This document shows, piece by piece, positions 1 to 64,000 of a stretch of DNA of 64,000 bases (positions are counted from its first letter, which is position 1; each line of letters starts with the position of its first letter). The position numbers and the translations under genes are program-made. Location: contig NZ_FNQJ01000001.1 in assembly GCF_900107605.1 (NCBI RefSeq), positions 248,001 through 312,000 on the forward strand. Reading direction: 5' to 3'. The DNA comes from Acidovorax soli. GTDB lineage: Bacteria > Pseudomonadota > Gammaproteobacteria > Burkholderiales > Burkholderiaceae_C. The notes under the pieces were generated by a model. That model was given only the letters and a program-made list of their open reading frames with translations. It ran no database searches and was not told where the DNA came from.

Positions 1-70
1 GGGATCGCGCTTTACCTCCTATGAATATTTTTCTTGCCTGCGTACTGGTGCCAGCTGGAGGCGCTGCCAT

Positions 71-1141
71 ATGAATTCGTCCACAGACTTCTGGCCCCCA
101 TGCGGCTTTCACGCGCTCGTGCGAAACGCGCGCGGCTGGCTCGTTCCTACTGAAACGTATTTTCAGTGGATATTGGCAAGGCCCGAGCTTGCCTTGGTGC
201 CCGAGTCGTGCGCTGCCGAAATGGCCCTGCACCAGTCTCTGGCCACATCGCCTTTGCGGCCCGTGGCGCCGCAGGAACTGGCGGTGCTGGCGGACGACGA
301 CGCGCGCGAGAACTACGCCGTCTTCCTGCATTTTCGCGATGCGTTGGTGAGCGCAGGCACGCTGGAGGCCTACTACCTGCAGCTCATGCGCGGTGGTGCC
401 ATCAACATTCCAGCGGTGTTCATTGACGCCATGGTGCAGGCCATGCTGCGCAACCTGCTGAACGATTGCAACGACGCCGTGGAGGCCCGCGCAGCCGAGA
501 TGCTGTTTCGGTCGCAGCGCGTGAGCTTGCAGGATGGGCAGATGCTGGCTGGCGACCGCGCCACGCTGGACATGCTCAACGAAACCGCAGGCCTGGGCGA
601 TGTAGGGCGGCTGCTGCTGGAAAGCGGCGCACTGCAGCCGCACGTCGAACTGCAAGTGCTCGGTGCCGACAACGCGGCGGCGTATTGGCAGGACAGTGGC
701 CGCTACCGGTTTTTGCTCGACCTGACCCATGAACTGACGCAGGACCTGAGCCATGGTCTGACCTTCAAGATGACGCGAGCGCGCTCCGGGTTGAAGGCGC
801 TGGCCCGCGTGCTGGAACGCTGGGTGCAGCACTTCCTGGGCGTGCAGGTGCGCGTCGAGCCTGTGCACCAGGTCACCGACAGCGCCTGGCGCTGGCATGT
901 GGGGCTGGATGTGGAGTCCACCGCCATCCTCAACGACCTGTACCAGGGCCACCCGGTCGAGGCCGACCGCATGGCGCGCCTGGTGAGCCTGTTCACGCTG
1001 ACCTTCGCCAACCCCGCCGAGATGCGCGCCGATGTGGCGGGCAAGCCGGTGTACCTGGGGCTGGCCACCAACGCCGAGGGTGTGGTACGCATCAAGCCGC
1101 AGAACCTGCTGCTCAATTTGCCACTGGCGTCTTCATCTTGA
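71..1141 (+). CDS. Conserved protein, DUF6352 family
   Basis: A 356-residue protein of unknown function. Recognisable stretches include PVPESCAAE (about residue 43), DARENYAVFLHFRDAL (about 77-92), EARAAEMLFRSQ (about 137-148) and the C-terminal RIKPQNLLLNLPLA, which match my memory of the DUF6352 family of Burkholderiales. There is no signal peptide or membrane segment, so it is probably cytoplasmic. The start is supported by GGAG ten bases upstream of the ATG. It converges on putA, with a repeat copy in the short gap. No function is proposed; a role near proline metabolism would be only an inference from position. Confidence 0.85.
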   Translation: MNSSTDFWPPCGFHALVRNARGWLVPTETYFQWILARPELALVPESCAAEMALHQSLATSPLRPVAPQELAVLADDDARENYAVFLHFRDALVSAGTLEAYYLQLMRGGAINIPAVFIDAMVQAMLRNLLNDCNDAVEARAAEMLFRSQRVSLQDGQMLAGDRATLDMLNETAGLGDVGRLLLESGALQPHVELQVLGADNAAAYWQDSGRYRFLLDLTHELTQDLSHGLTFKMTRARSGLKALARVLERWVQHFLGVQVRVEPVHQVTDSAWRWHVGLDVESTAILNDLYQGHPVEADRMARLVSLFTLTFANPAEMRADVAGKPVYLGLATNAEGVVRIKPQNLLLNLPLASSS

Positions 1142-1142
1142 A

Positions 1143-1208
1143 ATGCTATTGAATAAAGAGCTTCAAGCGCTTTATACATAAGCGATATCAGCTCATTTGA
1201 TTCAAATT
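1143..1208 (+). repeat. Intergenic hairpin repeat, copy A
   Basis: This AT-richer stretch between the DUF6352 gene and the putA 3' end holds the core AGCTTCAAGCGCTTTAT at 1159. The same core and the ATAAGCG that follows recur before tonB (copy B) with two mismatches over 26 bases. GCGCTT and ATAAGCG can pair as a small hairpin. Confidence 0.75.
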
Positions 1209-1243
1209 CTCTTGCCGATGGGTAGCTGCGCAGTGCCTGGCGT

Positions 1244-4200
1244 TCAGCCAATCGTCATCAGGCTCGCATTGCCCCCTGCTGCTGCCGTGTTCACGCTGAG
1301 GGATCGTTCGATCAGCAGGCGCTCCAGCGGGATGTCTGCGGCACCGGGCTGCAGCGCGGTCACGCCCACGATGGGCCCGGGGCGGCGAGCGAGGGCCTTG
1401 CACACGGCTTGCAGCGATGGGGCGTCGCCATGGTGCAGCACGGCGTCCAGCTCCAGCGTGCCGTCGTTCAGCGTGTTGTCCTGCAGCATGACCTGCGCTT
1501 GTACCAGCGTGGGCAGCCGTGCGCGCAGGGCGGCTTGCGCACAGGGCCAGAGGGCCGTGCCGCCGCTGGCGAGCACTGCCGCGGTCTGCGCCAGCAGGTC
1601 GTCTGCGCTCTGCGCCAGGCACAGCACCCGGGCGCGCGGGGCCAGCGTATAGACGTTGCGCTCGCCCGTGGGGCCGGGCAGGGTGCGGGCGGTGCCGCTT
1701 GGGGTTTGCTGTGCAAAGCGCTGGCAGTGGCCTGCCAGGGCCAGGTTACCCTGGTGGTGCGCCCATTGCTGCAAGCTGGCCAGGGGCGCCAGCAGGCGTT
1801 CGCGCACCGCATCGTCGGGCGGTGTGGCGCGGTCAGCCTCGGCAAACGTGCGGGCCAGGGCATCGGCCGGGCGCTGCGACAGCAGGCGCAGCAGGTACAG
1901 CGGCCCGCCCGCCTTGGGCCCCGTGCCCGAGAGGCCTTCGCCACCAAAGGGCTGCACGCCCACCACGGCGCCCACCATGTTGCGGTTCACGTAGACGTTG
2001 CCCGCATGGGCGCGGTTCACCACGCGGGCGATGGTTTCGTCGATGCGGGTGTGCACGCCCTGCGTCAGGCCGTAGCCGGTGGCGTTGATCTGGTCGAGCA
2101 GACCGTCCAGGTCGTTGCGCGCATAGCGCACCAGGTGCAGCACGGGGCCGAAGACTTCGCGCTGCAATTCGTCGATGTGGCTCAGCTCGATCAAGGTGGG
2201 GGGCACAAAGGTGCCCTGCGCTCCGGCTGCCGACACATGGTTGGCATGCTGGAACACGCGATGGCCCTTGGCCTTGAGGGTCTCGATGTGCCGGGTGATG
2301 CCTGCCTGCGCTTCGGCGTCGATCACCGGGCCTACGTCCACGCGCAATTCGCCAGGATTGCCCACGCGCAGCTCTCCCATGGCGCCTTGCAGCATCTCGA
2401 CCACGCGGTCGGCGGCTTCTTCCTGCACGCACAGCACGCGCAGGGCGGAGCAGCGCTGGCCCGCGCTGTCAAAGGCGGACGACACGGCATCGCCCACCAC
2501 CTGCTCGACCAGGGCGGAAGAGTCCACGATCATGGCGTTCTGCCCGCCGGTTTCGGCAATCAGCGGGATGGGGCGGCCTGCGGCATCGAGCCGACCCGCC
2601 ACGGTGCGCTGCAGGATGCGGGCGACCTCGGTGGAGCCGGTGAACATCACGCCCATCACGCGGGCATCGCCAATCAGGCGGGCGCCCACGGTCTCGCCCT
2701 GGCCGGGCAGCAGCTGCACGGCGGCACGGGGCACGCCGGCCTGCCACAGCAGGCGCACGGCCTCGGCAGCGATGAGCGGGGTTTGCTCGGCGGGCTTGGC
2801 CAGCACGGGGTTGCCCGCAGCCAGCGCGGCCGCCACCTGGCCCATGAAGATGGCGAGCGGAAAGTTCCAGGGGCTGATGCAGGCCACGGGGCCCAGCGGG
2901 ATGTGGGTGGCGTTGTCGAAGGTGCTCTGCACCTGGGCCGCGTAGTAGCGCAGAAAGTCCACGGCCTCGCGCACTTCGGCCACGGCGTTGCTGGCGCTCT
3001 TGCCCGCTTCGCGCATCAGCAGGCCCAGCAGGGGCTGCATGCGCGCTTCCAGCAGGTCGGCGGTGCGCAGCAGCGCGGCAGCGCGCTCGGCGGGCGGCGT
3101 GGCGGCCCAGGGGGCGGCGGCGGCCTGGGCGTGGGCCAGGGCCTGGTCCACGTCGGTGGTGGTGGCTTCTTGCACCTGGCCCACCACGTCGCTGTGGACG
3201 GCCGGGTTGCGCACGGGCTGGGTGGGGCCTGCGGGCACGTCAGCGGCCAGCAGGGGCGCTGCCGTCCAGGCGTGGGCGGCCGTGGCTTGCAGCGTGGCAG
3301 CCAGCTCGGTCAGCGTGTTGTCGTTCGACAAGTCCAGCCCGCGCGAGTTGGTGCGGTGCGCGCCATACAAGCCCCGGGGTGTGGCAATGCGGGGGTGGGG
3401 CAGGCCAGCGGCACCTTCCACGGCCGCTTGCTGGTCCGCCACCTGCACGGGGCTTTTCACCAGTTCATGGAGCGCAATGGTCTCGTCGGCAATGCGGTTC
3501 ACAAACGAGGTGTTGGCGCCGTTTTCCAGCAGGCGGCGCACCAGGTAGGCCAGCAGGGTTTCGTGCGTGCCCACGGGGGCGTAGATGCGGCACGGGCGGC
3601 CGAGCTTGCCCGCAGTGATGGCGCCCACCACCTGTTCATACAGCGGCTCGCCCATGCCGTGCAGGCACTGGAACTCGTATTGCCCCGCGTCGTAGTTGCT
3701 GCCCGCCAGTTGGTAGAGGGTGGCCACCGTCTCGGCGTTGTGCGTGGCGAACTGGGGGTACACGGCCTCGGGTGCCGCCAGCAGCTTCTTGGCGCAGGCG
3801 ATGTACGAAATGTCGGTGTGCACCTTGCGGGTGTAGACGGGGTAGTCCTCCAGGCCATCGACCTGGGCGCGCTTGATCTCGCTGTCCCAGTAGGCGCCCT
3901 TGACCAGGCGCACCATCAGGCGGCGCTGGGTGCGGCGGGCCAGGTCCACCACGTAGTCGATGACGAAGGGGCAGCGCTTCTGGTAGGCCTGGATGACGAA
4001 GCCGATGCCGTTCCAGCCCGCCAGTGTGGGCTCGTGGCACAGGCGCTCCAGCAGGTCCAGCGACAGCTCCAGGCGGTCGGTTTCTTCGGCGTCGACGTTC
4101 AGGCCGATGTCGTACTGCTTGGCCAGGGCCGTTAGGCGCAGCACCAGCGGGTACAGCTCGTCCATCACCCGGCCAAACTGTGCGCGGCTGTAGCGGGGGT

Positions 4201-5002
4201 GCAGAGCGGAGAGCTTGATGGAAATGCCTGGGCCTTCGTAGATGCCGCGCCCGGCGGATGCCTTGCCAATCGCGTGGATGGCTTGCTCATACGAGGCGTA
4301 GTAGCGCTTGGCGTCTGCGCTGGTCAGCGCGGCCTCGCCCAGCATGTCGTAGGAATAGCGAAAGCCCTCGGCCTCCATGGTGCGGGCGTTGCGCAGCGCT
4401 TCGTCAATCGTTTCACCGGTCACAAACTGCTCGCCCATCATGCGCATGGCCATGTCCACGCCCTTGCGGATCAGGGGCTCGCCGCCCTTGCCGATCAGGC
4501 GGCTGAGCGAGTTGCCCAGGCTGCTCTCGCTGTGCGTGGCCACCAGCTTGCCGGTGATGAGCAGGCCCCAGGTGGCGGCGTTGACGAAGAGCGAGGGGCT
4601 CTTGCCCAGGTGCGAATCCCATTGGCCGTGGCTGATCTTGTCGCGGATGAGCGCGTCGCGTGTGGCTTTGTCGGGGATGCGCAGCAGCGCCTCGGCCAGG
4701 CACATCAGCGCCACGCCTTCTTGCGACGACAGCGAAAACTCTTGCAGCAGCCCTTGCACGATGCCCGCGCGCCCGGCGCTGGCCTTGCGTTCACGCAGCG
4801 CCTTGGCAATGCGCAGCGCCAGTTGTTCTGCCGCTGCGGCTTGATCCGCGGGCAGGCGGGCCTGGGCCAGCAGCGGGGCCAGGGCCTCGGGCTCGGGGCG
4901 GCGGGTGGCGGCGGTGATGGCGGCGTGCAGCGGGTTGCTCAGCGGGGGGCGGGGGGCGAAGTCGGCGAACGGCGCGGAAGGCTGGGCGGTGGGCTGCGTC
5001 AT
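1244..5002 (-). CDS. putA: Bifunctional proline dehydrogenase / L-glutamate gamma-semialdehyde dehydrogenase PutA
   Basis: Oxidises proline to glutamate in two steps, passing electrons from FAD to quinone and then reducing NAD. The proline dehydrogenase barrel shows GISIKLSALHPRY (about 267) and RLVKGAYWDSEIKRAQ (about 369). The aldehyde dehydrogenase part has the IAETGGQNA glutamate (about 816) and the GQRCSALR catalytic cysteine (about 850), followed by a C-terminal extension of about 200 residues. The chosen start, MTQPTAQ, gives 1252 residues; an upstream in-frame ATG at 5092 would run into the divergent regulator's promoter. The N-terminal ribbon-helix-helix DNA-binding domain of trifunctional PutA is missing, so control probably comes from the adjacent Lrp-type gene. 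Confidence 0.96.
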   Translation of the reverse strand: MTQPTAQPSAPFADFAPRPPLSNPLHAAITAATRRPEPEALAPLLAQARLPADQAAAAEQLALRIAKALRERKASAGRAGIVQGLLQEFSLSSQEGVALMCLAEALLRIPDKATRDALIRDKISHGQWDSHLGKSPSLFVNAATWGLLITGKLVATHSESSLGNSLSRLIGKGGEPLIRKGVDMAMRMMGEQFVTGETIDEALRNARTMEAEGFRYSYDMLGEAALTSADAKRYYASYEQAIHAIGKASAGRGIYEGPGISIKLSALHPRYSRAQFGRVMDELYPLVLRLTALAKQYDIGLNVDAEETDRLELSLDLLERLCHEPTLAGWNGIGFVIQAYQKRCPFVIDYVVDLARRTQRRLMVRLVKGAYWDSEIKRAQVDGLEDYPVYTRKVHTDISYIACAKKLLAAPEAVYPQFATHNAETVATLYQLAGSNYDAGQYEFQCLHGMGEPLYEQVVGAITAGKLGRPCRIYAPVGTHETLLAYLVRRLLENGANTSFVNRIADETIALHELVKSPVQVADQQAAVEGAAGLPHPRIATPRGLYGAHRTNSRGLDLSNDNTLTELAATLQATAAHAWTAAPLLAADVPAGPTQPVRNPAVHSDVVGQVQEATTTDVDQALAHAQAAAAPWAATPPAERAAALLRTADLLEARMQPLLGLLMREAGKSASNAVAEVREAVDFLRYYAAQVQSTFDNATHIPLGPVACISPWNFPLAIFMGQVAAALAAGNPVLAKPAEQTPLIAAEAVRLLWQAGVPRAAVQLLPGQGETVGARLIGDARVMGVMFTGSTEVARILQRTVAGRLDAAGRPIPLIAETGGQNAMIVDSSALVEQVVGDAVSSAFDSAGQRCSALRVLCVQEEAADRVVEMLQGAMGELRVGNPGELRVDVGPVIDAEAQAGITRHIETLKAKGHRVFQHANHVSAAGAQGTFVPPTLIELSHIDELQREVFGPVLHLVRYARNDLDGLLDQINATGYGLTQGVHTRIDETIARVVNRAHAGNVYVNRNMVGAVVGVQPFGGEGLSGTGPKAGGPLYLLRLLSQRPADALARTFAEADRATPPDDAVRERLLAPLASLQQWAHHQGNLALAGHCQRFAQQTPSGTARTLPGPTGERNVYTLAPRARVLCLAQSADDLLAQTAAVLASGGTALWPCAQAALRARLPTLVQAQVMLQDNTLNDGTLELDAVLHHGDAPSLQAVCKALARRPGPIVGVTALQPGAADIPLERLLIERSLSVNTAAAGGNASLMTIG

Positions 5003-5122
5003 GGTGAAGTCTTTCGGTGGTTGTGCGGGTCCGACACGGGTTGGGTGTGTTGTTGGCAATGATCCTTGGGCTTTGGATGAATGAATGTTCAAAGAATGAG
5101 GTATCTTCAGAATAATTCACTA
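5003..5122. promoter_or_regulatory. Divergent putA / lrp-type promoter region
   Basis: A 120-bp gap separates the two divergent genes. It is AT-rich near the regulator start (ATCTTCAGAATAATTCACTA, 5103-5122) and is the natural place for both promoters and an Lrp-type operator. I cannot assign exact -35/-10 boxes or an operator with confidence. Confidence 0.45.
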
Positions 5123-5602
5123 ATGTCTGCCGCCATGGAAACCGATCTGGACCGCATTGACCGCAAGATCCTGTCAATCCTGCAGGAAGACGGCCGCATT
5201 GCCAACCTCAAGCTGGCCGAGGCCGTGGCTCTCTCGCCCACGGCCGTGCTGGCGCGCGTGCAGCGCCTCACGCGCGATGGCTTCATCCTGGGCTACGAAG
5301 CGCGGCTCAATCCCATCAAACTCGGTGCGGGCATGCTGGTGTTTGTGGAGGTGTTGCTCGACCGCACCACGCTCAATGTGTTCGACCAGTTCAAGGCCGC
5401 CGTGCAGGTGCACCCCGAGATCATGGAATGCCACCTGGTGGCGGGCGGCTTCGACTACCTGCTCAAGACCCGCGCGGCCGACATGAATGCCTACCGCGTG
5501 TTTGCCGGCAATGTGCTGTGGCAACTGCCTGGCGTGCGCGAGACGCGCACTTATGCGGTGATGGAGGAGGTCAAACACAGCAACCATCTGCATTTGCGGT
5601 AA
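5123..5602 (+). CDS. Lrp/AsnC-family regulator, probable proline-responsive PutR
   Basis: A 159-residue regulator. The N-terminal winged helix-turn-helix reads DRIDRKILSILQEDGRIANL and continues with SPTAVLARVQRLTRDGFI. A RAM effector domain follows (ILGYEARLNP, ECHLVAGGFDYLLKTRAADM). I chose MSAAMETDLDRID because the upstream extension from 5081 reads through the promoter-like AT-rich region. It is divergent from a putA that lacks its own repressor domain. In Agrobacterium an Lrp-type PutR activates putA in response to proline, so the same role is inferred here. It could instead respond to another amino acid. Confidence 0.88.
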   Translation: MSAAMETDLDRIDRKILSILQEDGRIANLKLAEAVALSPTAVLARVQRLTRDGFILGYEARLNPIKLGAGMLVFVEVLLDRTTLNVFDQFKAAVQVHPEIMECHLVAGGFDYLLKTRAADMNAYRVFAGNVLWQLPGVRETRTYAVMEEVKHSNHLHLR

Positions 5603-5692
5603 TGGTGTCTGGCTGCGCGGCAACGGGCTTGGGGTGCGTGCTGTCCTCACCGCATAATGAATGACCATTTCAACCAGATCGAGGAGAAGACC

Positions 5693-5986
5693 ATGTCCGC
5701 ATTTCCGTGCGCTGCTGTTGCACTGGTAGCCGCCTTTGCCAGTCAGTCGGCCGCAGCCGCCTGCTATCTGGTGTATGCGCCCGATCAGGAGATTGTTTAC
5801 CGGGCGTCCGTGCCTCCGGTGGACATGTCGCGTGACATCCATGAAACCCTTCCCCAGGTGGCCCCGGGCGCAACGCTGGTGTTCTCGCTGAACGACCAGG
5901 GCTGCGAGCTCACGATCAACAAGCTGCCGCTGGCATCCACCGCGGGGCCGGTCGGCATGCGCCCTGCGCGCGCAGATCGGGGCTGA
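5693..5986 (+). CDS. Small exported protein of unknown function
   Basis: A 97-residue protein beginning MSAFPCAAVALVAAFA, with an AxA-type signal cleavage site near residue 22-23 (SQSAAAACYLV). The mature part holds the motif CYLVYAPDQEIVYRASVPPVDMS and two cysteines that could form a disulfide, so it is probably periplasmic. The start is fixed by a strong GAGGAGAAG ribosome-binding site seven bases upstream; the longer frame from 5657 would place that site inside the coding sequence. I recall similar small proteins in Comamonadaceae but no function. It precedes rlmD by 59 bp in the same direction. Confidence 0.75.
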   Translation: MSAFPCAAVALVAAFASQSAAAACYLVYAPDQEIVYRASVPPVDMSRDIHETLPQVAPGATLVFSLNDQGCELTINKLPLASTAGPVGMRPARADRG

Positions 5987-6045
5987 ACCCAGCCACATCT
6001 CCGGGGCCGGGGCAAGCGCAGCCCCGGGCCTGAGACAATCGGGGG

Positions 6046-7509
6046 ATGAGCGAACCGAAAGAACTATCCCCCTCGTTTGAACCCACCGCGCAGAATTCCC
6101 AGAGCGATCTGCCCGAAGGCTGGCTGCAGGTCCAGTCCATGGACCTGGATGCCCAGGGCGTCGCCCGCAAGCCCGACGGCAAGGTCGTCTTCATCGATGG
6201 TGCCCTGCCGTTCGAACTGGTCACCGCCAACACCCACCGCAAGAAGAACAACTGGGAGCAGGCCAGCCTGGTGGCGATTCACCGCGAATCGTCGCAGCGT
6301 GTGCGCCCCGGCTGCCCGCATTTCGGCCTGCACGCCGGCGCTTGCGGCGGCTGCAAGATGCAGCATCTGCACATCGGCGCCCAGGTGGCCGTGAAGCAAC
6401 GGGTGCTGGAGGACAACCTCTGGCACCTGGGCAAGGTGAAGGCCCAGACCATGCTGCGTCCCATCGAGGGCCCGGCCTGGGGCTACCGTTACCGGGCGCG
6501 GCTGTCGGTGCGCCATGTGATCAAGAAGGGCCAGGTGCTGATCGGCTTTCATGAGCGCAAGAGCCGCTATGTGGCCGACATGCAGCAATGCCCCGTGCTG
6601 CCGCCGCATGTGGACGCCATGCTGATGCCCTTGCGGGCGCTGATTGCCGGCATGGACGCGCGCGACACCTGCCCGCAGATCGAACTGGCCTGTGGCGACA
6701 GCGTGACCGCACTGGTGCTGCGCCACCTGGAGCCGCTGAGCGCGGATGACCTCGCCCGGCTGCGCGCCTTTGCGGCCGAACACCAGGTGCAATGGTGGCT
6801 GCAGCCCAAGGGGCCGGACACCGTGAAGCTGCTCGATGAAGGCGGCGAACCGTTGTCGTATGCGCTGCCCGACTTCGGCATCACCATGCCGTTCAAGCCC
6901 ACGGATTTCACCCAGGTGAACCCGCACATCAACCGCGTGCTGGTATCGCGCGCGCTGCGCCTGCTGGATGTGCAGAAAGACGAGCGCGTGATCGACTGGT
7001 TCTGCGGCCTGGGCAACTTCACGCTGCCCCTGGCCACCCAGGCGCGCGAAGTGCTGGGCATTGAGGGCAGCGAGGCCCTGGTGGCGCGTTCGCGCGAAAA
7101 CTATGCATCGAATCAGGCTGCGGCGCAGGACCATAAAGCGCTGGCAGCTACTGATTTCGTCGCCCGCAACCTGTTCGAGATGACCCCCGGGATGCTGGTG
7201 GCCGACGGTGTGGCCGACAAGTGGCTGGTCGATCCCCCGCGCGAGGGTGCCTTCGCGCTGGCCAAGGCACTGGCTGACATCGAGCAGGCACGCATCGGCG
7301 CCGACGGTGCAGGGCCGCTGCCCGCGGGGGCCGAGGGCTGGACGCCGCCCCAGCGCATCGTCTATGTGAGCTGCAACCCCGCCACGCTGGCGCGCGACGC
7401 AGGGCTGTTGGTGCACCTGGCGGGCTACCGATGCACGGCGGCGGGCATGGTGAACATGTTCCCGCACACGGCCCATGTCGAGAGCATGGCGGTGTTTGAA
7501 CGGGTGTGA
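6046..7509 (+). CDS. rlmD: 23S rRNA (uracil-1939 C5)-methyltransferase RlmD
   Basis: Methylates U1939 of 23S rRNA using S-adenosylmethionine. The 487-residue protein has an N-terminal TRAM-like region, then the cysteines of the [4Fe-4S] cluster (C90, C100, C103 and one near C182 in MQQCPVLP). The SAM-binding motif [14 protein letters not shown] lies around 316-329, and the catalytic cysteine in [12 protein letters not shown] is near 443. Length and motif order match RlmD rather than the related TrmA. Residues about 356-371 ([16 protein letters not shown]) are encoded by a segment resembling the intergenic repeat family in reverse orientation; this is a variable part of the family, so activity should be unaffected. 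Confidence 0.95.
7108..7158 (-). repeat. Repeat-like segment inside rlmD, copy L
   Basis: Read on the minus strand, this segment contains AGCTGCCAGCGCTTTATGG, matching the intergenic core AGCTTCAAGCGCTTTATGG at 16 of 19 positions. It lies within the rlmD reading frame without breaking it. Single-copy resemblance could be chance, but the match covers the most conserved part of the repeat. Confidence 0.5.
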
Positions 7510-7565
7510 GCCCGAACGGGTGGGGTGGGGGCAGCCTCTAGACCGGCGCTGCGCTCGCCGGCCCG

Positions 7566-7685
7566 TCAGCTGCGGTTGTGGCCGTCGCGCGGTTCGGGTT
7601 CGATGTCGGCGTTGCGGTTCCTGCGCTCGGGCCTGTCCCTCTTGCCCAGCAGCGCAGGCCTGCCCTTGATCTTGTGCTCGCGCAT
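7566..7685 (-). CDS. Candidate 39-residue basic protein
   Basis: A short frame starting MREHKIKGRPALLGKRDRPE and ending DGHNRS, rich in Arg, Lys, Asp and Glu. About 38 of 41 codons, counting two just upstream of the ATG, end in G or C, as expected for a real gene in this genome. It lies downstream of the Bax-inhibitor gene on the same strand, beyond a terminator-like hairpin. No clear Shine-Dalgarno sequence precedes the ATG, and the open frame continues upstream without another standard start. Function unknown; it may be a real small protein or just GC-skewed sequence. Confidence 0.4.
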   Translation of the reverse strand: MREHKIKGRPALLGKRDRPERRNRNADIEPEPRDGHNRS

Positions 7686-7753
7686 GTCGCCGTCTGCATC
7701 ATCGGCAGGCCCGCCGCGCTCTTGAGGCCTGATCGGGGGAAGGCCGAAATGAA

Positions 7754-7775
7754 CAAGGCTCCCGAAGGAGCCTTG
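7754..7775 (-). terminator. Terminator-like hairpin after the Bax-inhibitor-1 gene
   Basis: CAAGGCTCC pairs with GGAGCCTTG across a four-base loop. On the minus strand it is followed by TTCATTT, a weak T tract. It lies 30 bp past the stop codon of the membrane protein gene. Confidence 0.65.
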
Positions 7776-7805
7776 TGGGCAGTCGTCAAGATGCGCGCGG
7801 TGAAA

Positions 7806-8501
7806 TCAGTCGCGCTCGCCGCCCATGATGCCGAGCAGGGCCAGCAGGCTCTGGAACACATTGAAGATGTCCAGGTACAGGGCCAGGGTGGCGCTGATGT
7901 AGTTGGTTTCGCCGCCATCCAGGATCTGCTTGAGGTCATACAGCATGTAGGCGCTGAAGATGCCGATGGCGGCCACCGAGATCGCCATCATGCCGGCCGA
8001 CGAGCCCACGAACACGTTGACGACCGCGCCCACCATCAGCACCAGTGCGCCCACCATGAGCCACTTGCCCATGCCCGAGAGGTCGCGCTTGATCACGCTG
8101 GCCAGGCTGGCCATGACAAAGAACACGCCCGCCGTGCCGGCAAAGGCCGTCATGATGAGGTCGGTGCCGTTCTTGAAGCCCAGCACCATGCCGATCAGGC
8201 GTGACAGCATCAGGCCCATGAAGAAGGTGAAACCCAGCAGCACCGGCACGCCCGCCGCCGAGTTCTTGGTCTTTTCGATGGCGAACATGAAGCCAAAGGC
8301 GCCGCCCATGAAAACAATCAGGCCCACGCCGCCGCGCAGCGACTGGGTGATGCCGGTGGCCACGCCAATCCAGGCGCCCAGCACGGTGGGCAGCAGGCTC
8401 AGGGCCAGCAGCCAGTAGGTGTTGCGCAGCACCTTGTGGCGCTGCTCCTGCGAGATGCCATAGCCCGCAGAGTGGCCCAGGGTGGTGACTTGGTCATTCA
8501 T
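7806..8501 (-). CDS. Bax inhibitor-1 / YccA-YbhL family inner-membrane protein
   Basis: A 231-residue protein with about seven hydrophobic segments after a short polar N terminus (to about residue 25; first membrane helix YWLLALSLLPTVLGAWIGVA). The late segment AYMLYDLKQILDGGETNYISATLALYLDIFNVF, given here in part as AYMLYDLKQIL, holds the conserved acidic residues typical of the TMBIM fold. E. coli YccA modulates FtsH and YbhL is of unknown role; some bacterial members act as pH-sensitive calcium leak channels. The specific role here is not known. It ends at a hairpin terminator. Confidence 0.92.
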   Translation of the reverse strand: MNDQVTTLGHSAGYGISQEQRHKVLRNTYWLLALSLLPTVLGAWIGVATGITQSLRGGVGLIVFMGGAFGFMFAIEKTKNSAAGVPVLLGFTFFMGLMLSRLIGMVLGFKNGTDLIMTAFAGTAGVFFVMASLASVIKRDLSGMGKWLMVGALVLMVGAVVNVFVGSSAGMMAISVAAIGIFSAYMLYDLKQILDGGETNYISATLALYLDIFNVFQSLLALLGIMGGERD

Positions 8502-8718
8502 CTTGTGTCTCTCCTAGTTGGCCTGCACGGTGCAGACCGCTGGATTCTATGTGGCGATGACTTGACGAAAAGCAATAACCGCATCCGGTCAGACACTTTA
8601 AGTCATTATTCTTTCACCCCATGCAGGGGTTTGCCGGGCGCCGGCTGCCGCTATGCTTGCCGTTTCCATTCGGGTGGCCTGGTCACTGATCACCAGCCCC
8701 CTCAACTGCGATGCAACC

Positions 8719-9126
8719 ATGAAAACCAAACACGTACTCGAACTGGCCGATGTCAAGAAGATCGCGGCGGCGGCCGAAGCCGAAGCGCTGAAGAACCAAT
8801 GGGCCGTGACCATCGCCATCGTGGACGATGGCGGCCACCTGCTGTGGCTGCAGCGCCTGGATGGCGCGGCGGCGGTGTCGTCGCACATCGCGCCGGCCAA
8901 GGCCCACACGGCCGCACTGGGCCGCCGCGAGAGCAAGGTGTATGAAGACATCGTCAATGGCGGCCGCACGGCGTTTCTCAGCGCGCCTGCCATCGAGGGT
9001 CTGCTCGAAGGCGGCGTGCCCATCCTGAAAGACGGGCAATGTCTGGGGGCCGTGGGCGTGAGCGGCGTGAAATCCTCCGAGGATGCGCAGGTTGCACGCG
9101 CAGGCATTGCGGCGCTGGGCCTCTGA
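8719..9126 (+). CDS. GlcG/HbpS family protein (possible haem-binding)
   Basis: A 135-residue protein of the GlcG/HbpS (DUF336) fold: VTIAIVDDGGHLLWLQRLDGA near residue 30-50, then IAPAKAHTAALGRRES, and the glycine-rich GGVPILKDGQCLGAVGVSG near 95-113. The start MKTKHVLELADVKKIAAAAEAEAL is the usual family N terminus, so the longer frame from 8653 is rejected. No signal peptide, so it is probably cytoplasmic. Some members bind haem and others are tied to glycolate metabolism; the substrate here is unknown. It is the last plus-strand gene before the iron/haem block, which would suit haem binding but does not prove it. Confidence 0.88.
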   Translation: MKTKHVLELADVKKIAAAAEAEALKNQWAVTIAIVDDGGHLLWLQRLDGAAAVSSHIAPAKAHTAALGRRESKVYEDIVNGGRTAFLSAPAIEGLLEGGVPILKDGQCLGAVGVSGVKSSEDAQVARAGIAALGL

Positions 9127-9137
9127 TGGGCGATGGG

Positions 9138-9203
9138 ATGCTATGGGGTGGATAGCCGCTTGCGCTCTGCCATCAAGCGCTGCAGGCGGAAAACGCTCCA
9201 AAT
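9138..9203 (+). repeat. Intergenic hairpin repeat, copy C
   Basis: The segment carries GGATAGCCGCTTGCGCT, a spacer, then CAAGCGCTGCAGGC. AGCGC arms flank the loop as in other copies. It directly follows the GlcG-like gene and precedes its terminator. Confidence 0.6.
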
Positions 9204-9234
9204 CAAAAAACCGGTCTCAAGGACCGGTTTTTTG
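9204..9234. terminator. Bidirectional intrinsic terminator
   Basis: CAAAAAACCGGTC pairs with GACCGGTTTTTTG around a five-base loop, giving T runs on both strands. It can end the GlcG-like gene and incoming minus-strand transcription from hemP. Confidence 0.85.
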
Positions 9235-9417
9235 ATGCCGCCAAAGTTTCTGCCAGCGGGGGCTGGAAAAAAAGCCTGGCTACGCGGGCACGCCCGTTGG
9301 CTGGCAAAAAAGACCCTGTCGGGCTTGTGACAAGCCCGGGAGTCTCCCCACGATGAAACCCTGAAAAGACGCCAGCTGCGAGGTGGCGCGTGCGAGCGCG
9401 CTGGCTGGCGGTCCGAT
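9235..9417. other. Non-coding gap with further hairpins
   Basis: No convincing gene. A hairpin CGGGCTTG-TGA-CAAGCCCG lies around 9319-9337, and a second GC-rich inverted repeat followed by a minus-strand T run lies around 9255-9312. These could be the hemP terminator region. Confidence 0.4.
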
Positions 9418-9633
9418 TTATTTGGTGAGAATCAGTTTGCCCAGCTTGGTGGCCTGCAGGCGGTACACCGATCCGTTGTGGTGGATGGCCACGGTTTTGT
9501 GGCCCTGCAAGAGCGTGCTGCTATCCACTGCTGCTGTATCAGCCAGCTGTGAACTGGGCACGGCTGGTGGAGAGGCCACCGACCCGGAACTGGCGAAACA
9601 CAGCGAGGAAGCTTTGGTCAAAGTGGCTTGCAT
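9418..9633 (-). CDS. hemP: Haemin uptake protein HemP
   Basis: A 71-residue protein whose C-terminal half, VAIHHNGSVYRLQATKLGKL, is the HemP signature. HemP proteins are small, Fur-controlled and associated with haem uptake; in Burkholderia HemP is needed to express the haem receptor gene. I chose MQATLTKASSL at 9633: the longer frame from 9684 would translate the Fur box itself as MRIVIISKP. Its own Fur box just upstream suggests separate transcription from tonB-exbBD, though all lie in one direction. No haem receptor or hmu genes are in the window. Confidence 0.9.
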   Translation of the reverse strand: MQATLTKASSLCFASSGSVASPPAVPSSQLADTAAVDSSTLLQGHKTVAIHHNGSVYRLQATKLGKLILTK

Positions 9634-9663
9634 GAGAGGTTCAGGTGCATTGCGATTCGGTTT

Positions 9664-9682
9664 GCTAATGATAACGATTCGC
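9664..9682 (-). promoter_or_regulatory. Fur box upstream of hemP
   Basis: The plus-strand sequence GCTAATGATAACGATTCGC matches the 19-bp Fur consensus GATAATGATAATCATTATC at 14 positions. It sits about 30 bp upstream of the chosen hemP start, in line with iron repression. Confidence 0.85.
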
Positions 9683-9836
9683 AATTACAAGTCAAGTGAT
9701 TTCTGTTGAAAAGGGATAAAAAGGGGCCGGGCGGATATCGCACTGCCCCGGTACTGCCAAGTGGAAGCCCTTGTTTGCCCAAGCGGCCTGGCGTTCGGGC
9801 GAACCGTGGAGTGGTCGCTGCCCCGTGGTGCCTGGT

Positions 9837-10247
<411 letters not shown>

Positions 10248-10250
10248 GGC

Positions 10251-10967
10251 TTAGCTGCCTTTCTTCATGGGCAGCACCTTGGCTGGTTCGCCGGCATTCA
10301 CCCGGGCACCGGTGACGAAGTAGGCATGCAGGTCGTGCGCAAAGCTGTTGAGGCCGGTCAGGATGGACTTGTTGCCGCGCACCAGCGCGTTGTAGCCCAG
10401 CACGGCAGGGATGGCCACCGCCAGGCCCAGCGCCGTCATGATCAGCGCTTCGCCGATGGGGCCGGCCACCTTGTCGATGGTGGACTGGCCCGACGTACCG
10501 ATGGCCAGCAGTGCGTGGTAGATGCCCCACACGGTGCCGAACAGGCCGATGAAGGGAGCCGTCGAGCCCACCGAGGCCAGGATGGCCAGGCCGGACTGGA
10601 TGCGTGCCGTGAACTCGTCGATGCAGTTGCGCAGGCAGCGTGTGACCCAGTCGCTCACGTCCAGCGTGTCGTGCAGATGGACCTTGGTGTTGCGGTGGTG
10701 GGCCGTTGCCTCGCGGCCTTCCAGCGCCAGGTGGCGAAACGGGTTGGCGGGGTCATTGCCCAGCTTGGTCAGTCCGGCGGCAAAGTCTTCGCTGTGCCAG
10801 AAGTCCTGCGCGGAGCGGGCGTGCTTCTTGAACCGGACGATGTCCAGCGCCTTGATGAGAATCACGATCCATGAGGCCAGCGACATGGCCAGCAGCAGGA
10901 TGGCGACGGCGCGGGTGACGAAGTCGCCCTGTGTCCATACGTTGGCGATGCCGAATTGCGATTCCAT
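10251..10967 (-). CDS. exbB: TonB-system proton-channel subunit ExbB
   Basis: A 238-residue MotA/TolQ/ExbB family protein. Helix 1 is AVAILLLAMSLASWIVILIKAL (residues about 20-40, part shown), and the conserved helices 2-3 include GSTAPFIGLFGTVWGIYHA and PIGEALIMTALGLAVAIPA. I chose MESQFGIANVWTQ because GGGAG lies nine bases upstream; an upstream in-frame start overlaps tonB. It forms the pentameric channel with ExbD in the inner membrane. Order tonB-exbB-exbD is a common iron-uptake operon. Confidence 0.95.
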   Translation of the reverse strand: MESQFGIANVWTQGDFVTRAVAILLLAMSLASWIVILIKALDIVRFKKHARSAQDFWHSEDFAAGLTKLGNDPANPFRHLALEGREATAHHRNTKVHLHDTLDVSDWVTRCLRNCIDEFTARIQSGLAILASVGSTAPFIGLFGTVWGIYHALLAIGTSGQSTIDKVAGPIGEALIMTALGLAVAIPAVLGYNALVRGNKSILTGLNSFAHDLHAYFVTGARVNAGEPAKVLPMKKGS

Positions 10968-10992
10968 GAAAACTCCCTGCAAAGTGATGTGT

Positions 10993-11679
10993 TTATTCGA
11001 GAACAAAATTGATCGGCACCAGATTCCACATGGTCTCGGGCACGCCATTGCGCTTGCCAGGCACGAAGCGCCAGCGCATCACGGCGTCCTGGGCCTGGCG
11101 GTCCAGACGGTCGTAGCCGCTGGATTGGCTGATTTCCACCTTCTGCGGCAGGCCGTCGGTGCCGATGAGCACGCGCAGCACCACCTTGCCCTGCTCGCCC
11201 ATGCGTTTGCTGATGGCCGGATAGCTGGGCTTGGGATTGTTGAGGTAGGCGGCATCGCTGGAAGGCATCTCGATGCGGGCCGGAGCGGGTGGTGCCGGTG
11301 GCGCGGGCGGTGCCGGGGGCGCCACCGGGGCTTCGATGGGAGGTGCCGGTGGCTGGGGCGTGGTGACGCCAACGGGGGCATTCGGGGCCGGCGTGGGGTC
11401 GGCAATGGCCACGGGCATGGGCGCCGGGCGTGGGGCCTGTACCTTGGGCGCTGCCTTGGGCGGCGGTGGGGCAGGTGGTGCCGGTGGGGCCAGCTTGGGG
11501 GCTGGCGGGGCGATGAATTCGCTCAGCAGTTCCGCAGGGACGATGACCTCTGCAGCCTTGCGCAGCAGCCCGGACTGCAGGGCCCACAGGCCCGCCACAT
11601 GCAACAGCACCACCGAACCCACGATCACGGCATTGCGGCTCACGCCCCCGGCGGGGGCAAAACGGTCTGGTTGGGGCAT
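10993..11679 (-). CDS. tonB: Energy-transducing protein TonB
   Basis: A 228-residue protein. One membrane anchor, NAVIVGSVVLLHVAGLWAL (about 16-34), is followed by a long Pro/Ala-rich periplasm-spanning spacer (about 58-135). The C-terminal TonB domain has YPAISKRMGEQGKVVLRVLI, then GLPQKVEISQSSGYDRLD and AVMRWRFVPGKRNG. It passes energy from ExbBD to outer-membrane receptors for iron complexes or haem. It heads tonB-exbB-exbD. The expected promoter position is occupied by a repeat copy, and I see no strong Fur box there, so read-through from bfd is possible. Confidence 0.96.
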   Translation of the reverse strand: MPQPDRFAPAGGVSRNAVIVGSVVLLHVAGLWALQSGLLRKAAEVIVPAELLSEFIAPPAPKLAPPAPPAPPPPKAAPKVQAPRPAPMPVAIADPTPAPNAPVGVTTPQPPAPPIEAPVAPPAPPAPPAPPAPARIEMPSSDAAYLNNPKPSYPAISKRMGEQGKVVLRVLIGTDGLPQKVEISQSSGYDRLDRQAQDAVMRWRFVPGKRNGVPETMWNLVPINFVLE

Positions 11680-11680
11680 A

Positions 11681-11735
11681 TAAAAATGATAGCTTCAAGC
11701 GCTTTATGGATAAGCGCCACCGCCAAAAAACACTT
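11681..11735 (+). repeat. Intergenic hairpin repeat, copy B
   Basis: The core AGCTTCAAGCGCTTTAT starts at 11691 and is followed by GGATAAGCGCCA, so GCGCTT and AAGCGC form a hairpin. It lies just upstream of tonB. Together with copy A it defines the repeat core most clearly. Confidence 0.75.
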
Positions 11736-11779
11736 GAATTATTGACGGAGGACCCACCAGGCCGAACCGGCCACAAGGA

Positions 11780-12052
11780 TCAGGCTGCCTGCGAGTGTAG
11801 AGAGGAGTTCCATGCCTTGCTTTCCCGAATGGAGTTGGCAAGCTGGACCGGTTGCGCCGTGACCTCATTGTGCAGGGCGGCCACCGGACGGGTTGCGCTG
11901 CATTGCGCCACCACATCGCGGGCGCAGCTTTCGCAGCATCCGCATTGGGTGGCCACGCCCAGCTCGAACTGGATCTCGTCGAAACTCATGCCTGCACGCG
12001 CATGGCGGGCAATGTCACGGTCGGAAATTCGGCGGCAAACACAGACGATCAT
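11780..12052 (-). CDS. bfd: Bacterioferritin-associated [2Fe-2S] ferredoxin
   Basis: A 90-residue protein with the Bfd [2Fe-2S] arrangement: MIVCVCRRISDRDI gives Cys4 and Cys6, and TQCGCCESCARDV gives the second pair near 38 and 41. Bfd reduces and releases iron stored in bacterioferritin. The C-terminal 30 residues beyond the Fe-S fold are polar and probably flexible. It is on the same strand as tonB and about 100 bp upstream of it. A Fur-like palindrome precedes it, which fits induction during iron limitation. Confidence 0.93.
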   Translation of the reverse strand: MIVCVCRRISDRDIARHARAGMSFDEIQFELGVATQCGCCESCARDVVAQCSATRPVAALHNEVTAQPVQLANSIRESKAWNSSLHSQAA

Positions 12053-12098
12053 GGCGGCAGGCAGTTTGGCTGGCTGTTGTGGATGACTGGATTATAAA

Positions 12099-12119
12099 TG
12101 CGAATCTATCGTATTTGCA
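12099..12119 (-). promoter_or_regulatory. Candidate Fur box upstream of bfd
   Basis: TGCGAATCTATCGTATTTGCA is an imperfect palindrome sharing TGCGAATC with the reverse strand of the hemP Fur box. It lies about 50 bp before the bfd start. Position and likeness suggest Fur, but the match to the full consensus is weaker. Confidence 0.55.
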
Positions 12120-12163
12120 CTAAACCAATTTCGCCAGAAGGGAGAAAGAGGGAGAAAGTTTTT

Positions 12164-13250
12164 TCAACCCCTGCTGTCGGCGATGGCATCGGCATCCAGC
12201 AGTGCCGGTGATGCCTCCGCCAGCGTGGCGCAGCCCGTGAGCGCCATGGCAATCTCCAGCTCATCGCGCAAAAGGCGCAGCACATGGGCCACGCCAGCAG
12301 CGCCCGCATGGGCCAGGCCCCACACGGCGGGGCGCCCCACCAGTACGGCCGACGCGCCCAGCGCCATGGCCTTCAGGATGTCGGTGCCGCGCCGGATGCC
12401 ACCATCCACCAGCACGGGCATGGCGCCACCTGCGGCCTGCACCACGCGCGGCAGGGCGCTGGCAGTGGCGGGGGCCGTGTCGAGCGTGCGCCCGCCGTGG
12501 TTGGAAACGATCAGGCCCGCCGCACCCACTGCCACCGCCTGGCGCGCATCGGAGGGGTGCAGCACCCCCTTGAGCAGCACGGGCAGGCGGGTGATGGACT
12601 GCAGCCAGGCAATGTCGTCCCAGGTGGGGGCGTGGTGCAGCAGGGCATCGAACAGCACGCTCTGGCCGGGCTGCAGTGGGGGGATGGCGGGCGCCTGCCG
12701 TCCCGTCAGGTTGACCGGACCCACGCCGGGCGGCAGCCGAAAGCCCGCGCGCCGTTCGCGGTCGCGCACGCCGCTCGATGGCGCGTCCACCGTCAGCACC
12801 AGGGCTTCGTAGCCGGCGGCTTCGGCGTTGCATCAGCGCCTGGGTGAAGCCCCGGTCTGGCTGCAGGTAGAGCTGAAACCACAGCGGGCCGCGCCCCGGG
12901 TCGGGCCGCACGGCGTCGGCAATGGCTTCCAGCGACACGCTGGCCTGGGTGCTGAGCACCACGCCCGCGCCCTGCGCAGCCGCCGCGTAGGCCATGGCCA
13001 GATCGCCATCGGGGTGGGCCAGGCGCTGGAAGGCAATGGGCGCCAGCAAGATGGGATGCGCCAGGGTGCGGCCCAGCAGCTGCACTCGGGTGTGGCCGCC
13101 CGCCAGTGGCTGCAGCACGCGCGGCCACTGGGGCGGGGGCGTCCCAGGCGCTGCGGTTGGCACGCAAGGTGATCTCGTCGGCGGCACCACCGCTGAAGTA
13201 GGCCCAGGCGTTGTCGTCCAGATGCTGGCGCGGCTCCATTCCGCGCACCA
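12164..13250 (-). pseudogene. FMN-dependent alpha-hydroxy-acid oxidase, two frameshifts
   Basis: Three frames together spell one LldD/lactate-oxidase-type protein. Frame one has [19 protein letters not shown], then breaks in a C-rich run near 13134-13142. Frame two continues [19 protein letters not shown] through GFTQALMQR, and breaks near 12826-12829. Frame three carries [24 protein letters not shown], the active-site VSNHGGRTLD and PVLVDGGIRRGTDI. Net shifts are one extra base (or two lost) at each site. The FMN-site residues are intact, so decay looks recent, or the shifts are sequencing errors in GC-rich runs. The natural N-terminal residues are replaced by PiuC-like sequence. Confidence 0.85.
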
Positions 13251-13377
13251 TGCTCTCCATCCAGAAAAAGCTGCTGATGCGGTGCTCGCGTGTGACGGGC
13301 AATACCTGGTGCAACGTGCTGCTGGAGTACAGGATCATGTCGCCCGCGGGCAGGCGAGAGGCAGTGGCCAGGTGAAC
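13240..13377 (-). pseudogene. Internal remnant of PiuC/YbiX-type PKHD hydroxylase
   Basis: Upstream of and in frame with the hydroxy-acid oxidase remnant, the minus strand encodes [20 protein letters not shown], then [18 protein letters not shown]. In PiuC/YbiX iron- and oxoglutarate-dependent hydroxylases the matching region reads like LPAGDLVLYPSxSLHRVTPVTRGxR and continues SFFWxQSMVRD. Only about 45 of roughly 225 residues remain, with both ends missing. The distal iron-binding histidine (STLHQV) is within the fragment. An in-frame stop at 13402-13404 closes the frame upstream. It looks like the product of a deletion that fused two genes. Confidence 0.75.
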
Positions 13378-13412
13378 ATGGCTGTGCGTCGTCGTGCTTC
13401 TTTATGTTGCAT

Positions 13413-13435
13413 CAAATGCGGGTCATTCTCATTTG
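13413..13435 (-). promoter_or_regulatory. Fur-like palindrome before the PiuC remnant
   Basis: CAAATG and CATTTG arms surround CGGGTCATTCT; the minus strand reads AATGAGAATGACC, a Fur-like half site. PiuC and its partner receptors are usually Fur-controlled, so this may be the leftover promoter of the lost locus. Confidence 0.45.
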
Positions 13436-13476
13436 CCTTGATGTTGACGCACGACACTTTCCTGGCATCCGGACGA

Positions 13477-13503
13477 AAAAAAACCGGCCAAGCCGGTTTT
13501 TTT
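13477..13503. terminator. Bidirectional intrinsic terminator after the SWIB gene
   Basis: A perfect short stem CCGGC-CAA-GCCGG is flanked by seven A on one side and seven T on the other. It lies 20 bp past the SWIB stop codon on the minus strand. Confidence 0.85.
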
Positions 13504-13523
13504 GCAGCAAGAGGGAAAGCTTC

Positions 13524-13856
13524 TTACTTGACGTGCTTTCCGATCAGGCCGGCCAGTTCGAACATCGAGACTTGCGGTTTGCCAAACAGCTCCTTGAGCT
13601 TGGCGTCTGCATTGATGTTGCGCTTGTTGGCGGCATCCTGCAGGTTGTGGGCCTTGATGTACACCCACAGCTTGCTGATGATCTCCGTGCGCGGCAGCGG
13701 TGCCGAGCCCACCACGGCGGCCAGCGCGGGGCTGGGCGTCAGCGCCTTCATGAAGGCAGCATTGGGGGTGCGCTTCTTGGCGGGCGCGGCGGCCTTGGTG
13801 GCGGGCGCCTTGGCTGCGGGAGCGGCTTTTGCCGGAGCTTTTTTTGCAGTTGCCAT
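13524..13856 (-). CDS. SWIB/MDM2-domain protein
   Basis: A 110-residue protein with a basic, Ala/Lys/Pro-rich N-terminal tail (about residues 1-30), resembling a histone H1 tail. A SWIB domain follows (about 38-110: RTEIISKLWVYIKAHNLQDA, KRNINADAKLKELFG, MFELAGLIGKHVK). Free-standing SWIB proteins occur in chlamydiae and many Burkholderiales; the lysine-rich tail suggests nucleic-acid binding, but the bacterial function is not established. The start MATAKKAPAKAA follows AAGGA at good spacing. It ends at a strong hairpin terminator and appears to be a single-gene unit. Confidence 0.92.
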   Translation of the reverse strand: MATAKKAPAKAAPAAKAPATKAAAPAKKRTPNAAFMKALTPSPALAAVVGSAPLPRTEIISKLWVYIKAHNLQDAANKRNINADAKLKELFGKPQVSMFELAGLIGKHVK

Positions 13857-14141
13857 GTCGGGTTGTCCTTGTTGGAAGTAAATTTTCACCAGCGAAAGCG
13901 AGACTTTCCCACTGGCACGGTGATGCTACTGGGAAAAAAACACGTTTCCAAGCGGGCCAAGCCTTTTTTTACCTCGATTTGTTGCGGTGGAGCACTGTGC
14001 AGGGGCCGCAGAGGGCGCTTGGGAATGCCTCATGCATGCCCCGGCTTCCGGTGCTTTCCCGCGCGGCGCGACAATCTGCCGACGCCATGACGGCGCCGCG
14101 CCTTCTACTCCTGCAACTTCCCGCGTGAAAGGTTTCCCGAC
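13857..14141. other. Divergent SWIB / rraA intergenic region
   Basis: The 285-bp gap shows no convincing gene. The half nearest the SWIB gene is lower in GC and has A- and T-runs around 13935 and 13966, compatible with promoters. No operator is assigned. Confidence 0.35.
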
Positions 14142-14654
14142 ATGACCGCCCCTTCTTCCACGGCATTCAGCACCTGTGATCTCTGTGACGCGCACAAGGG
14201 CGACGACAGCGGTGCATTTCGCGTACTGCCGCCCGTATTCCACAGCTACGGCGGCGTGGCGGCCTTTGCCGGCACGGTGGCAACGGTGAAGTGCTTTGAG
14301 GACAACACCCTGGTCAAGGTCGCGGTGGATTCTCCCGGTCTGGGTCGCGTGCTCGTGGTGGATGGCGGGGGCTCTTTGCGGCGCGCCCTGGTGGGCGGCA
14401 ACCTGGCCGCCGCCGCTGCCCGCAATGGCTGGGCCGGCCTGGTGGTGGATGGCTGTGCGCGCGATGTTGCCGAACTGAATGCAGCCGCCGTGGGCATCCG
14501 CGCCCTGGGCCTGATGCCCCTGCCCACCGAAAAGCGCAACGAGGGCCAGCGCGATGTGGCCGTGCAGATCCAGGGCGTGTGGGTGCGTCCGGGCGACTGG
14601 CTCTGCGCGGACGCCGACGGCATCGTTGTCAGCGCCCGGTCACTTGTGGCTTGA
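14142..14654 (+). CDS. rraA: RraA-like protein (RNase E regulator / HMG aldolase fold)
   Basis: A 170-residue protein of the RraA family: FHSYGGVAAFAGTVATVKCF (about 29-48), VVDGGGSLRRALVGGNLA (about 73-90), and the Arg-Asp pair in VVDGCARDVAELN (about 102-114) that binds metal and substrate in the related aldolases. E. coli RraA inhibits RNase E; sister enzymes cleave 4-hydroxy-4-methyl-2-oxoglutarate and oxaloacetate. Length and motif spacing suit RraA, but sequence alone cannot separate the two activities. The last 15 bases overlap the 3' end of the convergent EamA gene. Confidence 0.88.
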   Translation: MTAPSSTAFSTCDLCDAHKGDDSGAFRVLPPVFHSYGGVAAFAGTVATVKCFEDNTLVKVAVDSPGLGRVLVVDGGGSLRRALVGGNLAAAAARNGWAGLVVDGCARDVAELNAAAVGIRALGLMPLPTEKRNEGQRDVAVQIQGVWVRPGDWLCADADGIVVSARSLVA

Positions 14655-15602
14655 GTCGACCCGGAGGCCCACGCGCAGCGCCGCACGCGTGGGCAGGGTG
14701 GCCAGCAGCACGCTGGCCAGCGCAATGCCAAAGGCCAGCAACTGCAGGCCCGAAAAGGATTCGCCCAGCACCAGCACACCCACCAGCGCGGCGCTGACAG
14801 GCAACAGCACGGTGAATATGCCGCTTTGTGCCGCCGGCACGGCTTTCAGGCCCGTCATCCACAGCCACACGGTCCACATGCAGGCTGCCAGTGCATAAAA
14901 CACCAGGAGCAGCCAGGTGTTCCAGCCCACCGCTGCAAAGTCGAATCCCCAGGCCATGTAAAGGCCCAGCGGGGTGGACAGCGCAAACCCCCACAGGTTG
15001 ATCAGCGAGGTGATGCGTTTGGGGCCGATCGCCCCCGTGAGTTTCTTGCCGATGACCGAATACGCCGCTTCGCAAACCACGGCGCCCACCAGCAGCAATT
15101 GCCCGAGCCAGACAAGGTTTGGGGTGTTTTTGCCATCCAGTGCATGCCCTGCATTTGCTGGCAGCTCTGATTTTGACAGTGATAAAAGCGCAACACCCGC
15201 CACGGCACAGGCCACCGCCACCCAGGTGCGCGGCGCCACACGCTCGCGCAGGAACAGCCAGCTCATCACGGCCACAGCCGCCGGGATGGTGGCCATGATC
15301 ACGCCTGCGGACACGGCGCTGGTCAGGCTTACGCCATAGATCATGCAGAGGGTGAACAGGAAATTGCCGAGGAAGGACTCCAGAAACAGCAGCCGCCGCA
15401 CCTGGGGTGTCAGGGGTGGTTCGTCGGCGGGTTTCTTCAGCCAGTGCACCATGGCCAGCCCGCCGATGCCAAAGCGCATCCAGGCCAGCAGAAACACCGG
15501 CAACGCCGCCGCCAGCGGCTTGGACAGTGCCACGTAGCTGCCTACCAGGGCCATGCTCAGTGCCAGACACAGGTAGGCGATGGGGCGGCTGGGGGCATTC
15601 AT
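14640..15602 (-). CDS. EamA/DMT-superfamily transporter
   Basis: A 320-residue inner-membrane protein with ten predicted helices in two EamA repeats (first begins YLCLALSMALVGSYVALSK, second begins NLVWLGQLLLVGAVVCEAAY). Members export amino acids, nucleotides or other metabolites; the substrate cannot be told here. The loop between the repeats (SKSELPANAGHALDGKNTPN) is encoded by sequence resembling the intergenic repeat. It converges on rraA with a 15-bp overlap of coding ends, so no terminator fits between them. Confidence 0.9.
   Translation of the reverse strand: MNAPSRPIAYLCLALSMALVGSYVALSKPLAAALPVFLLAWMRFGIGGLAMVHWLKKPADEPPLTPQVRRLLFLESFLGNFLFTLCMIYGVSLTSAVSAGVIMATIPAAVAVMSWLFLRERVAPRTWVAVACAVAGVALLSLSKSELPANAGHALDGKNTPNLVWLGQLLLVGAVVCEAAYSVIGKKLTGAIGPKRITSLINLWGFALSTPLGLYMAWGFDFAAVGWNTWLLLVFYALAACMWTVWLWMTGLKAVPAAQSGIFTVLLPVSAALVGVLVLGESFSGLQLLAFGIALASVLLATLPTRAALRVGLRVDSSHK
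15148..15190 (-). repeat. Repeat-like segment inside the EamA gene, copy M
   Basis: On the minus strand it reads AAAATCAGAGCTGCCAGC followed by AGGGCATGCAC, similar to the 5' half of the intergenic repeats but more diverged. It codes for the loop joining the two EamA repeats. Confidence 0.35.
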
Positions 15603-15838
15603 GCGTCTTGGCGGCTGGAAAATCAGGACTGCGCATCATGCCCGACGAAGCGCCTCCCCATTCTGGTCAGCGATGCTTTGTGCCGGGGCGTGAGCGAGCA
15701 GGGTGCCGATGCAATGGGGAGTCTCTGGTGAAGGGCGGATGTTGCCGTGTCTCACGGATGAAACCATACCGGCCTAGATTGGGGCGCCGCCCACTGCATG
15801 GAAGTTGCCGACAGGTTCTCTGAGGTGTTGCGCGACTT
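15603..15838. other. Non-coding region upstream of the EamA gene
   Basis: No gene is supported. This GC-rich part of the 483-bp gap should hold the EamA promoter; open frames here are short and lack ribosome sites. Confidence 0.4.
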
Positions 15839-15879
15839 ATCACAATACAAAATTGTGATTTCACAATTCAAAATTTGAA
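15839..15879. promoter_or_regulatory. Three overlapping AT-rich palindromes upstream of aceA
   Basis: ATCACAAT-ACAAA-ATTGTGAT (15839-15859), AATTGTGA-TT-TCACAATT (15851-15868) and TTCAAA-A-TTTGAA (15867-15879) are perfect inverted repeats that overlap one another. Such stacking is typical of an operator region. No regulator can be named from sequence. Confidence 0.6.
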
Positions 15880-15900
15880 CGAAATGCAGCGTTGAGAGTT

Positions 15901-15935
15901 TTCTCGATATGAGAAAACAATTCTCATATTGAGAA
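15901..15935. promoter_or_regulatory. Tandem TTCTC-N5-GAGAA operators upstream of aceA
   Basis: Two copies of TTCTC-N5-GAGAA (15901-15915 and 15921-15935) lie 20 bp apart, about two helical turns. The two units are also inverted copies of each other at 14 of 15 positions. This suggests cooperative binding by a dimeric regulator. Confidence 0.6.
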
Positions 15936-15977
15936 ATTTTGTATTTAACCTGTTGTTTTTTAATGGAAAAATTTATA

Positions 15978-16020
15978 TCTTATATAAGACATAAGAGCTT
16001 GTGTAGGTCTTATAGAAGAC
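15978..16020 (+). promoter_or_regulatory. Directly repeated TCTTATA-N-AAGAC motifs upstream of aceA
   Basis: TCTTATATAAGAC (15978-15990) and TCTTATAGAAGAC (16008-16020) are near-palindromic copies 30 bp apart, ending 66 bp before the aceA ATG. They are close enough to overlap the promoter, so they could be repressor sites; this is inference. Confidence 0.6.
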
Positions 16021-16085
16021 TTAAAGTACTTCCCATGGGCTGGCAAATGCAGCCCGGTTTTTTTCAACAACCCCTGGAGTGACCC

Positions 16086-17417
16086 ATGCCCCAATCCTTC
16101 AATGAACAACTGAGCCGCGAACAGCAAATTGCCGCCCTGGAAAAAGACTGGGCCCAAAACCCCCGCTGGAAGGGTGTCAAGCGGGGCTATACCGCTGCTG
16201 ATGTGGTGCGCCTGCGCGGCTCGCTGCCCATCGAGCACACGCTGGCCAAGCGCGGCGCGGAAAAGCTGTGGGAAAAGGTCAACGGCGGTGCCAAGAAGGG
16301 CTATGTGAACGCCTTTGGCGCGATCTCCGCCGGCCAGGCCATGCAGCAGGCCAAGGCAGGCCTCGAAGCCGTGTACCTGTCGGGCTGGCAAGTCGCTGCG
16401 GACGGCAACACGTCGGAAACCATGTACCCCGACCAGTCGCTGTACGCCTACGACTCGGTGCCTACCATGGTGCGCCGCATCAACAACACCTTCAAGCGTG
16501 CTGACGAAATCCAGTGGGGCCGTGGCATCAACCCCGGCGACAAGGAATTCATCGACTACTTCCTGCCCATCGTGGCCGATGCGGAAGCCGGCTTTGGCGG
16601 CGTGCTGAACGCTTTCGAGCTGATGAAGAACATGATCGCCGCCGGTGCTGCCGGCGTGCACTTCGAAGACCAGCTGGCCGCCGTGAAGAAGTGCGGCCAC
16701 ATGGGTGGCAAGGTGCTGGTGCCTACGCAGGAAGCCTGCGAGAAGCTGATCTCGGCCCGCTTCGCCGCCGACGTGATGGGCGTGCCCACCATCATCCTGG
16801 CCCGCACCGACGCGGAAGCCGCCAACCTGATCACCTCGGACCACGACGCCAACGACAAGCCCTTCCTGACCGGCGAGCGCACGCAGGAAGGCTTCTATCG
16901 CGTCAAGAACGGCCTGGAGCAAGCCATCAGCCGTGGCATTGCCTACGCTCCCTATGCCGACCTGGTGTGGTGCGAGACCGGCGTGCCCGACATCGGCTTC
17001 GCCCGTGAATTCGCCCAGGCCGTGCTGGCCGCCAACCCTGGCAAGCTGCTGTCGTACAACTGCTCGCCATCGTTCAACTGGAAGAAGAACCTCAGCGACT
17101 CGCAGATCGCCTCTTTCCAGGAAGAGCTGTCGGCCCTGGGTTACAAGTACCAGTTCATCACGCTGGCAGGCATCCATATCAACTGGTACAACACCTTCCA
17201 GTTCGCCCACGCATACGCCCGCGGCGAAGGCATGAAGCACTACGTGAACATGGTGCAGGAGCCTGAGTTCGCCGCCCGCGAAAAGGGTTACACCTTCGTG
17301 TCGCACCAGCAGGAAGTGGGCGCAGGCTACTTCGACGATGTGACCACGGTGATCCAGGGCGGTTCGTCTTCCGTGAAGGCCCTGACGGGTTCCACCGAAG
17401 AAGAGCAGTTCCACTGA
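16086..17417 (+). CDS. aceA: Isocitrate lyase
   Basis: Cleaves isocitrate to glyoxylate and succinate, the first step of the glyoxylate shunt used for growth on acetate and fatty acids. The 443-residue protein carries the catalytic [14 protein letters not shown] (cysteine near residue 204), the metal-binding VHFEDQ, and [13 protein letters not shown] near 320-332. Length matches the short bacterial class. The ATG follows TGGAGTGACCC. It is preceded by an unusually palindrome-rich control region and followed by a strong terminator, so it is a single-gene unit. Malate synthase is not nearby. Confidence 0.97.
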
Positions 17418-17438
17418 TCCCTGGCGCCACAGCGCACA

Positions 17439-17467
17439 AGCCCGAAGCGGCCGCTTCGGGCTTTTTT
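17439..17467 (+). terminator. Intrinsic terminator of aceA
   Basis: AGCCCGAAGCGG and CCGCTTCGGGCT form a perfect stem, followed by six T. It lies 21 bp after the stop codon. Confidence 0.9.
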
Positions 17468-17615
17468 ATTGGCAGAGGGTAAAATGCGCCACCGATCAAT
17501 GCAACAAGGGCGAGAAAGGCATGCTGGTTATGACACCGCGAACTACATCGGAGATGTTCACCGGCCGTTGAGGCCGGCCGTTCGCGCCTGCTCGGGATTC
17601 ACCTTTCCCCTTTCC
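17468..17615 (+). other. Candidate thrS leader
   Basis: No coding sequence is supported. A stem CCGGCC-GTTGA-GGCCGG occurs at 17561-17577. With the terminator that follows, this could be a transcribed leader or a small RNA. Confidence 0.35.
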
Positions 17616-17643
17616 AAAGCGCGGACCTGTACCGCGCTTTTTT
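17616..17643 (+). terminator. Terminator-like hairpin 54 bp upstream of thrS
   Basis: AAAGCGCGG and CCGCGCTTT pair across a seven-base loop, continuing into six T. aceA already has its own terminator upstream, so this one ends another transcript or attenuates thrS. Confidence 0.75.
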
Positions 17644-17697
17644 GCGTTCTGGGCCAGGCAAGCGCATCCCACCTGAAAAGATTTGACAAGGATTTCC

Positions 17698-19617
17698 ATG
17701 ATTCACATCACGCTCCCCGATGGTTCTCAGCGCGAATACCCCGGCCCCGTCACCGTGGCCGAGGTGGCTGCTTCGATTGGTTCTGGCCTGGCAAAGGCTG
17801 CGCTGGCTGGCAAGATCGGAGACAAGGTGGTCGATACCAGCCACCAGATCACCCAGGACAGCCCGCTCTCCATCGTGACGGCCAAGGATGCCGACGGCCT
17901 GGAGGTGATTCGCCATTCCACCGCCCACCTGCTGGCCTATGCGGTCAAGGAGCTGTTTCCTGACGCGCAGGTCACGATTGGCCCGGTGATCGAGAACGGG
18001 TTTTTCTACGATTTTTCGTACAAACGGCCCTTCACCCCTGAAGACCTTGTCGCCATTGAAAAGCGCATGACCGAGCTTGCTGCCAGGGATGAGCCCGTGG
18101 TGCGGCGCGTACTGCCACGCGATGAGGCCGTGGCGTACTTCAAGGGCCTGGGTGAGCACTACAAGGCCGAGATCATTGCCAGCATTCCCAGCAACGAAGA
18201 TGTGAGCCTGTACCGCGAAGGCAACTTCGAAGACCTGTGCCGGGGTCCGCATGTGCCCAGTACCGGCAAGCTCAAGTTCTTCAAACTCATGAAAGTGGCG
18301 GGTGCCTACTGGCGCGGTGACCATCGCAACGAAATGCTGCAGCGGGTTTATGGCACGGCCTGGGCCACGAAGGACGAACTGCAGCAGTACCTCACCATGC
18401 TGGAAGAGGCCGAAAAGCGCGACCACCGCAAGCTGGGCCGTGAGCTCGACCTGTTCCACATCGACGACCATGCGCCGGGCGTCGTTTTCTGGCACCCCAA
18501 GGGCTGGGCCGTGTGGCAGGAAGTGGAGCAGTACATGCGCCGCGTTTACCGTGACAACGGCTACCAGGAAGTCAAGGGCCCGCAGCTGCTCGACAAGACG
18601 CTGTGGGAAAAGACCGGTCACTGGGACAAATACCGCGACAACATGTTCACGACCGAATCGGAGAAGCGCGACTATGCGCTCAAGCCGATGAACTGTCCCG
18701 GCCACATCCTGATCTTCAAGCAGGGCATCAAGAGCTACCGCGACCTCCCGCTGCGCTACGGCGAGTTCGGCCAATGCCACCGCAACGAGCCCACGGGCGG
18801 GTTGCACGGCATCATGCGTGTGCGCGGCTTCACGCAGGACGACGGGCACATCTTCTGCACCGAAGACCATATCCTGCCCGAGTGCACGGCCTATACGGCT
18901 TTGCTGCAGAAGGTCTACAAGGACTTTGGCTTCGAGAACATCATCTACAAGGTGGCTACGCGCCCCGATGCGCGCATTGGTTCCGACGAGAGCTGGGACA
19001 AGGCCGAGCACGCACTGATGGAGAGCCTGCGGGCCTCGGGCTGCGAGTTCGAGATTGCGCCGGGCGATGGTGCCTTCTACGGCCCCAAGATCGAATACAC
19101 GCTCAAGGATGCGATCGGCCGGCAATGGCAATGCGGCACCATGCAGGTGGACTTTTCCATGCCTGAGCGCCTTGACGCCGAATATGTGGGCGAGGACGGT
19201 GCGCGCCACCGGCCCGTGATGCTGCACCGCGCCATCGTCGGCAGCCTGGAGCGCTTCATCGGCATTCTGATCGAGCAGCACGCGGGAGCATTGCCGACAT
19301 GGCTGGCACCGGTGCAGGTTGCGGTGCTCAACATCACCGATGCACAGGCCGACTACTGTCGCGAAATTGCCGCGAAACTGCAAAAATCGCTGCCCCATCA
19401 AGACCTTAGGGTGGCGCTCGATCTGCGCAACGAGAAGATTACGTATAAAATACGCGAGCATTCGTTGCAAAAGCTGCCTTATATACTCGTCGCTGGTGAC
19501 AAGGAGAAGGCAGCAGGTGCCGTCGCAGTGCGCGCCCGGGGCAATCGAGACCTCGGTGTGATGTCCGTTAAAGCGTTCGCAGAGCTGATCGCCCAGGACA
19601 TCGCTTCCAAAGTGTGA
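17698..19617 (+). CDS. thrS: Threonine-tRNA ligase
   Basis: Charges tRNA-Thr. The 639-residue protein begins with a TGS domain ([19 protein letters not shown]), then the editing domain with [16 protein letters not shown] (about 73-88), then the class II core with [10 protein letters not shown] (zinc cysteine), [20 protein letters not shown] (motif 2) and the C-terminal anticodon domain ([19 protein letters not shown]). The ATG at 17698 follows AAGGA and matches the usual N terminus, so the 17683 start is rejected. It heads the classic thrS-infC-rpmI-rplT-pheST-ihfA block. The hairpin upstream may regulate it. Confidence 0.97.
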
Positions 19618-19703
19618 TTTTGAATGAAAACATGCTCTGGCGTGCGCCCGTTGTGCGGTGTTAGCTACTTATTTTGTAGCATTTTGATTCAAGGAAGATA
19701 GCC

Positions 19704-20303
19704 ATCGCTACTGAATTTCGTGATCGCCGCCACCGTGAAGAGCGCAAGCACCGCCTGAACCGTGAAATCATGGCCCCGGAAGTTCGTCTTTCCGGTCCTG
19801 AGAATGAGCCTTTGGGTGTGGTCAGTCTCATGGAGGCTCTGCGCATGGCCGGTGAATTGGATGTGGATCTGGTGGAGATTGCCGCCACCGCCAATCCGCC
19901 GGTGTGCCGCCTCATGGACTACGGCAAGTTCAAGTATCAAGAGCAAAAGCGTGCTGCGGAAGCCAAGGCCAAGCAGACGGTCATCGAGATCAAGGAAGTC
20001 AAGTTCCGTCCGGGTACGGACGATGGCGACTACAACATCAAGATGCGCAACATCCGCCGCTTTCTGGCGGACGGCGACAAGTGCAAGATCACGCTGCGGT
20101 TCCGTGGCCGTGAAATCACGCACCAGGAATTGGGCTTGGCCTTGCTGAACCGCATCCGCGACGAGCTGGCAGATTCCATCATCATCGAGCAGTTTCCCAA
20201 ACTGGAAGGCCGCCAGATGATCATGATGATCGCCCCGGGCAAGAAGAAGCCTGCGGCCAAGCCGGTGGCGGAAGCTGCTCCGGCGTCTGGCACTTCGGCC
20301 TGA
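19704..20303 (+). CDS. infC: Translation initiation factor IF-3, AUC start
   Basis: Binds the 30S subunit and proofreads start-codon selection. From ATC at 19704 the protein reads (M)[18 protein letters not shown], giving 199 residues with the normal IF-3 N terminus. AAGGA lies eight bases before the ATC. The first ATG (19770) would remove 22 conserved residues. IF-3 genes are known to use rare AUU/AUC starts for autoregulation, since IF-3 rejects them. The core holds [35 protein letters not shown] and [17 protein letters not shown]. It has an Ala/Lys/Pro-rich C-terminal tail. Confidence 0.95.
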
Positions 20304-20475
20304 ATGGATTGGAGAATTTGAGCGCTGCAACCGCAAGGGGGCAGCGTTCAATCAGGTGGTGCTTTGGCACTGCCGAACGAGAGGCGAAAGCCTTTCGATA
20401 AAAGTGGCTCGGGGCCAACAAGTTTGCAGATCGGTTTGCAAACGCCTCACGAGCACAACGAAAAGGAGCATTCAC

Positions 20476-20679
20476 ATGCCCAAAATGAAGACCAAGAGCA
20501 GCGCGAAAAAACGTTTCCGCGTTCGTCCCGGTGGCACCGTCAAGCGCGGTCAAGCCTTCAAGCGTCACATCCTGACCAAGAAGACCACCAAGAACAAGCG
20601 CCACCTGCGTGGTGCAGTTGCTGTGCATGAGACCAACATGGGCTCGATCGCACAAATGCTGCCCAGTGCTGGCCTTTAA
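20476..20679 (+). CDS. rpmI: 50S ribosomal protein L35
   Basis: A 67-residue basic protein, [20 protein letters not shown] with [18 protein letters not shown] after it, the standard L35 sequence. AAAGGAG precedes the ATG by eight bases. An in-frame extension to 20356 is rejected because it lacks any L35 likeness. It is 25 bp before rplT. In E. coli L20 represses this operon at the infC-rpmI junction; whether that holds here is unknown. Confidence 0.97.
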
Positions 20680-20704
20680 TAACTGACGAACAAGGAGTAC
20701 ATAC

Positions 20705-21064
20705 ATGCCTCGCGTCAAACGTGGTGTAACGGCCCGTGCCCGTCACAAGAAAGTTCTCGCCCTTGCCAAGGGTTTCCGTGGTCGCCGCGGTAATGTCTTC
20801 CGTATCGCCAAACAGGCGGTAATGAAGGCTGGGCAATATGCCTACCGTGACCGCCGCACCAAGAAGCGCGTGTTCCGCCAGTTGTGGATCGCCCGTATCA
20901 ACGCCGCTGCCCGTGAACTGGGCCTGACCTACAGCCAGTTCGCCAACGGCCTGAAGAAGGCATCCATCGAGATCGACCGCAAGATGCTGGCCGACCTCGC
21001 CGTGCACGACAAGGCTGCCTTTGGCAGCATCGTGGAGCAAGTCAAGGCCAAGCTGGCTGCTTGA
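20705..21064 (+). CDS. rplT: 50S ribosomal protein L20
   Basis: A 119-residue ribosomal protein that is essential early in 50S assembly. It begins [20 protein letters not shown] and contains [20 protein letters not shown] and [21 protein letters not shown], all standard for L20. AAGGAG lies upstream at normal spacing. It follows rpmI directly and is followed by a hairpin region before pheS. Confidence 0.98.
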
Positions 21065-21074
21065 GTTCACGATG

Positions 21075-21130
21075 AGCGGCTATCGTCCTGATAGCTGCTT
21101 GCGCAATAACAGCAAGGGCTAGGGCTTGAA
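21075..21130 (+). repeat. Intergenic hairpin repeat, copy E
   Basis: TGATAGCTGCTTGCGCAAT is followed by AGCAAGGGCTAGGGCTTGAA. It matches the GATAGCTGCTTGCGC form of the family and provides the left arm of the hairpin after rplT. Confidence 0.6.
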
Positions 21131-21154
21131 AAGGCACTAGCCCTTGTTCATTTT
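21113..21154 (+). terminator. Terminator-like hairpin between rplT and pheS
   Basis: CAAGGGCTAG and CTAGCCCTTG form ten perfect pairs over a 14-base loop, followed by TTCATTTT. It may separate thrS-rplT from pheST transcription, at least partly. Confidence 0.6.
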
Positions 21155-21262
21155 CACGAGTCGATAAAGAACGACTTACGCAAAACGGGCTGAGGCAAGA
21201 CGCTTGCCATATGGAAATGTCGCTTGTGCATCCTTGTTTGCGTAAGTCATGAAAGAGTCGGT

Positions 21263-22315
21263 ATGAACGAGTTGGATTCCCTGGTAGAGAGCGCGACGCA
21301 ACTGTTTGCCCAAAGCGCCACTCCCGCAGATCTGGAAAACGCCAAGGCGCAGTTTCTGGGCAAGTCGGGCCGCGTGACCGAGCTCATGAAGGGCATGGCG
21401 CAGCTTTCCGTCGAGGAAAAAAAATCTCGCGGCGCCGCCATCAATGTCGCCAAGCAGGCCATCGAGGCGGCCCTCACGGCGCGCCGCCAGGCGCTGGCCG
21501 ACGCGGAGCTGCAGGTGCAGCTCAAGGCCGAGGCGCTGGATGTGAGCCTGCCGGGCCGCCAGCGCGGGCAGGGCGGTTTGCATCCGGTATCGCTCACGCT
21601 CGAACGCATCCAGGGCATCTTCGGCTCCATGGGCTTTGACGTGGCCGAAGGCCCCGAGATCGAGACCGACTGGTTCAATTTCACTGCACTGAACACGCCC
21701 GAGGACCATCCCGCGCGGTCCATGCATGACACCTTTTATGTGGAGGGCGGCGCTCCCGGCGCGCCCAACCTGCTGCGCACGCACACCAGTCCGGTGCAGG
21801 TGCGCCATGCCGTGCAGCATGTCAAGAAGCACCGCGCACTGCTGGACGCGGGCCAGCCGATGCCCGAGATTCGCGTCATCGTGCCGGGCCGTACCTACCG
21901 CGTGGACAGTGATGCCACGCATTCGCCCATGTTCCACCAGTGCGAAGGCCTGTGGATTGGCGAGAACGTGAGCTTCAAGGACCTGAAGGTCATCTTCACG
22001 GCTTTCTGCCGCACTTTCTTCGAAAGCGATGACCTGGTGCTGCGCTTTCGGCCCAGCTTCTTCCCGTTCACCGAGCCCAGCGCCGAGATCGATATCCAGT
22101 TCCAGTCAGGCCCGCTGGCCGGCCGCTGGCTGGAGGTGGCGGGCTCAGGCCAGGTGCACCCCAATGTGGTGCGCAACATGGGACTCGACCCCGAAAAGTA
22201 CATCGGTTTCGCCTTCGGCATGGGGCCTGACCGCCTGACGATGCTGCGCTACGGTGTCAACGATCTGCGTTTGTTCTTTGATGGCGACATCCGTTTCCTG
22301 TCGCAGTTTCAATAA
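21263..22315 (+). CDS. pheS: Phenylalanine-tRNA ligase alpha subunit
   Basis: A 350-residue catalytic subunit of the (alpha-beta)2 enzyme. The N-terminal coiled-coil region is followed by [20 protein letters not shown], then [20 protein letters not shown] (motif 1 area), [33 protein letters not shown] (motif 2, first 20 residues shown here as [20 protein letters not shown]), and [17 protein letters not shown] (motif 3). The start [13 protein letters not shown] at 21263 is the usual one; the 21224 frame is longer without support. It is followed by a repeat copy, then pheT 124 bp later. Confidence 0.97.
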
Positions 22316-22343
22316 CGCAAAAAAGTGAGCTGCCAGCGCCTGT

Positions 22344-22432
22344 CTTCATTGGATTTGAATGCATCTTTGTCTATTGGAATCTATTGTTGACAAGCGCAAC
22401 CAGCTATATTTTTAAGAGCTAACGCCAAAGAA
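22344..22432 (-). repeat. Intergenic hairpin repeat, copy F
   Basis: The minus strand reads ATATAGCTGGTTGCGCTTG then CAACAATAGATTC and ends near GCATTCAAATCC, following the repeat layout. It fills the pheS-pheT gap. Confidence 0.55.
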
Positions 22433-22439
22433 TCTCCCT

Positions 22440-24887
22440 ATGCAATTCCCCGAGTCCTGGTTGCGCGAATTCTGCAATCCACCGCTGACAACCCAAGAAC
22501 TGGCCGACACGCTGACCATGGCCGGCCTGGAGGTCGAAGAGCTGCGCCCCGTCGCGCCGCCGTTCACCCACATCGTCGTGGGCGAGATCAAGGAGGCCGT
22601 GCAGCACCCTGACGCCGACCGCCTGCGTGTGTGCCAGGTGGACGTGGGGCAGGGCGCCTTGCTCAACATCGTGTGCGGCGCTCCCAATGCCCGCGTGGGC
22701 ATCAAGGTGCCTTGCGCGCTGGTGGGTGCCGAGTTGCCGCCCGGCGACGATGGCAAGCCGTTCCTCATCAAGGTAGGCAAGCTGCGCGGCGTGGAGAGCC
22801 AGGGCATGCTGTGCTCGGCGCGCGAGCTCAAGCTGTCGGAAGACCACGGCGGCCTGCTGGAGCTGGATGCTTCGGCGCCCGTGGGCCAGGACATCCGCGC
22901 GCACCTGAATCTGGATGACACGCTGTTCACCCTCAAGCTCACACCCAATCTGGCGCATTGCCTGAGCGTCTATGGCATTGCGCGCGAAGTGTCGGCACTC
23001 ACGGGCACGCCGCTGCAGCAACCGTCGTTTCCGGTGGTGAGCGCAAAGCTGTCCGACAAGCTGCCCGTGAAGGTGAGCGCCCCCGATCTGTGCGGCCGCT
23101 TCTCGGGCCGCATCGTGCGCAACGTCAACACGCGCGCCGCCACCCCGCAGTGGATGCTGGACCGCCTGGCGCGTTGCGGCCAGCGCGGCGTGTCGCCGCT
23201 GGTGGACATTTCCAACTACGTGATGTTCGAGCTGGGCCGCCCCTCGCACATTTTCGACCTGGACAAGATCCACGGCGGTCTCGATGTGCGCTGGGGCAAG
23301 CCGGGCGAGCAGCTCAAGCTGCTCAATGGCAACACCATCACGGTGGACGACAAGGTGGGCGTGATCGCCGACGACAACCAGGTCGAATCGCTGGCCGGCA
23401 TCATGGGCGGTGATGCCACGGCGGTGTCCGACGACACCAGGCACATCTATATCGAGGCCGCCTTCTGGTGGCCAAAGGCGGTGGCAGGCCGCTCGCGTCG
23501 CTTCAATTTCTCGACCGATGCGGGGCACCGCTTCGAGCGCGGCGTGGATCCGAGCCTGACGGTGGAGCACATCGAGCGCATCACGCAGCTGGTCATCGAC
23601 ATCTGCGGCACGTCCGACACCCTGTGCGGCCCCATGGACGACCAGGCGGTGAACCTGCCGACCCCCAAGCCTGTCACGTTGCGCGTGGCGCGTGCGGCCA
23701 AGGTTATCGGCATGCCGCTCACGCAGGTGCAGTGTGCCGATGCATTGCAGCGCCTGGGGCTGCCGGTGGTGCAGGGCGACGGCACCGTCACCGTCACGCC
23801 GCCGTCGTTCCGTTTCGACATCGCGATCGAGGAAGATCTGATCGAGGAAGTGGCGCGCATGGTGGGCTACAACCACCTGCCCACCACACCGCCGCTGGCG
23901 CCCATCACGCCCAAGCTTTCACCCGAGGCCACGCGCAGTCCGTTCGCGGTGCGCCGCTCCCTGGCAGGGCTGGGTTATCAGGAAACGATCAATTTCAGCT
24001 TTGTGGAAGAGCGCTGGGAACTGGAGTTGGCTGGCAATGCGCAACCCATCCGGCTGCTCAACCCGATTGCAAGCCACATGAGCGTCATGCGTTCCAGTTT
24101 GCTGGGTTCTTTGCTGCAGGTTTTGAAATTCAACCTGGACCGCAAGGCCGAGCGCGTGCGCGTGTTCGAGCTGGGCCGGGTGTTCCTGCGCGACGCTGGC
24201 GTGCGCAACACGGACACCACGGTGGAAGGCTTCCATCAGCCCATGCGCGTGTCCGGCCTGGCCTATGGCCCGAACGATGCATTGCAATGGGGCCGCAAGG
24301 AACAGGCCATCGACTTCTTTGATGTGAAGGGCGATGTGGAGGCCTTGCTGGCGCCGCTGCGCGCCACCTTCGAGCCGGGCACCCATCCCGCCATGCACCC
24401 CGGGCGCTGTGCCCGCGTGCTGGTGAATGGACGCGCCAGCGGCTTTGTGGGCGAACTGCATCCGCAGTGGCGCCAGTCGTGGGACCTGCCCCAGGCGCCG
24501 GTGATGTTCGAGCTGGAGCTGGATGCCGTGCTGCAGTGCGTGGTGCCCGAGTTCAAGGCGGTGGCCAAGCACCAGGCGGTCGAGCGCGATCTGGCCGTGG
24601 TGGTGGCCGAGCGGGTGACGCATGCGCAGGTGATGGATGCCATCACGGCGGCCATCCCCGGCGGCATGTTGCGTTCTGCCGTGCTGTTTGACGTGTACCG
24701 TCCCAAGCCTTTGCGCGCTGGTGAAACGGCTCCCGCAGGCGGCCTGGCTGCCGGCGAAAAAAGCCTGGCGGTGCGCCTCACGCTGGGACGCGACGAAGCC
24801 ACGCTGACCGAAGCCGAGATCGAGGCCGCGGTGCAAGCGGTGGTGGCCCGATGGGTAGCCGACACTGGTGGACGGTTGCGTGTTTGA
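22440..24887 (+). CDS. pheT: Phenylalanine-tRNA ligase beta subunit
   Basis: An 815-residue subunit that binds tRNA-Phe and edits misacylated Tyr-tRNA. It starts MQFPESWLREFCNPPLTTQE, with an OB-fold tRNA-binding domain (about 40-150, KEAVQHPDADRLRVCQVDVG), the B3/B4 editing region (SPLVDISNYVMFELGRPSHI), the B5 domain around 400-480, and a C-terminal anticodon-binding fold (AVERDLAVVVAERVTHAQVM). It is followed 21 bp later by ihfA, as in most proteobacteria. Confidence 0.97.
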   Translation: MQFPESWLREFCNPPLTTQELADTLTMAGLEVEELRPVAPPFTHIVVGEIKEAVQHPDADRLRVCQVDVGQGALLNIVCGAPNARVGIKVPCALVGAELPPGDDGKPFLIKVGKLRGVESQGMLCSARELKLSEDHGGLLELDASAPVGQDIRAHLNLDDTLFTLKLTPNLAHCLSVYGIAREVSALTGTPLQQPSFPVVSAKLSDKLPVKVSAPDLCGRFSGRIVRNVNTRAATPQWMLDRLARCGQRGVSPLVDISNYVMFELGRPSHIFDLDKIHGGLDVRWGKPGEQLKLLNGNTITVDDKVGVIADDNQVESLAGIMGGDATAVSDDTRHIYIEAAFWWPKAVAGRSRRFNFSTDAGHRFERGVDPSLTVEHIERITQLVIDICGTSDTLCGPMDDQAVNLPTPKPVTLRVARAAKVIGMPLTQVQCADALQRLGLPVVQGDGTVTVTPPSFRFDIAIEEDLIEEVARMVGYNHLPTTPPLAPITPKLSPEATRSPFAVRRSLAGLGYQETINFSFVEERWELELAGNAQPIRLLNPIASHMSVMRSSLLGSLLQVLKFNLDRKAERVRVFELGRVFLRDAGVRNTDTTVEGFHQPMRVSGLAYGPNDALQWGRKEQAIDFFDVKGDVEALLAPLRATFEPGTHPAMHPGRCARVLVNGRASGFVGELHPQWRQSWDLPQAPVMFELELDAVLQCVVPEFKAVAKHQAVERDLAVVVAERVTHAQVMDAITAAIPGGMLRSAVLFDVYRPKPLRAGETAPAGGLAAGEKSLAVRLTLGRDEATLTEAEIEAAVQAVVARWVADTGGRLRV

Positions 24888-24908
24888 TCTGGAATCGGGA
24901 GCGCCTGC

Positions 24909-25241
24909 GTGATTGAATTTGCGGTAGACAGTATCGAAACCCCTGCGCTGACCAAGGCGCAGCTGGCCGATCTCCTGTTCGATCAGATCGGACTGAACAA
25001 GCGCGAGTCCAAGGACATGATCGACGCTTTCTTCGACCTCATCGCCCAACGCCTGGTGGATGGCAAGGACGTCAAACTCTCTGGTTTTGGAAATTTCCAG
25101 ATCCGGACCAAGGCGCCACGGCCGGGGCGCAACCCGCGCACGGGTGAGGCCATCCCCATCCAGGCACGCCGGGTGGTGACCTTCCATGCCAGCAGCAAGC
25201 TCAAGGAGCAGATCCAGTCTGCTGCTTCGGTGGCTGGGTGA
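24909..25241 (+). CDS. ihfA: Integration host factor alpha subunit
   Basis: A 110-residue DNA-bending protein. It contains [20 protein letters not shown] and [20 protein letters not shown] (the beta-arm), followed by [20 protein letters not shown], typical of IHF-alpha. It pairs with IhfB to bend DNA sharply in recombination, replication and transcription. It has about ten extra residues at each end relative to E. coli. Position right after pheT is conserved. A GTG in the next gene's frame overlaps its last codons. Confidence 0.96.
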
Positions 25242-25333
25242 AGCGTGAACAGTTTGACTCCATTGTTGTTTCATTCTGGCGTTTGCAGCCTGTCTGCAGT
25301 ACGCTAGCCAGCTTTCCGTCCGAACCAGCATCT

Positions 25334-25765
25334 ATGGGCACCCAGCTTCCTTCGATTCCCGCCAAGCGGTACTTCACGATTGGTGAGGTTGCGGAGCTGT
25401 GCGGTGTCAAGCCACATGTGTTGCGCTATTGGGAGCAGGAATTCACCCAGCTGCGGCCCATGAAGCGTCGTGGCAACCGCCGGTATTACCAGCACCACGA
25501 GGTGCTCATGATCCGGCGCATCCGTGATCTGCTGTACGACCAGGGCTTCACCATCAGCGGGGCACGCAATCGCTTGCAGGAACCGGCGCCTTTTGGGCAC
25601 GATGAAGCGCCGCCGCTGGCGCTGGTGCCGGAATCGGTGCACGGTGTCGTGACCGACGATGCCATGGAAGGCCTGTGCGCCGATTCCGCCAGCGTCTGGC
25701 TCGACAGCCATGGGGTGCGCCAGGAATTATTTGAAATTCGTGCACTGCTTTCCCGGGACGGATGA
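25334..25765 (+). CDS. MerR-family regulator downstream of ihfA
   Basis: A 143-residue regulator. The N-terminal MerR winged helix reads RYFTIGEVAELCGVKPHVLR, then YWEQEFTQLRPMKRRGNRRYY, and an IRRIRDLLYDQGFTISGARN helix follows (about 10-80). The C-terminal part (DEAPPLALVPESVHGVVTDD) has no clear effector cysteines, so it is not a classic metal sensor. This ihfA-merR pair is widely conserved in proteobacteria with unclear function. I chose MGTQLPSIPAKRYF; a GTG at 25238 would extend it by 32 unlike residues. It is followed by tRNA-Pro. Confidence 0.9.
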   Translation: MGTQLPSIPAKRYFTIGEVAELCGVKPHVLRYWEQEFTQLRPMKRRGNRRYYQHHEVLMIRRIRDLLYDQGFTISGARNRLQEPAPFGHDEAPPLALVPESVHGVVTDDAMEGLCADSASVWLDSHGVRQELFEIRALLSRDG

Positions 25766-25792
25766 ATTATCTGTATATAATCTAAGTCTTGT

Positions 25793-25869
25793 CGGCGTGT
25801 AGCGCAGCCTGGTAGCGCACTTGCATGGGGTGCAAGGGGTCGCGAGTTCGAATCCCGCCACGCCGACCA
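25793..25869 (+). tRNA. tRNA-Pro (anticodon GGG)
   Basis: Acceptor CGGCGTG pairs with CACGCCG, followed by encoded ACCA. The anticodon arm CTTGC-ATGGGGT-GCAAG gives anticodon GGG. D arm GCGC-AGCCTGGTA-GCGC and T loop TTCGAAT are present. The T stem GCGAG/CCCGC has one A-C mismatch at its fourth pair. It reads CCC and CCU proline codons. Confidence 0.95.
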
Positions 25870-25875
25870 TTGATA

Positions 25876-25913
25876 GCAAAAGCCCAGAGCCGTAAGGTTC
25901 TGGGCTTTTTTGC
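25876..25913 (+). terminator. Intrinsic terminator of tRNA-Pro
   Basis: AAAAGCCCAGAGCC (25878-25891) and GGTTCTGGGCTTTT (25896-25909) pair across a four-base GTAA loop, with a trailing T run. It lies about ten bases after the CCA end. Confidence 0.9.
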
Positions 25914-25974
25914 TATGTGCAGGCCGGGGCACGCGGGTCCTGGCTTGTCCTTATCCTCTCCTACCGGAAATCCC

Positions 25975-26292
25975 ATGATCAGTGGACTCGTCGCAGGCAA
26001 GCTTTTTGGTTCGGTAGAACTGCGCACCGACAAGGCGGGCAAGCCCTTTGCCGTGGCCAAGGTGCTGGCTACCAGTGGCGAGGGTGAAACGCTGATCGTG
26101 AATGTGATCGGCTTCGAGCCTGCCTTGTGCGCTGCCTTGCAGGCGCTGGGTGAGGGCGAGCCCGTTGCCCTGGCCGGCGGCCTTACGCCCCGGGTATGGA
26201 CAGACAAGCAGGGCAACACCCGGCCCGCGCTGGACATGGTGGCACACCGTGTGCTGACGGCTGGCGACGCAGGCGACGGCCGCAGGGCGTGA
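25975..26292 (+). CDS. Small SSB-like OB-fold protein
   Basis: A 105-residue protein, MISGLVAGKLFGSVELRTDK, then FAVAKVLATSGEGETLIVNV, then ALAGGLTPRVWTDKQGNTRP and LDMVAHRVLTA. The pattern fits one OB fold, as in short single-stranded-DNA-binding proteins; I recall annotated SSB-like homologues in Comamonadaceae. It lacks the acidic C-terminal tail (DDIPF type) of the main SSB, so it is unlikely to recruit replication partners in the usual way. The start is the first ATG after the tRNA terminator; no strong ribosome site is seen. Its role is unknown; it might be a leftover of an element inserted at the tRNA, but no integrase is present. Confidence 0.75.
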   Translation: MISGLVAGKLFGSVELRTDKAGKPFAVAKVLATSGEGETLIVNVIGFEPALCAALQALGEGEPVALAGGLTPRVWTDKQGNTRPALDMVAHRVLTAGDAGDGRRA

Positions 26293-26453
26293 TCGCCTGG
26301 AGGCGGCGGGGGAATCGACCGCCGCCACTCATGCGGTTTTGCCTTCAAACGTAAACGATAGTTGGTTCGCCTTGCCGTGCTGGAGCACTGTCTGCGGCTT
26401 CCCGCCTGTTTATCCGCTTGAATGCAAGACCGTATCAGGCCATGGACCGCCAC

Positions 26454-29051
26454 TCAGGCCGAAAGGGCTTGCAGCAACTCGGTCTCGATCTCGATCTGCC
26501 GGGCGTTGCTTTGCAGTTCCGGGCCCTGGATCAGGAAGGTGTCCTCGACGCGTTCGCCCAGCGTGCTCACCTTGGCCAGCTGCACGCTCAACTGGTGGCG
26601 GGCCAGGATACGAGCCACCAGGTAGAGCAAGCCGGCGCGATCGCTCGCCGAGATGGCCAGCAGCCAGCGCTGTGCTTTTTCGTCCGGGCGCAGCGTGACG
26701 CGGGGCGCCACCGGAAAGCTCTTGACACGGCGTGACACGCGCCGGGCGGCGGGGTCGGGCAGCGGGCCCCCGGTTTCGATGGCGCGCACCAGATCGTTTT
26801 CGACCATGTGCGTGAGTTCGCGGTAGTGGCCCGGCTGGTTGGAGGCAACGACCTGGAAGGTGTCGAGTGCGTGGCCATTGTTGGCCGTGTGCACGCGCGC
26901 ATCCAGAATGCTGAATCCCGCACGATCGAAGTAGCCGCAGATGCGGGCAAAAAGGTCGGCCCGGTCGGGTGCGTAAACCATGACCTGCAACCCTTCGCCC
27001 GCGAGCGACTGGCGTGCGCGCACCACCGGGTGGGCCGCACCCACATGGCGCGACAGGTGGCGGGTGTGCCAGGCGATGTCGGCGGCCTCGTGGCGCATGA
27101 AGTAGCTGACATCCAGCGTGGCCCACAGCGCCTTGTGGGCCTCGAAGGGCAGGGCGTTGAGTGCCAGCAGCACCAGCGCCTCGCGCTTGCGGGCCTCGAT
27201 TTCGGCCGCTGCGTCGGGCGCGCGCCCGCCCAGGGTGCGCAAGGTGGCGCGGTACAGGTCTTCGAGCAGCTTGCCTTTCCAGGCGTTCCAGACCTTGGGG
27301 CTGGTGCCGCGGATGTCGGCCACGGTGAGCAGGTACATGGCCGTGAGCTTGCGCTCGTCACCCACGCGCTGCGCAAAGGCGGCGATCACGTCGGGGTCGC
27401 TCAGGTCCTGCTTTTGCGCCACGGTGCTCATGGTGAGGTGCTCGCGCACCAGGAACTCGATGAGCCGGGCGTCTTGCCGGGCCACACCATGCTGGCGGCA
27501 AAAGCGGCGCACTTCCGTGGCGCCTATCAGCGAATGGTCACCACCGCGGCCCTTGCCGATGTCATGGAACAGCGCGGCGATGTACAGGATCCAGGGCTTG
27601 TCCCAGCCTGCGGCGAGCTGCGAGCAGAACGGGTATTCATGCGCGTGCTCGGCCATGAAGAAGCGGCGCATGTTGCGCAGCACCATCAGGATGTGCTGGT
27701 CCACGGTATAGACGTGGAACAGGTCATGCTGCATCTGCCCCACGATGCCGCGAAACGCCCACAGGTAGCGCCCCAGCACCGAGGTCTGGTTCATGAGCCG
27801 CATGGCATGCGTGATGCCCGAGGGCTGCTGCAGGATGCGCATGAAGGCGGCGCGGTTGACCGGGTCACGCCGAAAGGCGCCGTCCATCACGCCGCGTGCG
27901 TTGTACAGCGCGCGCAGCGTGCGCACCGAGAGATCCTTGAGTCCCACCGTGGTCTGGTAGAGCAGGAAGGTCTCCAGAATCGCGTGCGGGTCGCGCTCGT
28001 ACAGGTCATCGCTGGCCACTTCGATGAGCCCGGCTTTCTCGAAAAAGCGCGCGTTGATCGGCCGCGGTTCATGGGTCGATGGACTCAGGCGCTCTTCGAT
28101 GTTGAGCAGCAGGATCTGGCTGAGCTGCGACACGGCCTTGGCCGCCCAGTAATAGCGGCGCATCAGGGTTTCACTGGCGCGCATGGGCAGGCGTGTGCCA
28201 TCGGGCGCTTGCGACCGGTAGCCAAACGATTCGGCCACGGCCGTCTGCAGGTCGAAAACCAGCCGGTCCTCGTGCCGGCCGGCGGCGGCGTGCAGGCGGG
28301 CACGGATCAGGCACAGCAGGGCCTCGTTGCGTTCGATCTGGCGCACCTCGAACGCCGTGGCCAGGCCGCTGGCCGCCAGCTCCTTCCAGGTGCTGCCCAG
28401 GCCTGCGGCGCGCGCCACCCACAGGATCATCTGCAGGTCGCGCAGCCCTCCGGGCGACTCCTTGCAGTTGGGTTCCAGCGCGTAGGGCGTGTTTTCGTAT
28501 TTGGTATGCCGCTGGCGCATTTCCAGCGTCTTGGCCACCAGAAAGGCCTGCGCGTCCATCTGGGCGCCGTATTGCTGGCGGAACTGCGCAAACAGGGCCG
28601 GGTTGCCACAGACCAGGCGCGACTCCAGCAACGAGGTCTGCACCGTCACATCCAGCGCCGCCTCGGCCAGGCACTCTGCCACCGTGCGCACGCTGGAGCC
28701 GATTTCCAGGCCCGCATCCCAGCAACTGCCAATGAAGCTTTCCAGCCGGGTGCGCAGTTCGCATCCTGCCTCTGGCGTGCTGCCTTCGGGCAGCAGCACC
28801 AGCACATCGACGTCGGAAAAGGGAAAAAGCTGGTCCCGTCCAAAACCGCCCACCGCCACCAGGGCCAGGTCAGGTGGAAGCTGGGCGCGTTGCCACAAGG
28901 TCTGCAGCAAGCCGCCCGCCAGGGTGGAGAGCTTGCGCAGCATCACGCGGATGCCACGGGTTGAGGCGCCTGTGGCCTGCATGCTGGCCAGCAGGGCTGC
29001 CTTGTCGAGGCGGTAGGCGTCCCGCAGGGCGTGGATTTCGGTCATGGGCAA
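26454..29051 (-). CDS. glnD: Bifunctional PII uridylyltransferase / uridylyl-removing enzyme
   Basis: Senses glutamine and adds or removes UMP on PII proteins, setting nitrogen regulation. The 865-residue protein has the nucleotidyltransferase motif GGFGRDQLFPFSDVDVLVL (about 67-85), the HD hydrolase motif LFHDIGKGRGGDHS (about 490-503), and two C-terminal ACT domains (DRADLFARICGYFDRAGFSI and DRAGLLYLVARILARHQLSV). A second ATG two codons in (MTEIHALRD) is an alternative start. It follows map on the same strand by 66 bp, a pairing common in Burkholderiales. Confidence 0.96.
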   Translation of the reverse strand: MPMTEIHALRDAYRLDKAALLASMQATGASTRGIRVMLRKLSTLAGGLLQTLWQRAQLPPDLALVAVGGFGRDQLFPFSDVDVLVLLPEGSTPEAGCELRTRLESFIGSCWDAGLEIGSSVRTVAECLAEAALDVTVQTSLLESRLVCGNPALFAQFRQQYGAQMDAQAFLVAKTLEMRQRHTKYENTPYALEPNCKESPGGLRDLQMILWVARAAGLGSTWKELAASGLATAFEVRQIERNEALLCLIRARLHAAAGRHEDRLVFDLQTAVAESFGYRSQAPDGTRLPMRASETLMRRYYWAAKAVSQLSQILLLNIEERLSPSTHEPRPINARFFEKAGLIEVASDDLYERDPHAILETFLLYQTTVGLKDLSVRTLRALYNARGVMDGAFRRDPVNRAAFMRILQQPSGITHAMRLMNQTSVLGRYLWAFRGIVGQMQHDLFHVYTVDQHILMVLRNMRRFFMAEHAHEYPFCSQLAAGWDKPWILYIAALFHDIGKGRGGDHSLIGATEVRRFCRQHGVARQDARLIEFLVREHLTMSTVAQKQDLSDPDVIAAFAQRVGDERKLTAMYLLTVADIRGTSPKVWNAWKGKLLEDLYRATLRTLGGRAPDAAAEIEARKREALVLLALNALPFEAHKALWATLDVSYFMRHEAADIAWHTRHLSRHVGAAHPVVRARQSLAGEGLQVMVYAPDRADLFARICGYFDRAGFSILDARVHTANNGHALDTFQVVASNQPGHYRELTHMVENDLVRAIETGGPLPDPAARRVSRRVKSFPVAPRVTLRPDEKAQRWLLAISASDRAGLLYLVARILARHQLSVQLAKVSTLGERVEDTFLIQGPELQSNARQIEIETELLQALSA

Positions 29052-29117
29052 GGGAATGGAAGAAAGCGATGGGCCATGACCTGGGCAAGCAAGAGTCGTG
29101 CTCGCGGCAGGCGCACC

Positions 29118-29933
29118 TCAGGTGGCCGTGGCGGTCACAAAGGCGGGCAGCGGGGGCGAACCGGCCGACAAAGTCATCACCTCGTAGCCGGTCTCGGTGA
29201 CCAGCACCGTGTGTTCCCACTGCGCCGACAGGCTGTGGTCCTTGGTGACGATGGTCCAGCCATCGTTGCCGAACTCCTTGATCTCGCGCCGGCCGGCGTT
29301 GATCATGGGCTCGATGGTGAACACCATGCCGGGCCTGAGTTCTTCGAGCGTGCCGGGGCGGCCGTAGTGCAGTACCTGGGGCTCCTCGTGGAACACCTTG
29401 CCGATGCCGTGGCCGCAAAACTCGCGCACCACCGAGAAGCCATGCCCTTCGGCAAATTTCTGGATGGCGTGACCGATGTCGCCCAGGTGCGCGCCGGGCC
29501 GCACCTGCTGGATGCCCAGCCACATGGCGTCGTAGGTCAGGGCGGACAGTCGCTTGGCGGCAATCGAGCATTCGCCAATCAGGTACATGCGGCTGTTGTC
29601 GCCATACCAGCCATCCTTGGTGATGACGGTGACGTCCACATTGACGATGTCGCCCTTCTTCAAGGGCTTGTCATTGGGGATGCCGTGGCACACCACATGG
29701 TTGACCGAGGTGCACAGTGCACCGGGATAGGGTGGGTAGCCCGGTGGCTGGTAGCCCACGGTGGCCGAGATGGTGCCTTGCTGGGCCATGCATTCGGCGC
29801 CCAGGCGGTCGATTTCCTTGGTGGTGATGCCGGGTTTGATGTGCGGCGCGATGTAGTCCAGCACTTCAGAGGCCAGGCGGCAGGCGAGGCGCATGCCGGC
29901 GATGTCCTCCGCGGTTTTGATGGTGATACTCAT
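29118..29933 (-). CDS. map: Methionine aminopeptidase, type I
   Basis: Removes the N-terminal methionine from new proteins. The 271-residue enzyme has the substrate histidine in SVNHVVCHGIPND (about 77-89) and metal ligands in KKGDIVNVDVTVI and GWYGDNSRMY. The later ligands are in FCGHGIGKVFHEEP, MVFTIEPMIN and QWEHTVLVT. I chose MSITIKTAEDIAGM, the family N terminus; the 30038 start adds unrelated residues. It is divergent from purL and upstream of glnD. Confidence 0.96.
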   Translation of the reverse strand: MSITIKTAEDIAGMRLACRLASEVLDYIAPHIKPGITTKEIDRLGAECMAQQGTISATVGYQPPGYPPYPGALCTSVNHVVCHGIPNDKPLKKGDIVNVDVTVITKDGWYGDNSRMYLIGECSIAAKRLSALTYDAMWLGIQQVRPGAHLGDIGHAIQKFAEGHGFSVVREFCGHGIGKVFHEEPQVLHYGRPGTLEELRPGMVFTIEPMINAGRREIKEFGNDGWTIVTKDHSLSAQWEHTVLVTETGYEVMTLSAGSPPLPAFVTATAT

Positions 29934-30135
29934 GCCGCAATTATCCCATCGCACCTCAAGCCTTGCCGGGCAGGGGCATGGGCGGTGGGCTGCTCCCGGT
30001 AAAATGGCGGGCTGCGCCAAAAGCATCCCTTGCGTCATCTGACCGGGCAGTGGCCGCCTCTGCGGGGTGGCCGCACCCGGTGACGCAGGAGGCCCGTCGC
30101 ACCTTATCCCCTCTCATTTCGAACAGGCCGCTACC

Positions 30136-33100
30136 GTGACCTTGCACATGACCACGCTGGCGGGCGGCAACGCCCTCAGCTCCTTTCGCGCCCAGCAACT
30201 TCAACCCGCTCTGGAGGCCATTCACCCCCGGATCAGCGGCATTGCGGCACGCTTCGTGCACCTGATCGCTACCGATGCGGCCCCCACGCCCTCCGAAAAA
30301 GAGCGCCTGGCAGCGCTGCTGACCTACGGCGATCCGTATGCTGGCCCTGCCGACGGTACCGTCCTCATCGTCACACCGCGCCTGGGCACGCTCTCGCCCT
30401 GGGCTTCCAAGGCCACCGACATCGCGCGCAATTGCGGCCTGGCCATTCGCCGGGTCGAGCGCATCACCGAATACCATGTCAGTCTCAAGGCCAGCCTGCT
30501 GGGCAAGGCGCCCGAGCTGAGTGCCGAGCAACTGGCCCAGGTGGCCGCCCTGCTGCACGACCGCATGACCGAATCGGTGGTGGCCGACCGCAGCGCCGCT
30601 GCCGCGCTGTTCACCGAGCTGCAACCCGTGCCCATGGAGCATGTGGACGTGCTGGCCGGTGGCCGCGCTGCGCTGGAAGCCGCCAACACCCGCTTTGGCC
30701 TGGCGCTGGCCGATGATGAAATCGACTACCTCGTGACCGCCTTCACGGGCCTGAAGCGCAACCCCACCGATGTGGAGCTGATGATGTTCGCGCAGGCCAA
30801 CAGCGAACACTGCCGCCACAAAATCTTCAACGCCGAGTTCACCATCGACGGCGTGGCGCAGGACAAGAGCCTGTTCGGCATGATCCGCAACACGCACCAG
30901 CTGGCGCCCCAGCACACGGTGATCGCGTATTCGGACAACGCCTCGGTGATGGAAGGCCATCAGGTGGAGCGTTTTGTGGCAAAGATGGCCGTAAGCGCCC
31001 GTGAATCAATTGCCAATAGCTATCAAAAGAGCAGCGTTAGCCAGCATGTGCTGATGAAGGTGGAGACGCACAACCACCCCACGGCCATCTCGCCGTTCCC
31101 GGGCGCATCCACCGGCGCGGGTGGCGAGATCCGCGACGAAGGCGCTACCGGCCGGGGCTCCAAGCCCAAGGCCGGTTTGACCGGGTTTACCGTCTCCAAG
31201 CTGTGGGGCAGCACCGTGGGCAAGCCCGAGCACATTGCCAGCCCGCTGCAGATCATGGTCGAAGGCCCTCTGGGTGGCGCGGCGTTCAACAACGAATTCG
31301 GCCGCCCCAATCTGAACGGCTACTTCCGCGAGTACGAGCAAAACGTCGGTGGCGTTCAGCGCGGCTACCACAAGCCCATCATGATCGCGGGCGGCGTGGG
31401 CGTGATCGATGCCGAGCTGACGAAGAAGATCGAATTCCCTGCCGGCTCGCTGCTCATCCAGCTGGGCGGCCCCGGCATGCGCATCGGCATGGGCGGCAGC
31501 GCCGCCAGCTCCATGGCCACCGGCACCAATGCGGTCGAGCTGGACTTCGACTCTGTGCAGCGTGGCAACCCCGAGATCGAGCGCCGTGCGCAAGAGGTCA
31601 TCAACCACTGTTGGGCGCAGGGCGCGGCCAACCCCATCCTCGCCATCCACGACGTGGGTGCGGGTGGTTTGTCGAATGCGTTCCCCGAGTTGACCAACGA
31701 TGCAGGCCGTGGCGCACGCTTCGATTTGCGTGCCGTGCAGCTCGAAGAATCGGGCATGGCGCCCAAGGAAATCTGGAGCAACGAGTCGCAAGAGCGCTAT
31801 GTGCTGGCGATTGCGCCCGAATCCCTGCCGCTGTTCCAGGCCTTTTGCGAACGCGAGCGCTGCCCGTTTGCCGTGATCGGCACGGCCACCGAAGAGCGCC
31901 AGCTGGTGCTGCACGACCCTGCCGCCACGGCAGAAGACCAAAAGCTGCCCGTGGACATGCCCATGAACGTGCTGCTGGGCAAGCCGCCCAAGATGCACCG
32001 CGACGTGAAGACCGTGGTGCGCGAATTCGCACCGATGGACTTGACCGGCGTGCCGCTGCAAAAGGCCGTGATCGACGTGCTGGCCCACCCCACGGTCGCC
32101 TCCAAGCGCTTCCTCATCACCATTGGCGACCGCACCGTGGGCGGCCTCAGCCACCGCGACCAGATGGTCGGCCCCTGGCAGGTGCCCGTGGCCGATTGCG
32201 CCGTGACGCTGGCCGACTACCGTGGCTTTGCCGGCGAGGCCATGAGCATGGGCGAGCGCACGCCGCTGGCCGCCATCAACGCGCCCGCATCGGGCCGCAT
32301 GGCGGTGGCTGAAGCCATCACCAACCTGCTGGCTGCGCCCATCGAATTGCCGCGTGTGAAGCTGTCGGCCAACTGGATGGCCGCCTGCGGCGAGCCCGGC
32401 GAAGACGCTGCGCTGTACGAAACCGTGAAGGCCGTGGGCATGGAGCTGTGCCCCGCTTTAGGCGTGTCCATCCCCGTGGGCAAGGACAGCCTGTCCATGC
32501 GCACCCAGTGGAACGAAGGTTCGGACAAGAAGAAGGTCACGTCCCCCGTCAGTCTGATCGTGAGCGCCTTCGCCTCGCTGTCCGACGTGCGCGGCACGCT
32601 CACGCCCCAGCTCGATGCCACCGAGGCCGACACCACGCTGGTGCTGATCGACCTGGGCAAAGGCCAGAACCGCATGGGCGGCAGCATCCTGGGCCAGACG
32701 CTGGAGCAAAGCGGCGACGTGGTGCCCGATGTGGACGACCCGCAAGACCTGGTCAACCTGGTCAACGCCGTGAACGCGCTGCGCGCCAAGGGCCAGATAC
32801 TGGCCTACCACGACCGCAGCGATGGCGGCCTGCTGGCGGCGGCCGCCGAAATGGCCTTTGCCGGCCACGTGGGCGTGGCGCTGAACGTGGACATGCTGGT
32901 CACCGAGGGCGACGGCATCAGCGATAGCCGCATGGAAACCGGAGACGCCAAGAACTGGGCGCAGCAAGTCAGCGCGCGCCGCGAAGAACTCACGCTCAAG
33001 GCCCTGTTCAATGAAGAACTGGGGGTGCTGCTGCAGGTGCGCACCGCAGAGCGCAACGACGTGATGCAGACGCTGCGTGAGCATGGCCTGTCCAGGTTCA

Positions 33101-34143
33101 GCCATTTCGTCGGCAAGACGCGCCCGGCATCGTCCAGCATCGATGCGGGCAAGGGCGAGCTGCAGGTCTGGCGTGACGCCAAGGCCGTGTTCAGCGCGCC
33201 GCTGGCCGACCTGCACCAGGTGTGGGACGCCGTGAGCTGGAAGATCTGCCAGCAGCGCGACAACCCCGCCAATGCCGATGCCGAGCACGCCGCAGCGGGC
33301 GATCCCGCCGACCCCGGCCTGCATGTGCAGCTCACGTTCGATGCTGCCGACAACGTGGCTGCGCCGTACCTGAACCTGGCCCGCCCCAAGGTCGCCATCC
33401 TGCGCGAGCAGGGGGTGAACTCGCACGTCGAGATGGCCTACGCCTTCACCGAGGCGGGCTTCGAGGCATTCGACGTGCACATGACCGACCTGCAGACCGG
33501 CCGCGTCAAGCTCGAAGACTTCAAGGGCGTGGTCGCCTGCGGCGGCTTCAGCTATGGCGACACGCTGGGCGCGGGCATTGGCTGGGCGCGCTCCATCACG
33601 TTCAACCCCGTGCTGGCCGCGCAGTTCCAGGGCTTCTTTGGCCGCAGCGACACGTTCGGCCTGGGCGTGTGCAACGGCTGCCAGATGTTTGCCGAACTGG
33701 CTGACATCATCCCCGGCGCGCAGGATTGGCCGCGTTTTACGACCAACCAGAGCGAGCGCTTCGAGGCCCGCCTCTCGCTGGTGGAAGTGCTGGAGTCCCC
33801 CAGCCTGTTCTTGCAAGGCATGGCGGGCAGCCGCCTGCCGATCGCCGTGGCGCACGGCGAGGGTTATGCCAACTTCAAGTACCGGGGCAACGCCGACAAG
33901 GCCATTGCCGCCATGCGCTACGTGGACAACCACGGCCGCGCGACCGAGCAGTACCCGTTCAATCCCAACGGCAGCGCGGGTGGCTTGACCGCCGTGACCA
34001 CGGCCGACGGCCGCTTCACGGCCATGATGCCGCACCCCGAGCGGGTCTTCCGCAATGTGCAGATGAGCTGGACCAGCGAAGACCAGGCGCAGTACAGCGG
34101 CTGGATGCGCATCTGGCGCAACGCGCGCAAGTGGGTAGGGTGA
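30136..34143 (+). CDS. purL: Phosphoribosylformylglycinamidine synthase PurL (large type)
   Basis: Fourth step of purine synthesis: converts FGAR to FGAM with glutamine and ATP. It is the single-chain form, about 1335 residues. Motifs include [51 protein letters not shown] (about 328-340) and the C-terminal glutaminase with [10 protein letters not shown] (nucleophile near 1179). I chose GTG at 30136 ([21 protein letters not shown]); ATG at 30148 is the alternative. Residues about 285-299 ([14 protein letters not shown]) are encoded by AT-richer, rare-codon sequence resembling the repeat family. Confidence 0.96.
30988..31032 (-). repeat. Repeat-like segment inside purL, copy K
   Basis: The minus strand reads CTCTTTTGATAGCTATTGGC, then AATTGATTCACGGGCGCTTA and CGGC, following the layout TTGATAGCT-TTGC-GCGCTTA. 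In the purL frame it uses codons uncommon in the gene (GTA, TCA, ATT, TAT, CAA). The frame stays open. Confidence 0.55.
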
Positions 34144-34146
34144 GAG

Positions 34147-34212
34147 TTTTTTGCTATTGAAATAGCAGCTTGGTGCGCATGCTGTATAAGTGTTAGACGC
34201 TATTTTTGTATG
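34147..34212 (+). repeat. Intergenic hairpin repeat, copy G
   Basis: GCTATTGAAATAGCAGCTTG is followed by GTGCGC, a spacer and TATAAGTGTTAGACGC. It fills the gap after purL and could act as its terminator, since a T-rich stretch follows. Confidence 0.65.
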
Positions 34213-34243
34213 TAAACATCTCTTCGAACTCTGGGAGTGATCC

Positions 34244-35233
34244 ATGGCCGCTGGCAGCCTTCTCGCCTTGTTGGACGACATCGCCACCGTCCTCGACGAT
34301 GTGGCCCTCATGACCAAGGTCGCTGCCAGGAAAAGTGCCGCCATGGCCGACGACGTGTCGGTCATGACCAAGGTGGCGGCACAAAAGACGGCGGGCGTGC
34401 TGGGCGACGATCTGGCGCTCAATGCCCAGCAGGTCACCGGCGTGCGCGCCGAGCGCGAAATTCCTGTGGTCTGGGCCGTGGCCAAGGGTTCGCTGGTGAA
34501 CAAGGCGATTCTGGTACCGGCGGCGCTGCTGATCAGTGCCTTCGCGCCCTGGGCGGTGACACCGCTGCTCATGGTGGGTGGCGCCTTTTTGTGCTTTGAG
34601 GGGTTTGAGAAGCTGGCGCACAAGTTTTTGCACAGCACCCAGCACGACGAGGCCGTGCGCGAAAGCCATGCCCAGGCCAATGCCAACCCGGCCGTGGACC
34701 TGGTTGCGTTCGAGAAGGACAAGATCAAGGGCGCGGTGCGCACTGATTTCATCCTGTCGGCGGAAATCATTGCCATCACCCTGGGCACGGTGGCCAGTGC
34801 GCCGTTTGTGCAACAGGTGGCGGTGCTGGCTGGCATTGCGGTGGTCATGACGATAGGTGTTTATGGCTTCGTGGCGGGCATCGTCAAGCTCGACGACCTG
34901 GGGCTGTGGCTCAACAACAAGCCGGGTGCCACGGCCCGTGCGCTGGGCGCGGGCATTGTGCGTGCCGCGCCCTGGTTGATGAAGGCGCTCTCGGTAGCGG
35001 GCACGGCGGCCATGTTTCTGGTCGGCGGCGGCATTCTGGTGCACGGTGTTCCGGCGCTGCAACACGCCGTGGAGGGCGTGGGTGTGGCGGCGGCGCTTTG
35101 GCCTGTGGGCGGCCTGTGGGCGGTGCTGGTTCCCAACCTGCTCAATGCCGTGATCGGCATCGTGGCGGGCGGCCTGGTGGTGGTGGGCGTGACGCTGGTG
35201 AACCGGCTGCGCAAGGGTGCTACAGCCCCTTGA
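34244..35233 (+). CDS. DUF808 (YedI-like) inner-membrane protein
   Basis: A 329-residue protein. Its N-terminal polar region repeats [20 protein letters not shown] and [20 protein letters not shown] (about 8-52), a hallmark of DUF808 proteins. Several membrane helices follow ([60 protein letters not shown] and others). No enzyme motif is visible and the function is unknown. GGAGTGATCC precedes the ATG. Gene neighbours on both sides are unrelated by known function. Confidence 0.9.
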
Positions 35234-35365
35234 TGCCGGGGTGCATGTGCCGCACCACGCTCAGGGTAACTACCAGGATTTTGACCTGAGGCAAGGTTGA
35301 CCATTTTGCTAACAGGCTCAATTGCGGTACGGGGGTCGTCCCCGTTCAACCGCATCGAGTTCTGT

Positions 35366-35956
35366 ATGAAAAAAAATCTGCTGGCTGTCGCCGTTCTGTG
35401 TGCATTGACCTCTGGCGCTGCCTTTGCGCAACAGGTCGAAAGCCCCTGGCTGGTGCGCGTGCGCGCCGTTCATCTGGACAGTGCCAACAAGGACAGCACG
35501 GGGCTGGGCCTGTCGATCAACAACAAGACGATTCCTGAATTCGACATCACGTACTTCTTCAACAAGAACGTGGCTGCCGAGCTGGTCCTCACGGTGCCTC
35601 AAAAGCACGACGTGCGTTCCAACGGCACCAACATTGGCACCCTCAAGCACCTGCCACCTTCGCTGCTGCTGCAGTACCACTTTGATGCCCCCGGCTTCAA
35701 GCCCTATGTGGGCGCTGGTGTCAACTACACGCGCTTTTCCAGCCTGAACCTGCCCGCCGGCGTGGGCATTGACCGCAACAGCTGGGGCGGTGCCCTGCAA
35801 GTGGGCGTGGACATCCCACTCAACAAGAACCTGTCGCTGAACTTCGACGTGAAGAAGGTCTACATCAAGACCGATGTGTTTGCGGGCGGCGTCAAGGCAG
35901 GTACCTTCAAGGTCGATCCCGTGCTGGTGGGTGTGGGTCTCGGCTGGCGCTTCTGA
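35366..35956 (+). CDS. ompW: OmpW-family outer-membrane beta-barrel protein
   Basis: A 196-residue protein with a clear signal peptide (MKKNLLAVAVLCALTSGAAFA, cleavage before QQVES; here 21 residues described in part as MKKNLLAVAVLCALTSGAAF). The mature barrel shows SPWLVRVRAVHLDSANKD, FDITYFFNKNVAAELVLTVP, FKPYVGAGVNYTRFS and the terminal VLVGVGLGWRF ending in Phe, needed for outer-membrane assembly. OmpW barrels are eight-stranded with a hydrophobic channel. Regulation is often by oxygen or stress, but I see no clear FNR site upstream. It ends at a hairpin terminator. Confidence 0.93.
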   Translation: MKKNLLAVAVLCALTSGAAFAQQVESPWLVRVRAVHLDSANKDSTGLGLSINNKTIPEFDITYFFNKNVAAELVLTVPQKHDVRSNGTNIGTLKHLPPSLLLQYHFDAPGFKPYVGAGVNYTRFSSLNLPAGVGIDRNSWGGALQVGVDIPLNKNLSLNFDVKKVYIKTDVFAGGVKAGTFKVDPVLVGVGLGWRF

Positions 35957-36006
35957 TGCGAAGGCGCTGCCTGCGCGGCGCCTGGCATCACATGACTCCA
36001 AGGTGA

Positions 36007-36035
36007 AAAGGGCTGGCGCCTGCGCCGGCCTTTTT
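36007..36035 (+). terminator. Intrinsic terminator of ompW
   Basis: AAAGGGCTGGCGC and GCGCCGGCCTTTTT form a stem with one G-T pair around CT. It lies about 50 bp after the ompW stop codon. Confidence 0.8.
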
Positions 36036-36320
36036 CTTGATGGGGCGATTTTTCCCGGTCATCACCGATGCAGGAGCCGGGTGGCTGTGGGTTCTGATCG
36101 CCGAATGCTATACAAACAATAGCTGTTGGCGATTTGTGGGATTGCGCTACAACCAAAAAATCGTGAAATGGCATCAGGCCTTGCAATGCAAAGGCTGGCC
36201 GGTACGCTTGCGTGTGGGTGCAATCCTGCGTGGCCTGTCGTTGCAGGCTGTCACCCACGATGAACGCAGTGGGGGTAGCCTGTGGCATCGTTCACACCCC
36301 GATGCCCGACGCCCACCGCC
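36036..36320. other. Gap between ompW and egtD
   Basis: Apart from the repeat copy at 36104-36163, no gene or RNA is recognised. A frame opening at 36037 has no ribosome site and no recognisable protein. The egtD promoter should lie here. Confidence 0.4.
36104..36163 (+). repeat. Intergenic hairpin repeat, copy H
   Basis: ATGCTATACAAACAATAGCT is followed by GTTGGCGATT, a spacer and ATTGCGCTACAACC. Diverged, but in the order typical of the family. Confidence 0.5.
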
Positions 36321-37238
36321 ATGCACCCCACACACCCTAGCGCTATCACCGAAGGCCTGAACCAGCACCCCGCGCGCATCTCCCCCAAATATTTCTACGA
36401 TCAGCGCGGCTCGCTGCTGTTCGAGGCCATCACCCGCCTGCCTGAGTACTATCCCACACGCACCGAAAACGCCCTGATGCAGGCGCATGCCGCCGACATG
36501 GCCCAGCAGCTGGGCCCTGTGCGCACGGTGATCGAGCCGGGCGCCGGCAACTGCGAGAAGGCCAGCGTGCTGTGCCGCCGGGTGCGCCCCACCTGCTTTG
36601 TGGGGGTGGACATTTCGGTGGATTTCCTGCAAACGGCCGTGCAGCGCCTGCGTGCGGACATCCCGGGACTGGACGCGCGGGCGGTGGGCGGCGACATGAC
36701 CCAGGGCCTTGTGTTACCCGCCGACATTCCCCGAGCGGGGCGCCTGGTGTTCTATCCGGGTTCTTCCATTGGCAACTTCGACCCGCCCCATGCGCTCGAT
36801 CTGTTGCGCCACATGCGCGCGCTGGTGGACAGCGACGGCGGCTTGCTCATCGGCATTGATCTGCCCAAGGAGGTGGCGGTGCTCGAAGCCGCCTATGACG
36901 ACGCCGCAGGGGTCACGGCCGCCTTCAACCGCAACGTGCTCACGCACCTGAACCGCCTGATCGGCAGTGACTTTGTGGAAGAGCAGTGGGCCCATCGTGC
37001 CTTCTTCAACCGCGAGGCGTCGCGCATCGAGATGCACCTGGAGGCCCTCGCGCCGATTCGCGTGCGCTGGCCGGGCGGCGAGCGCTGCTTTGCGGCCGGC
37101 GAGCGCATCCATACCGAAAACAGCTACAAATACCCCCTTGCGGTGTTCACCACCCTGCTGGCCCAGGCGGGTTTTTCGCGTGCGCAGGCATGGACCGATG
37201 AACAGGGCTGGTTTGCCGTGGTGCATGCCCGCCCCTGA
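36321..37238 (+). CDS. egtD: L-histidine N-alpha-methyltransferase EgtD
   Basis: Trimethylates histidine to hercynine with SAM, the first step of ergothioneine synthesis. The 305-residue protein shows HPARISPKYFYDQRGSLLFE (about 15-34), TRLPEYYPTRTENALM, the SAM loop VIEPGAGNCEKASVL, LVFYPGSSIGNFDP and the C-terminal RIHTENSYKYPL, all standard for EgtD. I chose MHPTHPSAITEGL; the 36282 frame adds 13 unsupported residues. It lies 26 bp upstream of egtB and is surely co-transcribed. Confidence 0.95.
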   Translation: MHPTHPSAITEGLNQHPARISPKYFYDQRGSLLFEAITRLPEYYPTRTENALMQAHAADMAQQLGPVRTVIEPGAGNCEKASVLCRRVRPTCFVGVDISVDFLQTAVQRLRADIPGLDARAVGGDMTQGLVLPADIPRAGRLVFYPGSSIGNFDPPHALDLLRHMRALVDSDGGLLIGIDLPKEVAVLEAAYDDAAGVTAAFNRNVLTHLNRLIGSDFVEEQWAHRAFFNREASRIEMHLEALAPIRVRWPGGERCFAAGERIHTENSYKYPLAVFTTLLAQAGFSRAQAWTDEQGWFAVVHARP

Positions 37239-37264
37239 ACCCTCTGCTGGAGCGCTGTCTGGCC

Positions 37265-38512
37265 ATGCATCCCTTGATTTCCCGCTACCTTGACGTTCGC
37301 CGCCACACGCTGGGCCTGGCCGAACCCCTGTCGCCCGAAGACTGCGCCGCCCAGTCCATGCCCGACGCCAGCCCGGCCAAATGGCATCTGGCCCACACCA
37401 CCTGGTTTTTCGAGACCTTTGTGCTGGAGGCGCACGAGAGCGGCTTTGCGCCGTTTGAAGCCGCATTCCGGGTCTTGTTCAACTCGTACTACAACGGTGT
37501 GGGCGCCCGGCACCCGCGGCCCCAGCGCGGCCTGCTCACGCGCCCCCCGCTGGCCGAGGTGCTGGCGTACCGGGCTGATGTGGATGCGCGCATGCAGCGC
37601 CTGTTGCCCACGCTGGTGCACGACGCAGCCCTGTGCGCGCTGGTGGAACTGGGCCTGCAGCACGAGCAGCAGCACCAGGAGCTGCTGGTGACCGACATCA
37701 AGCACCTGCTGTCGTGCAACCCGATGCACCCGGCCTACCGCCCGGCGCAGCCCGTGGCCGTTGAATGCGCAGCCGCACCGCCGCTGGTCTGGCATGCGTG
37801 GGCCGGCGGGCTGGCCGAGATCGGCCATGCGGGTGGCGGCTTTGCGTTTGACAACGAGAGCCCGCGCCACCCGGTGTATCTGCAGCCGTACGCGCTGGCA
37901 TCGCGCCTGGTCACCAATGTCGAGTTTGCTGCGTTTGTGGACGATGGCGGCTATGGCCAACCCGCCCACTGGCTGGCCGAAGGCTGGGACTGGCGCGCAG
38001 CCCAGGGGCTGGAGCAGCCCCTGTACTGGCAGCGCGACGGCTCCACCTGGCACGAGTTCACCCTGGCCGGGCTGCGGCCGTTGCAGGGAGCGCAGCCTGT
38101 GGTGCACCTGTCGTACTTCGAGGCCGACGCCTATGCGCGCTGGGCGGGTGCCCGCCTGCCCACCGAGGCCGAATGGGAGCACGCCGCAGCGCCGGTGCTT
38201 GCCGGCATGGCGGCCAGCGAGGCCCCAGGCAACCTGCTGCACCCCCGCGCTGCGCAGGGCAGGGGCCTGGAGCAGCTGGTGGGCGCGGCGTGGCAATGGA
38301 CGCAGTCGAGTTACGCGCCATACCCCGGTTTTCGCGCGGCAGAAGGCGCCGTGGGCGAATACAACGGCAAGTTCATGGTGAACCAGTATGTGCTGCGCGG
38401 CAGCTCGTGTGCCACACCGCCAGGCCACGCGCGCGCCAGTTACCGCAATTTTTTCCCGGCCACGGCGCGCTGGCAGTTTGCGGGGGTGCGGCTGGCAAAG
38501 GACATAGGCTGA
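37265..38512 (+). CDS. egtB: Hercynine oxygenase EgtB (sulfoxide synthase)
   Basis: A non-haem iron enzyme that joins a thiol (gamma-glutamylcysteine or cysteine) to hercynine with oxygen. The 415-residue protein has a DinB-like domain (KWHLAHTTWFFETFVLEAH near 38-56; LGLQHEQQHQELLVTDIKHL near 127-146) whose histidines form the iron site, and a C-terminal formylglycine-enzyme-like domain (SYFEADAYARWAGARLPTEA; LRGSSCATPPGHARASYRNF). With EgtD it covers the two core steps. No EgtA, EgtC or EgtE genes are in the window, so the thiol donor and the C-S lyase are unknown. Confidence 0.95.
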   Translation: MHPLISRYLDVRRHTLGLAEPLSPEDCAAQSMPDASPAKWHLAHTTWFFETFVLEAHESGFAPFEAAFRVLFNSYYNGVGARHPRPQRGLLTRPPLAEVLAYRADVDARMQRLLPTLVHDAALCALVELGLQHEQQHQELLVTDIKHLLSCNPMHPAYRPAQPVAVECAAAPPLVWHAWAGGLAEIGHAGGGFAFDNESPRHPVYLQPYALASRLVTNVEFAAFVDDGGYGQPAHWLAEGWDWRAAQGLEQPLYWQRDGSTWHEFTLAGLRPLQGAQPVVHLSYFEADAYARWAGARLPTEAEWEHAAAPVLAGMAASEAPGNLLHPRAAQGRGLEQLVGAAWQWTQSSYAPYPGFRAAEGAVGEYNGKFMVNQYVLRGSSCATPPGHARASYRNFFPATARWQFAGVRLAKDIG

Positions 38513-38559
38513 GGTGCCTGCAGGGGAGCAACTGCCGCAAGCCGCGGTGCCGGTCTGGA

Positions 38560-39732
38560 TTACGGGGCGGTGCTGCCTTCGGGGGGCTTGCGCGTTCGGC
38601 GGGGCCGGGCAGGGGCCTTTTCAGATTTCTGGGGTTTCTTTTCCGCTGCGGCCTGCGGCAATGCGCTGGAAGGCGCTTGCGGCACCGCCTGTGCTTCGGT
38701 AGCCGCGGGTGCGGTGGGTTCCGTGGCCGCTTCGGTGGTGGGCGCTGCCGCTTTGCGGGCGCGGCCACGGCCGCGCGCAGGGGCCGCTGGCGGCGCGGGC
38801 TCCGCCACTTCGGCGGGCGGCGCTGCGGCAGGTGCTTGCTGCCGGAAATAGCTGGTCATCACGGGCCGCTCTGCCGTCGCGTCGGGCCGCGCCGGGGCGG
38901 CGCTGGTGTTGCCCGTGCTGCGAAACACGTAGGCGCCGGATTTTTCGTCGCGGCCAAACTCCAGCAGACCGCGCTGCTGGGCTTCTTCCAGCAGGTTGCC
39001 AAAGGCCCGGAAGCCGTAATAGCTTTCGCTGAAATCAGGTTTGCGGCGCTTGATGGCTTCCTTGAGCACGGACGCCCAGATCTTGCCGCTGTCGCCCCGC
39101 ACGGAGAGCAGGGCGTCAAACGTCTCCACGGCCAGCTCGATGCCCTGGGTGCGGCGCGCCTCCTGCGCTTCCTTGCGGTTGCGCTCCTCCTCGGGCGAGC
39201 GCCGGGCCACGGGCGCCGCATCGGACGGCTGGCGCCGCGCCTGCGCGCGCTGGCTCTCGCGCACCAGGTCGTCGTAAAAAATGAACTCGTCGCAGTTGGC
39301 GATCAGCAGGTCCGAGGTGGACTGCTTGACGCCCACACCGATGACCTGCTTGGCGTTTTCGCGCAGCTTGGAGACCAACGGAGAAAAGTCCGAATCGCCG
39401 CTGATGATGACGAAGGTGTTGACGTGCGACTTGGTGTAGCACAGGTCCAGAGCGTCCACCACGAGGCGGATGTCGGCCGAGTTTTTGCCCGACTGGCGGA
39501 CATGGGGGATTTCGATCAGCTCGAAATTGGCCTCGTGCATCGTGGCCTTGAAGCCCTTGTAGCGGTCCCAGTCGCAATAGGCTTTCTTGACCACGATGGA
39601 GCCCTTGAGCAGCAGGCGTTCGAGCACCGGCTTGATGTCGAACTTGTCGTATTTGGCATCGCGCACTCCCAGTGCGACATTTTCGAAGTCGCAAAACAGT
39701 GCCATGCTGATGTTGTCGGTGGGGGATGCCAT
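38560..39732 (-). CDS. NYN-domain and OST-HTH/LOTUS-domain protein
   Basis: A 390-residue protein. The N-terminal NYN/PIN-like nuclease domain (about 8-170) begins ISMALFCDFENVALGVRDAK and has the acidic pair in VVDALDLCYTK and VIISGDSDFSPLVSKLRENA. An OST-HTH domain follows (about 205-290: TFDALLSVRGDSGKIWASVL, FSESYYGFRAFGNLLEEAQ), and then a long Ala/Pro/Lys/Arg-rich tail that is probably disordered. The NYN fold is related to RNase PIN domains, so RNA cleavage or binding is likely. I chose MASPTDNISM at 39732. It is divergent from the RskA-like gene. Confidence 0.9.
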   Translation of the reverse strand: MASPTDNISMALFCDFENVALGVRDAKYDKFDIKPVLERLLLKGSIVVKKAYCDWDRYKGFKATMHEANFELIEIPHVRQSGKNSADIRLVVDALDLCYTKSHVNTFVIISGDSDFSPLVSKLRENAKQVIGVGVKQSTSDLLIANCDEFIFYDDLVRESQRAQARRQPSDAAPVARRSPEEERNRKEAQEARRTQGIELAVETFDALLSVRGDSGKIWASVLKEAIKRRKPDFSESYYGFRAFGNLLEEAQQRGLLEFGRDEKSGAYVFRSTGNTSAAPARPDATAERPVMTSYFRQQAPAAAPPAEVAEPAPPAAPARGRGRARKAAAPTTEAATEPTAPAATEAQAVPQAPSSALPQAAAEKKPQKSEKAPARPRRTRKPPEGSTAP

Positions 39733-39867
39733 GGTGATTCCGGTAACGTTGCTGGCTGGATCATCACACGGAAACTGCGACGTACTGCGAACGCCGTAGG
39801 CATCTGTCGGGCGGAGCGGTGGACGCGGGCATACTCCCGATCCTTTGTTGCCTTCACGGATTGCTAC

Positions 39868-40401
39868 ATGCCCGATTCCCCATCCACTGCGCTGGCTTCC
39901 TCCACTCCCACCCGCCGTGGCGTCAGCGCGTGGTGGCGGGCGCTGGCCATTTCCCTGATGGTGGTTCTGCTGATCGCCTGGGCGGCCAGCGCGAGCATGC
40001 TCGAACAGCTCAAGGCCCAGATTGCGCACCTGCAGGCCAAGGTGAGCGTGGTGGCCCAGGTGCAGTACCTGTCGGTGCTGCTCGACGGCCAACAGCAGCC
40101 GGCCTTGCTGGTCACTGCCGACGTGCAGGGCAGCGTGCTGCAGCTGCAGCGCCTGAACGACGTGCGCGAGGGCCGGGACGACAGCATGCAGCTGTGGGCC
40201 CTGGAGGGCGACAAGCCCCCGCGTTCGCTGGGCGTGGTCACCAGCGCCTACCAGACACTGCAACTGACTACTGCCACCGCCGCGCTGGCGGGGGTGCAGG
40301 AACTGGCCATCAGCGTGGAAGACAAGGGCGGAGTCGCCGAAGCGCGCGGGCCCCGCTTGCCTTATCTGTTCAAGGGCGCACTGGTCAAGAAAGCCCTCTG
40401 A
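39868..40401 (+). CDS. RskA-like C-terminal-domain membrane protein (orphan anti-sigma type)
   Basis: A 177-residue protein: a short cytoplasmic N terminus, one membrane helix (WWRALAISLMVVLLIAWAAS, about 22-41), a short helical stretch (LEQLKAQIAHLQAKVSVVAQ) and a periplasmic domain like the C-terminal part of RskA anti-sigma factors (QLWALEGDKPPRSLGVVTSA). It lacks the N-terminal zinc-type sigma-binding domain and there is no ECF sigma gene beside it. So it cannot be assigned as a working anti-sigma factor; it may be a membrane-anchored sensor remnant or have a new role. A frame extending far upstream through egtB is an artefact. Confidence 0.8.
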   Translation: MPDSPSTALASSTPTRRGVSAWWRALAISLMVVLLIAWAASASMLEQLKAQIAHLQAKVSVVAQVQYLSVLLDGQQQPALLVTADVQGSVLQLQRLNDVREGRDDSMQLWALEGDKPPRSLGVVTSAYQTLQLTTATAALAGVQELAISVEDKGGVAEARGPRLPYLFKGALVKKAL

Positions 40402-40403
40402 GG

Positions 40404-40461
40404 TTTGCTATAGAAAATATGGCTAATGGCGCTTGTTGCATAAGCGCCAGAGCCTGAAATG
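40404..40461 (+). repeat. Intergenic hairpin repeat, copy I
   Basis: TATGGCTAATGGCGCTTGTT is followed by GCATAAGCGCCAGAGCC. GGCGCTT and AAGCGCC pair as a hairpin. It follows the RskA-like gene. Confidence 0.7.
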
Positions 40462-40472
40462 GCGCAATTATT

Positions 40473-40506
40473 CGCCCACCGCGCAGTGCACCTCGCGCGG
40501 TGGGCG
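40473..40506. terminator. GC-rich hairpin between convergent genes
   Basis: CGCCCACCGCGC and GCGCGGTGGGCG form a perfect 12-bp stem with a ten-base loop, just after the metY stop. T runs are weak on both sides. It probably helps terminate metY and the RskA-like gene. Confidence 0.6.
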
Positions 40507-40511
40507 CCGTC

Positions 40512-41795
40512 TTACACCTTCTCCAGCGCCTGCACCAGGTCGGCCTGCAGGTCGTCGATGTGCTCGATGCCCACCGACAGGCGCACCATGTTCTCGCTCA
40601 CGCCCGCCTTGGCCAGCTCTGCGGGGTTGAGCTGGCGGTGCGTGGTGGAGGCCGGGTGCGTGGCCAGCGACTTGGCATCGCCGATGTTCACCAGGCGTGT
40701 GAACAGGCCCAGCGCATCGAGGAAGCGGGCGCCTGCCGCACGCGGGTCGGCGTCACCCGCCTTCAGGCCAAAGCTCAGGATGCCCGAGGCGCGCCCGCCC
40801 ATCTGGCGCTGCGCCACGGCGTGGTCGGCGTGGTCGGGAAGGCCCGCGTAGCGCACCCATTCCACCTTGGGGTGGCTTTGCAGAAACTTCGCCAGCGCCA
40901 GCGTGTTGTCGCAGATGCGGTCCATGCGCAGCGGCAGGGTTTCGATGCCCTGCAGCGTGAGCCAGGCGTTGAACGGCGAGAGCGCTGCGCCCATGTTGCG
41001 CAGCGGCACCACGCGCGCGCGGCCGATGAAGGCGGCGGCGCCCAGCGCCTCGGTGTAGACCACACCGTGGTAGCTCACGTCGGGCTCGTTCAGGCGCTTG
41101 AAGCGGGCCTTGTGCTGGGCCCAGGGGAACTTGCCGCTGTCCACGATGATGCCGCCGATGCTGTTGCCGTGGCCGTTCATGTACTTGGTGAGGGCGTGCA
41201 CCACGATGTCGGCGCCGTGCTCGATGGGGCGGCACAGGTAGGGGCTGGGCACGGTGTTGTCCACGATCAGCGGCACGCCATGGTCGTGCGCCACCTTGGC
41301 GAGTGCGGCGATGTCGGTCACGTTGCCCAGCGGGTTGCCGATGGATTCACAGAACACCGCCTTGGTGCGTGCGTCGATCAGCTGGGCAAAACTGGCCGGG
41401 TCGCGCGGGTCGGCGAAGCGCACCTCGATGCCTTGCTGCGGAAAGGTGTGGGCAAACAGGTTGTAGGTGCCGCCATACAGCGTGCTGGCCGAGACGATGT
41501 TGTCGCCGGCCTCGGCAATGGTCTGGATGGCCGCCGTGATGGCCGCCATGCCCGAGGCCAAGGCCAGCGCCGCCACGCCGCCTTCGAGGGCTGCCACGCG
41601 CTGCTCCAGCACGTCGGTGGTGGGGTTCATGATGCGTGTATAGATGTTGCCCGGCACCTTCAGGTCGAACAGGTCGGCGCCATGCTGGGCGCTGTCGAAT
41701 GCATAGGCCACGGTCTGGTACAGCGGCACGGCGGCAGACTTGGTGGTGGAGTCGGGCTGGTAGCCGGCGTGGACGGCCAGGGTTTCGATGTGCAT
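40512..41795 (-). CDS. metY: O-acetylhomoserine (thiol)-lyase
   Basis: A 427-residue PLP enzyme of the Cys/Met metabolism family. It uses sulfide (or methanethiol) and O-acetylhomoserine to make homocysteine or methionine. Motifs: MHIETLAVHAGYQPDSTTKS (start), GNIYTRIMNPTTDVLEQRVA, ASTLYGGTYNLFAHT, PLIVDNTVPSPYLCRPIEHG, and the PLP lysine in VVHALTKYMNGHGNSIGG (about 205). The start at 41795 is the family's usual one. An O-succinylhomoserine-using relative cannot be fully excluded, but length and the ALTKYMNGHG motif favour MetY. Confidence 0.93.
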   Translation of the reverse strand: MHIETLAVHAGYQPDSTTKSAAVPLYQTVAYAFDSAQHGADLFDLKVPGNIYTRIMNPTTDVLEQRVAALEGGVAALALASGMAAITAAIQTIAEAGDNIVSASTLYGGTYNLFAHTFPQQGIEVRFADPRDPASFAQLIDARTKAVFCESIGNPLGNVTDIAALAKVAHDHGVPLIVDNTVPSPYLCRPIEHGADIVVHALTKYMNGHGNSIGGIIVDSGKFPWAQHKARFKRLNEPDVSYHGVVYTEALGAAAFIGRARVVPLRNMGAALSPFNAWLTLQGIETLPLRMDRICDNTLALAKFLQSHPKVEWVRYAGLPDHADHAVAQRQMGGRASGILSFGLKAGDADPRAAGARFLDALGLFTRLVNIGDAKSLATHPASTTHRQLNPAELAKAGVSENMVRLSVGIEHIDDLQADLVQALEKV

Positions 41796-41921
41796 GGGGC
41801 GGTCTCTCTGTCGTTGAGTGTTGTCGATGACCCGCAAAGTCGCGGCGCCAGCGCGCATTCTTGCACTGGCCGCTGCCGGGGCCCATCGAATCGTGCGCGA
41901 TGTGCTTATGGGACTATGGGG

Positions 41922-44624
41922 CTACGGGGTGGGGTCGTCCATGGCGCTGCCGCCGGCCTTGCGCTGGCGCCGCCAGGCCTTTTCCAGCTCGACCACGCCA
42001 TACACCACCAGGGCCGCTGCCAGGCAAATGCCCAGTTCGCCCAGGCTCAGGGGCTCGGTCTTGAAGATGGGGTTGAGAAACGGCACGTAGATGGTGGCCA
42101 TCTGCAGCAGGAACGTGAGCAGCACGGCGTAGAGCAGGGGCCGGTTGCTGGCCAGGCCCAGGCGCCACAGGGGTTCGCTTTCGGAACGGATGGCCATCAC
42201 ATGGGCCATCTGCGCGAGGGTGAGCACGGTGAACACCATGGTCTGCCAGTGCGCATGGCCGGTGTGCAGGGCCCAGGCCTGCACGGCCAGGCACAGGCCG
42301 GCGATCAGCAGGCCCATGCCCAGGATGTGCTGCCACATGCCCTGGGCGAACAGGCTCTCATTCGGCGGGCGGGGCGGGCGCTGCATGATGCCGCGCTCGG
42401 CGGGCTCGGCCGCCAGGGCCAGGCCGGGCAGGCCGTCGGTCACCAGGTTGACCCACAGGATGTGGATGGGCAGCAGTGGAATGGGCAGCAGCAGCAGGGG
42501 CGCGAGAAAGATGGTCCAGATCTCGCCCGAGTTGCCGGTCATGGCGTAGCGCACGAACTTGCGGATGTTGTCGTAGATGCGCCGGCCTTCCTTCACCGCC
42601 GCCACGATGGTGGCGAAGTTGTCGTCCAGCAGCACCAGGCTGCTGGCCTCGCGCGCCACGTCGGTGCCGCCCTTGCCCATGGACACGCCGATATCGGCGC
42701 GCTTGAGCGCCGGGGCATCGTTCACGCCGTCGCCCGTCATGGCCACGAAATGGCCCTGGGCCTGCAGCGCCTCGACAATGCGGATCTTCTGCGCCGGGTC
42801 CACGCGGGCATACACATGCACCTGCTCGACCCTGGCGCGCAGGGCCGCGTCGTCCAGCTGGGCCAGGTCGGCGCCGGTGAGCACGGGCGCGTCGGCGCTT
42901 GGCACGATGCCCAGCCGGTGCGCAATGGCGCGTGCGGTGGCGGGGTGGTCGCCCGTGATCATGACGGGCGTGATGCCTGCGCTGATGCAGTCGCGCACGG
43001 CGGCCTGCGCCTCGGGGCGTGGTGGGTCGATGAGGGCGATCAGGCCCAGCAGCTCCAGCTGGCTTTCCACGGCGTCGATGTCGTTGGTGTCCGGCAGGCG
43101 CGCATGGCGGCGGCGCGCCAGGGCCAGCACGCGCAGGCCCTGGGCGGCCAGCTGGCTGGCGGTGGCCAGCACCGTGTCGCTGTGCAGCGCGGCGGTGCCG
43201 TCGGGCGTCCAGTGGGTGGCGCAGCGGGGCAGCACGGATTCGGGGGCGCCCTTGGTGTAAGCCACGAAGCCCTGGGCGTCCCGATGAAACGTCGTCATGC
43301 GCTTGCGGTCGGAGTCGAAGGGCTGCTCCTGCACGCGCGGCCAGGCGGTGTCGAGCCGGGCCTTGTCCAGCCCGCCCGCGTGCGCGGCCAGCACCAGCGC
43401 GGTCTCGGTGGGGTCGCCTTGCCAGTGGGCGTCGGCGAGGTGGTCGTCACCCGTGGCCTGGCGCGTGGCGTCGTTGCACAGGGCGGCAGCGCGCAGGGCC
43501 TCGGCGTGGGCCGGGCCGGGCAGGGGGTCGCCGGGCACCCAGCGCGTGCCGTGGGCCACCAGCAGTTCGGCGTGCATGCGGTTTTGCGTGAGCGTGCCGG
43601 TCTTGTCCGAGCAGATGGTGGTGACCGATCCCAGGGTCTCGACCGAGGGCAGGCGCCGCACCAGTGCATTGACGGCCACCATGCGGCGCGCGCCCAGCGC
43701 CAGCAGCACCGTGACCACGGCAGGCATGGCCTCGGGGATGGCGGCCACGGCCAGGCTGATCGCGGTGAGGGCCATGAGCAGCGGGGCCTCGCCGCGCAGC
43801 ACCCCCACCACGAAGATCACGAGGCAGATGCCCAGCACGCCAATGGCCAGCCGCTTTCCAAATGCGGCCAGGCGCAGCTGCAGCGGGGTGCTGCGATCGT
43901 CGGTGTCGAGCAGCGTGGCGACCTTGCCCAGCTCGGTGTGCATGCCGGTGGCCACCACCAGCCCGCGCGCCCGGCCGTGGGTGGCGGTGGTGCCCTTGAA
44001 GGCCATGTTGGTGCGGTCGCCCAGGGCGCCTGCGTCCTGCGCGGCCAATGCCGCGGTCTGCTTGGCCACGGTGACCGATTCGCCGGTGAGGGCCGATTCG
44101 TCCACCTGCAGCTGCGCGATCTCGATCAGGCGCAGGTCGGCCGGTATCTGGTTGCCCGCTTCCAGCAGCACGATGTCGCCGGGTACCAGCACCGTGGCGG
44201 GCACCACCTGGATTTCGCCGCCGCGCAGCACGGTGGCGTGCGCCGCGGCCAGCTGGCGCAGTGCCGCCATGGCCTGGTCGGCGCGCCAGGCCTGCACGAA
44301 GCCGATGATGGCGTTGAGCACCACGATGACCAGGATGACCAGCGTGTCGGTCAGGTCCCCGATCACGCCGGAGACCGCTGCCGCGGCCAGCAGCACCAGC
44401 ACCATGAAGTCCTTGAACTGGTCGGCCAGCAGCGCCAGCGGGCTGCGCTGCGCGTGGTTCTGCAATTCGTTGGCACCGTGCTGCATGGCGCGCTGCGTGG
44501 CCTCGTCATCGTGCAGGCCGGTATGGGGATTGACGCGGTACACCTGGGCGAGCTCCTGGGCATCACGCAGGTGGGCATTGGCTGGCGGCGGAATGCCGGA
44601 CGGGAGCGTGGTTTCAGGCGCCAT
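41922..44624 (-). CDS. P2A-type cation (calcium-like) transporting ATPase
   Basis: A 900-residue P-type ATPase. It has an N-terminal cation-ATPase domain, the actuator loop with DESALTGESVTV (about 174-185), phosphorylation motif CSDKTGTLTQNRM (Asp near 342), hinge motif TGDGVNDAPALKRADIG (about 630-646), and the C-terminal membrane domain. Membrane motifs PEAMPAVVTV (helix 4) and NLVTDGLPGLAL (helix 6) resemble Pmr1/SERCA-type calcium pumps; Mn transport is also possible. Its start overlaps the end of the upstream exchanger gene by 11 bp, so the two are translationally coupled. Confidence 0.93.
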   Translation of the reverse strand: MAPETTLPSGIPPPANAHLRDAQELAQVYRVNPHTGLHDDEATQRAMQHGANELQNHAQRSPLALLADQFKDFMVLVLLAAAAVSGVIGDLTDTLVILVIVVLNAIIGFVQAWRADQAMAALRQLAAAHATVLRGGEIQVVPATVLVPGDIVLLEAGNQIPADLRLIEIAQLQVDESALTGESVTVAKQTAALAAQDAGALGDRTNMAFKGTTATHGRARGLVVATGMHTELGKVATLLDTDDRSTPLQLRLAAFGKRLAIGVLGICLVIFVVGVLRGEAPLLMALTAISLAVAAIPEAMPAVVTVLLALGARRMVAVNALVRRLPSVETLGSVTTICSDKTGTLTQNRMHAELLVAHGTRWVPGDPLPGPAHAEALRAAALCNDATRQATGDDHLADAHWQGDPTETALVLAAHAGGLDKARLDTAWPRVQEQPFDSDRKRMTTFHRDAQGFVAYTKGAPESVLPRCATHWTPDGTAALHSDTVLATASQLAAQGLRVLALARRRHARLPDTNDIDAVESQLELLGLIALIDPPRPEAQAAVRDCISAGITPVMITGDHPATARAIAHRLGIVPSADAPVLTGADLAQLDDAALRARVEQVHVYARVDPAQKIRIVEALQAQGHFVAMTGDGVNDAPALKRADIGVSMGKGGTDVAREASSLVLLDDNFATIVAAVKEGRRIYDNIRKFVRYAMTGNSGEIWTIFLAPLLLLPIPLLPIHILWVNLVTDGLPGLALAAEPAERGIMQRPPRPPNESLFAQGMWQHILGMGLLIAGLCLAVQAWALHTGHAHWQTMVFTVLTLAQMAHVMAIRSESEPLWRLGLASNRPLLYAVLLTFLLQMATIYVPFLNPIFKTEPLSLGELGICLAAALVVYGVVELEKAWRRQRKAGGSAMDDPTP

Positions 44625-45648
44625 GAAGGAAGACCACGTAGGTGTTGAGAAGATAGACGGCCGCCAAGCCGAGGCTGACAGCGCCCACGGCGCGCAACAC
44701 CCGGCCACGCGGGCGAAAGAACAGCCCCACCAGTGCAAGCCCGGTCATCACAATGGCTGAACTGGCGGTAACTGCATGGACCAGCGAGACATCTGACAGC
44801 AGCACGCCAGGGCGGTAGAAAAAGTCATCCACGGCAACAATGGTCACGTTGAACAGGTTGCTGCCCAGCAGGTTCCCAATGGCCATGTCCAGAGCGCCCA
44901 ACCGCAGTGCCGACAGCGTGACCGCCAGTTCCGGCAGCGTGGTGGCCATGGCCACGAACAGGCTGCCCACGAAACTGCGATTCCAGCCCATGGTGTTGGC
45001 CAGCTCCACGGCGGCGAAGGGCAGCCACAGGCCGGCGCCCACCACCACCGATGCGGCCAGGGTGAAGCGCACCAGGGTGTGGCGCAGCGGCAGTGAGGGA
45101 GGGGCATCTGCTGCGGCGGATGTGTCGGGGTGCGAGCGCTCGTAGGCAAACAGGGTTCGCATGGCGATCAGGTACAGCATCAGCATGATGGGTGTCATCA
45201 GCCCAACGCTCCATACCGATACCTGGGTGGTGCCCGAGGAAACGGATGGGGGACGGAGTTGACCAATGAGCAGGCCTGTCAGCAAAAATCCCAGCAGCAC
45301 CACGCCAAAGGCGGCAGCCAGCACATGGCCTTTGCTCGCCCGGCTCCAGACCGCCTCGCGGCGGTAGATGAGGTCGATCAGCACCAGAAAAGCGAGGTTC
45401 AGCACGCAACTGCCCAGCGCATTGCCCACCGCCAGGTTGGGCGCCTGGGCCAGGGTCACGCTGGTGATGCCTGTGGCCAGTTCGGGCAATGAGGTGACGC
45501 TGGCCACCAGCGTCAGCCCGATCCAGCTCCCGGACAGTCCCGTGTGCTGCGCAATGGCGTCGCCGTAGCGAGAGAGCTGGAAACCCGCAGTTCCGATGAG
45601 TGCCGCACAGGCAATGAATTGCAGCCAGGCCCAGACGGGCGCACTCAT
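44614..45648 (-). CDS. CaCA-family sodium/calcium exchanger (YrbG-like)
   Basis: A 344-residue membrane protein with two homologous halves of five helices. Alpha-repeat 1 has SVTSLPELATGI (about 50-61) and GNALGSCVLNLAF; alpha-repeat 2 has MATTLPELAVTLSALR and GNLLGSNLFNVTIVAVDD, with the acidic and serine residues that bind calcium. It moves Ca2+ out against Na+ or H+. The start MSAPVWAWLQF is chosen over a longer frame. Its 3' end overlaps the P-type ATPase start, so a calcium-export operon is likely. Confidence 0.92.
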   Translation of the reverse strand: MSAPVWAWLQFIACAALIGTAGFQLSRYGDAIAQHTGLSGSWIGLTLVASVTSLPELATGITSVTLAQAPNLAVGNALGSCVLNLAFLVLIDLIYRREAVWSRASKGHVLAAAFGVVLLGFLLTGLLIGQLRPPSVSSGTTQVSVWSVGLMTPIMLMLYLIAMRTLFAYERSHPDTSAAADAPPSLPLRHTLVRFTLAASVVVGAGLWLPFAAVELANTMGWNRSFVGSLFVAMATTLPELAVTLSALRLGALDMAIGNLLGSNLFNVTIVAVDDFFYRPGVLLSDVSLVHAVTASSAIVMTGLALVGLFFRPRGRVLRAVGAVSLGLAAVYLLNTYVVFLHGA

Positions 45649-45746
45649 GAGGCCACGCCCTGGCCAGGGGCGATGGGGGTGGCTGCCGTGATTGGAAATC
45701 GCTGGGTCACGGGGCTGTGCATCCTTGTGTCCAGCCTTCCGCAATG

Positions 45747-47750
45747 TCAGGCGGTGCGCTGGGGGCGGGTGGTGTAAAACTTGACGGGAGACTCGCTCGT
45801 CTGCTGCAGCACATGGCGTTTCATGCGGCCTACCACATGCATTTCACAGGGCTTGCAGTCAAAGCGCAAGGTCAGTTTCTCCTTGCCATTGATCAATATC
45901 AAGGGTTCGGCCTTGATGGTGCCCTGCACGCCCGTGACGCCCTTGGCCTGCTTGGGGCACAGGCTCATCGAGAAGCGCACGCAGTGCTTGGTGATCATGA
46001 GGCTGACTTCGCCTTCTTCTTCATGTGCCTCGTAGGCCGCGTCGATCACCCTCACGCCATGGCGTACATAGAAGTCGTGCGCCTTGTGGTTGAACACGTT
46101 ACCCAGAAAGCTCAGCGTGTCGTCGGGGTAGGGCGCTGGCGGCTCGACCGGTGTGGCGCGCGGCAGGCGCACAAAACCCTTGGCGCGCGCTGCTTCCAGC
46201 TGTTCCAGTGCTTCGCGGCGCAAGGAGTTGAGCGCCGAGGCGGGTACGAACCAGGGCTGCGAGAGCTGCAGCGCAATGTCGTTCACCGCAAAAATGCTGG
46301 CGCCAAACCGACCGATCTGCTCGCGCAGCGATGCCTCGGCCTTGGCGGTATCGGTGGCGCTCTGGTGTGCGTGTGCCACGCGCGCGCTGCCGGTGTAGCC
46401 GTCTTCGTCGGTCAGCGTGAGGGCCAAGCCATCGGGTGCTTCGGCCAGTTGCACCCACAGGCCGATGCGCCGGTCGCTGGACTTTTTCTCCAGCGTGCGC
46501 ACCCAGTCCATGTCGCGGTTGCGGTTGACTTCGGTGCCCTTGCGCAGATCCTTGAAGCCCTCCATCGGGTCCTTGGGGTACACGCGCCACTGGCCGACGC
46601 TGCGGGCCGACACCGGCTCGGCCCGGTTGATGGCCATGCCGATCAGTTCCTTGTGCAGGTCGTAGTAGCACAGGCCGTCGCCGTTGTGCAGCACGGTGGC
46701 GGGGTCGCTCACCTCCAGCTCGACAAAGTCGGGGCCGAGCTTGGTCACCCAGCCAATCGCCTGGCCGGGGTTCTTGGGGCTGTCGAAGGCGCCGATGTCG
46801 TCCTTGCGGCCGGTCACGAAGTAGTCGGTGAACTCGCGGTTGAAGTTCTGCAGCGGGTCGGGCGTGAAGGTGAAGCGGGTGCGTCCGCTGGACGAGCGCG
46901 CCAGCGGATGGCCCGAGGCCTCGCGCTCCTCCAGGATCTCGTCGATGAGCGTGCGGTAGTGGGCTGTGATGTTCTTCACATAGCCCATGTCCTTGTAGCG
47001 CCCTTCGATCTTGAAGCTGCGCACGCCCGCGTCGATCAGCGCGCGCAGGTTGTCGCTCTGGTTGTTGTCCTTCATGCTCAGCACGTGCTTGTCGTGCGCG
47101 ATGAAGCGGCCCTGGGCGTCGGTCACCTGGTAGGGCAGGCGGCAGGCCTGGCTGCAGTCGCCCCGGTTGGCACTGCGGCCGGTTTGCGCATGGCTGATGT
47201 TGCACTGGCCGCTGTAGGCCACGCACAGCGCGCCGTGGATGAAGAACTCGATGTTGGCGCGGCCCGGCGCATCCACCGGGCCCAGGGCCTGGTGCACCGC
47301 GGCGATCTGCTGCACGGTCAGCTCGCGTGCCAGCACCAGTTGCGACAGGCCCGCGTCCTGCAGGAAACGCGCCTTCTCGGGCGTGCGGATGTCGGTCTGG
47401 GTGCTGGCGTGCAGCTGGATGGGCGGCAGGTCGATTTCCAGCAGGCCCATGTCCTGGATGATGAGCGCATCGGCCCCGGCGTTGTATACCTGCCAGGCCA
47501 TCTGGCGGGCGGCTTCGAGCTCGTCGTCGCGCAGGATGGTGTTGAGCGTGATGAAGATGCGGCTGTTGAAGCGGTGGGCGTGTGCGATCAGGCGCTCCAG
47601 ATCGCGGATGTCGTTGCCCGCACCGGCCCGGGCGCCAAAGGCAGGGCCGCCGATGTACACGGCATCGGCGCCGTGGTTGACGGCCTCGATGCCGATGGCG
47701 GCATCGCGGGCAGGGGAGAGCAACTCGATCTGGTGGGGCAGCAAAGACAT
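45747..47750 (-). CDS. rlhA: U32-family protein, 23S rRNA C2501 hydroxylase type
   Basis: A 667-residue U32 protein. It begins HQIELLSPARDAAIGIEAVN and has GADAVYIGGPAFGARAGAGN, then a four-cysteine cluster in CVAYSGQCNISHAQTGRSAN-RGDCSQACR (about 170-200), and FKIEGRYKDMGYVKNITAHY. The C-terminal half (about 400-667) is the long extension seen in E. coli RlhA/YdcP, which hydroxylates C2501 of 23S rRNA with prephenate-derived groups and binds Fe-S. Length matches RlhA rather than UbiU/UbiV or TrhP. The start MSLLPHQIELL is chosen; a longer frame from 47870 is unlikely. Confidence 0.9.
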   Translation of the reverse strand: MSLLPHQIELLSPARDAAIGIEAVNHGADAVYIGGPAFGARAGAGNDIRDLERLIAHAHRFNSRIFITLNTILRDDELEAARQMAWQVYNAGADALIIQDMGLLEIDLPPIQLHASTQTDIRTPEKARFLQDAGLSQLVLARELTVQQIAAVHQALGPVDAPGRANIEFFIHGALCVAYSGQCNISHAQTGRSANRGDCSQACRLPYQVTDAQGRFIAHDKHVLSMKDNNQSDNLRALIDAGVRSFKIEGRYKDMGYVKNITAHYRTLIDEILEEREASGHPLARSSSGRTRFTFTPDPLQNFNREFTDYFVTGRKDDIGAFDSPKNPGQAIGWVTKLGPDFVELEVSDPATVLHNGDGLCYYDLHKELIGMAINRAEPVSARSVGQWRVYPKDPMEGFKDLRKGTEVNRNRDMDWVRTLEKKSSDRRIGLWVQLAEAPDGLALTLTDEDGYTGSARVAHAHQSATDTAKAEASLREQIGRFGASIFAVNDIALQLSQPWFVPASALNSLRREALEQLEAARAKGFVRLPRATPVEPPAPYPDDTLSFLGNVFNHKAHDFYVRHGVRVIDAAYEAHEEEGEVSLMITKHCVRFSMSLCPKQAKGVTGVQGTIKAEPLILINGKEKLTLRFDCKPCEMHVVGRMKRHVLQQTSESPVKFYTTRPQRTA

Positions 47751-47975
47751 GGGGCGATTATCCCAGTGCCGGCTGCCGGGCGTGGTGTTTCCGCGCATCC
47801 GTGGGTGCAGCCCGCATGGAGGAAGTCCTACCTTGTTTATTAGTGAAAGTAATAAGCATAAAAAATTCATGCTCTATTGCTAATGGACTGACTGTGGCCG
47901 GGCGCGGGCGTAGGATGCGGGGTTTTTCGCACCCTTGAAGGTTGCGTACTTTCTTATATTGATGGAGATTGAGCC

Positions 47976-49127
47976 ATGCTGACTGCTTCCCGCCTGCGTT
48001 TTTCCCTGCAATGGACCGCTGCCGCCGCCCTGACTGTCGCCTGCGGCGCCACGCTGGCCCAAGAGGAGCAAACCGTCAAGATCGGCCATGCCGGCCCGAT
48101 TTCCGGCGGCATTGCCCACATCGGCAAGGACACTGAAAACGGTGTGCGCATGGCCGTGGACGACCTGAACACGCAGAACCTGGTCATTGGTGGCAAGAAG
48201 ATCAAGTTCGTGATCGCCGCCGAGGACGACGCCGGCGATCCGCGCCAGGCCACCGCCGTGGCGCAAAAGCTGTGCGACCAGAAGGTGGCCGGCGTGGTGG
48301 GCCATCTGCAGTCGGGCACGTCCATTCCCGCCTCGTCGGTCTACAACAAATGCGACCTGCCGCACATCACGGCATCGGCCTCCAACCCCGACCTGACCAA
48401 ACCCGGCTACAAGACGTCCTTCCGCCTCATCGCCAACGACAACGCCCTGGGCGCCGCGTTGGCCCTGTTTGCGGCAGACAGCCTCAAGCTCAAGACCGTG
48501 GCCATCATCGACGACCGCACGGCCTATGGCCAGGGCGTGGCCTCGGTGTTCAAAGCCACGGCCCTGCAAAAAGGCCTGAAGGTGGTGGGCGAGGAGTTCA
48601 CCAACGACAAGGCCACCGACTTCATGGCCATTCTCACGGCCATCAAGAACAAGAAGCCCGATGGCATCTTCTATGGTGGACTGGATGCGCAAGCGGGCCC
48701 CATGCTGCGCCAGATGGAGCAACTGGGCCTGGGCGATGTGAAGTATTTTGGTGGTGACGCCCTGTGCACGCCCAAGCTGCCCGAGCTGGCCGGCAAGTCG
48801 CCTTCCGTCAAGAACGTGACCTGCGCCACCGGTGGCGCATCGGTGGACAAGATGCAGGGCGGCAGCGACTGGAAGAAACGCTACGACGCCAAGTTCCCCG
48901 GCCAGTTCCAGATCTACAGCCCCTACGCCTACGACGCCGCCATGGTGCTGGTGGATGCCATGAAGCGCGCCAACTCGGTGGACCCCGTGGTGTACGGCCC
49001 CTTCCTGAGCAAGACCCAGTACAAGGGCGTGACGGCCAACATCAGCTTCATTGCCAAGGGTGAACTGGCCGCGCCTGCCGTCACGCTCTACACCTACAAG
49101 GATGGCAGCCGCGTGCCGCTGAACTGA
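47976..49127 (+). CDS. Branched-chain amino-acid-type ABC substrate-binding protein
   Basis: A 383-residue periplasmic protein with signal peptide (WTAAAALTVACGATLAQ; cleavage near residue 27). The mature LivJ/LivK fold shows VKIGHAGPISGGIAHIGKDT, GVRMAVDDLN, GVVGHLQSGTSIPASSVYN, and YSPYAYDAAMVLVDAMKRAN. It binds branched-chain or related amino acids for an ABC importer. The permease and ATPase genes are not adjacent, so it is an orphan binding protein and its ligand cannot be told. GGAGATTGAGCC precedes the ATG, and a hairpin terminator follows. Confidence 0.92.
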   Translation: MLTASRLRFSLQWTAAAALTVACGATLAQEEQTVKIGHAGPISGGIAHIGKDTENGVRMAVDDLNTQNLVIGGKKIKFVIAAEDDAGDPRQATAVAQKLCDQKVAGVVGHLQSGTSIPASSVYNKCDLPHITASASNPDLTKPGYKTSFRLIANDNALGAALALFAADSLKLKTVAIIDDRTAYGQGVASVFKATALQKGLKVVGEEFTNDKATDFMAILTAIKNKKPDGIFYGGLDAQAGPMLRQMEQLGLGDVKYFGGDALCTPKLPELAGKSPSVKNVTCATGGASVDKMQGGSDWKKRYDAKFPGQFQIYSPYAYDAAMVLVDAMKRANSVDPVVYGPFLSKTQYKGVTANISFIAKGELAAPAVTLYTYKDGSRVPLN

Positions 49128-49161
49128 CGCGCGGTTGACGTGCACGGGGCGCGCCGGGGCT

Positions 49162-49184
49162 CCCCGGTGCTTTCCGGGGGTTTT
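49162..49184 (+). terminator. Short terminator after the Liv-type gene
   Basis: CCCCGG-TGCTTT-CCGGGG is followed by GTTTT, about 35 bp after the stop codon. Confidence 0.65.
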
Positions 49185-49203
49185 GCCACTACAGTGAGGC
49201 CCC

Positions 49204-49845
49204 ATGTACCTGCCACCCCAGTTCCATTCGCAAGACCCGGCCCATGCCCGCGCACTGATGCGCGCGCACCCGCTGGCCAGCCTGATTTCCAATGACGACG
49301 AAGGGTTTCCCTTCGTCACCCATTTGCCGCTGCATGTGCAGCAGCGCGGTGATGCTCTGGTGCTGCTGGGCCATTGCGCCCGGCCCAACCCGCACTGGCG
49401 CTACCTGCAGGCACGGCCCCAGGCCCTGGTCACCTTCATGGGGCCGCAGGCCTATCTTTCGCCCTCGGTGTACCCGGATCTGGCCCGGGTGCCCACATGG
49501 AACTACCTGGCCGTGCACTGCCGTGTGCAGGCTACCCTGGTCGAGGAGCCCGCCGCCAAGGATGCGCTGCTCAAGCAGCTGATCGGCGACCACGAACCGT
49601 CCTATGCCGCGCAGTGGCGCGCGCTGGGCGAGGACTTCGCCCGCAAGATGCTGGCGGGCATCGTGGCATTCGAGCTCGAAGTGCTGGAGCTGCAGTGCAA
49701 GCTCAAGCTCAACCAGCACCGGCATGAATCCCATGCATCCCTGTACGCGCAGTATCGGCAAGGCAATGCCGATGCCCGGGCGCTGGCGCAATGGATGGAG
49801 CGGCTGGGCATGGTGCCCGGGTCCGCGCACAACCCGGAGGTCTGA
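49204..49845 (+). CDS. PaiB-like FMN-binding split-barrel protein
   Basis: A 213-residue protein of the PaiB (FMN-binding negative transcriptional regulator) family. Motifs: MYLPPQFHSQDPAHARALMR (start), HPLASLISNDDEGFPFVTHL, ARPNPHWRY, ALVTFMGPQAYLSPSVYPDL, and VPTWNYLAVHCRVQATLVEE. In Bacillus PaiB affects sporulation and protease genes; its biochemical role in betaproteobacteria is not clear. The closely spaced downstream small membrane protein begins one base after its stop codon. Confidence 0.9.
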   Translation: MYLPPQFHSQDPAHARALMRAHPLASLISNDDEGFPFVTHLPLHVQQRGDALVLLGHCARPNPHWRYLQARPQALVTFMGPQAYLSPSVYPDLARVPTWNYLAVHCRVQATLVEEPAAKDALLKQLIGDHEPSYAAQWRALGEDFARKMLAGIVAFELEVLELQCKLKLNQHRHESHASLYAQYRQGNADARALAQWMERLGMVPGSAHNPEV

Positions 49846-49846
49846 G

Positions 49847-50098
49847 ATGCGTGCTGTTTTTGGATTGGTGGGCTTGGTGGTGGCGCTGGCCATTGTGGGG
49901 GTGCTGGCCAAGAAGCAGCTGGCGGCCACGCGCACGCCGGTGCCTGCGCTGCAGCTGCCGGTGGCGCCCGACAGTGCAGCCGCCCCGGCGCCAGCAGGCA
50001 CGGTGCGCGCACAAAGCCAGCAGGTGCAGCAACAGGTCAAGCAGCAGGTGGAAGGGCTCATGCAGCAGGCCCGGCCCATGCCCGACGATTCCAAGTAA
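49847..50098 (+). CDS. Small single-helix membrane protein, unknown
   Basis: An 83-residue protein with an N-terminal hydrophobic helix (VFGLVGLVVALAIVGVLAKK, about 4-23), a Pro/Ala-rich linker, and a polar glutamine-rich stretch (SQQVQQQVKQQVEGLMQQA, about 56-75) that may form a coiled coil. The start is supported by GGAGG ten bases upstream, overlapping the end of the PaiB-like gene. No family is recognised, but codon use is normal, so it is likely a real gene translated with its neighbour. Confidence 0.75.
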   Translation: MRAVFGLVGLVVALAIVGVLAKKQLAATRTPVPALQLPVAPDSAAAPAPAGTVRAQSQQVQQQVKQQVEGLMQQARPMPDDSK

Positions 50099-50099
50099 T

Positions 50100-52265
<2,166 letters not shown>

Positions 52266-52291
52266 GAACGTGAACACGTTCCGAGGGCTGA

Positions 52292-52639
52292 TCAAAGGTG
52301 GGTGGGCTTGGATGCTCCGCCCAGCGCGCGGGGAAGCTGCCCCTGGAACAGCAGTGTCAATTGGGCCAGCGTGGCATGGGCAAGTGCCTCGCCCCGCAGT
52401 GGAGTGAGCACGGCGAGCAAATCGCTGCGCAGGTACCACAGCGCCTCTATGTCGCCTGCGTAGCGCAGCCGCATGTTCATGCGGGCGACGTCACTGCCAC
52501 TGAGGCCCGCCAGGGACTGGATCATTGCGTACCGGATATCTTCGAGGTCCTGGTTGCGCACCCAGGCCGTCGATGCTGGAGCATCGCGGCCCAGAAGGCC
52601 GTGCAGGCTGCTGCGAAGATTGGGCTTGTTCCAGCGCAT
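52292..52639 (-). CDS. Conserved hypothetical protein
   Basis: A 115-residue protein, MRWNKPNLRSSLHGLLGRDA, then VRNQDLEDIRYAMIQSLAGL, MNMRLRYAGDIEALWYLRSD and LLAVLTPLRGEALAHATLAQ. It is mostly helical by composition, without membrane segments. Codon use is typical, and I recall homologues in Comamonadaceae. It converges on ldcA, leaving 26 bp, and is divergent from the penicillin-acylase-type gene. Function unknown. Confidence 0.72.
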   Translation of the reverse strand: MRWNKPNLRSSLHGLLGRDAPASTAWVRNQDLEDIRYAMIQSLAGLSGSDVARMNMRLRYAGDIEALWYLRSDLLAVLTPLRGEALAHATLAQLTLLFQGQLPRALGGASKPTHL

Positions 52640-52797
52640 GAAGAATTGCAGGAATGTCTGCGAGTGGCAGGGCAGTTCAAGTTACGCGGGAGTGAGACGG
52701 TGCGCAAGGGGCGTGCTCCTTTTTTTGCATAAAGACAACAAACTGCGCCCTTTTATTTCAATTCGCCGATGTGGGAGCGATCGAGGAGACAGACACC

Positions 52798-55341
52798 ATG
52801 GTGTGGTTACAGCGTGCAATCGTCGGATGGGTGGCGGCGGCCTTGCTGGCGGGTGCCGGCGTCGCCCTGTATGTGCAGCGTGCTTTTCCGGCGCTGGACG
52901 GGCGCATCGTGGTGCACGGGTTGCGCGAGGGGGTCAGCGTGCAGCGCGACGCTGCCGATGTCACGCACATCCGCGCGCAGTCTGCGCAGGATGCGTGGTT
53001 TGCCATGGGCTACGTGCATGCGCAGGAGCGCACCTGGCAACTGGAGTTCAACCGCCGGGTCATGCACGGCGAGCTTTCCGAAGTCTTCGGGCCCGCCACC
53101 CTGGATACCGACAGGCTCATGCGCGCGCTCGACATCATGGGCCATGCACGCAAGCAATATGCCGGGCTGCCCGCCCACGCCCGCGAGGCGTTGCAGGCCT
53201 ACAGCCAGGGCATTCATGCGTTCCACCAAAACCTGCCGCAGGCATTGCCGCCCGAGTTCCATGTGCTGGGGGTGAAGCCCGGCGGTACCACCGGCGCAGT
53301 CTGGGAGCCCGAGGACAGCGTGGCCTGGGCGCTGATGATGGCGCTGGACCTGGGCGGCAACTGGGGCAACGAGTTTGCCCGCCTGTCCGTGGCCAGAACG
53401 CTGGACACCGGGCGCCTGTGGCAGCTGATGCCGCCCTATCCGGGCGAACCACCCGCCGCATCCGCCGATCTGGCGTCGCTGTACCGGCAACTGGGCATCT
53501 ACCGTGAGGCGCAGGCGCCTTCTGCGCCCGCAGGCAGCGGGGGTGAAACGCCCGTGGCGACGAGCACCGGGCCGCGAGAGGCCGCGGGGGGCGTGTTTTC
53601 GCACGAGATCAGCCAGGGCATGCTGGCCTGGGCACAGGACCTCACGCGCAATGCGGGCACCTCCGAAGGCAAGGGCAGCAACAACTGGGTGCTGGCGGGC
53701 TCGCGCACGGTCAGCGGCAAACCCTTGCTGGCCAACGATCCGCACCTGGGCCTGAGTGCGCCGGCCATCTGGTATTTCGCGCGGCTGCAGGCACCTGCGG
53801 GGGCGGCTGCCGACGGCACCCCCATCGGTGCGATAGATGCTGTCGGCGCCACCTTGCCGGGGCTGCCCTTTGTGGTGCTGGGCCGCACCGGCGGCGTGGC
53901 CTGGGGGTTCACCAACACCGGCCCCGATGTGCAGGACTTGTACCTGGAGCAGATCAACCCCGCCGACCCCACCCAATACCGCACGCCCGATGGCTGGTTG
54001 CCTTTTACGCTGCGCACGGAAACCATTCGCGTCAAGGGGCAAGCGGATGTCGTGCTGCCGCTGCGCGCCACCCGCCATGGCCCGGTGCTGAGCGATGTAC
54101 AAAAGTCGCATGCCGAGGTGCTGGATTTGCGCAAATACGTGCTCGCGCTGCGCTGGAGCGCGCTCGATGCCGACAACCAGACGGTGCTTGCCGGCCTGCA
54201 GAGCAACCAGGCGCAGTCGGTGGATGCGCTTTTCCAGGCGCTGGAGCCCTACCACTCGCCCATGCAGAGCGTGGTGGCCGCCGATGTGCAGGGGAACATC
54301 CGCTTCAAGGCCATGGGCAAGGTGCCTGTGCGCCATGCCGACAACGATATTCGCGGCATCGCACCGTCGCCCGGCTGGGATGCGCGCTACGACTGGCAAG
54401 GCTGGCTGCCTTCTGCCCAGACACCCGAGGATGACGGCGGCAGCGGCTGGGTGGCCACCGCCAACCAGCGCGTCACCGCGCCCGGCTATCCGCACTACCT
54501 CACGCAGGACTGGGTCTTGCCCTACCGCCATGACCGCATCGCCCAGCTGATAGCGGCCACCCCCCGGCATGATGCGGCCAGCATGCAGGCGATGCAGGCG
54601 GATGCCTTGTCGCTGGCCGCGCAGCGGCTGCTGCCCCATCTGCGCAAGGCCGCGCCGCAGCACCCGCTGGCGCCCGCCGTGCAGGCCCTGCTGCGTGATT
54701 TTGACGGGGTGATGGACGCCAACCGGGCTGCGCCGCTGGTGTTTGCGGCCTGGGCGGATGAACTGGCACGGGGTTTGGTAGCCCCCCGTGTGGGCGACGA
54801 CCGTTTCAAAGCCACCTACGGCAAACGTGACTACCGCGCGGCCCTGGAGGGCATTCTGGAGCGCAACGATGCCTGGTGGTGCCAGCCCCTGTCGTGTGCC
54901 GACCAGTCGGCCGCCGCGCTGGCGCGCGCGCTCGATCGCCTGCAGGCCGCCTACGGTGCCGACCCGGCCCGGTGGCGCTGGGGCGACGCCCACCCCGCGC
55001 TCAGCAGCCACAGGCCTTTGGGTAACGTGGCCCTGCTGGCGCCGTACTTTGATGTGAGCGTGCCTTCGCCCGGCGATGCCTACACGGTGAACGTGGGCCA
55101 GTACAACGCGGGCGACGCCAAAGGCCCCTTTGTGAATCGCCATGCGGCTTCGCTGCGGGTGGTGTATGACCTGGCCGATCTGGAGCAGTCCCGGTTCATC
55201 TACCAGACGGGCCAGAGCGGGCTGGTGTTCTCGCCGCGCTACCGCGACATGCGCGCCACCTGGGTGCAGGCGGGCTACCGCCACTTGCAGCGCGAGCCCG
55301 CGCAGATGCGGCACGACCTGCGGCTGGTTCCTGCGCCATAG
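52798..55341 (+). CDS. Penicillin-acylase-type N-terminal nucleophile amidase
   Basis: An 847-residue S45-family precursor. The N terminus has one hydrophobic helix (AIVGWVAAALLAGAGVALYV, about 7-26), so it is exported or anchored. The alpha part includes DAADVTHIRAQSAQDAWFAM and GYVHAQERTWQLEFNRRVMH. After a linker, autocleavage before Ser294 in GKGSNNWVLAGSRTVSGKPL would free the catalytic serine. Later motifs are ANDPHLGLSAPAIWYFARLQ and GFTNTGPDVQDLY. Related enzymes cleave penicillin side chains or acyl-homoserine lactones; the substrate here is unknown. GGAG precedes the ATG. Confidence 0.93.
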   Translation: MVWLQRAIVGWVAAALLAGAGVALYVQRAFPALDGRIVVHGLREGVSVQRDAADVTHIRAQSAQDAWFAMGYVHAQERTWQLEFNRRVMHGELSEVFGPATLDTDRLMRALDIMGHARKQYAGLPAHAREALQAYSQGIHAFHQNLPQALPPEFHVLGVKPGGTTGAVWEPEDSVAWALMMALDLGGNWGNEFARLSVARTLDTGRLWQLMPPYPGEPPAASADLASLYRQLGIYREAQAPSAPAGSGGETPVATSTGPREAAGGVFSHEISQGMLAWAQDLTRNAGTSEGKGSNNWVLAGSRTVSGKPLLANDPHLGLSAPAIWYFARLQAPAGAAADGTPIGAIDAVGATLPGLPFVVLGRTGGVAWGFTNTGPDVQDLYLEQINPADPTQYRTPDGWLPFTLRTETIRVKGQADVVLPLRATRHGPVLSDVQKSHAEVLDLRKYVLALRWSALDADNQTVLAGLQSNQAQSVDALFQALEPYHSPMQSVVAADVQGNIRFKAMGKVPVRHADNDIRGIAPSPGWDARYDWQGWLPSAQTPEDDGGSGWVATANQRVTAPGYPHYLTQDWVLPYRHDRIAQLIAATPRHDAASMQAMQADALSLAAQRLLPHLRKAAPQHPLAPAVQALLRDFDGVMDANRAAPLVFAAWADELARGLVAPRVGDDRFKATYGKRDYRAALEGILERNDAWWCQPLSCADQSAAALARALDRLQAAYGADPARWRWGDAHPALSSHRPLGNVALLAPYFDVSVPSPGDAYTVNVGQYNAGDAKGPFVNRHAASLRVVYDLADLEQSRFIYQTGQSGLVFSPRYRDMRATWVQAGYRHLQREPAQMRHDLRLVPAP

Positions 55342-55414
55342 GGGTCTGCTGAGCCTTGAAATCTTTGGCTGCGGATCCGGCAAGGCTGACCCATGCGGCA
55401 GCACTCAGAATGTG

Positions 55415-55455
55415 AAGAAATCATGCGGCGAGCGCTTTATGGGTATGCGCTGGCC
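55415..55455 (+). repeat. Repeat copy N overlapping the L,D-transpeptidase 3' end
   Basis: AAATCATGCGGCGAGCGCTT is followed by TATGGGTATGCGCTGG, close to the AGCGCTTTATGGATAAGCGC core. On the minus strand it supplies the TAA stop (55437-55439) of the L,D-transpeptidase gene. Confidence 0.55.
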
Positions 55456-56135
55456 GCGACGAAGATGGAGGCAAGTGATTCCGTGTCGGGCAGCACATAA
55501 GCCACGCCGCTGCTGCGGCCAAACAAGGGCGCAATCCACTGGTCGTAGAACACCTCGGGCGCGTTGATGCAGCCGTAGCTGATGCGCTTGTCCTGCACGC
55601 CAGGGCTGGCCAGGCGCTGCCGGCGCCGCTCGGCGGCGCTGACGCTGCGCACGCGGTGCAGCGAAACGGCGGCGTCGTAGTCAATCCAGACAATGTCTTC
55701 GCCGCGCAGGTTGCGGCCGGGCTCGGTCACAAAACGGCCGGCGGGGGTGGTGCGCTCCTCGGGCCGGATCTGGGCCAGCGGGCGCTGGCCGATGCCGGGC
55801 ACCGAATGGTCGCCGCGCGCCGCGCCCAGCAGCACGGGGGCCGTGCCCAGCCATAGTGCCTGCGCCGAAAAGATGTGGATGCGGGCAGCCAGCTTGTCCA
55901 CCACGGCAAACGGCAGGCCCTGGTTGTCGCCCGTGCCTTCGATCCAGCGCACCAGCTGGCGTGCCTGCGGGGTGGCGCGCGCAGCAGGCCAGGCGCTTTT
56001 TGCAGGGTTCTCATCCGCGGGCTGGCCGGCTGGCGCCGCCTGGGCCTCGGGCCATGCCGCAGCCGCCAGCAGGGCGCCCAGGCCACACAGCACGGAGCGG
56101 CGGCGCAGGGGCGGGGTGGTGAAGAAAAGGGGCAC
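55437..56135 (-). CDS. L,D-transpeptidase (YkuD-type) family protein
   Basis: A 232-residue exported protein. From GTG at 56135 it reads (M)PLFFTTPPLRRRSVLCGLGA, an N terminus with three arginines and a hydrophobic stretch, possibly a Tat signal, ending near AQAAPAG. The catalytic motif is ISYGCINAPEVFYDQW (Cys near 188), a variant of the usual SHGCIR. Other conserved parts are VVDKLAARIHIFSA and RTTPAGRFVTEPG. YkuD enzymes cross-link peptidoglycan or attach lipoproteins. The longer in-frame start at 56306 would overlap the upstream gene and bury the signal. The stop codon lies in a repeat copy. Confidence 0.8.
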   Translation of the reverse strand: MPLFFTTPPLRRRSVLCGLGALLAAAAWPEAQAAPAGQPADENPAKSAWPAARATPQARQLVRWIEGTGDNQGLPFAVVDKLAARIHIFSAQALWLGTAPVLLGAARGDHSVPGIGQRPLAQIRPEERTTPAGRFVTEPGRNLRGEDIVWIDYDAAVSLHRVRSVSAAERRRQRLASPGVQDKRISYGCINAPEVFYDQWIAPLFGRSSGVAYVLPDTESLASIFVAASAYP

Positions 56136-56178
56136 AGTGCCCCCATCGTAGCCGTTCGGTGCGTGCTTGCGCTGGCGC

Positions 56179-57453
56179 TCAACAGCCGCGCGTGACCGGG
56201 GGGGGCGCCTCGTGCCGGGGCGCTGCGTACTTGCCCAGCTCCCATTTCGCGATGGCATTGCGGTGCACTTCGTCGGGGCCGTCGGCAAAGCGCAGCGTGC
56301 GCGCACCGGCGTAGGCGTAGGCCAGCGGGAAGTCGTCGCACATGCCGCCGCCGCCGTGCACCTGCATGGCCCAGTCGATCACCTGGCAGGCCATGCTGGG
56401 CGCCACCACCTTGATCATGGCGATCTCGGTGCGTGCGACCTTGTTGCCGGCGGTGTCCATCAGCCAGGCGGCCTTGAGCGTGAGCAGGCGCGCCATGTCG
56501 ATCTTGCAGCGGGCTTCGGCAATGCGCTCCTGCGTCACGGTCTGCTGGGCCACGGTCTTGCCAAAGGCGGTGCGGGAGCTGGCGCGCTTGCACATCAGCT
56601 CCAGCGCGCGTTCGGCCAGGCCGATCAGGCGCATGCAGTGGTGGATGCGCCCGGGGCCCAGGCGCCCCTGGGCGATCTCGAAGCCCCGGCCTTCGCCCAG
56701 CAGGATGTTGCTGACCGGCACGCGCACGTTGTCGAACGTCATCTCGACATGGCCGTGCGGCGCATCGTCGTAGCCGAACACGTTGAGCGGGCGGATGATG
56801 GTGATGCCCTGGGTATCGGCGGGCACCAGCACCATGCTTTGCTGCGAATGCTTGGGGGCTTCGGGGTCGGTCTTGCCCATGGTCACGAACACGGCGCAGC
56901 GCGGATCAGCGGCACCCGAGATCCACCACTTGCGGCCGTTGATGACGTATTCGTCGCCCTGGCGCTCGATGCGGGTCTGGACGTTGGTGGCGTCGCTGGA
57001 TGCCACCTCGGGTTCCGTCATGGCGAAGGCCGAGCGGATCTTGCCTTCGAGCAGCGGCTTGAGCCAGCGGGCCTTGTTGGCTTCGTCACCATAGCGCGCG
57101 ATGGTTTCCATGTTGCCGGTGTCGGGCGCCGAGCAGTTGAACACCTCGCTGGCCCATTGCACGCGGCCCATGATTTCGGCCAGGGGGGCATATTCCTGGT
57201 TGGTCAGGCCGGCACCGTCATAGCCCGACGCCGCCGCGCTGTCCACGGGAAGGAACAGGTTCCACAAACCGGCGGCCTGGGCCTTGGGCTTGAGGTTCTC
57301 GATGGTCTGGAGCGCGCTCCAGCGCTTGCCGGCGGCCGTGTTGGCGGCCAGCTCGGCGGCGTAGGCGGCTTCAGCCGGGTAGATGTGGTCGTCCATGAAC
57401 TGGAGCAGCCTGGCCTGCAGTTCCTTGGTTTTGGGCGAGTAGTCAAAGTCCAT
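56179..57453 (-). CDS. Acyl-CoA dehydrogenase, ACAD10/11-like
   Basis: A 424-residue flavoprotein. It shows [20 protein letters not shown] (start), [20 protein letters not shown], the substrate-loop [40 protein letters not shown]-type helix region, and [20 protein letters not shown] near the C terminus. This long subgroup matches the dehydrogenase half of mammalian ACAD10/11 and LvaC of the Pseudomonas levulinate pathway. It lies 57 bp downstream of an APH-type gene, matching the kinase half. Inferred role: catabolism of 4-hydroxyacyl-CoA via a phosphorylated intermediate. Confidence 0.88.
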
Positions 57454-57510
57454 GGGGTTCTTCTCCTTTGGTGATCGTGGGGTGATGGCGCCTGTGCCCG
57501 TGTTGCGTCC

Positions 57511-58596
57511 TCAGCCCCGCTGCGCGAACGACCAGGCCAGCTCGGCCATCGGCCGCGCCGTGTCGCCCGAGGCCTTGGCCTGTGCGCTGGAGGCGGTGCC
57601 CGCCTCCACGCGCTTGGCAATTCCTTGCAGGATGGCCGCGATGCGGAACATGTTGTAGGCCATGTAGAAGTTCCAGTCGGCACGCAGCGCCTCGGGCGTG
57701 GTGATTCCGGTGCGCTCGCAGTACCGGCGGATGTAGCTGTCTTCGCTGGGAATGCCGAGGGCGGCAAGGTCTTGCCCCGCAATGCCGCGGCCCATTGCCG
57801 CCGGAATGTGCCAGCTCATGCAGTGGTAGCTGAAGTCGGCCAGCGGGTGGCCCAGCGTGGACAGTTCCCAGTCCAGCACGGTGATCACGCGCGGCTCGGT
57901 GGGGTGGAACATCAGGTTGTCCAGGCGGTAGTCGCCATGCACGATGGAAACCTTGCTTTCATCCCGCGCGCTGGCGGGCATGTTTGCGGGCAGCCATTCC
58001 ATGAGCTTGTCCATTTCGGCAATGGGCTGCGTGATGGAGGCCACGTACTGCTTGCTCCAGCGGCCGATCTGGCGGTCGAAGTAATTGCCGGGCTTGCCGT
58101 AGCCGGCCAGGCCCCGGTCGGCAAACTGCACGGTGTGCAGCGCCGCGATCACGCGGTTCATCTCGTTGTAGATGGCGCCGCGTTCGGCTTGCGACATGCC
58201 GGGCAGGGACTGGTCCCACAGCACACGGCCCTGCATGCACTCCATCACATAAAAGGCGCGGCCAATCACCGACTCGTCTTCGCACAGCACATGCATGCGC
58301 GGAACGGGCACGTCGGTGCCATGCAGGCCGCGCATCACCGCAAACTCACGCTCGATGGCATGGGCCGAGGGCAGCAGCTTGGCCACGGGGCCGGGCTTGG
58401 CCCGCATCACATAGCTGGCGGTGGGCGTGTTGAGCTTGTAGGTAGGGTTGGACTGCCCGCCCTTGAACATCTCCACGGTCAGGGGGCCGGCAAAGCCTTC
58501 CATGTTCTGCGCGAGCCAGGCGCTCAGCGTGGCGATGTCGAACGCGTGCTGGTCGGAGACGGGCCGGGTGCCAACGAAGTGGTCAAAGTTGCTCAT
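57511..58596 (-). CDS. APH-family phosphotransferase, ACAD10/11 kinase-like
   Basis: A 361-residue kinase-like protein. It contains FKGGQSNPTYKLNTPTASYV (nucleotide loop), REFAVMRGLHGTDVPVPRMH, the catalytic Brenner motif SIVHGDYRLDNLMFHP (about 218-233), and the metal-binding VLDWELSTLGHPLADFSYH. This is the family found fused to ACAD10/11 in animals and present as LvaA in Pseudomonas, where it phosphorylates 4-hydroxyacyl-CoA. It is not an antibiotic-resistance gene by context. It lies between a Crp-type regulator (24 bp) and the dehydrogenase (57 bp), so the three likely form one operon. Confidence 0.88.
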   Translation of the reverse strand: MSNFDHFVGTRPVSDQHAFDIATLSAWLAQNMEGFAGPLTVEMFKGGQSNPTYKLNTPTASYVMRAKPGPVAKLLPSAHAIEREFAVMRGLHGTDVPVPRMHVLCEDESVIGRAFYVMECMQGRVLWDQSLPGMSQAERGAIYNEMNRVIAALHTVQFADRGLAGYGKPGNYFDRQIGRWSKQYVASITQPIAEMDKLMEWLPANMPASARDESKVSIVHGDYRLDNLMFHPTEPRVITVLDWELSTLGHPLADFSYHCMSWHIPAAMGRGIAGQDLAALGIPSEDSYIRRYCERTGITTPEALRADWNFYMAYNMFRIAAILQGIAKRVEAGTASSAQAKASGDTARPMAELAWSFAQRG

Positions 58597-58620
58597 GGAT
58601 GGCGAGGCGTTGGTTGTGCT

Positions 58621-59340
58621 TCAGTTGTCGGTTTCGGCAATGCGCATGAGTGCAGCGCGATCGCGCACCACCAGACCCCCCGGCTCGATGCGGATCGCGT
58701 CCTCGCGTTCCATGGCCTTGAGTTCCTGGTTCACCCGCTGGCGCGATGCGCCCAGCAGTTGCGCCAGTTCTTCCTGCGCCAGCTGCAGTCCGATGCGCAT
58801 CTCGCTGCCATCGGACAGGCTGGGAATGCCGTAGCTGCGCACCAGGTGCACCAGTTGCTTGGCCAGCCGCGCCCGAAGGGGCAGGGTGTTGAGGTCTTCC
58901 ACCAGGCCGTACAGTTGCCGGATGCGCCGCGCATGCAGGCGCAGCATGGCTTCGGAGAACTCGGTGTGCGCCGCAAGAATTTTCTTGAAGTCGGCCTTGG
59001 CCACGCACAGGATCGTGGTGTCGCCGTGCGCATAGGCGTCGTGCGTGCGCCGATCCCCGTCGAAGATCGCCACATCGCCAAACCAGATGCCTGGCTCCAC
59101 ATAGGTCAGCGTGATCTGCTTGCCCGAGATGGAGGTGGAGCTCACCCGCACGGCACCGCGCGCGCAGGCAATCCACTCCTCGGGCGGGTCGCCCCGGGCG
59201 GCGATGAGGCCGCCGTCCTTGAAGCGTTTGACGTATGCACATCGGAGGATGTCGTGGCGCAGGGAAGGTGAAAGAGAAGAAAACCAGCGACCGGAGTTGA
59301 TCGCTTCACGTTCATCAATGGTAAGAATCGGGTCGTCCAT
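58621..59340 (-). CDS. Crp/Fnr-family transcriptional regulator
   Basis: A 239-residue regulator. The N-terminal cyclic-nucleotide-binding-like fold includes RFKDGGLIAARGDPPEEWIA, RVSSTSISGKQITLTYVEPG and WFGDVAIFDGDRRTHDAYAH, with a long linker helix, then a Crp-type HTH (QEELAQLLGASRQRVNQELK, about 190-209). It lacks the N-terminal cysteine cluster of FNR, so it is not an oxygen-sensing Fe-S protein. It is the first gene of a probable operon with the APH-like and acyl-CoA dehydrogenase genes and may sense their inducer; that is inference. Confidence 0.9.
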   Translation of the reverse strand: MDDPILTIDEREAINSGRWFSSLSPSLRHDILRCAYVKRFKDGGLIAARGDPPEEWIACARGAVRVSSTSISGKQITLTYVEPGIWFGDVAIFDGDRRTHDAYAHGDTTILCVAKADFKKILAAHTEFSEAMLRLHARRIRQLYGLVEDLNTLPLRARLAKQLVHLVRSYGIPSLSDGSEMRIGLQLAQEELAQLLGASRQRVNQELKAMEREDAIRIEPGGLVVRDRAALMRIAETDN

Positions 59341-59442
59341 GGCCTGTCTTGTGTGTGACTGGAAACCGGATCATTGTCGCGTGAGGGACGGACGCCTGAC
59401 GTCAGGGGTGTCGCCTGCGTGTCTGCGGCCTTTGCAGAAAGC

Positions 59443-59475
59443 AAAACCCCCGAAGCCTTGTGGGGCGCCGGGGGT
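59443..59475 (-). terminator. Intrinsic terminator of the enoyl-CoA hydratase gene
   Basis: On the minus strand ACCCCCGG and TTCGGGGGTTTT form a stem around a GC-rich loop, ending in four T. It lies about 27 bp past the stop codon. Confidence 0.75.
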
Positions 59476-59501
59476 GCGTGGATGGGTGAGGGGGCGGGCG
59501 G

Positions 59502-60281
59502 CTATTCGTATCTCGGCGTGCGTTTTTCCAGAAATGCCGCGATACCGGCACCCGCGTTGGCATGGTGCAGGTTCTTCACAAAGTGGTCGCGTTCGCTGGC
59601 CAGGTGCGTGGAGAGCGTTTTGTGGGGCGCTTCGGCTACCAGTTCCTTGATGCTGGACAGTACGTTGGGCGCCCGTGCGTTGAGCTGATCGGCCAGCGCC
59701 AGCGCCGTCGCCAGGGCGCTGCCCGGCTCGGCCACGCGGTTGACGACGCCCAGGGCGTGCAGGCGTTCTGCCGCAATGCGGTCGCCGCACATGAGGATTT
59801 CGGTGGCCAGCTGGCGCGGCAGTGCCTGCGCCAGGCTCCAGCTGGCGCCTCCATCGGGCGAGAGGGCTACGTTGCTGTAGGCCATCACGAACACCGCATT
59901 GCGGGCTGCCACCACCAGGTCGCACGCCAGTGCCAGCGAGAAGCCGGCACCTGCCGCTGCGCCTTCGACCGCTGCGATGACGGGCTTGGGAAAGGCGCGA
60001 ATGGTTTCGATCCAGCTGTGCAGGCCTTCGATGCCTTGCGCCTGCACCTGCGGGTCGGCCTGCCGGGTGGCTTGCAGGTGCAGCAGGTTGCCACCCGAGC
60101 AGAACATGCCGTCCGCTCCTGTGATGACGACGCTGCGCACTTCGGTGCTGCTTTCTGCGACGTTGAGTGCCTCGATGCCCGCGGCATACATGACCGGGTC
60201 GATGGCGTTGCGCAGCTCCGGGTTGCGGAGTGTCAGAACCAGGGTCTGGCCCTCGCGGGCGGCTTGAAGTTGTGCGGGCAT
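59502..60281 (-). CDS. Enoyl-CoA hydratase family protein, oxepin-CoA hydrolase alternative type
   Basis: A 259-residue crotonase-fold protein. It has LVLTLRNPELRNAIDPVMYA, VVITGADGMFCSGGNLLHLQ, PVIAAVEGAAAGAGFSLALA and VFVMAYSNVALSPDGGASWS (oxyanion-hole glycines in GMFCSGG and EGAAAGAG). The close likeness I recall is to proteins annotated as oxepin-CoA hydrolase, alternative type, in phenylacetate degradation. A general beta-oxidation hydratase is also possible. It lies 19 bp after the PaaH-type gene, as an operon. No paaABCDE genes are in the window. Confidence 0.85.
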   Translation of the reverse strand: MPAQLQAAREGQTLVLTLRNPELRNAIDPVMYAAGIEALNVAESSTEVRSVVITGADGMFCSGGNLLHLQATRQADPQVQAQGIEGLHSWIETIRAFPKPVIAAVEGAAAGAGFSLALACDLVVAARNAVFVMAYSNVALSPDGGASWSLAQALPRQLATEILMCGDRIAAERLHALGVVNRVAEPGSALATALALADQLNARAPNVLSSIKELVAEAPHKTLSTHLASERDHFVKNLHHANAGAGIAAFLEKRTPRYE

Positions 60282-60300
60282 GGGGTGGTGCAGACAGGGG

Positions 60301-61824
60301 TTAATGCTCTTCAACGTGTGCCAGGCTCAGGCCGATGGCCCCTCGCCGGCGCAACCAGGGGCTGGGGCGATACCGTGGGTCGCCATACACCGTCTGCATG
60401 TTGAACAGCACTTCAAGGATGTTGGTGGGGCCCCAGCGGTCGCCCATGGCCAGCGGCCCGAGGGGGTAGCCGAGTCCCAGCGTGACAGCGGTTTCCAGGT
60501 CACGCGGGCTGCAGATTTGCTGCTGACAGATGTCGCTGGCAATGTTGACGATGGTGGCCACCACGCGCTGGGTGACGAAGCCACCACTGTCGCGGATCAC
60601 GCTGACGGCCTTGCCGTCGCGGGCGAAGAGGGCGTGGGCTGCATCGCGAATGTCCACGCGCGTGGCCGGATTGGTGGCGAGCACCCGCCGCCGCGTTGCT
60701 GCGTCGTCGATCAGCATGTCGATGCCGATGGTGCGGGCGGGATCCAGGCGTTCCACCACGGCTACGGTGGTGATGTCGAAACCCAGCGGAGCCACCAGCG
60801 AGATGGCTGTTTGTGAGGGCGAGGTGCCCGTTTCGATGGAGGCGCCCAGGTCCTTGAGCAGCTGGTAAAGCTCGGCGCGCCGGGCGGCGCGCGGCGACAC
60901 CCAGACCGGCGGAATGCTGCTCACTTCGGGCGCAGCTGGTTCGGTGGGAATCTGCGCCACGCCGTTTTCGTAGCGATAAAACCCTTCGCCCACTTTCTTG
61001 CCGAGCATTCCGCCCGCCAGACGCTGCGCTGTGATGACGCTGGGGCGAAACCGCGGTTCCTCGTAATACTGGTGGTAGATGGATTCCATCACCGGGTGGG
61101 ACACATCCAGCGCTGTCAGGTCCAGGAGCTCGAAGGGCCCCAGCTTGAAACCCGCCTGGTCGCGCAGGATGCGGTCGATGGTGGCGAAATCGGCCACGCC
61201 TTCGCTGACGATGCGCAAGGCCTCGGTGCCGAAGCCACGTCCGGCGTGGTTGACGATGAAGCCCGGGGTGTCCTGCGCCTGCACCGGGGTGTGTCCCATC
61301 TGGCGTGCGTATTGGGCCAGCGCCTCGCACACCGCGGGGGCCGTCTTGAGCCCGCCGATCACCTCCACCACCTTCATCAAGGGCACGGGGTTGAAGAAGT
61401 GAAAACCTGCCAGCCGCTCGGGCCGTTGCAAGGCTGCGCCGATGGCGGTGACTGCCAGCGACGATGTATTGGTGGCCAGCACGGCCTGCGGCCCCACCAC
61501 GGCTTCCAGTTGTTTGAACAGTGCCTGCTTGGCATCCAGCCGCTCCACGATGGCTTCGATCACCAGGTCGCAGGAAGCCAGATCGGCCACGGCGGCTGCG
61601 GGCTGCAGTTGACTGGCCCAGTGGGTCATCTGCTCACTGGAAATGCGCCCTTTTTCCAGCAGGCGTTGCCATTGGGCCTGAATGCTTTGGCGGGCCGACT
61701 CTGCGGCATCCGGCTGCATGTCCAGCAAGAGAACCCGGCTGCCGGCCTGGGCTGCTATCTGTGCTATGCCTCGGCCCATGGCGCCGGCACCTACGATGCC
61801 TATGGTGGAAAACTGATTTTTCAT
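60301..61824 (-). CDS. paaH: 3-hydroxyacyl-CoA dehydrogenase, PaaH type
   Basis: A 507-residue NAD-dependent dehydrogenase. The Rossmann motif is IGIVGAGAMGRGIAQIAAQA (about 7-26), followed by SLAVTAIGAALQRPERLAGF-HFFNPVPLMKVVEVI and two 3HCDH domains (GKKVGEGFYRYENG; GYPLGPLAMGDRWGPTNILE). The doubled C-terminal domain is typical of PaaH/PaaC and related enzymes. It oxidises 3-hydroxyacyl-CoA, for example 3-hydroxyadipyl-CoA in phenylacetate breakdown. The start MKNQFSTIGIVGAG is chosen over a longer frame from 61881. It is divergent from the FimV-like gene by only 50 bp. Confidence 0.9.
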   Translation of the reverse strand: MKNQFSTIGIVGAGAMGRGIAQIAAQAGSRVLLLDMQPDAAESARQSIQAQWQRLLEKGRISSEQMTHWASQLQPAAAVADLASCDLVIEAIVERLDAKQALFKQLEAVVGPQAVLATNTSSLAVTAIGAALQRPERLAGFHFFNPVPLMKVVEVIGGLKTAPAVCEALAQYARQMGHTPVQAQDTPGFIVNHAGRGFGTEALRIVSEGVADFATIDRILRDQAGFKLGPFELLDLTALDVSHPVMESIYHQYYEEPRFRPSVITAQRLAGGMLGKKVGEGFYRYENGVAQIPTEPAAPEVSSIPPVWVSPRAARRAELYQLLKDLGASIETGTSPSQTAISLVAPLGFDITTVAVVERLDPARTIGIDMLIDDAATRRRVLATNPATRVDIRDAAHALFARDGKAVSVIRDSGGFVTQRVVATIVNIASDICQQQICSPRDLETAVTLGLGYPLGPLAMGDRWGPTNILEVLFNMQTVYGDPRYRPSPWLRRRGAIGLSLAHVEEH

Positions 61825-61874
61825 GGCGGCATTATGGCGGTGGCGTTTCAGGGCACTTGTGTGCAAAAATAACC

Positions 61875-64000
61875 ATGCCAAAAAAAGAAACGTTTGTGAA
61901 ATTACGTAAATTCATTTTCGGACTCGGGTGTTGGTTGGTTGCCAGCGGTGCAACTGCCATCTCACTGGGGCAAAGCCGGGGATCTGTCATCCTCGGTGCT
62001 CCGGTGGATCTCGCTTTCGGTGTGCAGCCCGATGCCGGTGCGGATCTGGCTTCGTCCTGCATCACGGCCGACGTGGCATTTGGTGACTCCGCTGTCGCCG
62101 AGAACAAAATCCGGATAACTCACCTGGTGGACTCGTCAGCGGTGCGTGTGCAGGTGGCGGGTTCGGTGAACGAGCCTGTCGTCACGGTGACGGTGTCGGC
62201 GGGTTGCTCGGGCAATGTCACTCGTACTTACACTTTTCTGGCCGATCTGCCCATGGCGCATGTGCCGGGTCGCGTCGTGAACATTGACCAGTTGGCGTCG
62301 GCTCCCCCAGCCGTAGCCCGTGATTCCGGCGCAGGCGCAGACCGCACCGTGTCGTCACCTGCCGCGCGCCGCCGTGCGCAAGCGCCGGTCGAACCCAGAG
62401 AACAGGGTGAGGCTGCGGCTGCTGCACCTCTCAAACCCCCGGTCGCCAGGCCAGCAGCCCGCATTGCGCCACCGCGCCCCCCCCGGGTGGTTGCGCCCAA
62501 AGCAACTGAAAACGAAGCGCGCACTGCCAAGGCTGTCGCGCCGCCGCCCGTGCCGGAGCGCTCACGCTTGGTCATGGAGCCGTTGGATGCTTTGGCCGAA
62601 CCATCGGTTGCCCTGCGGCCTTCGGCCGACATGGGGGCCGTGTCAGCCCAGTCTTCGGCATCGCAACGGCAAGAAGCAGCGGCGGCCTGGAAGGCGCTGA
62701 ACACGCCCCTGGAAACAGTGCAGCGAGACGACGAACGTGTCCGCGCGCTGGAGGCCGAAATGGCTGCCTTGCGTGCCAAATCAACCGCCGAGCGCATTTC
62801 GGTGGTTGAGTTGCAGCAGCGGCTGGCATTGATCGAGAGCCAGCGCTTTCCTGCAGGGGTTGTTTATGTGTTGCTGGCCTTGCTGGCGCTGGTTTCGGTC
62901 CTGCTGGCCTGGGTCTGGACCCGGGCGCGCCGCGATGCCCAGCTGGCCATGCAGGCTTGGCGCGATTCTGTGGCATTGAGCGCCAAGTACAGCGATGCCG
63001 GTGCGTACGACCCCCATGGCCTGAGGTCGCACCCCCATGGCACCTGGGCGCCCGAAGAATCTTCCCCGTTGGGCGAAGATACCTATGTCCTGCCTTCGGA
63101 AATGGAGCCCGTCAGTTCCAGCGAGACACCCGCACCCGCCACGCCAGAGCGTGCACAGACGCCGGCACCGGTCGCAGCGGCTGGTTTTCTCCGCGAGAGT
63201 TCCCCGCAAATCGTCAACCCCGAGGAGCTTTTTGACATCCAGCAACAGGCTGAATTTTTTGTCTCCGTGGGGGAGCACGAGCAGGCCGTGGAGGTGATGA
63301 AGCGTTACATCGCCGACCATCAGGAAACCTCGCCTTCGGCCTACCAGGAGCTCTTGTGGCTGTACCACAAGCTGGGCCGATCGGATGATTTTTCCCGCTT
63401 GCGCGAACAGTTCAGTCGCCATTTCAATGTGCAGGTTCCCGCGTTTTCAGCGTTCAGCCACAAGGGCAGAACCCTGGAGGACTACCCCGATGCACTGGCC
63501 GCCATCGAGGCCGAGTGGACTTCGTCGTCCGTGGTGCAGTTGCTCGAGAAGTTTCTTTTCCGGCGTGATGGCAGTGCCGTAGTGGCCCCGTTTGATCTGG
63601 CTGCGTTTGACGATCTGCTGCTGCTGCTGGCCATCGCCCAGACCACCCCGGCAAGTGCGCGCGGAGCATCGCCTCCGCGTTTGCGCACCACGCCGCTTGG
63701 ATCGCAGTTGGACCGTGTGGCGTCCGTGCCTGCCGCCGGCCAATCCCCGGTTCCTGCCGTCGGCCTGCCTATGGATTCGCTCGCCGCCAGCCTCGAATCT
63801 GATTTTGGCCAGCATGCGCCATCGGCAGGATTGCCCCGCAATACCACCTTGTCGCCCAGCGCAGGCCTGGATGCACCGAATCCGGCGCTGGACGTGGATC
63901 TTTCCGATCCTCCGCATCTCACGCTGAGCGATCTGCCACCTGTTCCGGTCACTGCTGCGCCGCGTCCGGACCAGCCCGTTGGCTTTGGCACGGCCAACGA
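61875..64000 (+). CDS. FimV/HubP-like polar membrane protein (partial, runs off window)
   Basis: The frame is open from ATG 61875 to the window end, at least 708 residues. It starts MPKKETFVKLRKFIFGLGCW with a signal-like hydrophobic stretch, then AISLGQSRGSVILGAPVDLA, the N-terminal FimV-like region. A Pro/Ala-rich linker, a coiled-coil (ALEAEMAALRAKSTAERISV), and one membrane helix (FPAGVVYVLLALLALVSVLL, about residue 330-350) follow. The cytoplasmic part has an acidic linker and a TPR-like unit (PEELFDIQQQAEFFVSVGEH). FimV/HubP proteins organise the pole and type IV pili. I see no LysM domain in this part. The C terminus is outside the window. Confidence 0.78.
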   Translation, partial: MPKKETFVKLRKFIFGLGCWLVASGATAISLGQSRGSVILGAPVDLAFGVQPDAGADLASSCITADVAFGDSAVAENKIRITHLVDSSAVRVQVAGSVNEPVVTVTVSAGCSGNVTRTYTFLADLPMAHVPGRVVNIDQLASAPPAVARDSGAGADRTVSSPAARRRAQAPVEPREQGEAAAAAPLKPPVARPAARIAPPRPPRVVAPKATENEARTAKAVAPPPVPERSRLVMEPLDALAEPSVALRPSADMGAVSAQSSASQRQEAAAAWKALNTPLETVQRDDERVRALEAEMAALRAKSTAERISVVELQQRLALIESQRFPAGVVYVLLALLALVSVLLAWVWTRARRDAQLAMQAWRDSVALSAKYSDAGAYDPHGLRSHPHGTWAPEESSPLGEDTYVLPSEMEPVSSSETPAPATPERAQTPAPVAAAGFLRESSPQIVNPEELFDIQQQAEFFVSVGEHEQAVEVMKRYIADHQETSPSAYQELLWLYHKLGRSDDFSRLREQFSRHFNVQVPAFSAFSHKGRTLEDYPDALAAIEAEWTSSSVVQLLEKFLFRRDGSAVVAPFDLAAFDDLLLLLAIAQTTPASARGASPPRLRTTPLGSQLDRVASVPAAGQSPVPAVGLPMDSLAASLESDFGQHAPSAGLPRNTTLSPSAGLDAPNPALDVDLSDPPHLTLSDLPPVPVTAAPRPDQPVGFGTAN

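Follow-up and report, generated by a model that had tools for sequence, protein, structure and literature searches.

A stretch of 64,000 nucleotides of the Acidovorax soli genome (contig NZ_FNQJ01000001.1, positions 248,001 to 312,000), referred to here as the window, carries copies of an element built of two inverted repeats with 7-nt spacers. A genome-wide scan and searches of related genera agreed in placing these copies in a dispersed, palindromic, largely intergenic repeat family of the Comamonadaceae, as an earlier note on this DNA had supposed. Comparison of orthologous places suggests that the element is old and stably placed, and not an active jumping element. The explanation that we favor, with some hesitation, is that it is a candidate binding element that acts at the level of the DNA and derives from an old REP/ERIC-like repeat.

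The consensus of the 30 best copies from three element-rich genomes was approximately 68 nt long: TTTGCTATtAattTnATAGCTGCTAGCGCTTgaTgnATAAGCGCTaGAGGCcaATTTnAtTnaAAat. The boundaries of the element were sharp in these copies, with information of about 0.1 bit just outside. Internally, the element consists of two dyads, GCTAT-N7-ATAGC and GCGCTT-N7-AAGCGC; the ends of the consensus have only a short TTTG...CAAA. Spacing was surveyed in 1.0 Mb of sequence that had been fetched for genes and synteny, independently of the covariance model described below and of the core pattern. This sequence contained 81 anchors of the form ATAGC-N5-GCGCTT, orthologous copies included. The 3' arm was recognizable in 66 of the 81 and stood at exactly N7 in 62 of those 66; GCTAT was recognizable in 58 of the 81, at exactly N7 in 50. 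The sequence of the loop was variable while the length of the spacer was fixed. The head, ATAGC, matched at a mean of 4.78 of 5 positions over 89 copies, a few of which read GTAGC. At one site, that of relatives G173, G164 and G085 (near 1807074 in G173:C1), the loop appeared by eye to be reverse-complemented between orthologues, ATCCATC in G173 versus TATGGAT in G164, perhaps through template switching in the palindrome.

The earlier note had listed ten sites in the window. A 36-mer consensus matched nine of these at 23 or more of 36 positions; the site at 22344 was absent from the matches even at 21 or more. When the window was shuffled 20 times under a first-order Markov model, no match reached 23, and the mean numbers of matches at 22 and 21 were 0.3 and 1.55, respectively. 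The covariance model, R1, was built from an alignment (A2) of 36 copies from the same genome, and the window was scanned with filters off. All ten sites were found at E ≤ 0.2 and six at E ≤ 5e-9, the scores of copies 1142, 9137, 11674, 36104, 40404 and 50101 being inflated by their presence in the training set. The sites beyond the six strongest, all outside the training set, had E-values of 1.4e-3 (55411), 8.7e-3 (34150), 0.18 (21076) and 0.2 (22355). Copies were present at the places orthologous to the three weakest sites and were clearly stronger for two of them. The observation in the earlier note was thus confirmed. The 26-base core with two mismatches described for 1143 and 11681 was borne out (92% over 26), and the window copies indeed occur in both orientations. 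R1 further added three copies within genes, 7102(-), 15119(-) and 30974(-), and a weak copy, 19619(-).

Convergent gaps hold the copies at 1142..1206 (+; 57.9 bits with R1, training set; also at this place in G173, G152, G153 and G189) and 40404..40468 (+; 54.6 bits, training set; also in G189), and the copy at 55411..55475 (-; 23.9 bits; 55-57 bits in G152/G173) overlaps the end of a minus-strand gene in such a gap. The copies in tandem gaps are 11674..11738 (+; 58.2 bits, training set; also in G173, G152, G153 and G189), 36104..36168 (+; 46.8 bits, training set; also in G173, G152 and G153), 34150..34214 (+; 21.2 bits; 63 bits in G164) and the weak copies 19619..19683 (-; 17.3 bits, E = 0.11; 19 bits in G164) and 22355..22422 (-; 16.5 bits; 31 bits in G164). 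After gene ends lie 9137..9201 (+; 43.2 bits, E = 4.1e-9, training set; also in G152, G153 and G189) and the weak copy 21076..21140 (+; 16.6 bits), which is weak in G173 and G164 as well (18 bits). The copy at 50101..50165 (-; 62.4 bits, training set) fills the gap between a stop codon and the ATG of tadA and was present in all 7 relatives compared.

The three copies within genes lie in frame, and relatives carry clearer counterparts of them. That at 7102..7166 (-; 34.9 bits; 49-50 bits in G152/G173) lies in an rlmD-like gene (6046-7509, +; Pfam tRNA_U5-meth_tr), that at 15119..15183 (-; 19.8 bits; 31-44 bits in G153, G152 and G173) in an EamA transporter gene (14640-15602, -; Pfam EamA), and that at 30974..31038 (-; 16.7 bits, E = 0.17; 66, 62 and 48 bits in G173, G161 and G164) in purL (30136-34143, +).

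Some local features of the window were recorded beside these copies. The gap at 34143-34244 is about 1 kb longer in G152, which has no copy right after the stop codon; the matching gap in G164 is short and holds a strong copy. Directly after copy 9137, at 9202-9240, a stem and T run, ACCGGTCTCAAGGACCGGTTTTTT, were seen by eye, so that a terminator-like structure stands beside the element there; it was not among the terminator calls of the scan described below. The ATG of tadA directly follows the element (50101-50165), as it does in many relatives, and the tadA leader may therefore be very short at this place.

The source genome comprises 4.13 Mb in 90 contigs. With a single copy as the blastn query, 38 matches were found in it at E ≤ 10. 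Of 1689 candidates genome-wide, 150 were scored with R1, every one of which matched at E ≤ 3e-4. The genome therefore contains at least 150 copies, and the enrichment whose absence was to refute the earlier note was observed. An exact 23-mer of the core occurred in 64 stretches among genomes with names, nearly all of them titled Acidovorax or other Comamonadaceae; the titles included Acidovorax, Giesbergeria, Diaphorobacter, Comamonadaceae, Burkholderiaceae and one metagenome-assembled genome titled only Gammaproteobacteria. When 150 genomes of the family were searched with R1, matches at E ≤ 1e-4 were found in 50, with at least 35 in many of these, and the other 100, which served as a control, had none at this threshold. 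The copies in related taxa for which the earlier note had proposed a search are thus present. The dyad at ≤ 1 mismatch was found 72 times in 616 kb of sequence from the genus, and 145 kb from genomes lacking the element held it once. A blastn search of plasmid and phage collections with one copy gave no match; one viral contig of IMG/VR had an exact 21-mer of the core (L126:1992-2012). No strand polarity or clustering along the chromosome was seen among the 57 copies of G120 listed of the 150 scored.

To follow the history of the element, copies scoring 30 bits or more were traced via their flanks across 8 genomes of the genus. The 546 ordered comparisons included 350 that were unresolved and 196 that were resolved, the latter repeating about 16-19 sites and hence not independent. 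A copy in the same orientation was present in 187 of the resolved comparisons, none was flipped, and nine were without a model match. Three of these nine represent a visibly diverged copy of one site, and six a single empty site, at which the element is cleanly absent from G152 and G161 but present in G173, G164 and G085. The flanks of G152 and G161 are alike by eye, and one gain or loss therefore suffices to account for it. No convincing target-site duplication, as a MITE would leave, was found in 30 copies from rich genomes, and none was visible by eye at the filled/empty site. At the tadA site, the gap between stop and start consists of a copy or its remnant both in the window and, by eye, in 29 of the 29 relatives retrieved; these came from a search of the genus in which all 46 others matched at least part of the query region. 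The presence/absence comparison proposed in the earlier note thus yielded one empty site, with 187 of 196 resolved comparisons occupied, and the sameness of place and orientation across the genus speaks against present mobility.

Constraint was evaluated in 14 orthology groups outside genes, which correspond to about 13 sites since 55411 and G164_64803 seem to be the same site (same gene end). Between orthologous copies, which are not independent, mismatch was 0.097 in the four dyad parts versus 0.471 in the loop, spacer and ends, and was lower in the dyads in 14 of 14 groups (p = 1.2e-4). When the copy nearest the consensus was dropped, the corresponding values were 0.101 and 0.396, with the same direction in 9 of 9 groups. 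The contrast between dyad and loop held in both A/T and G/C columns. The 10 nt flanking the element differed at 0.52 and 0.61, ungapped values that are perhaps too high. Conserved dyads with fixed spacing, as expected of a protein site, were therefore found with the exception of the tadA site. In an alignment of 28 sequences of that site, from which 2 of 30 had been left out for length, the central arms differed at 0.46 and 0.25 and the spacer at 0.48, so that one arm was not more conserved than the spacer. The best-kept parts were only ATAGC (0.01) and GGCC (0.14), and the central palindrome was lost, by eye, in at least 7 of the 28.

Pairing was preserved no better than expected: 402 of 504 cells were paired versus 402.2 in within-site shuffles, with no compensation. 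Compensatory pairing was likewise slight among 36 paralogues, and pairing at the tadA site was slightly above shuffles (238 of 336 versus 232.8; 22 of 200 shuffles as high). RNA covariation, where sought, was weak or absent; the arms hardly vary, so its absence there says little.

Gene context was counted for 89 of the 150 matched copies of the source genome using a purpose-written, simple gene caller and leaving out L042, a contig end. Gaps held 80 of the 89 copies: 58 tandem, 16 convergent and 6 divergent. A further 6 copies lay within genes and 3 at locus edges. The median length of tandem gaps with a copy was 105 nt; the element thus fills these gaps. This position near gene ends, together with the over-representation of convergent over divergent gaps (16:6 with a copy versus 16:24 without; p = 0.018), would suit an element that acts as RNA, its central hairpin shielding the 3' ends of mRNAs, punctuating operons or slowing transcription in either direction. 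REP sequences of enterobacteria are an analogue for such a role. Indeed, the 33-nt core folds on both strands, with means of -12.5 and -12.1 kcal/mol over the 89 copies, and 29% and 17% of these copies, on the two strands, had TTTT within the 9 bases that follow the stem. However, the element had no preferred direction, with 32 copies running along the tandem genes beside them and 26 against (p = 0.51), the loop sequence drifts while the spacer length stays fixed, the arms show no clear compensation, and several orthologous groups persist, by eye, with a broken palindrome. A scan of two stretches for intrinsic terminators called none of the 7 strong window copies in them terminator-like, although the weak 19619 copy was so called; together with the orientation counts, this argues against the terminator role suggested in the earlier note. 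The same two stretches gave no support for sigma-70 promoters. At the Rfam gathering score, tRNA was the sole match in the window, and ten loci with strong copies had no match at the element at E ≤ 1. We consider an RNA-level element, and with it the mRNA-stabilizing role suggested in the earlier note, less likely than a DNA-level binding element, albeit a serious alternative to it.

A neutral origin, in which the copies are decaying remnants of an extinct element and their apparent constraint arises from the choice of recognizable copies and from short alignments, appears improbable. The query sites were indeed chosen by score, at ≥ 30 bits, so their conservation is partly selected for; copies differ widely, with a mismatch of 0.43 between paralogues, and some sequences of the tadA site have lost their arms. 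Against this, the resolved relatives all carried the element save for the one empty site and the three diverged copies, so the relatives were not filtered by score. In addition, the contrast between dyads and loops survived removal of the best copy, and the spacing is fixed.

That the family is a REP still moved by the genome's RAYT-like Y1_Tnp gene is very improbable. The genome does have one Y1_Tnp gene, the gene was present in 18 of 20 element-rich genomes, R1 elements occurred in the flanks of 5 of 21 Y1_Tnp loci, and a degenerate copy was seen by eye after the Y1_Tnp stop codon in L031. Among the 18 long-type loci, however, 15 carried a GGGGTCAGAC-like repeat and 1 the dyad at ≤ 1 mismatch, so that the arrangement which defines RAYT-REP (PMC2817692), a rayt gene between two inverted cognate REPs, was not seen for the element; an R1 element lay somewhere in the fetched flanks of 4 of the 18, about as its density predicts. 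The gene was found in 112 of 150 genomes of the family, 42 of 50 with the element and 70 of 100 without, and two element-rich genomes lacked it. Mobilization by Y1_Tnp/RAYT is thus mostly refuted by the other repeat at its loci, the family-wide occurrence of the gene and the little movement of the element across the genus. At the Y1_Tnp gene of the source genome (L031:1060-1917), GGGGTCAGAC-like repeats stand on both sides in opposite orientations, and this repeat may be the cognate REP of the RAYT-like gene. Of the interpretation offered in the earlier note, the dispersed palindromic family stands; a RAYT link, present mobility and intrinsic terminators found no support.

The in-frame copies were compared with homologous proteins. 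The purL loop measured 31 aa in seven genomes with the element; of 20 genomes without it, 19 had a loop of 23-30 aa and one a loop of 37 aa. Identity of the stretch to the consensus was 36-53 of 65 in the seven versus 23-29 in the twenty. The gain was thus no more than a few residues, as opposed to 22. The rlmD-like protein had 8 extra residues in an alignment with E. coli RumA, and the stretch encoded by a copy in a ubiA-like gene (L143:1571-1635, training set) aligned without gaps to 20 of 22 homologues. These copies could have arisen by an insertion that displaced native codons or, step by step, by conversion.

Among known repeats, ERIC elements are imperfect palindromes of about 127 bp that lie between genes and are not known to have a transposase. 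The element described here shares these traits and differs in sequence and length. Some copies of the Rickettsia palindromic elements lie in frame within genes, as here; in the present family few or no residues are added and most copies are intergenic. A literature search, mostly of open-access texts, found no description of the full element, and its core as a single word had no match. As described in the available text on REP/BIME and RAYT (PMC2817692), REP sequences resemble the element in having more than 100 dispersed, intergenic, imperfectly palindromic copies. In contrast to these, the element has no RAYT gene that it flanks, has two dyads with fixed N7 spacers, and begins in most copies with ATAGC rather than GT(A/G)G. 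BRE, a repeat of beta-proteobacteria, Comamonadaceae included, is likewise mostly intergenic; according to the available part of PMC3110155 it is about 90 bp long, GC-rich (69% in Bordetella) and often tandem, a description from which the element differs in length and composition.

The closest precedent is a spaced motif of Acidovorax ebreus TPSY, GCTTAT(N)5AAGCG, given without explanation as a potential novel motif in Table 7 of PMC5217627. Its 114 copies lie close to genes, 107 of them intergenic, with 44 convergent, 4 divergent and 59 co-oriented. In letters and spacing, the motif equals the second dyad of the element plus two loop bases (GCTT-AT-N5-AAGCG). The available part of the paper presents the motif pair only, without the full element, the first dyad, boundaries, orthology or constraint, the comparison being one of descriptions. 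Judging from its sequence, the motif ATAGCT(N)22CAAAAG of Polaromonas naphthalenivorans in the same table-based source (PMC5217627) is probably the same element. The second dyad is thus already in print as a motif.

In the binding-element explanation that we favor, the element spread before the window's genus radiated, or early in that process, and has been almost immobile since, as orthology shows; a lost transposase is assumed for this original spread. The two inverted repeats with their 7-nt spacers change far less than the rest, and this low rate would reflect purifying selection. Constraint on sequence and spacing in the absence of strand preference points to DNA that is recognized by protein, probably by one dimeric protein or by two of this kind, which would bind the double strand regardless of the orientation of the genes. 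Placed for the most part where genes end, in tandem or convergent gaps, the putative site may serve as a roadblock, an insulator or a chromosome-organizing site. It is a more doubtful proposition, although one in keeping with fixed dyads, more than 100 gene borders, selection and an in-frame place in core genes such as purL, that the element is the site of a chromosome-wide DNA-binding protein of the Comamonadaceae; the copies within genes would then have replaced native codons rather than added 22 residues.

These results define a repeat family, separate from REP/RAYT, in a widely studied environmental group. How coding sequence can accommodate a repeat while the length of the protein hardly changes is a question posed by the copies within genes. 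If the dyads are indeed bound by protein, the family would point to a new genome-organizing or insulating factor.
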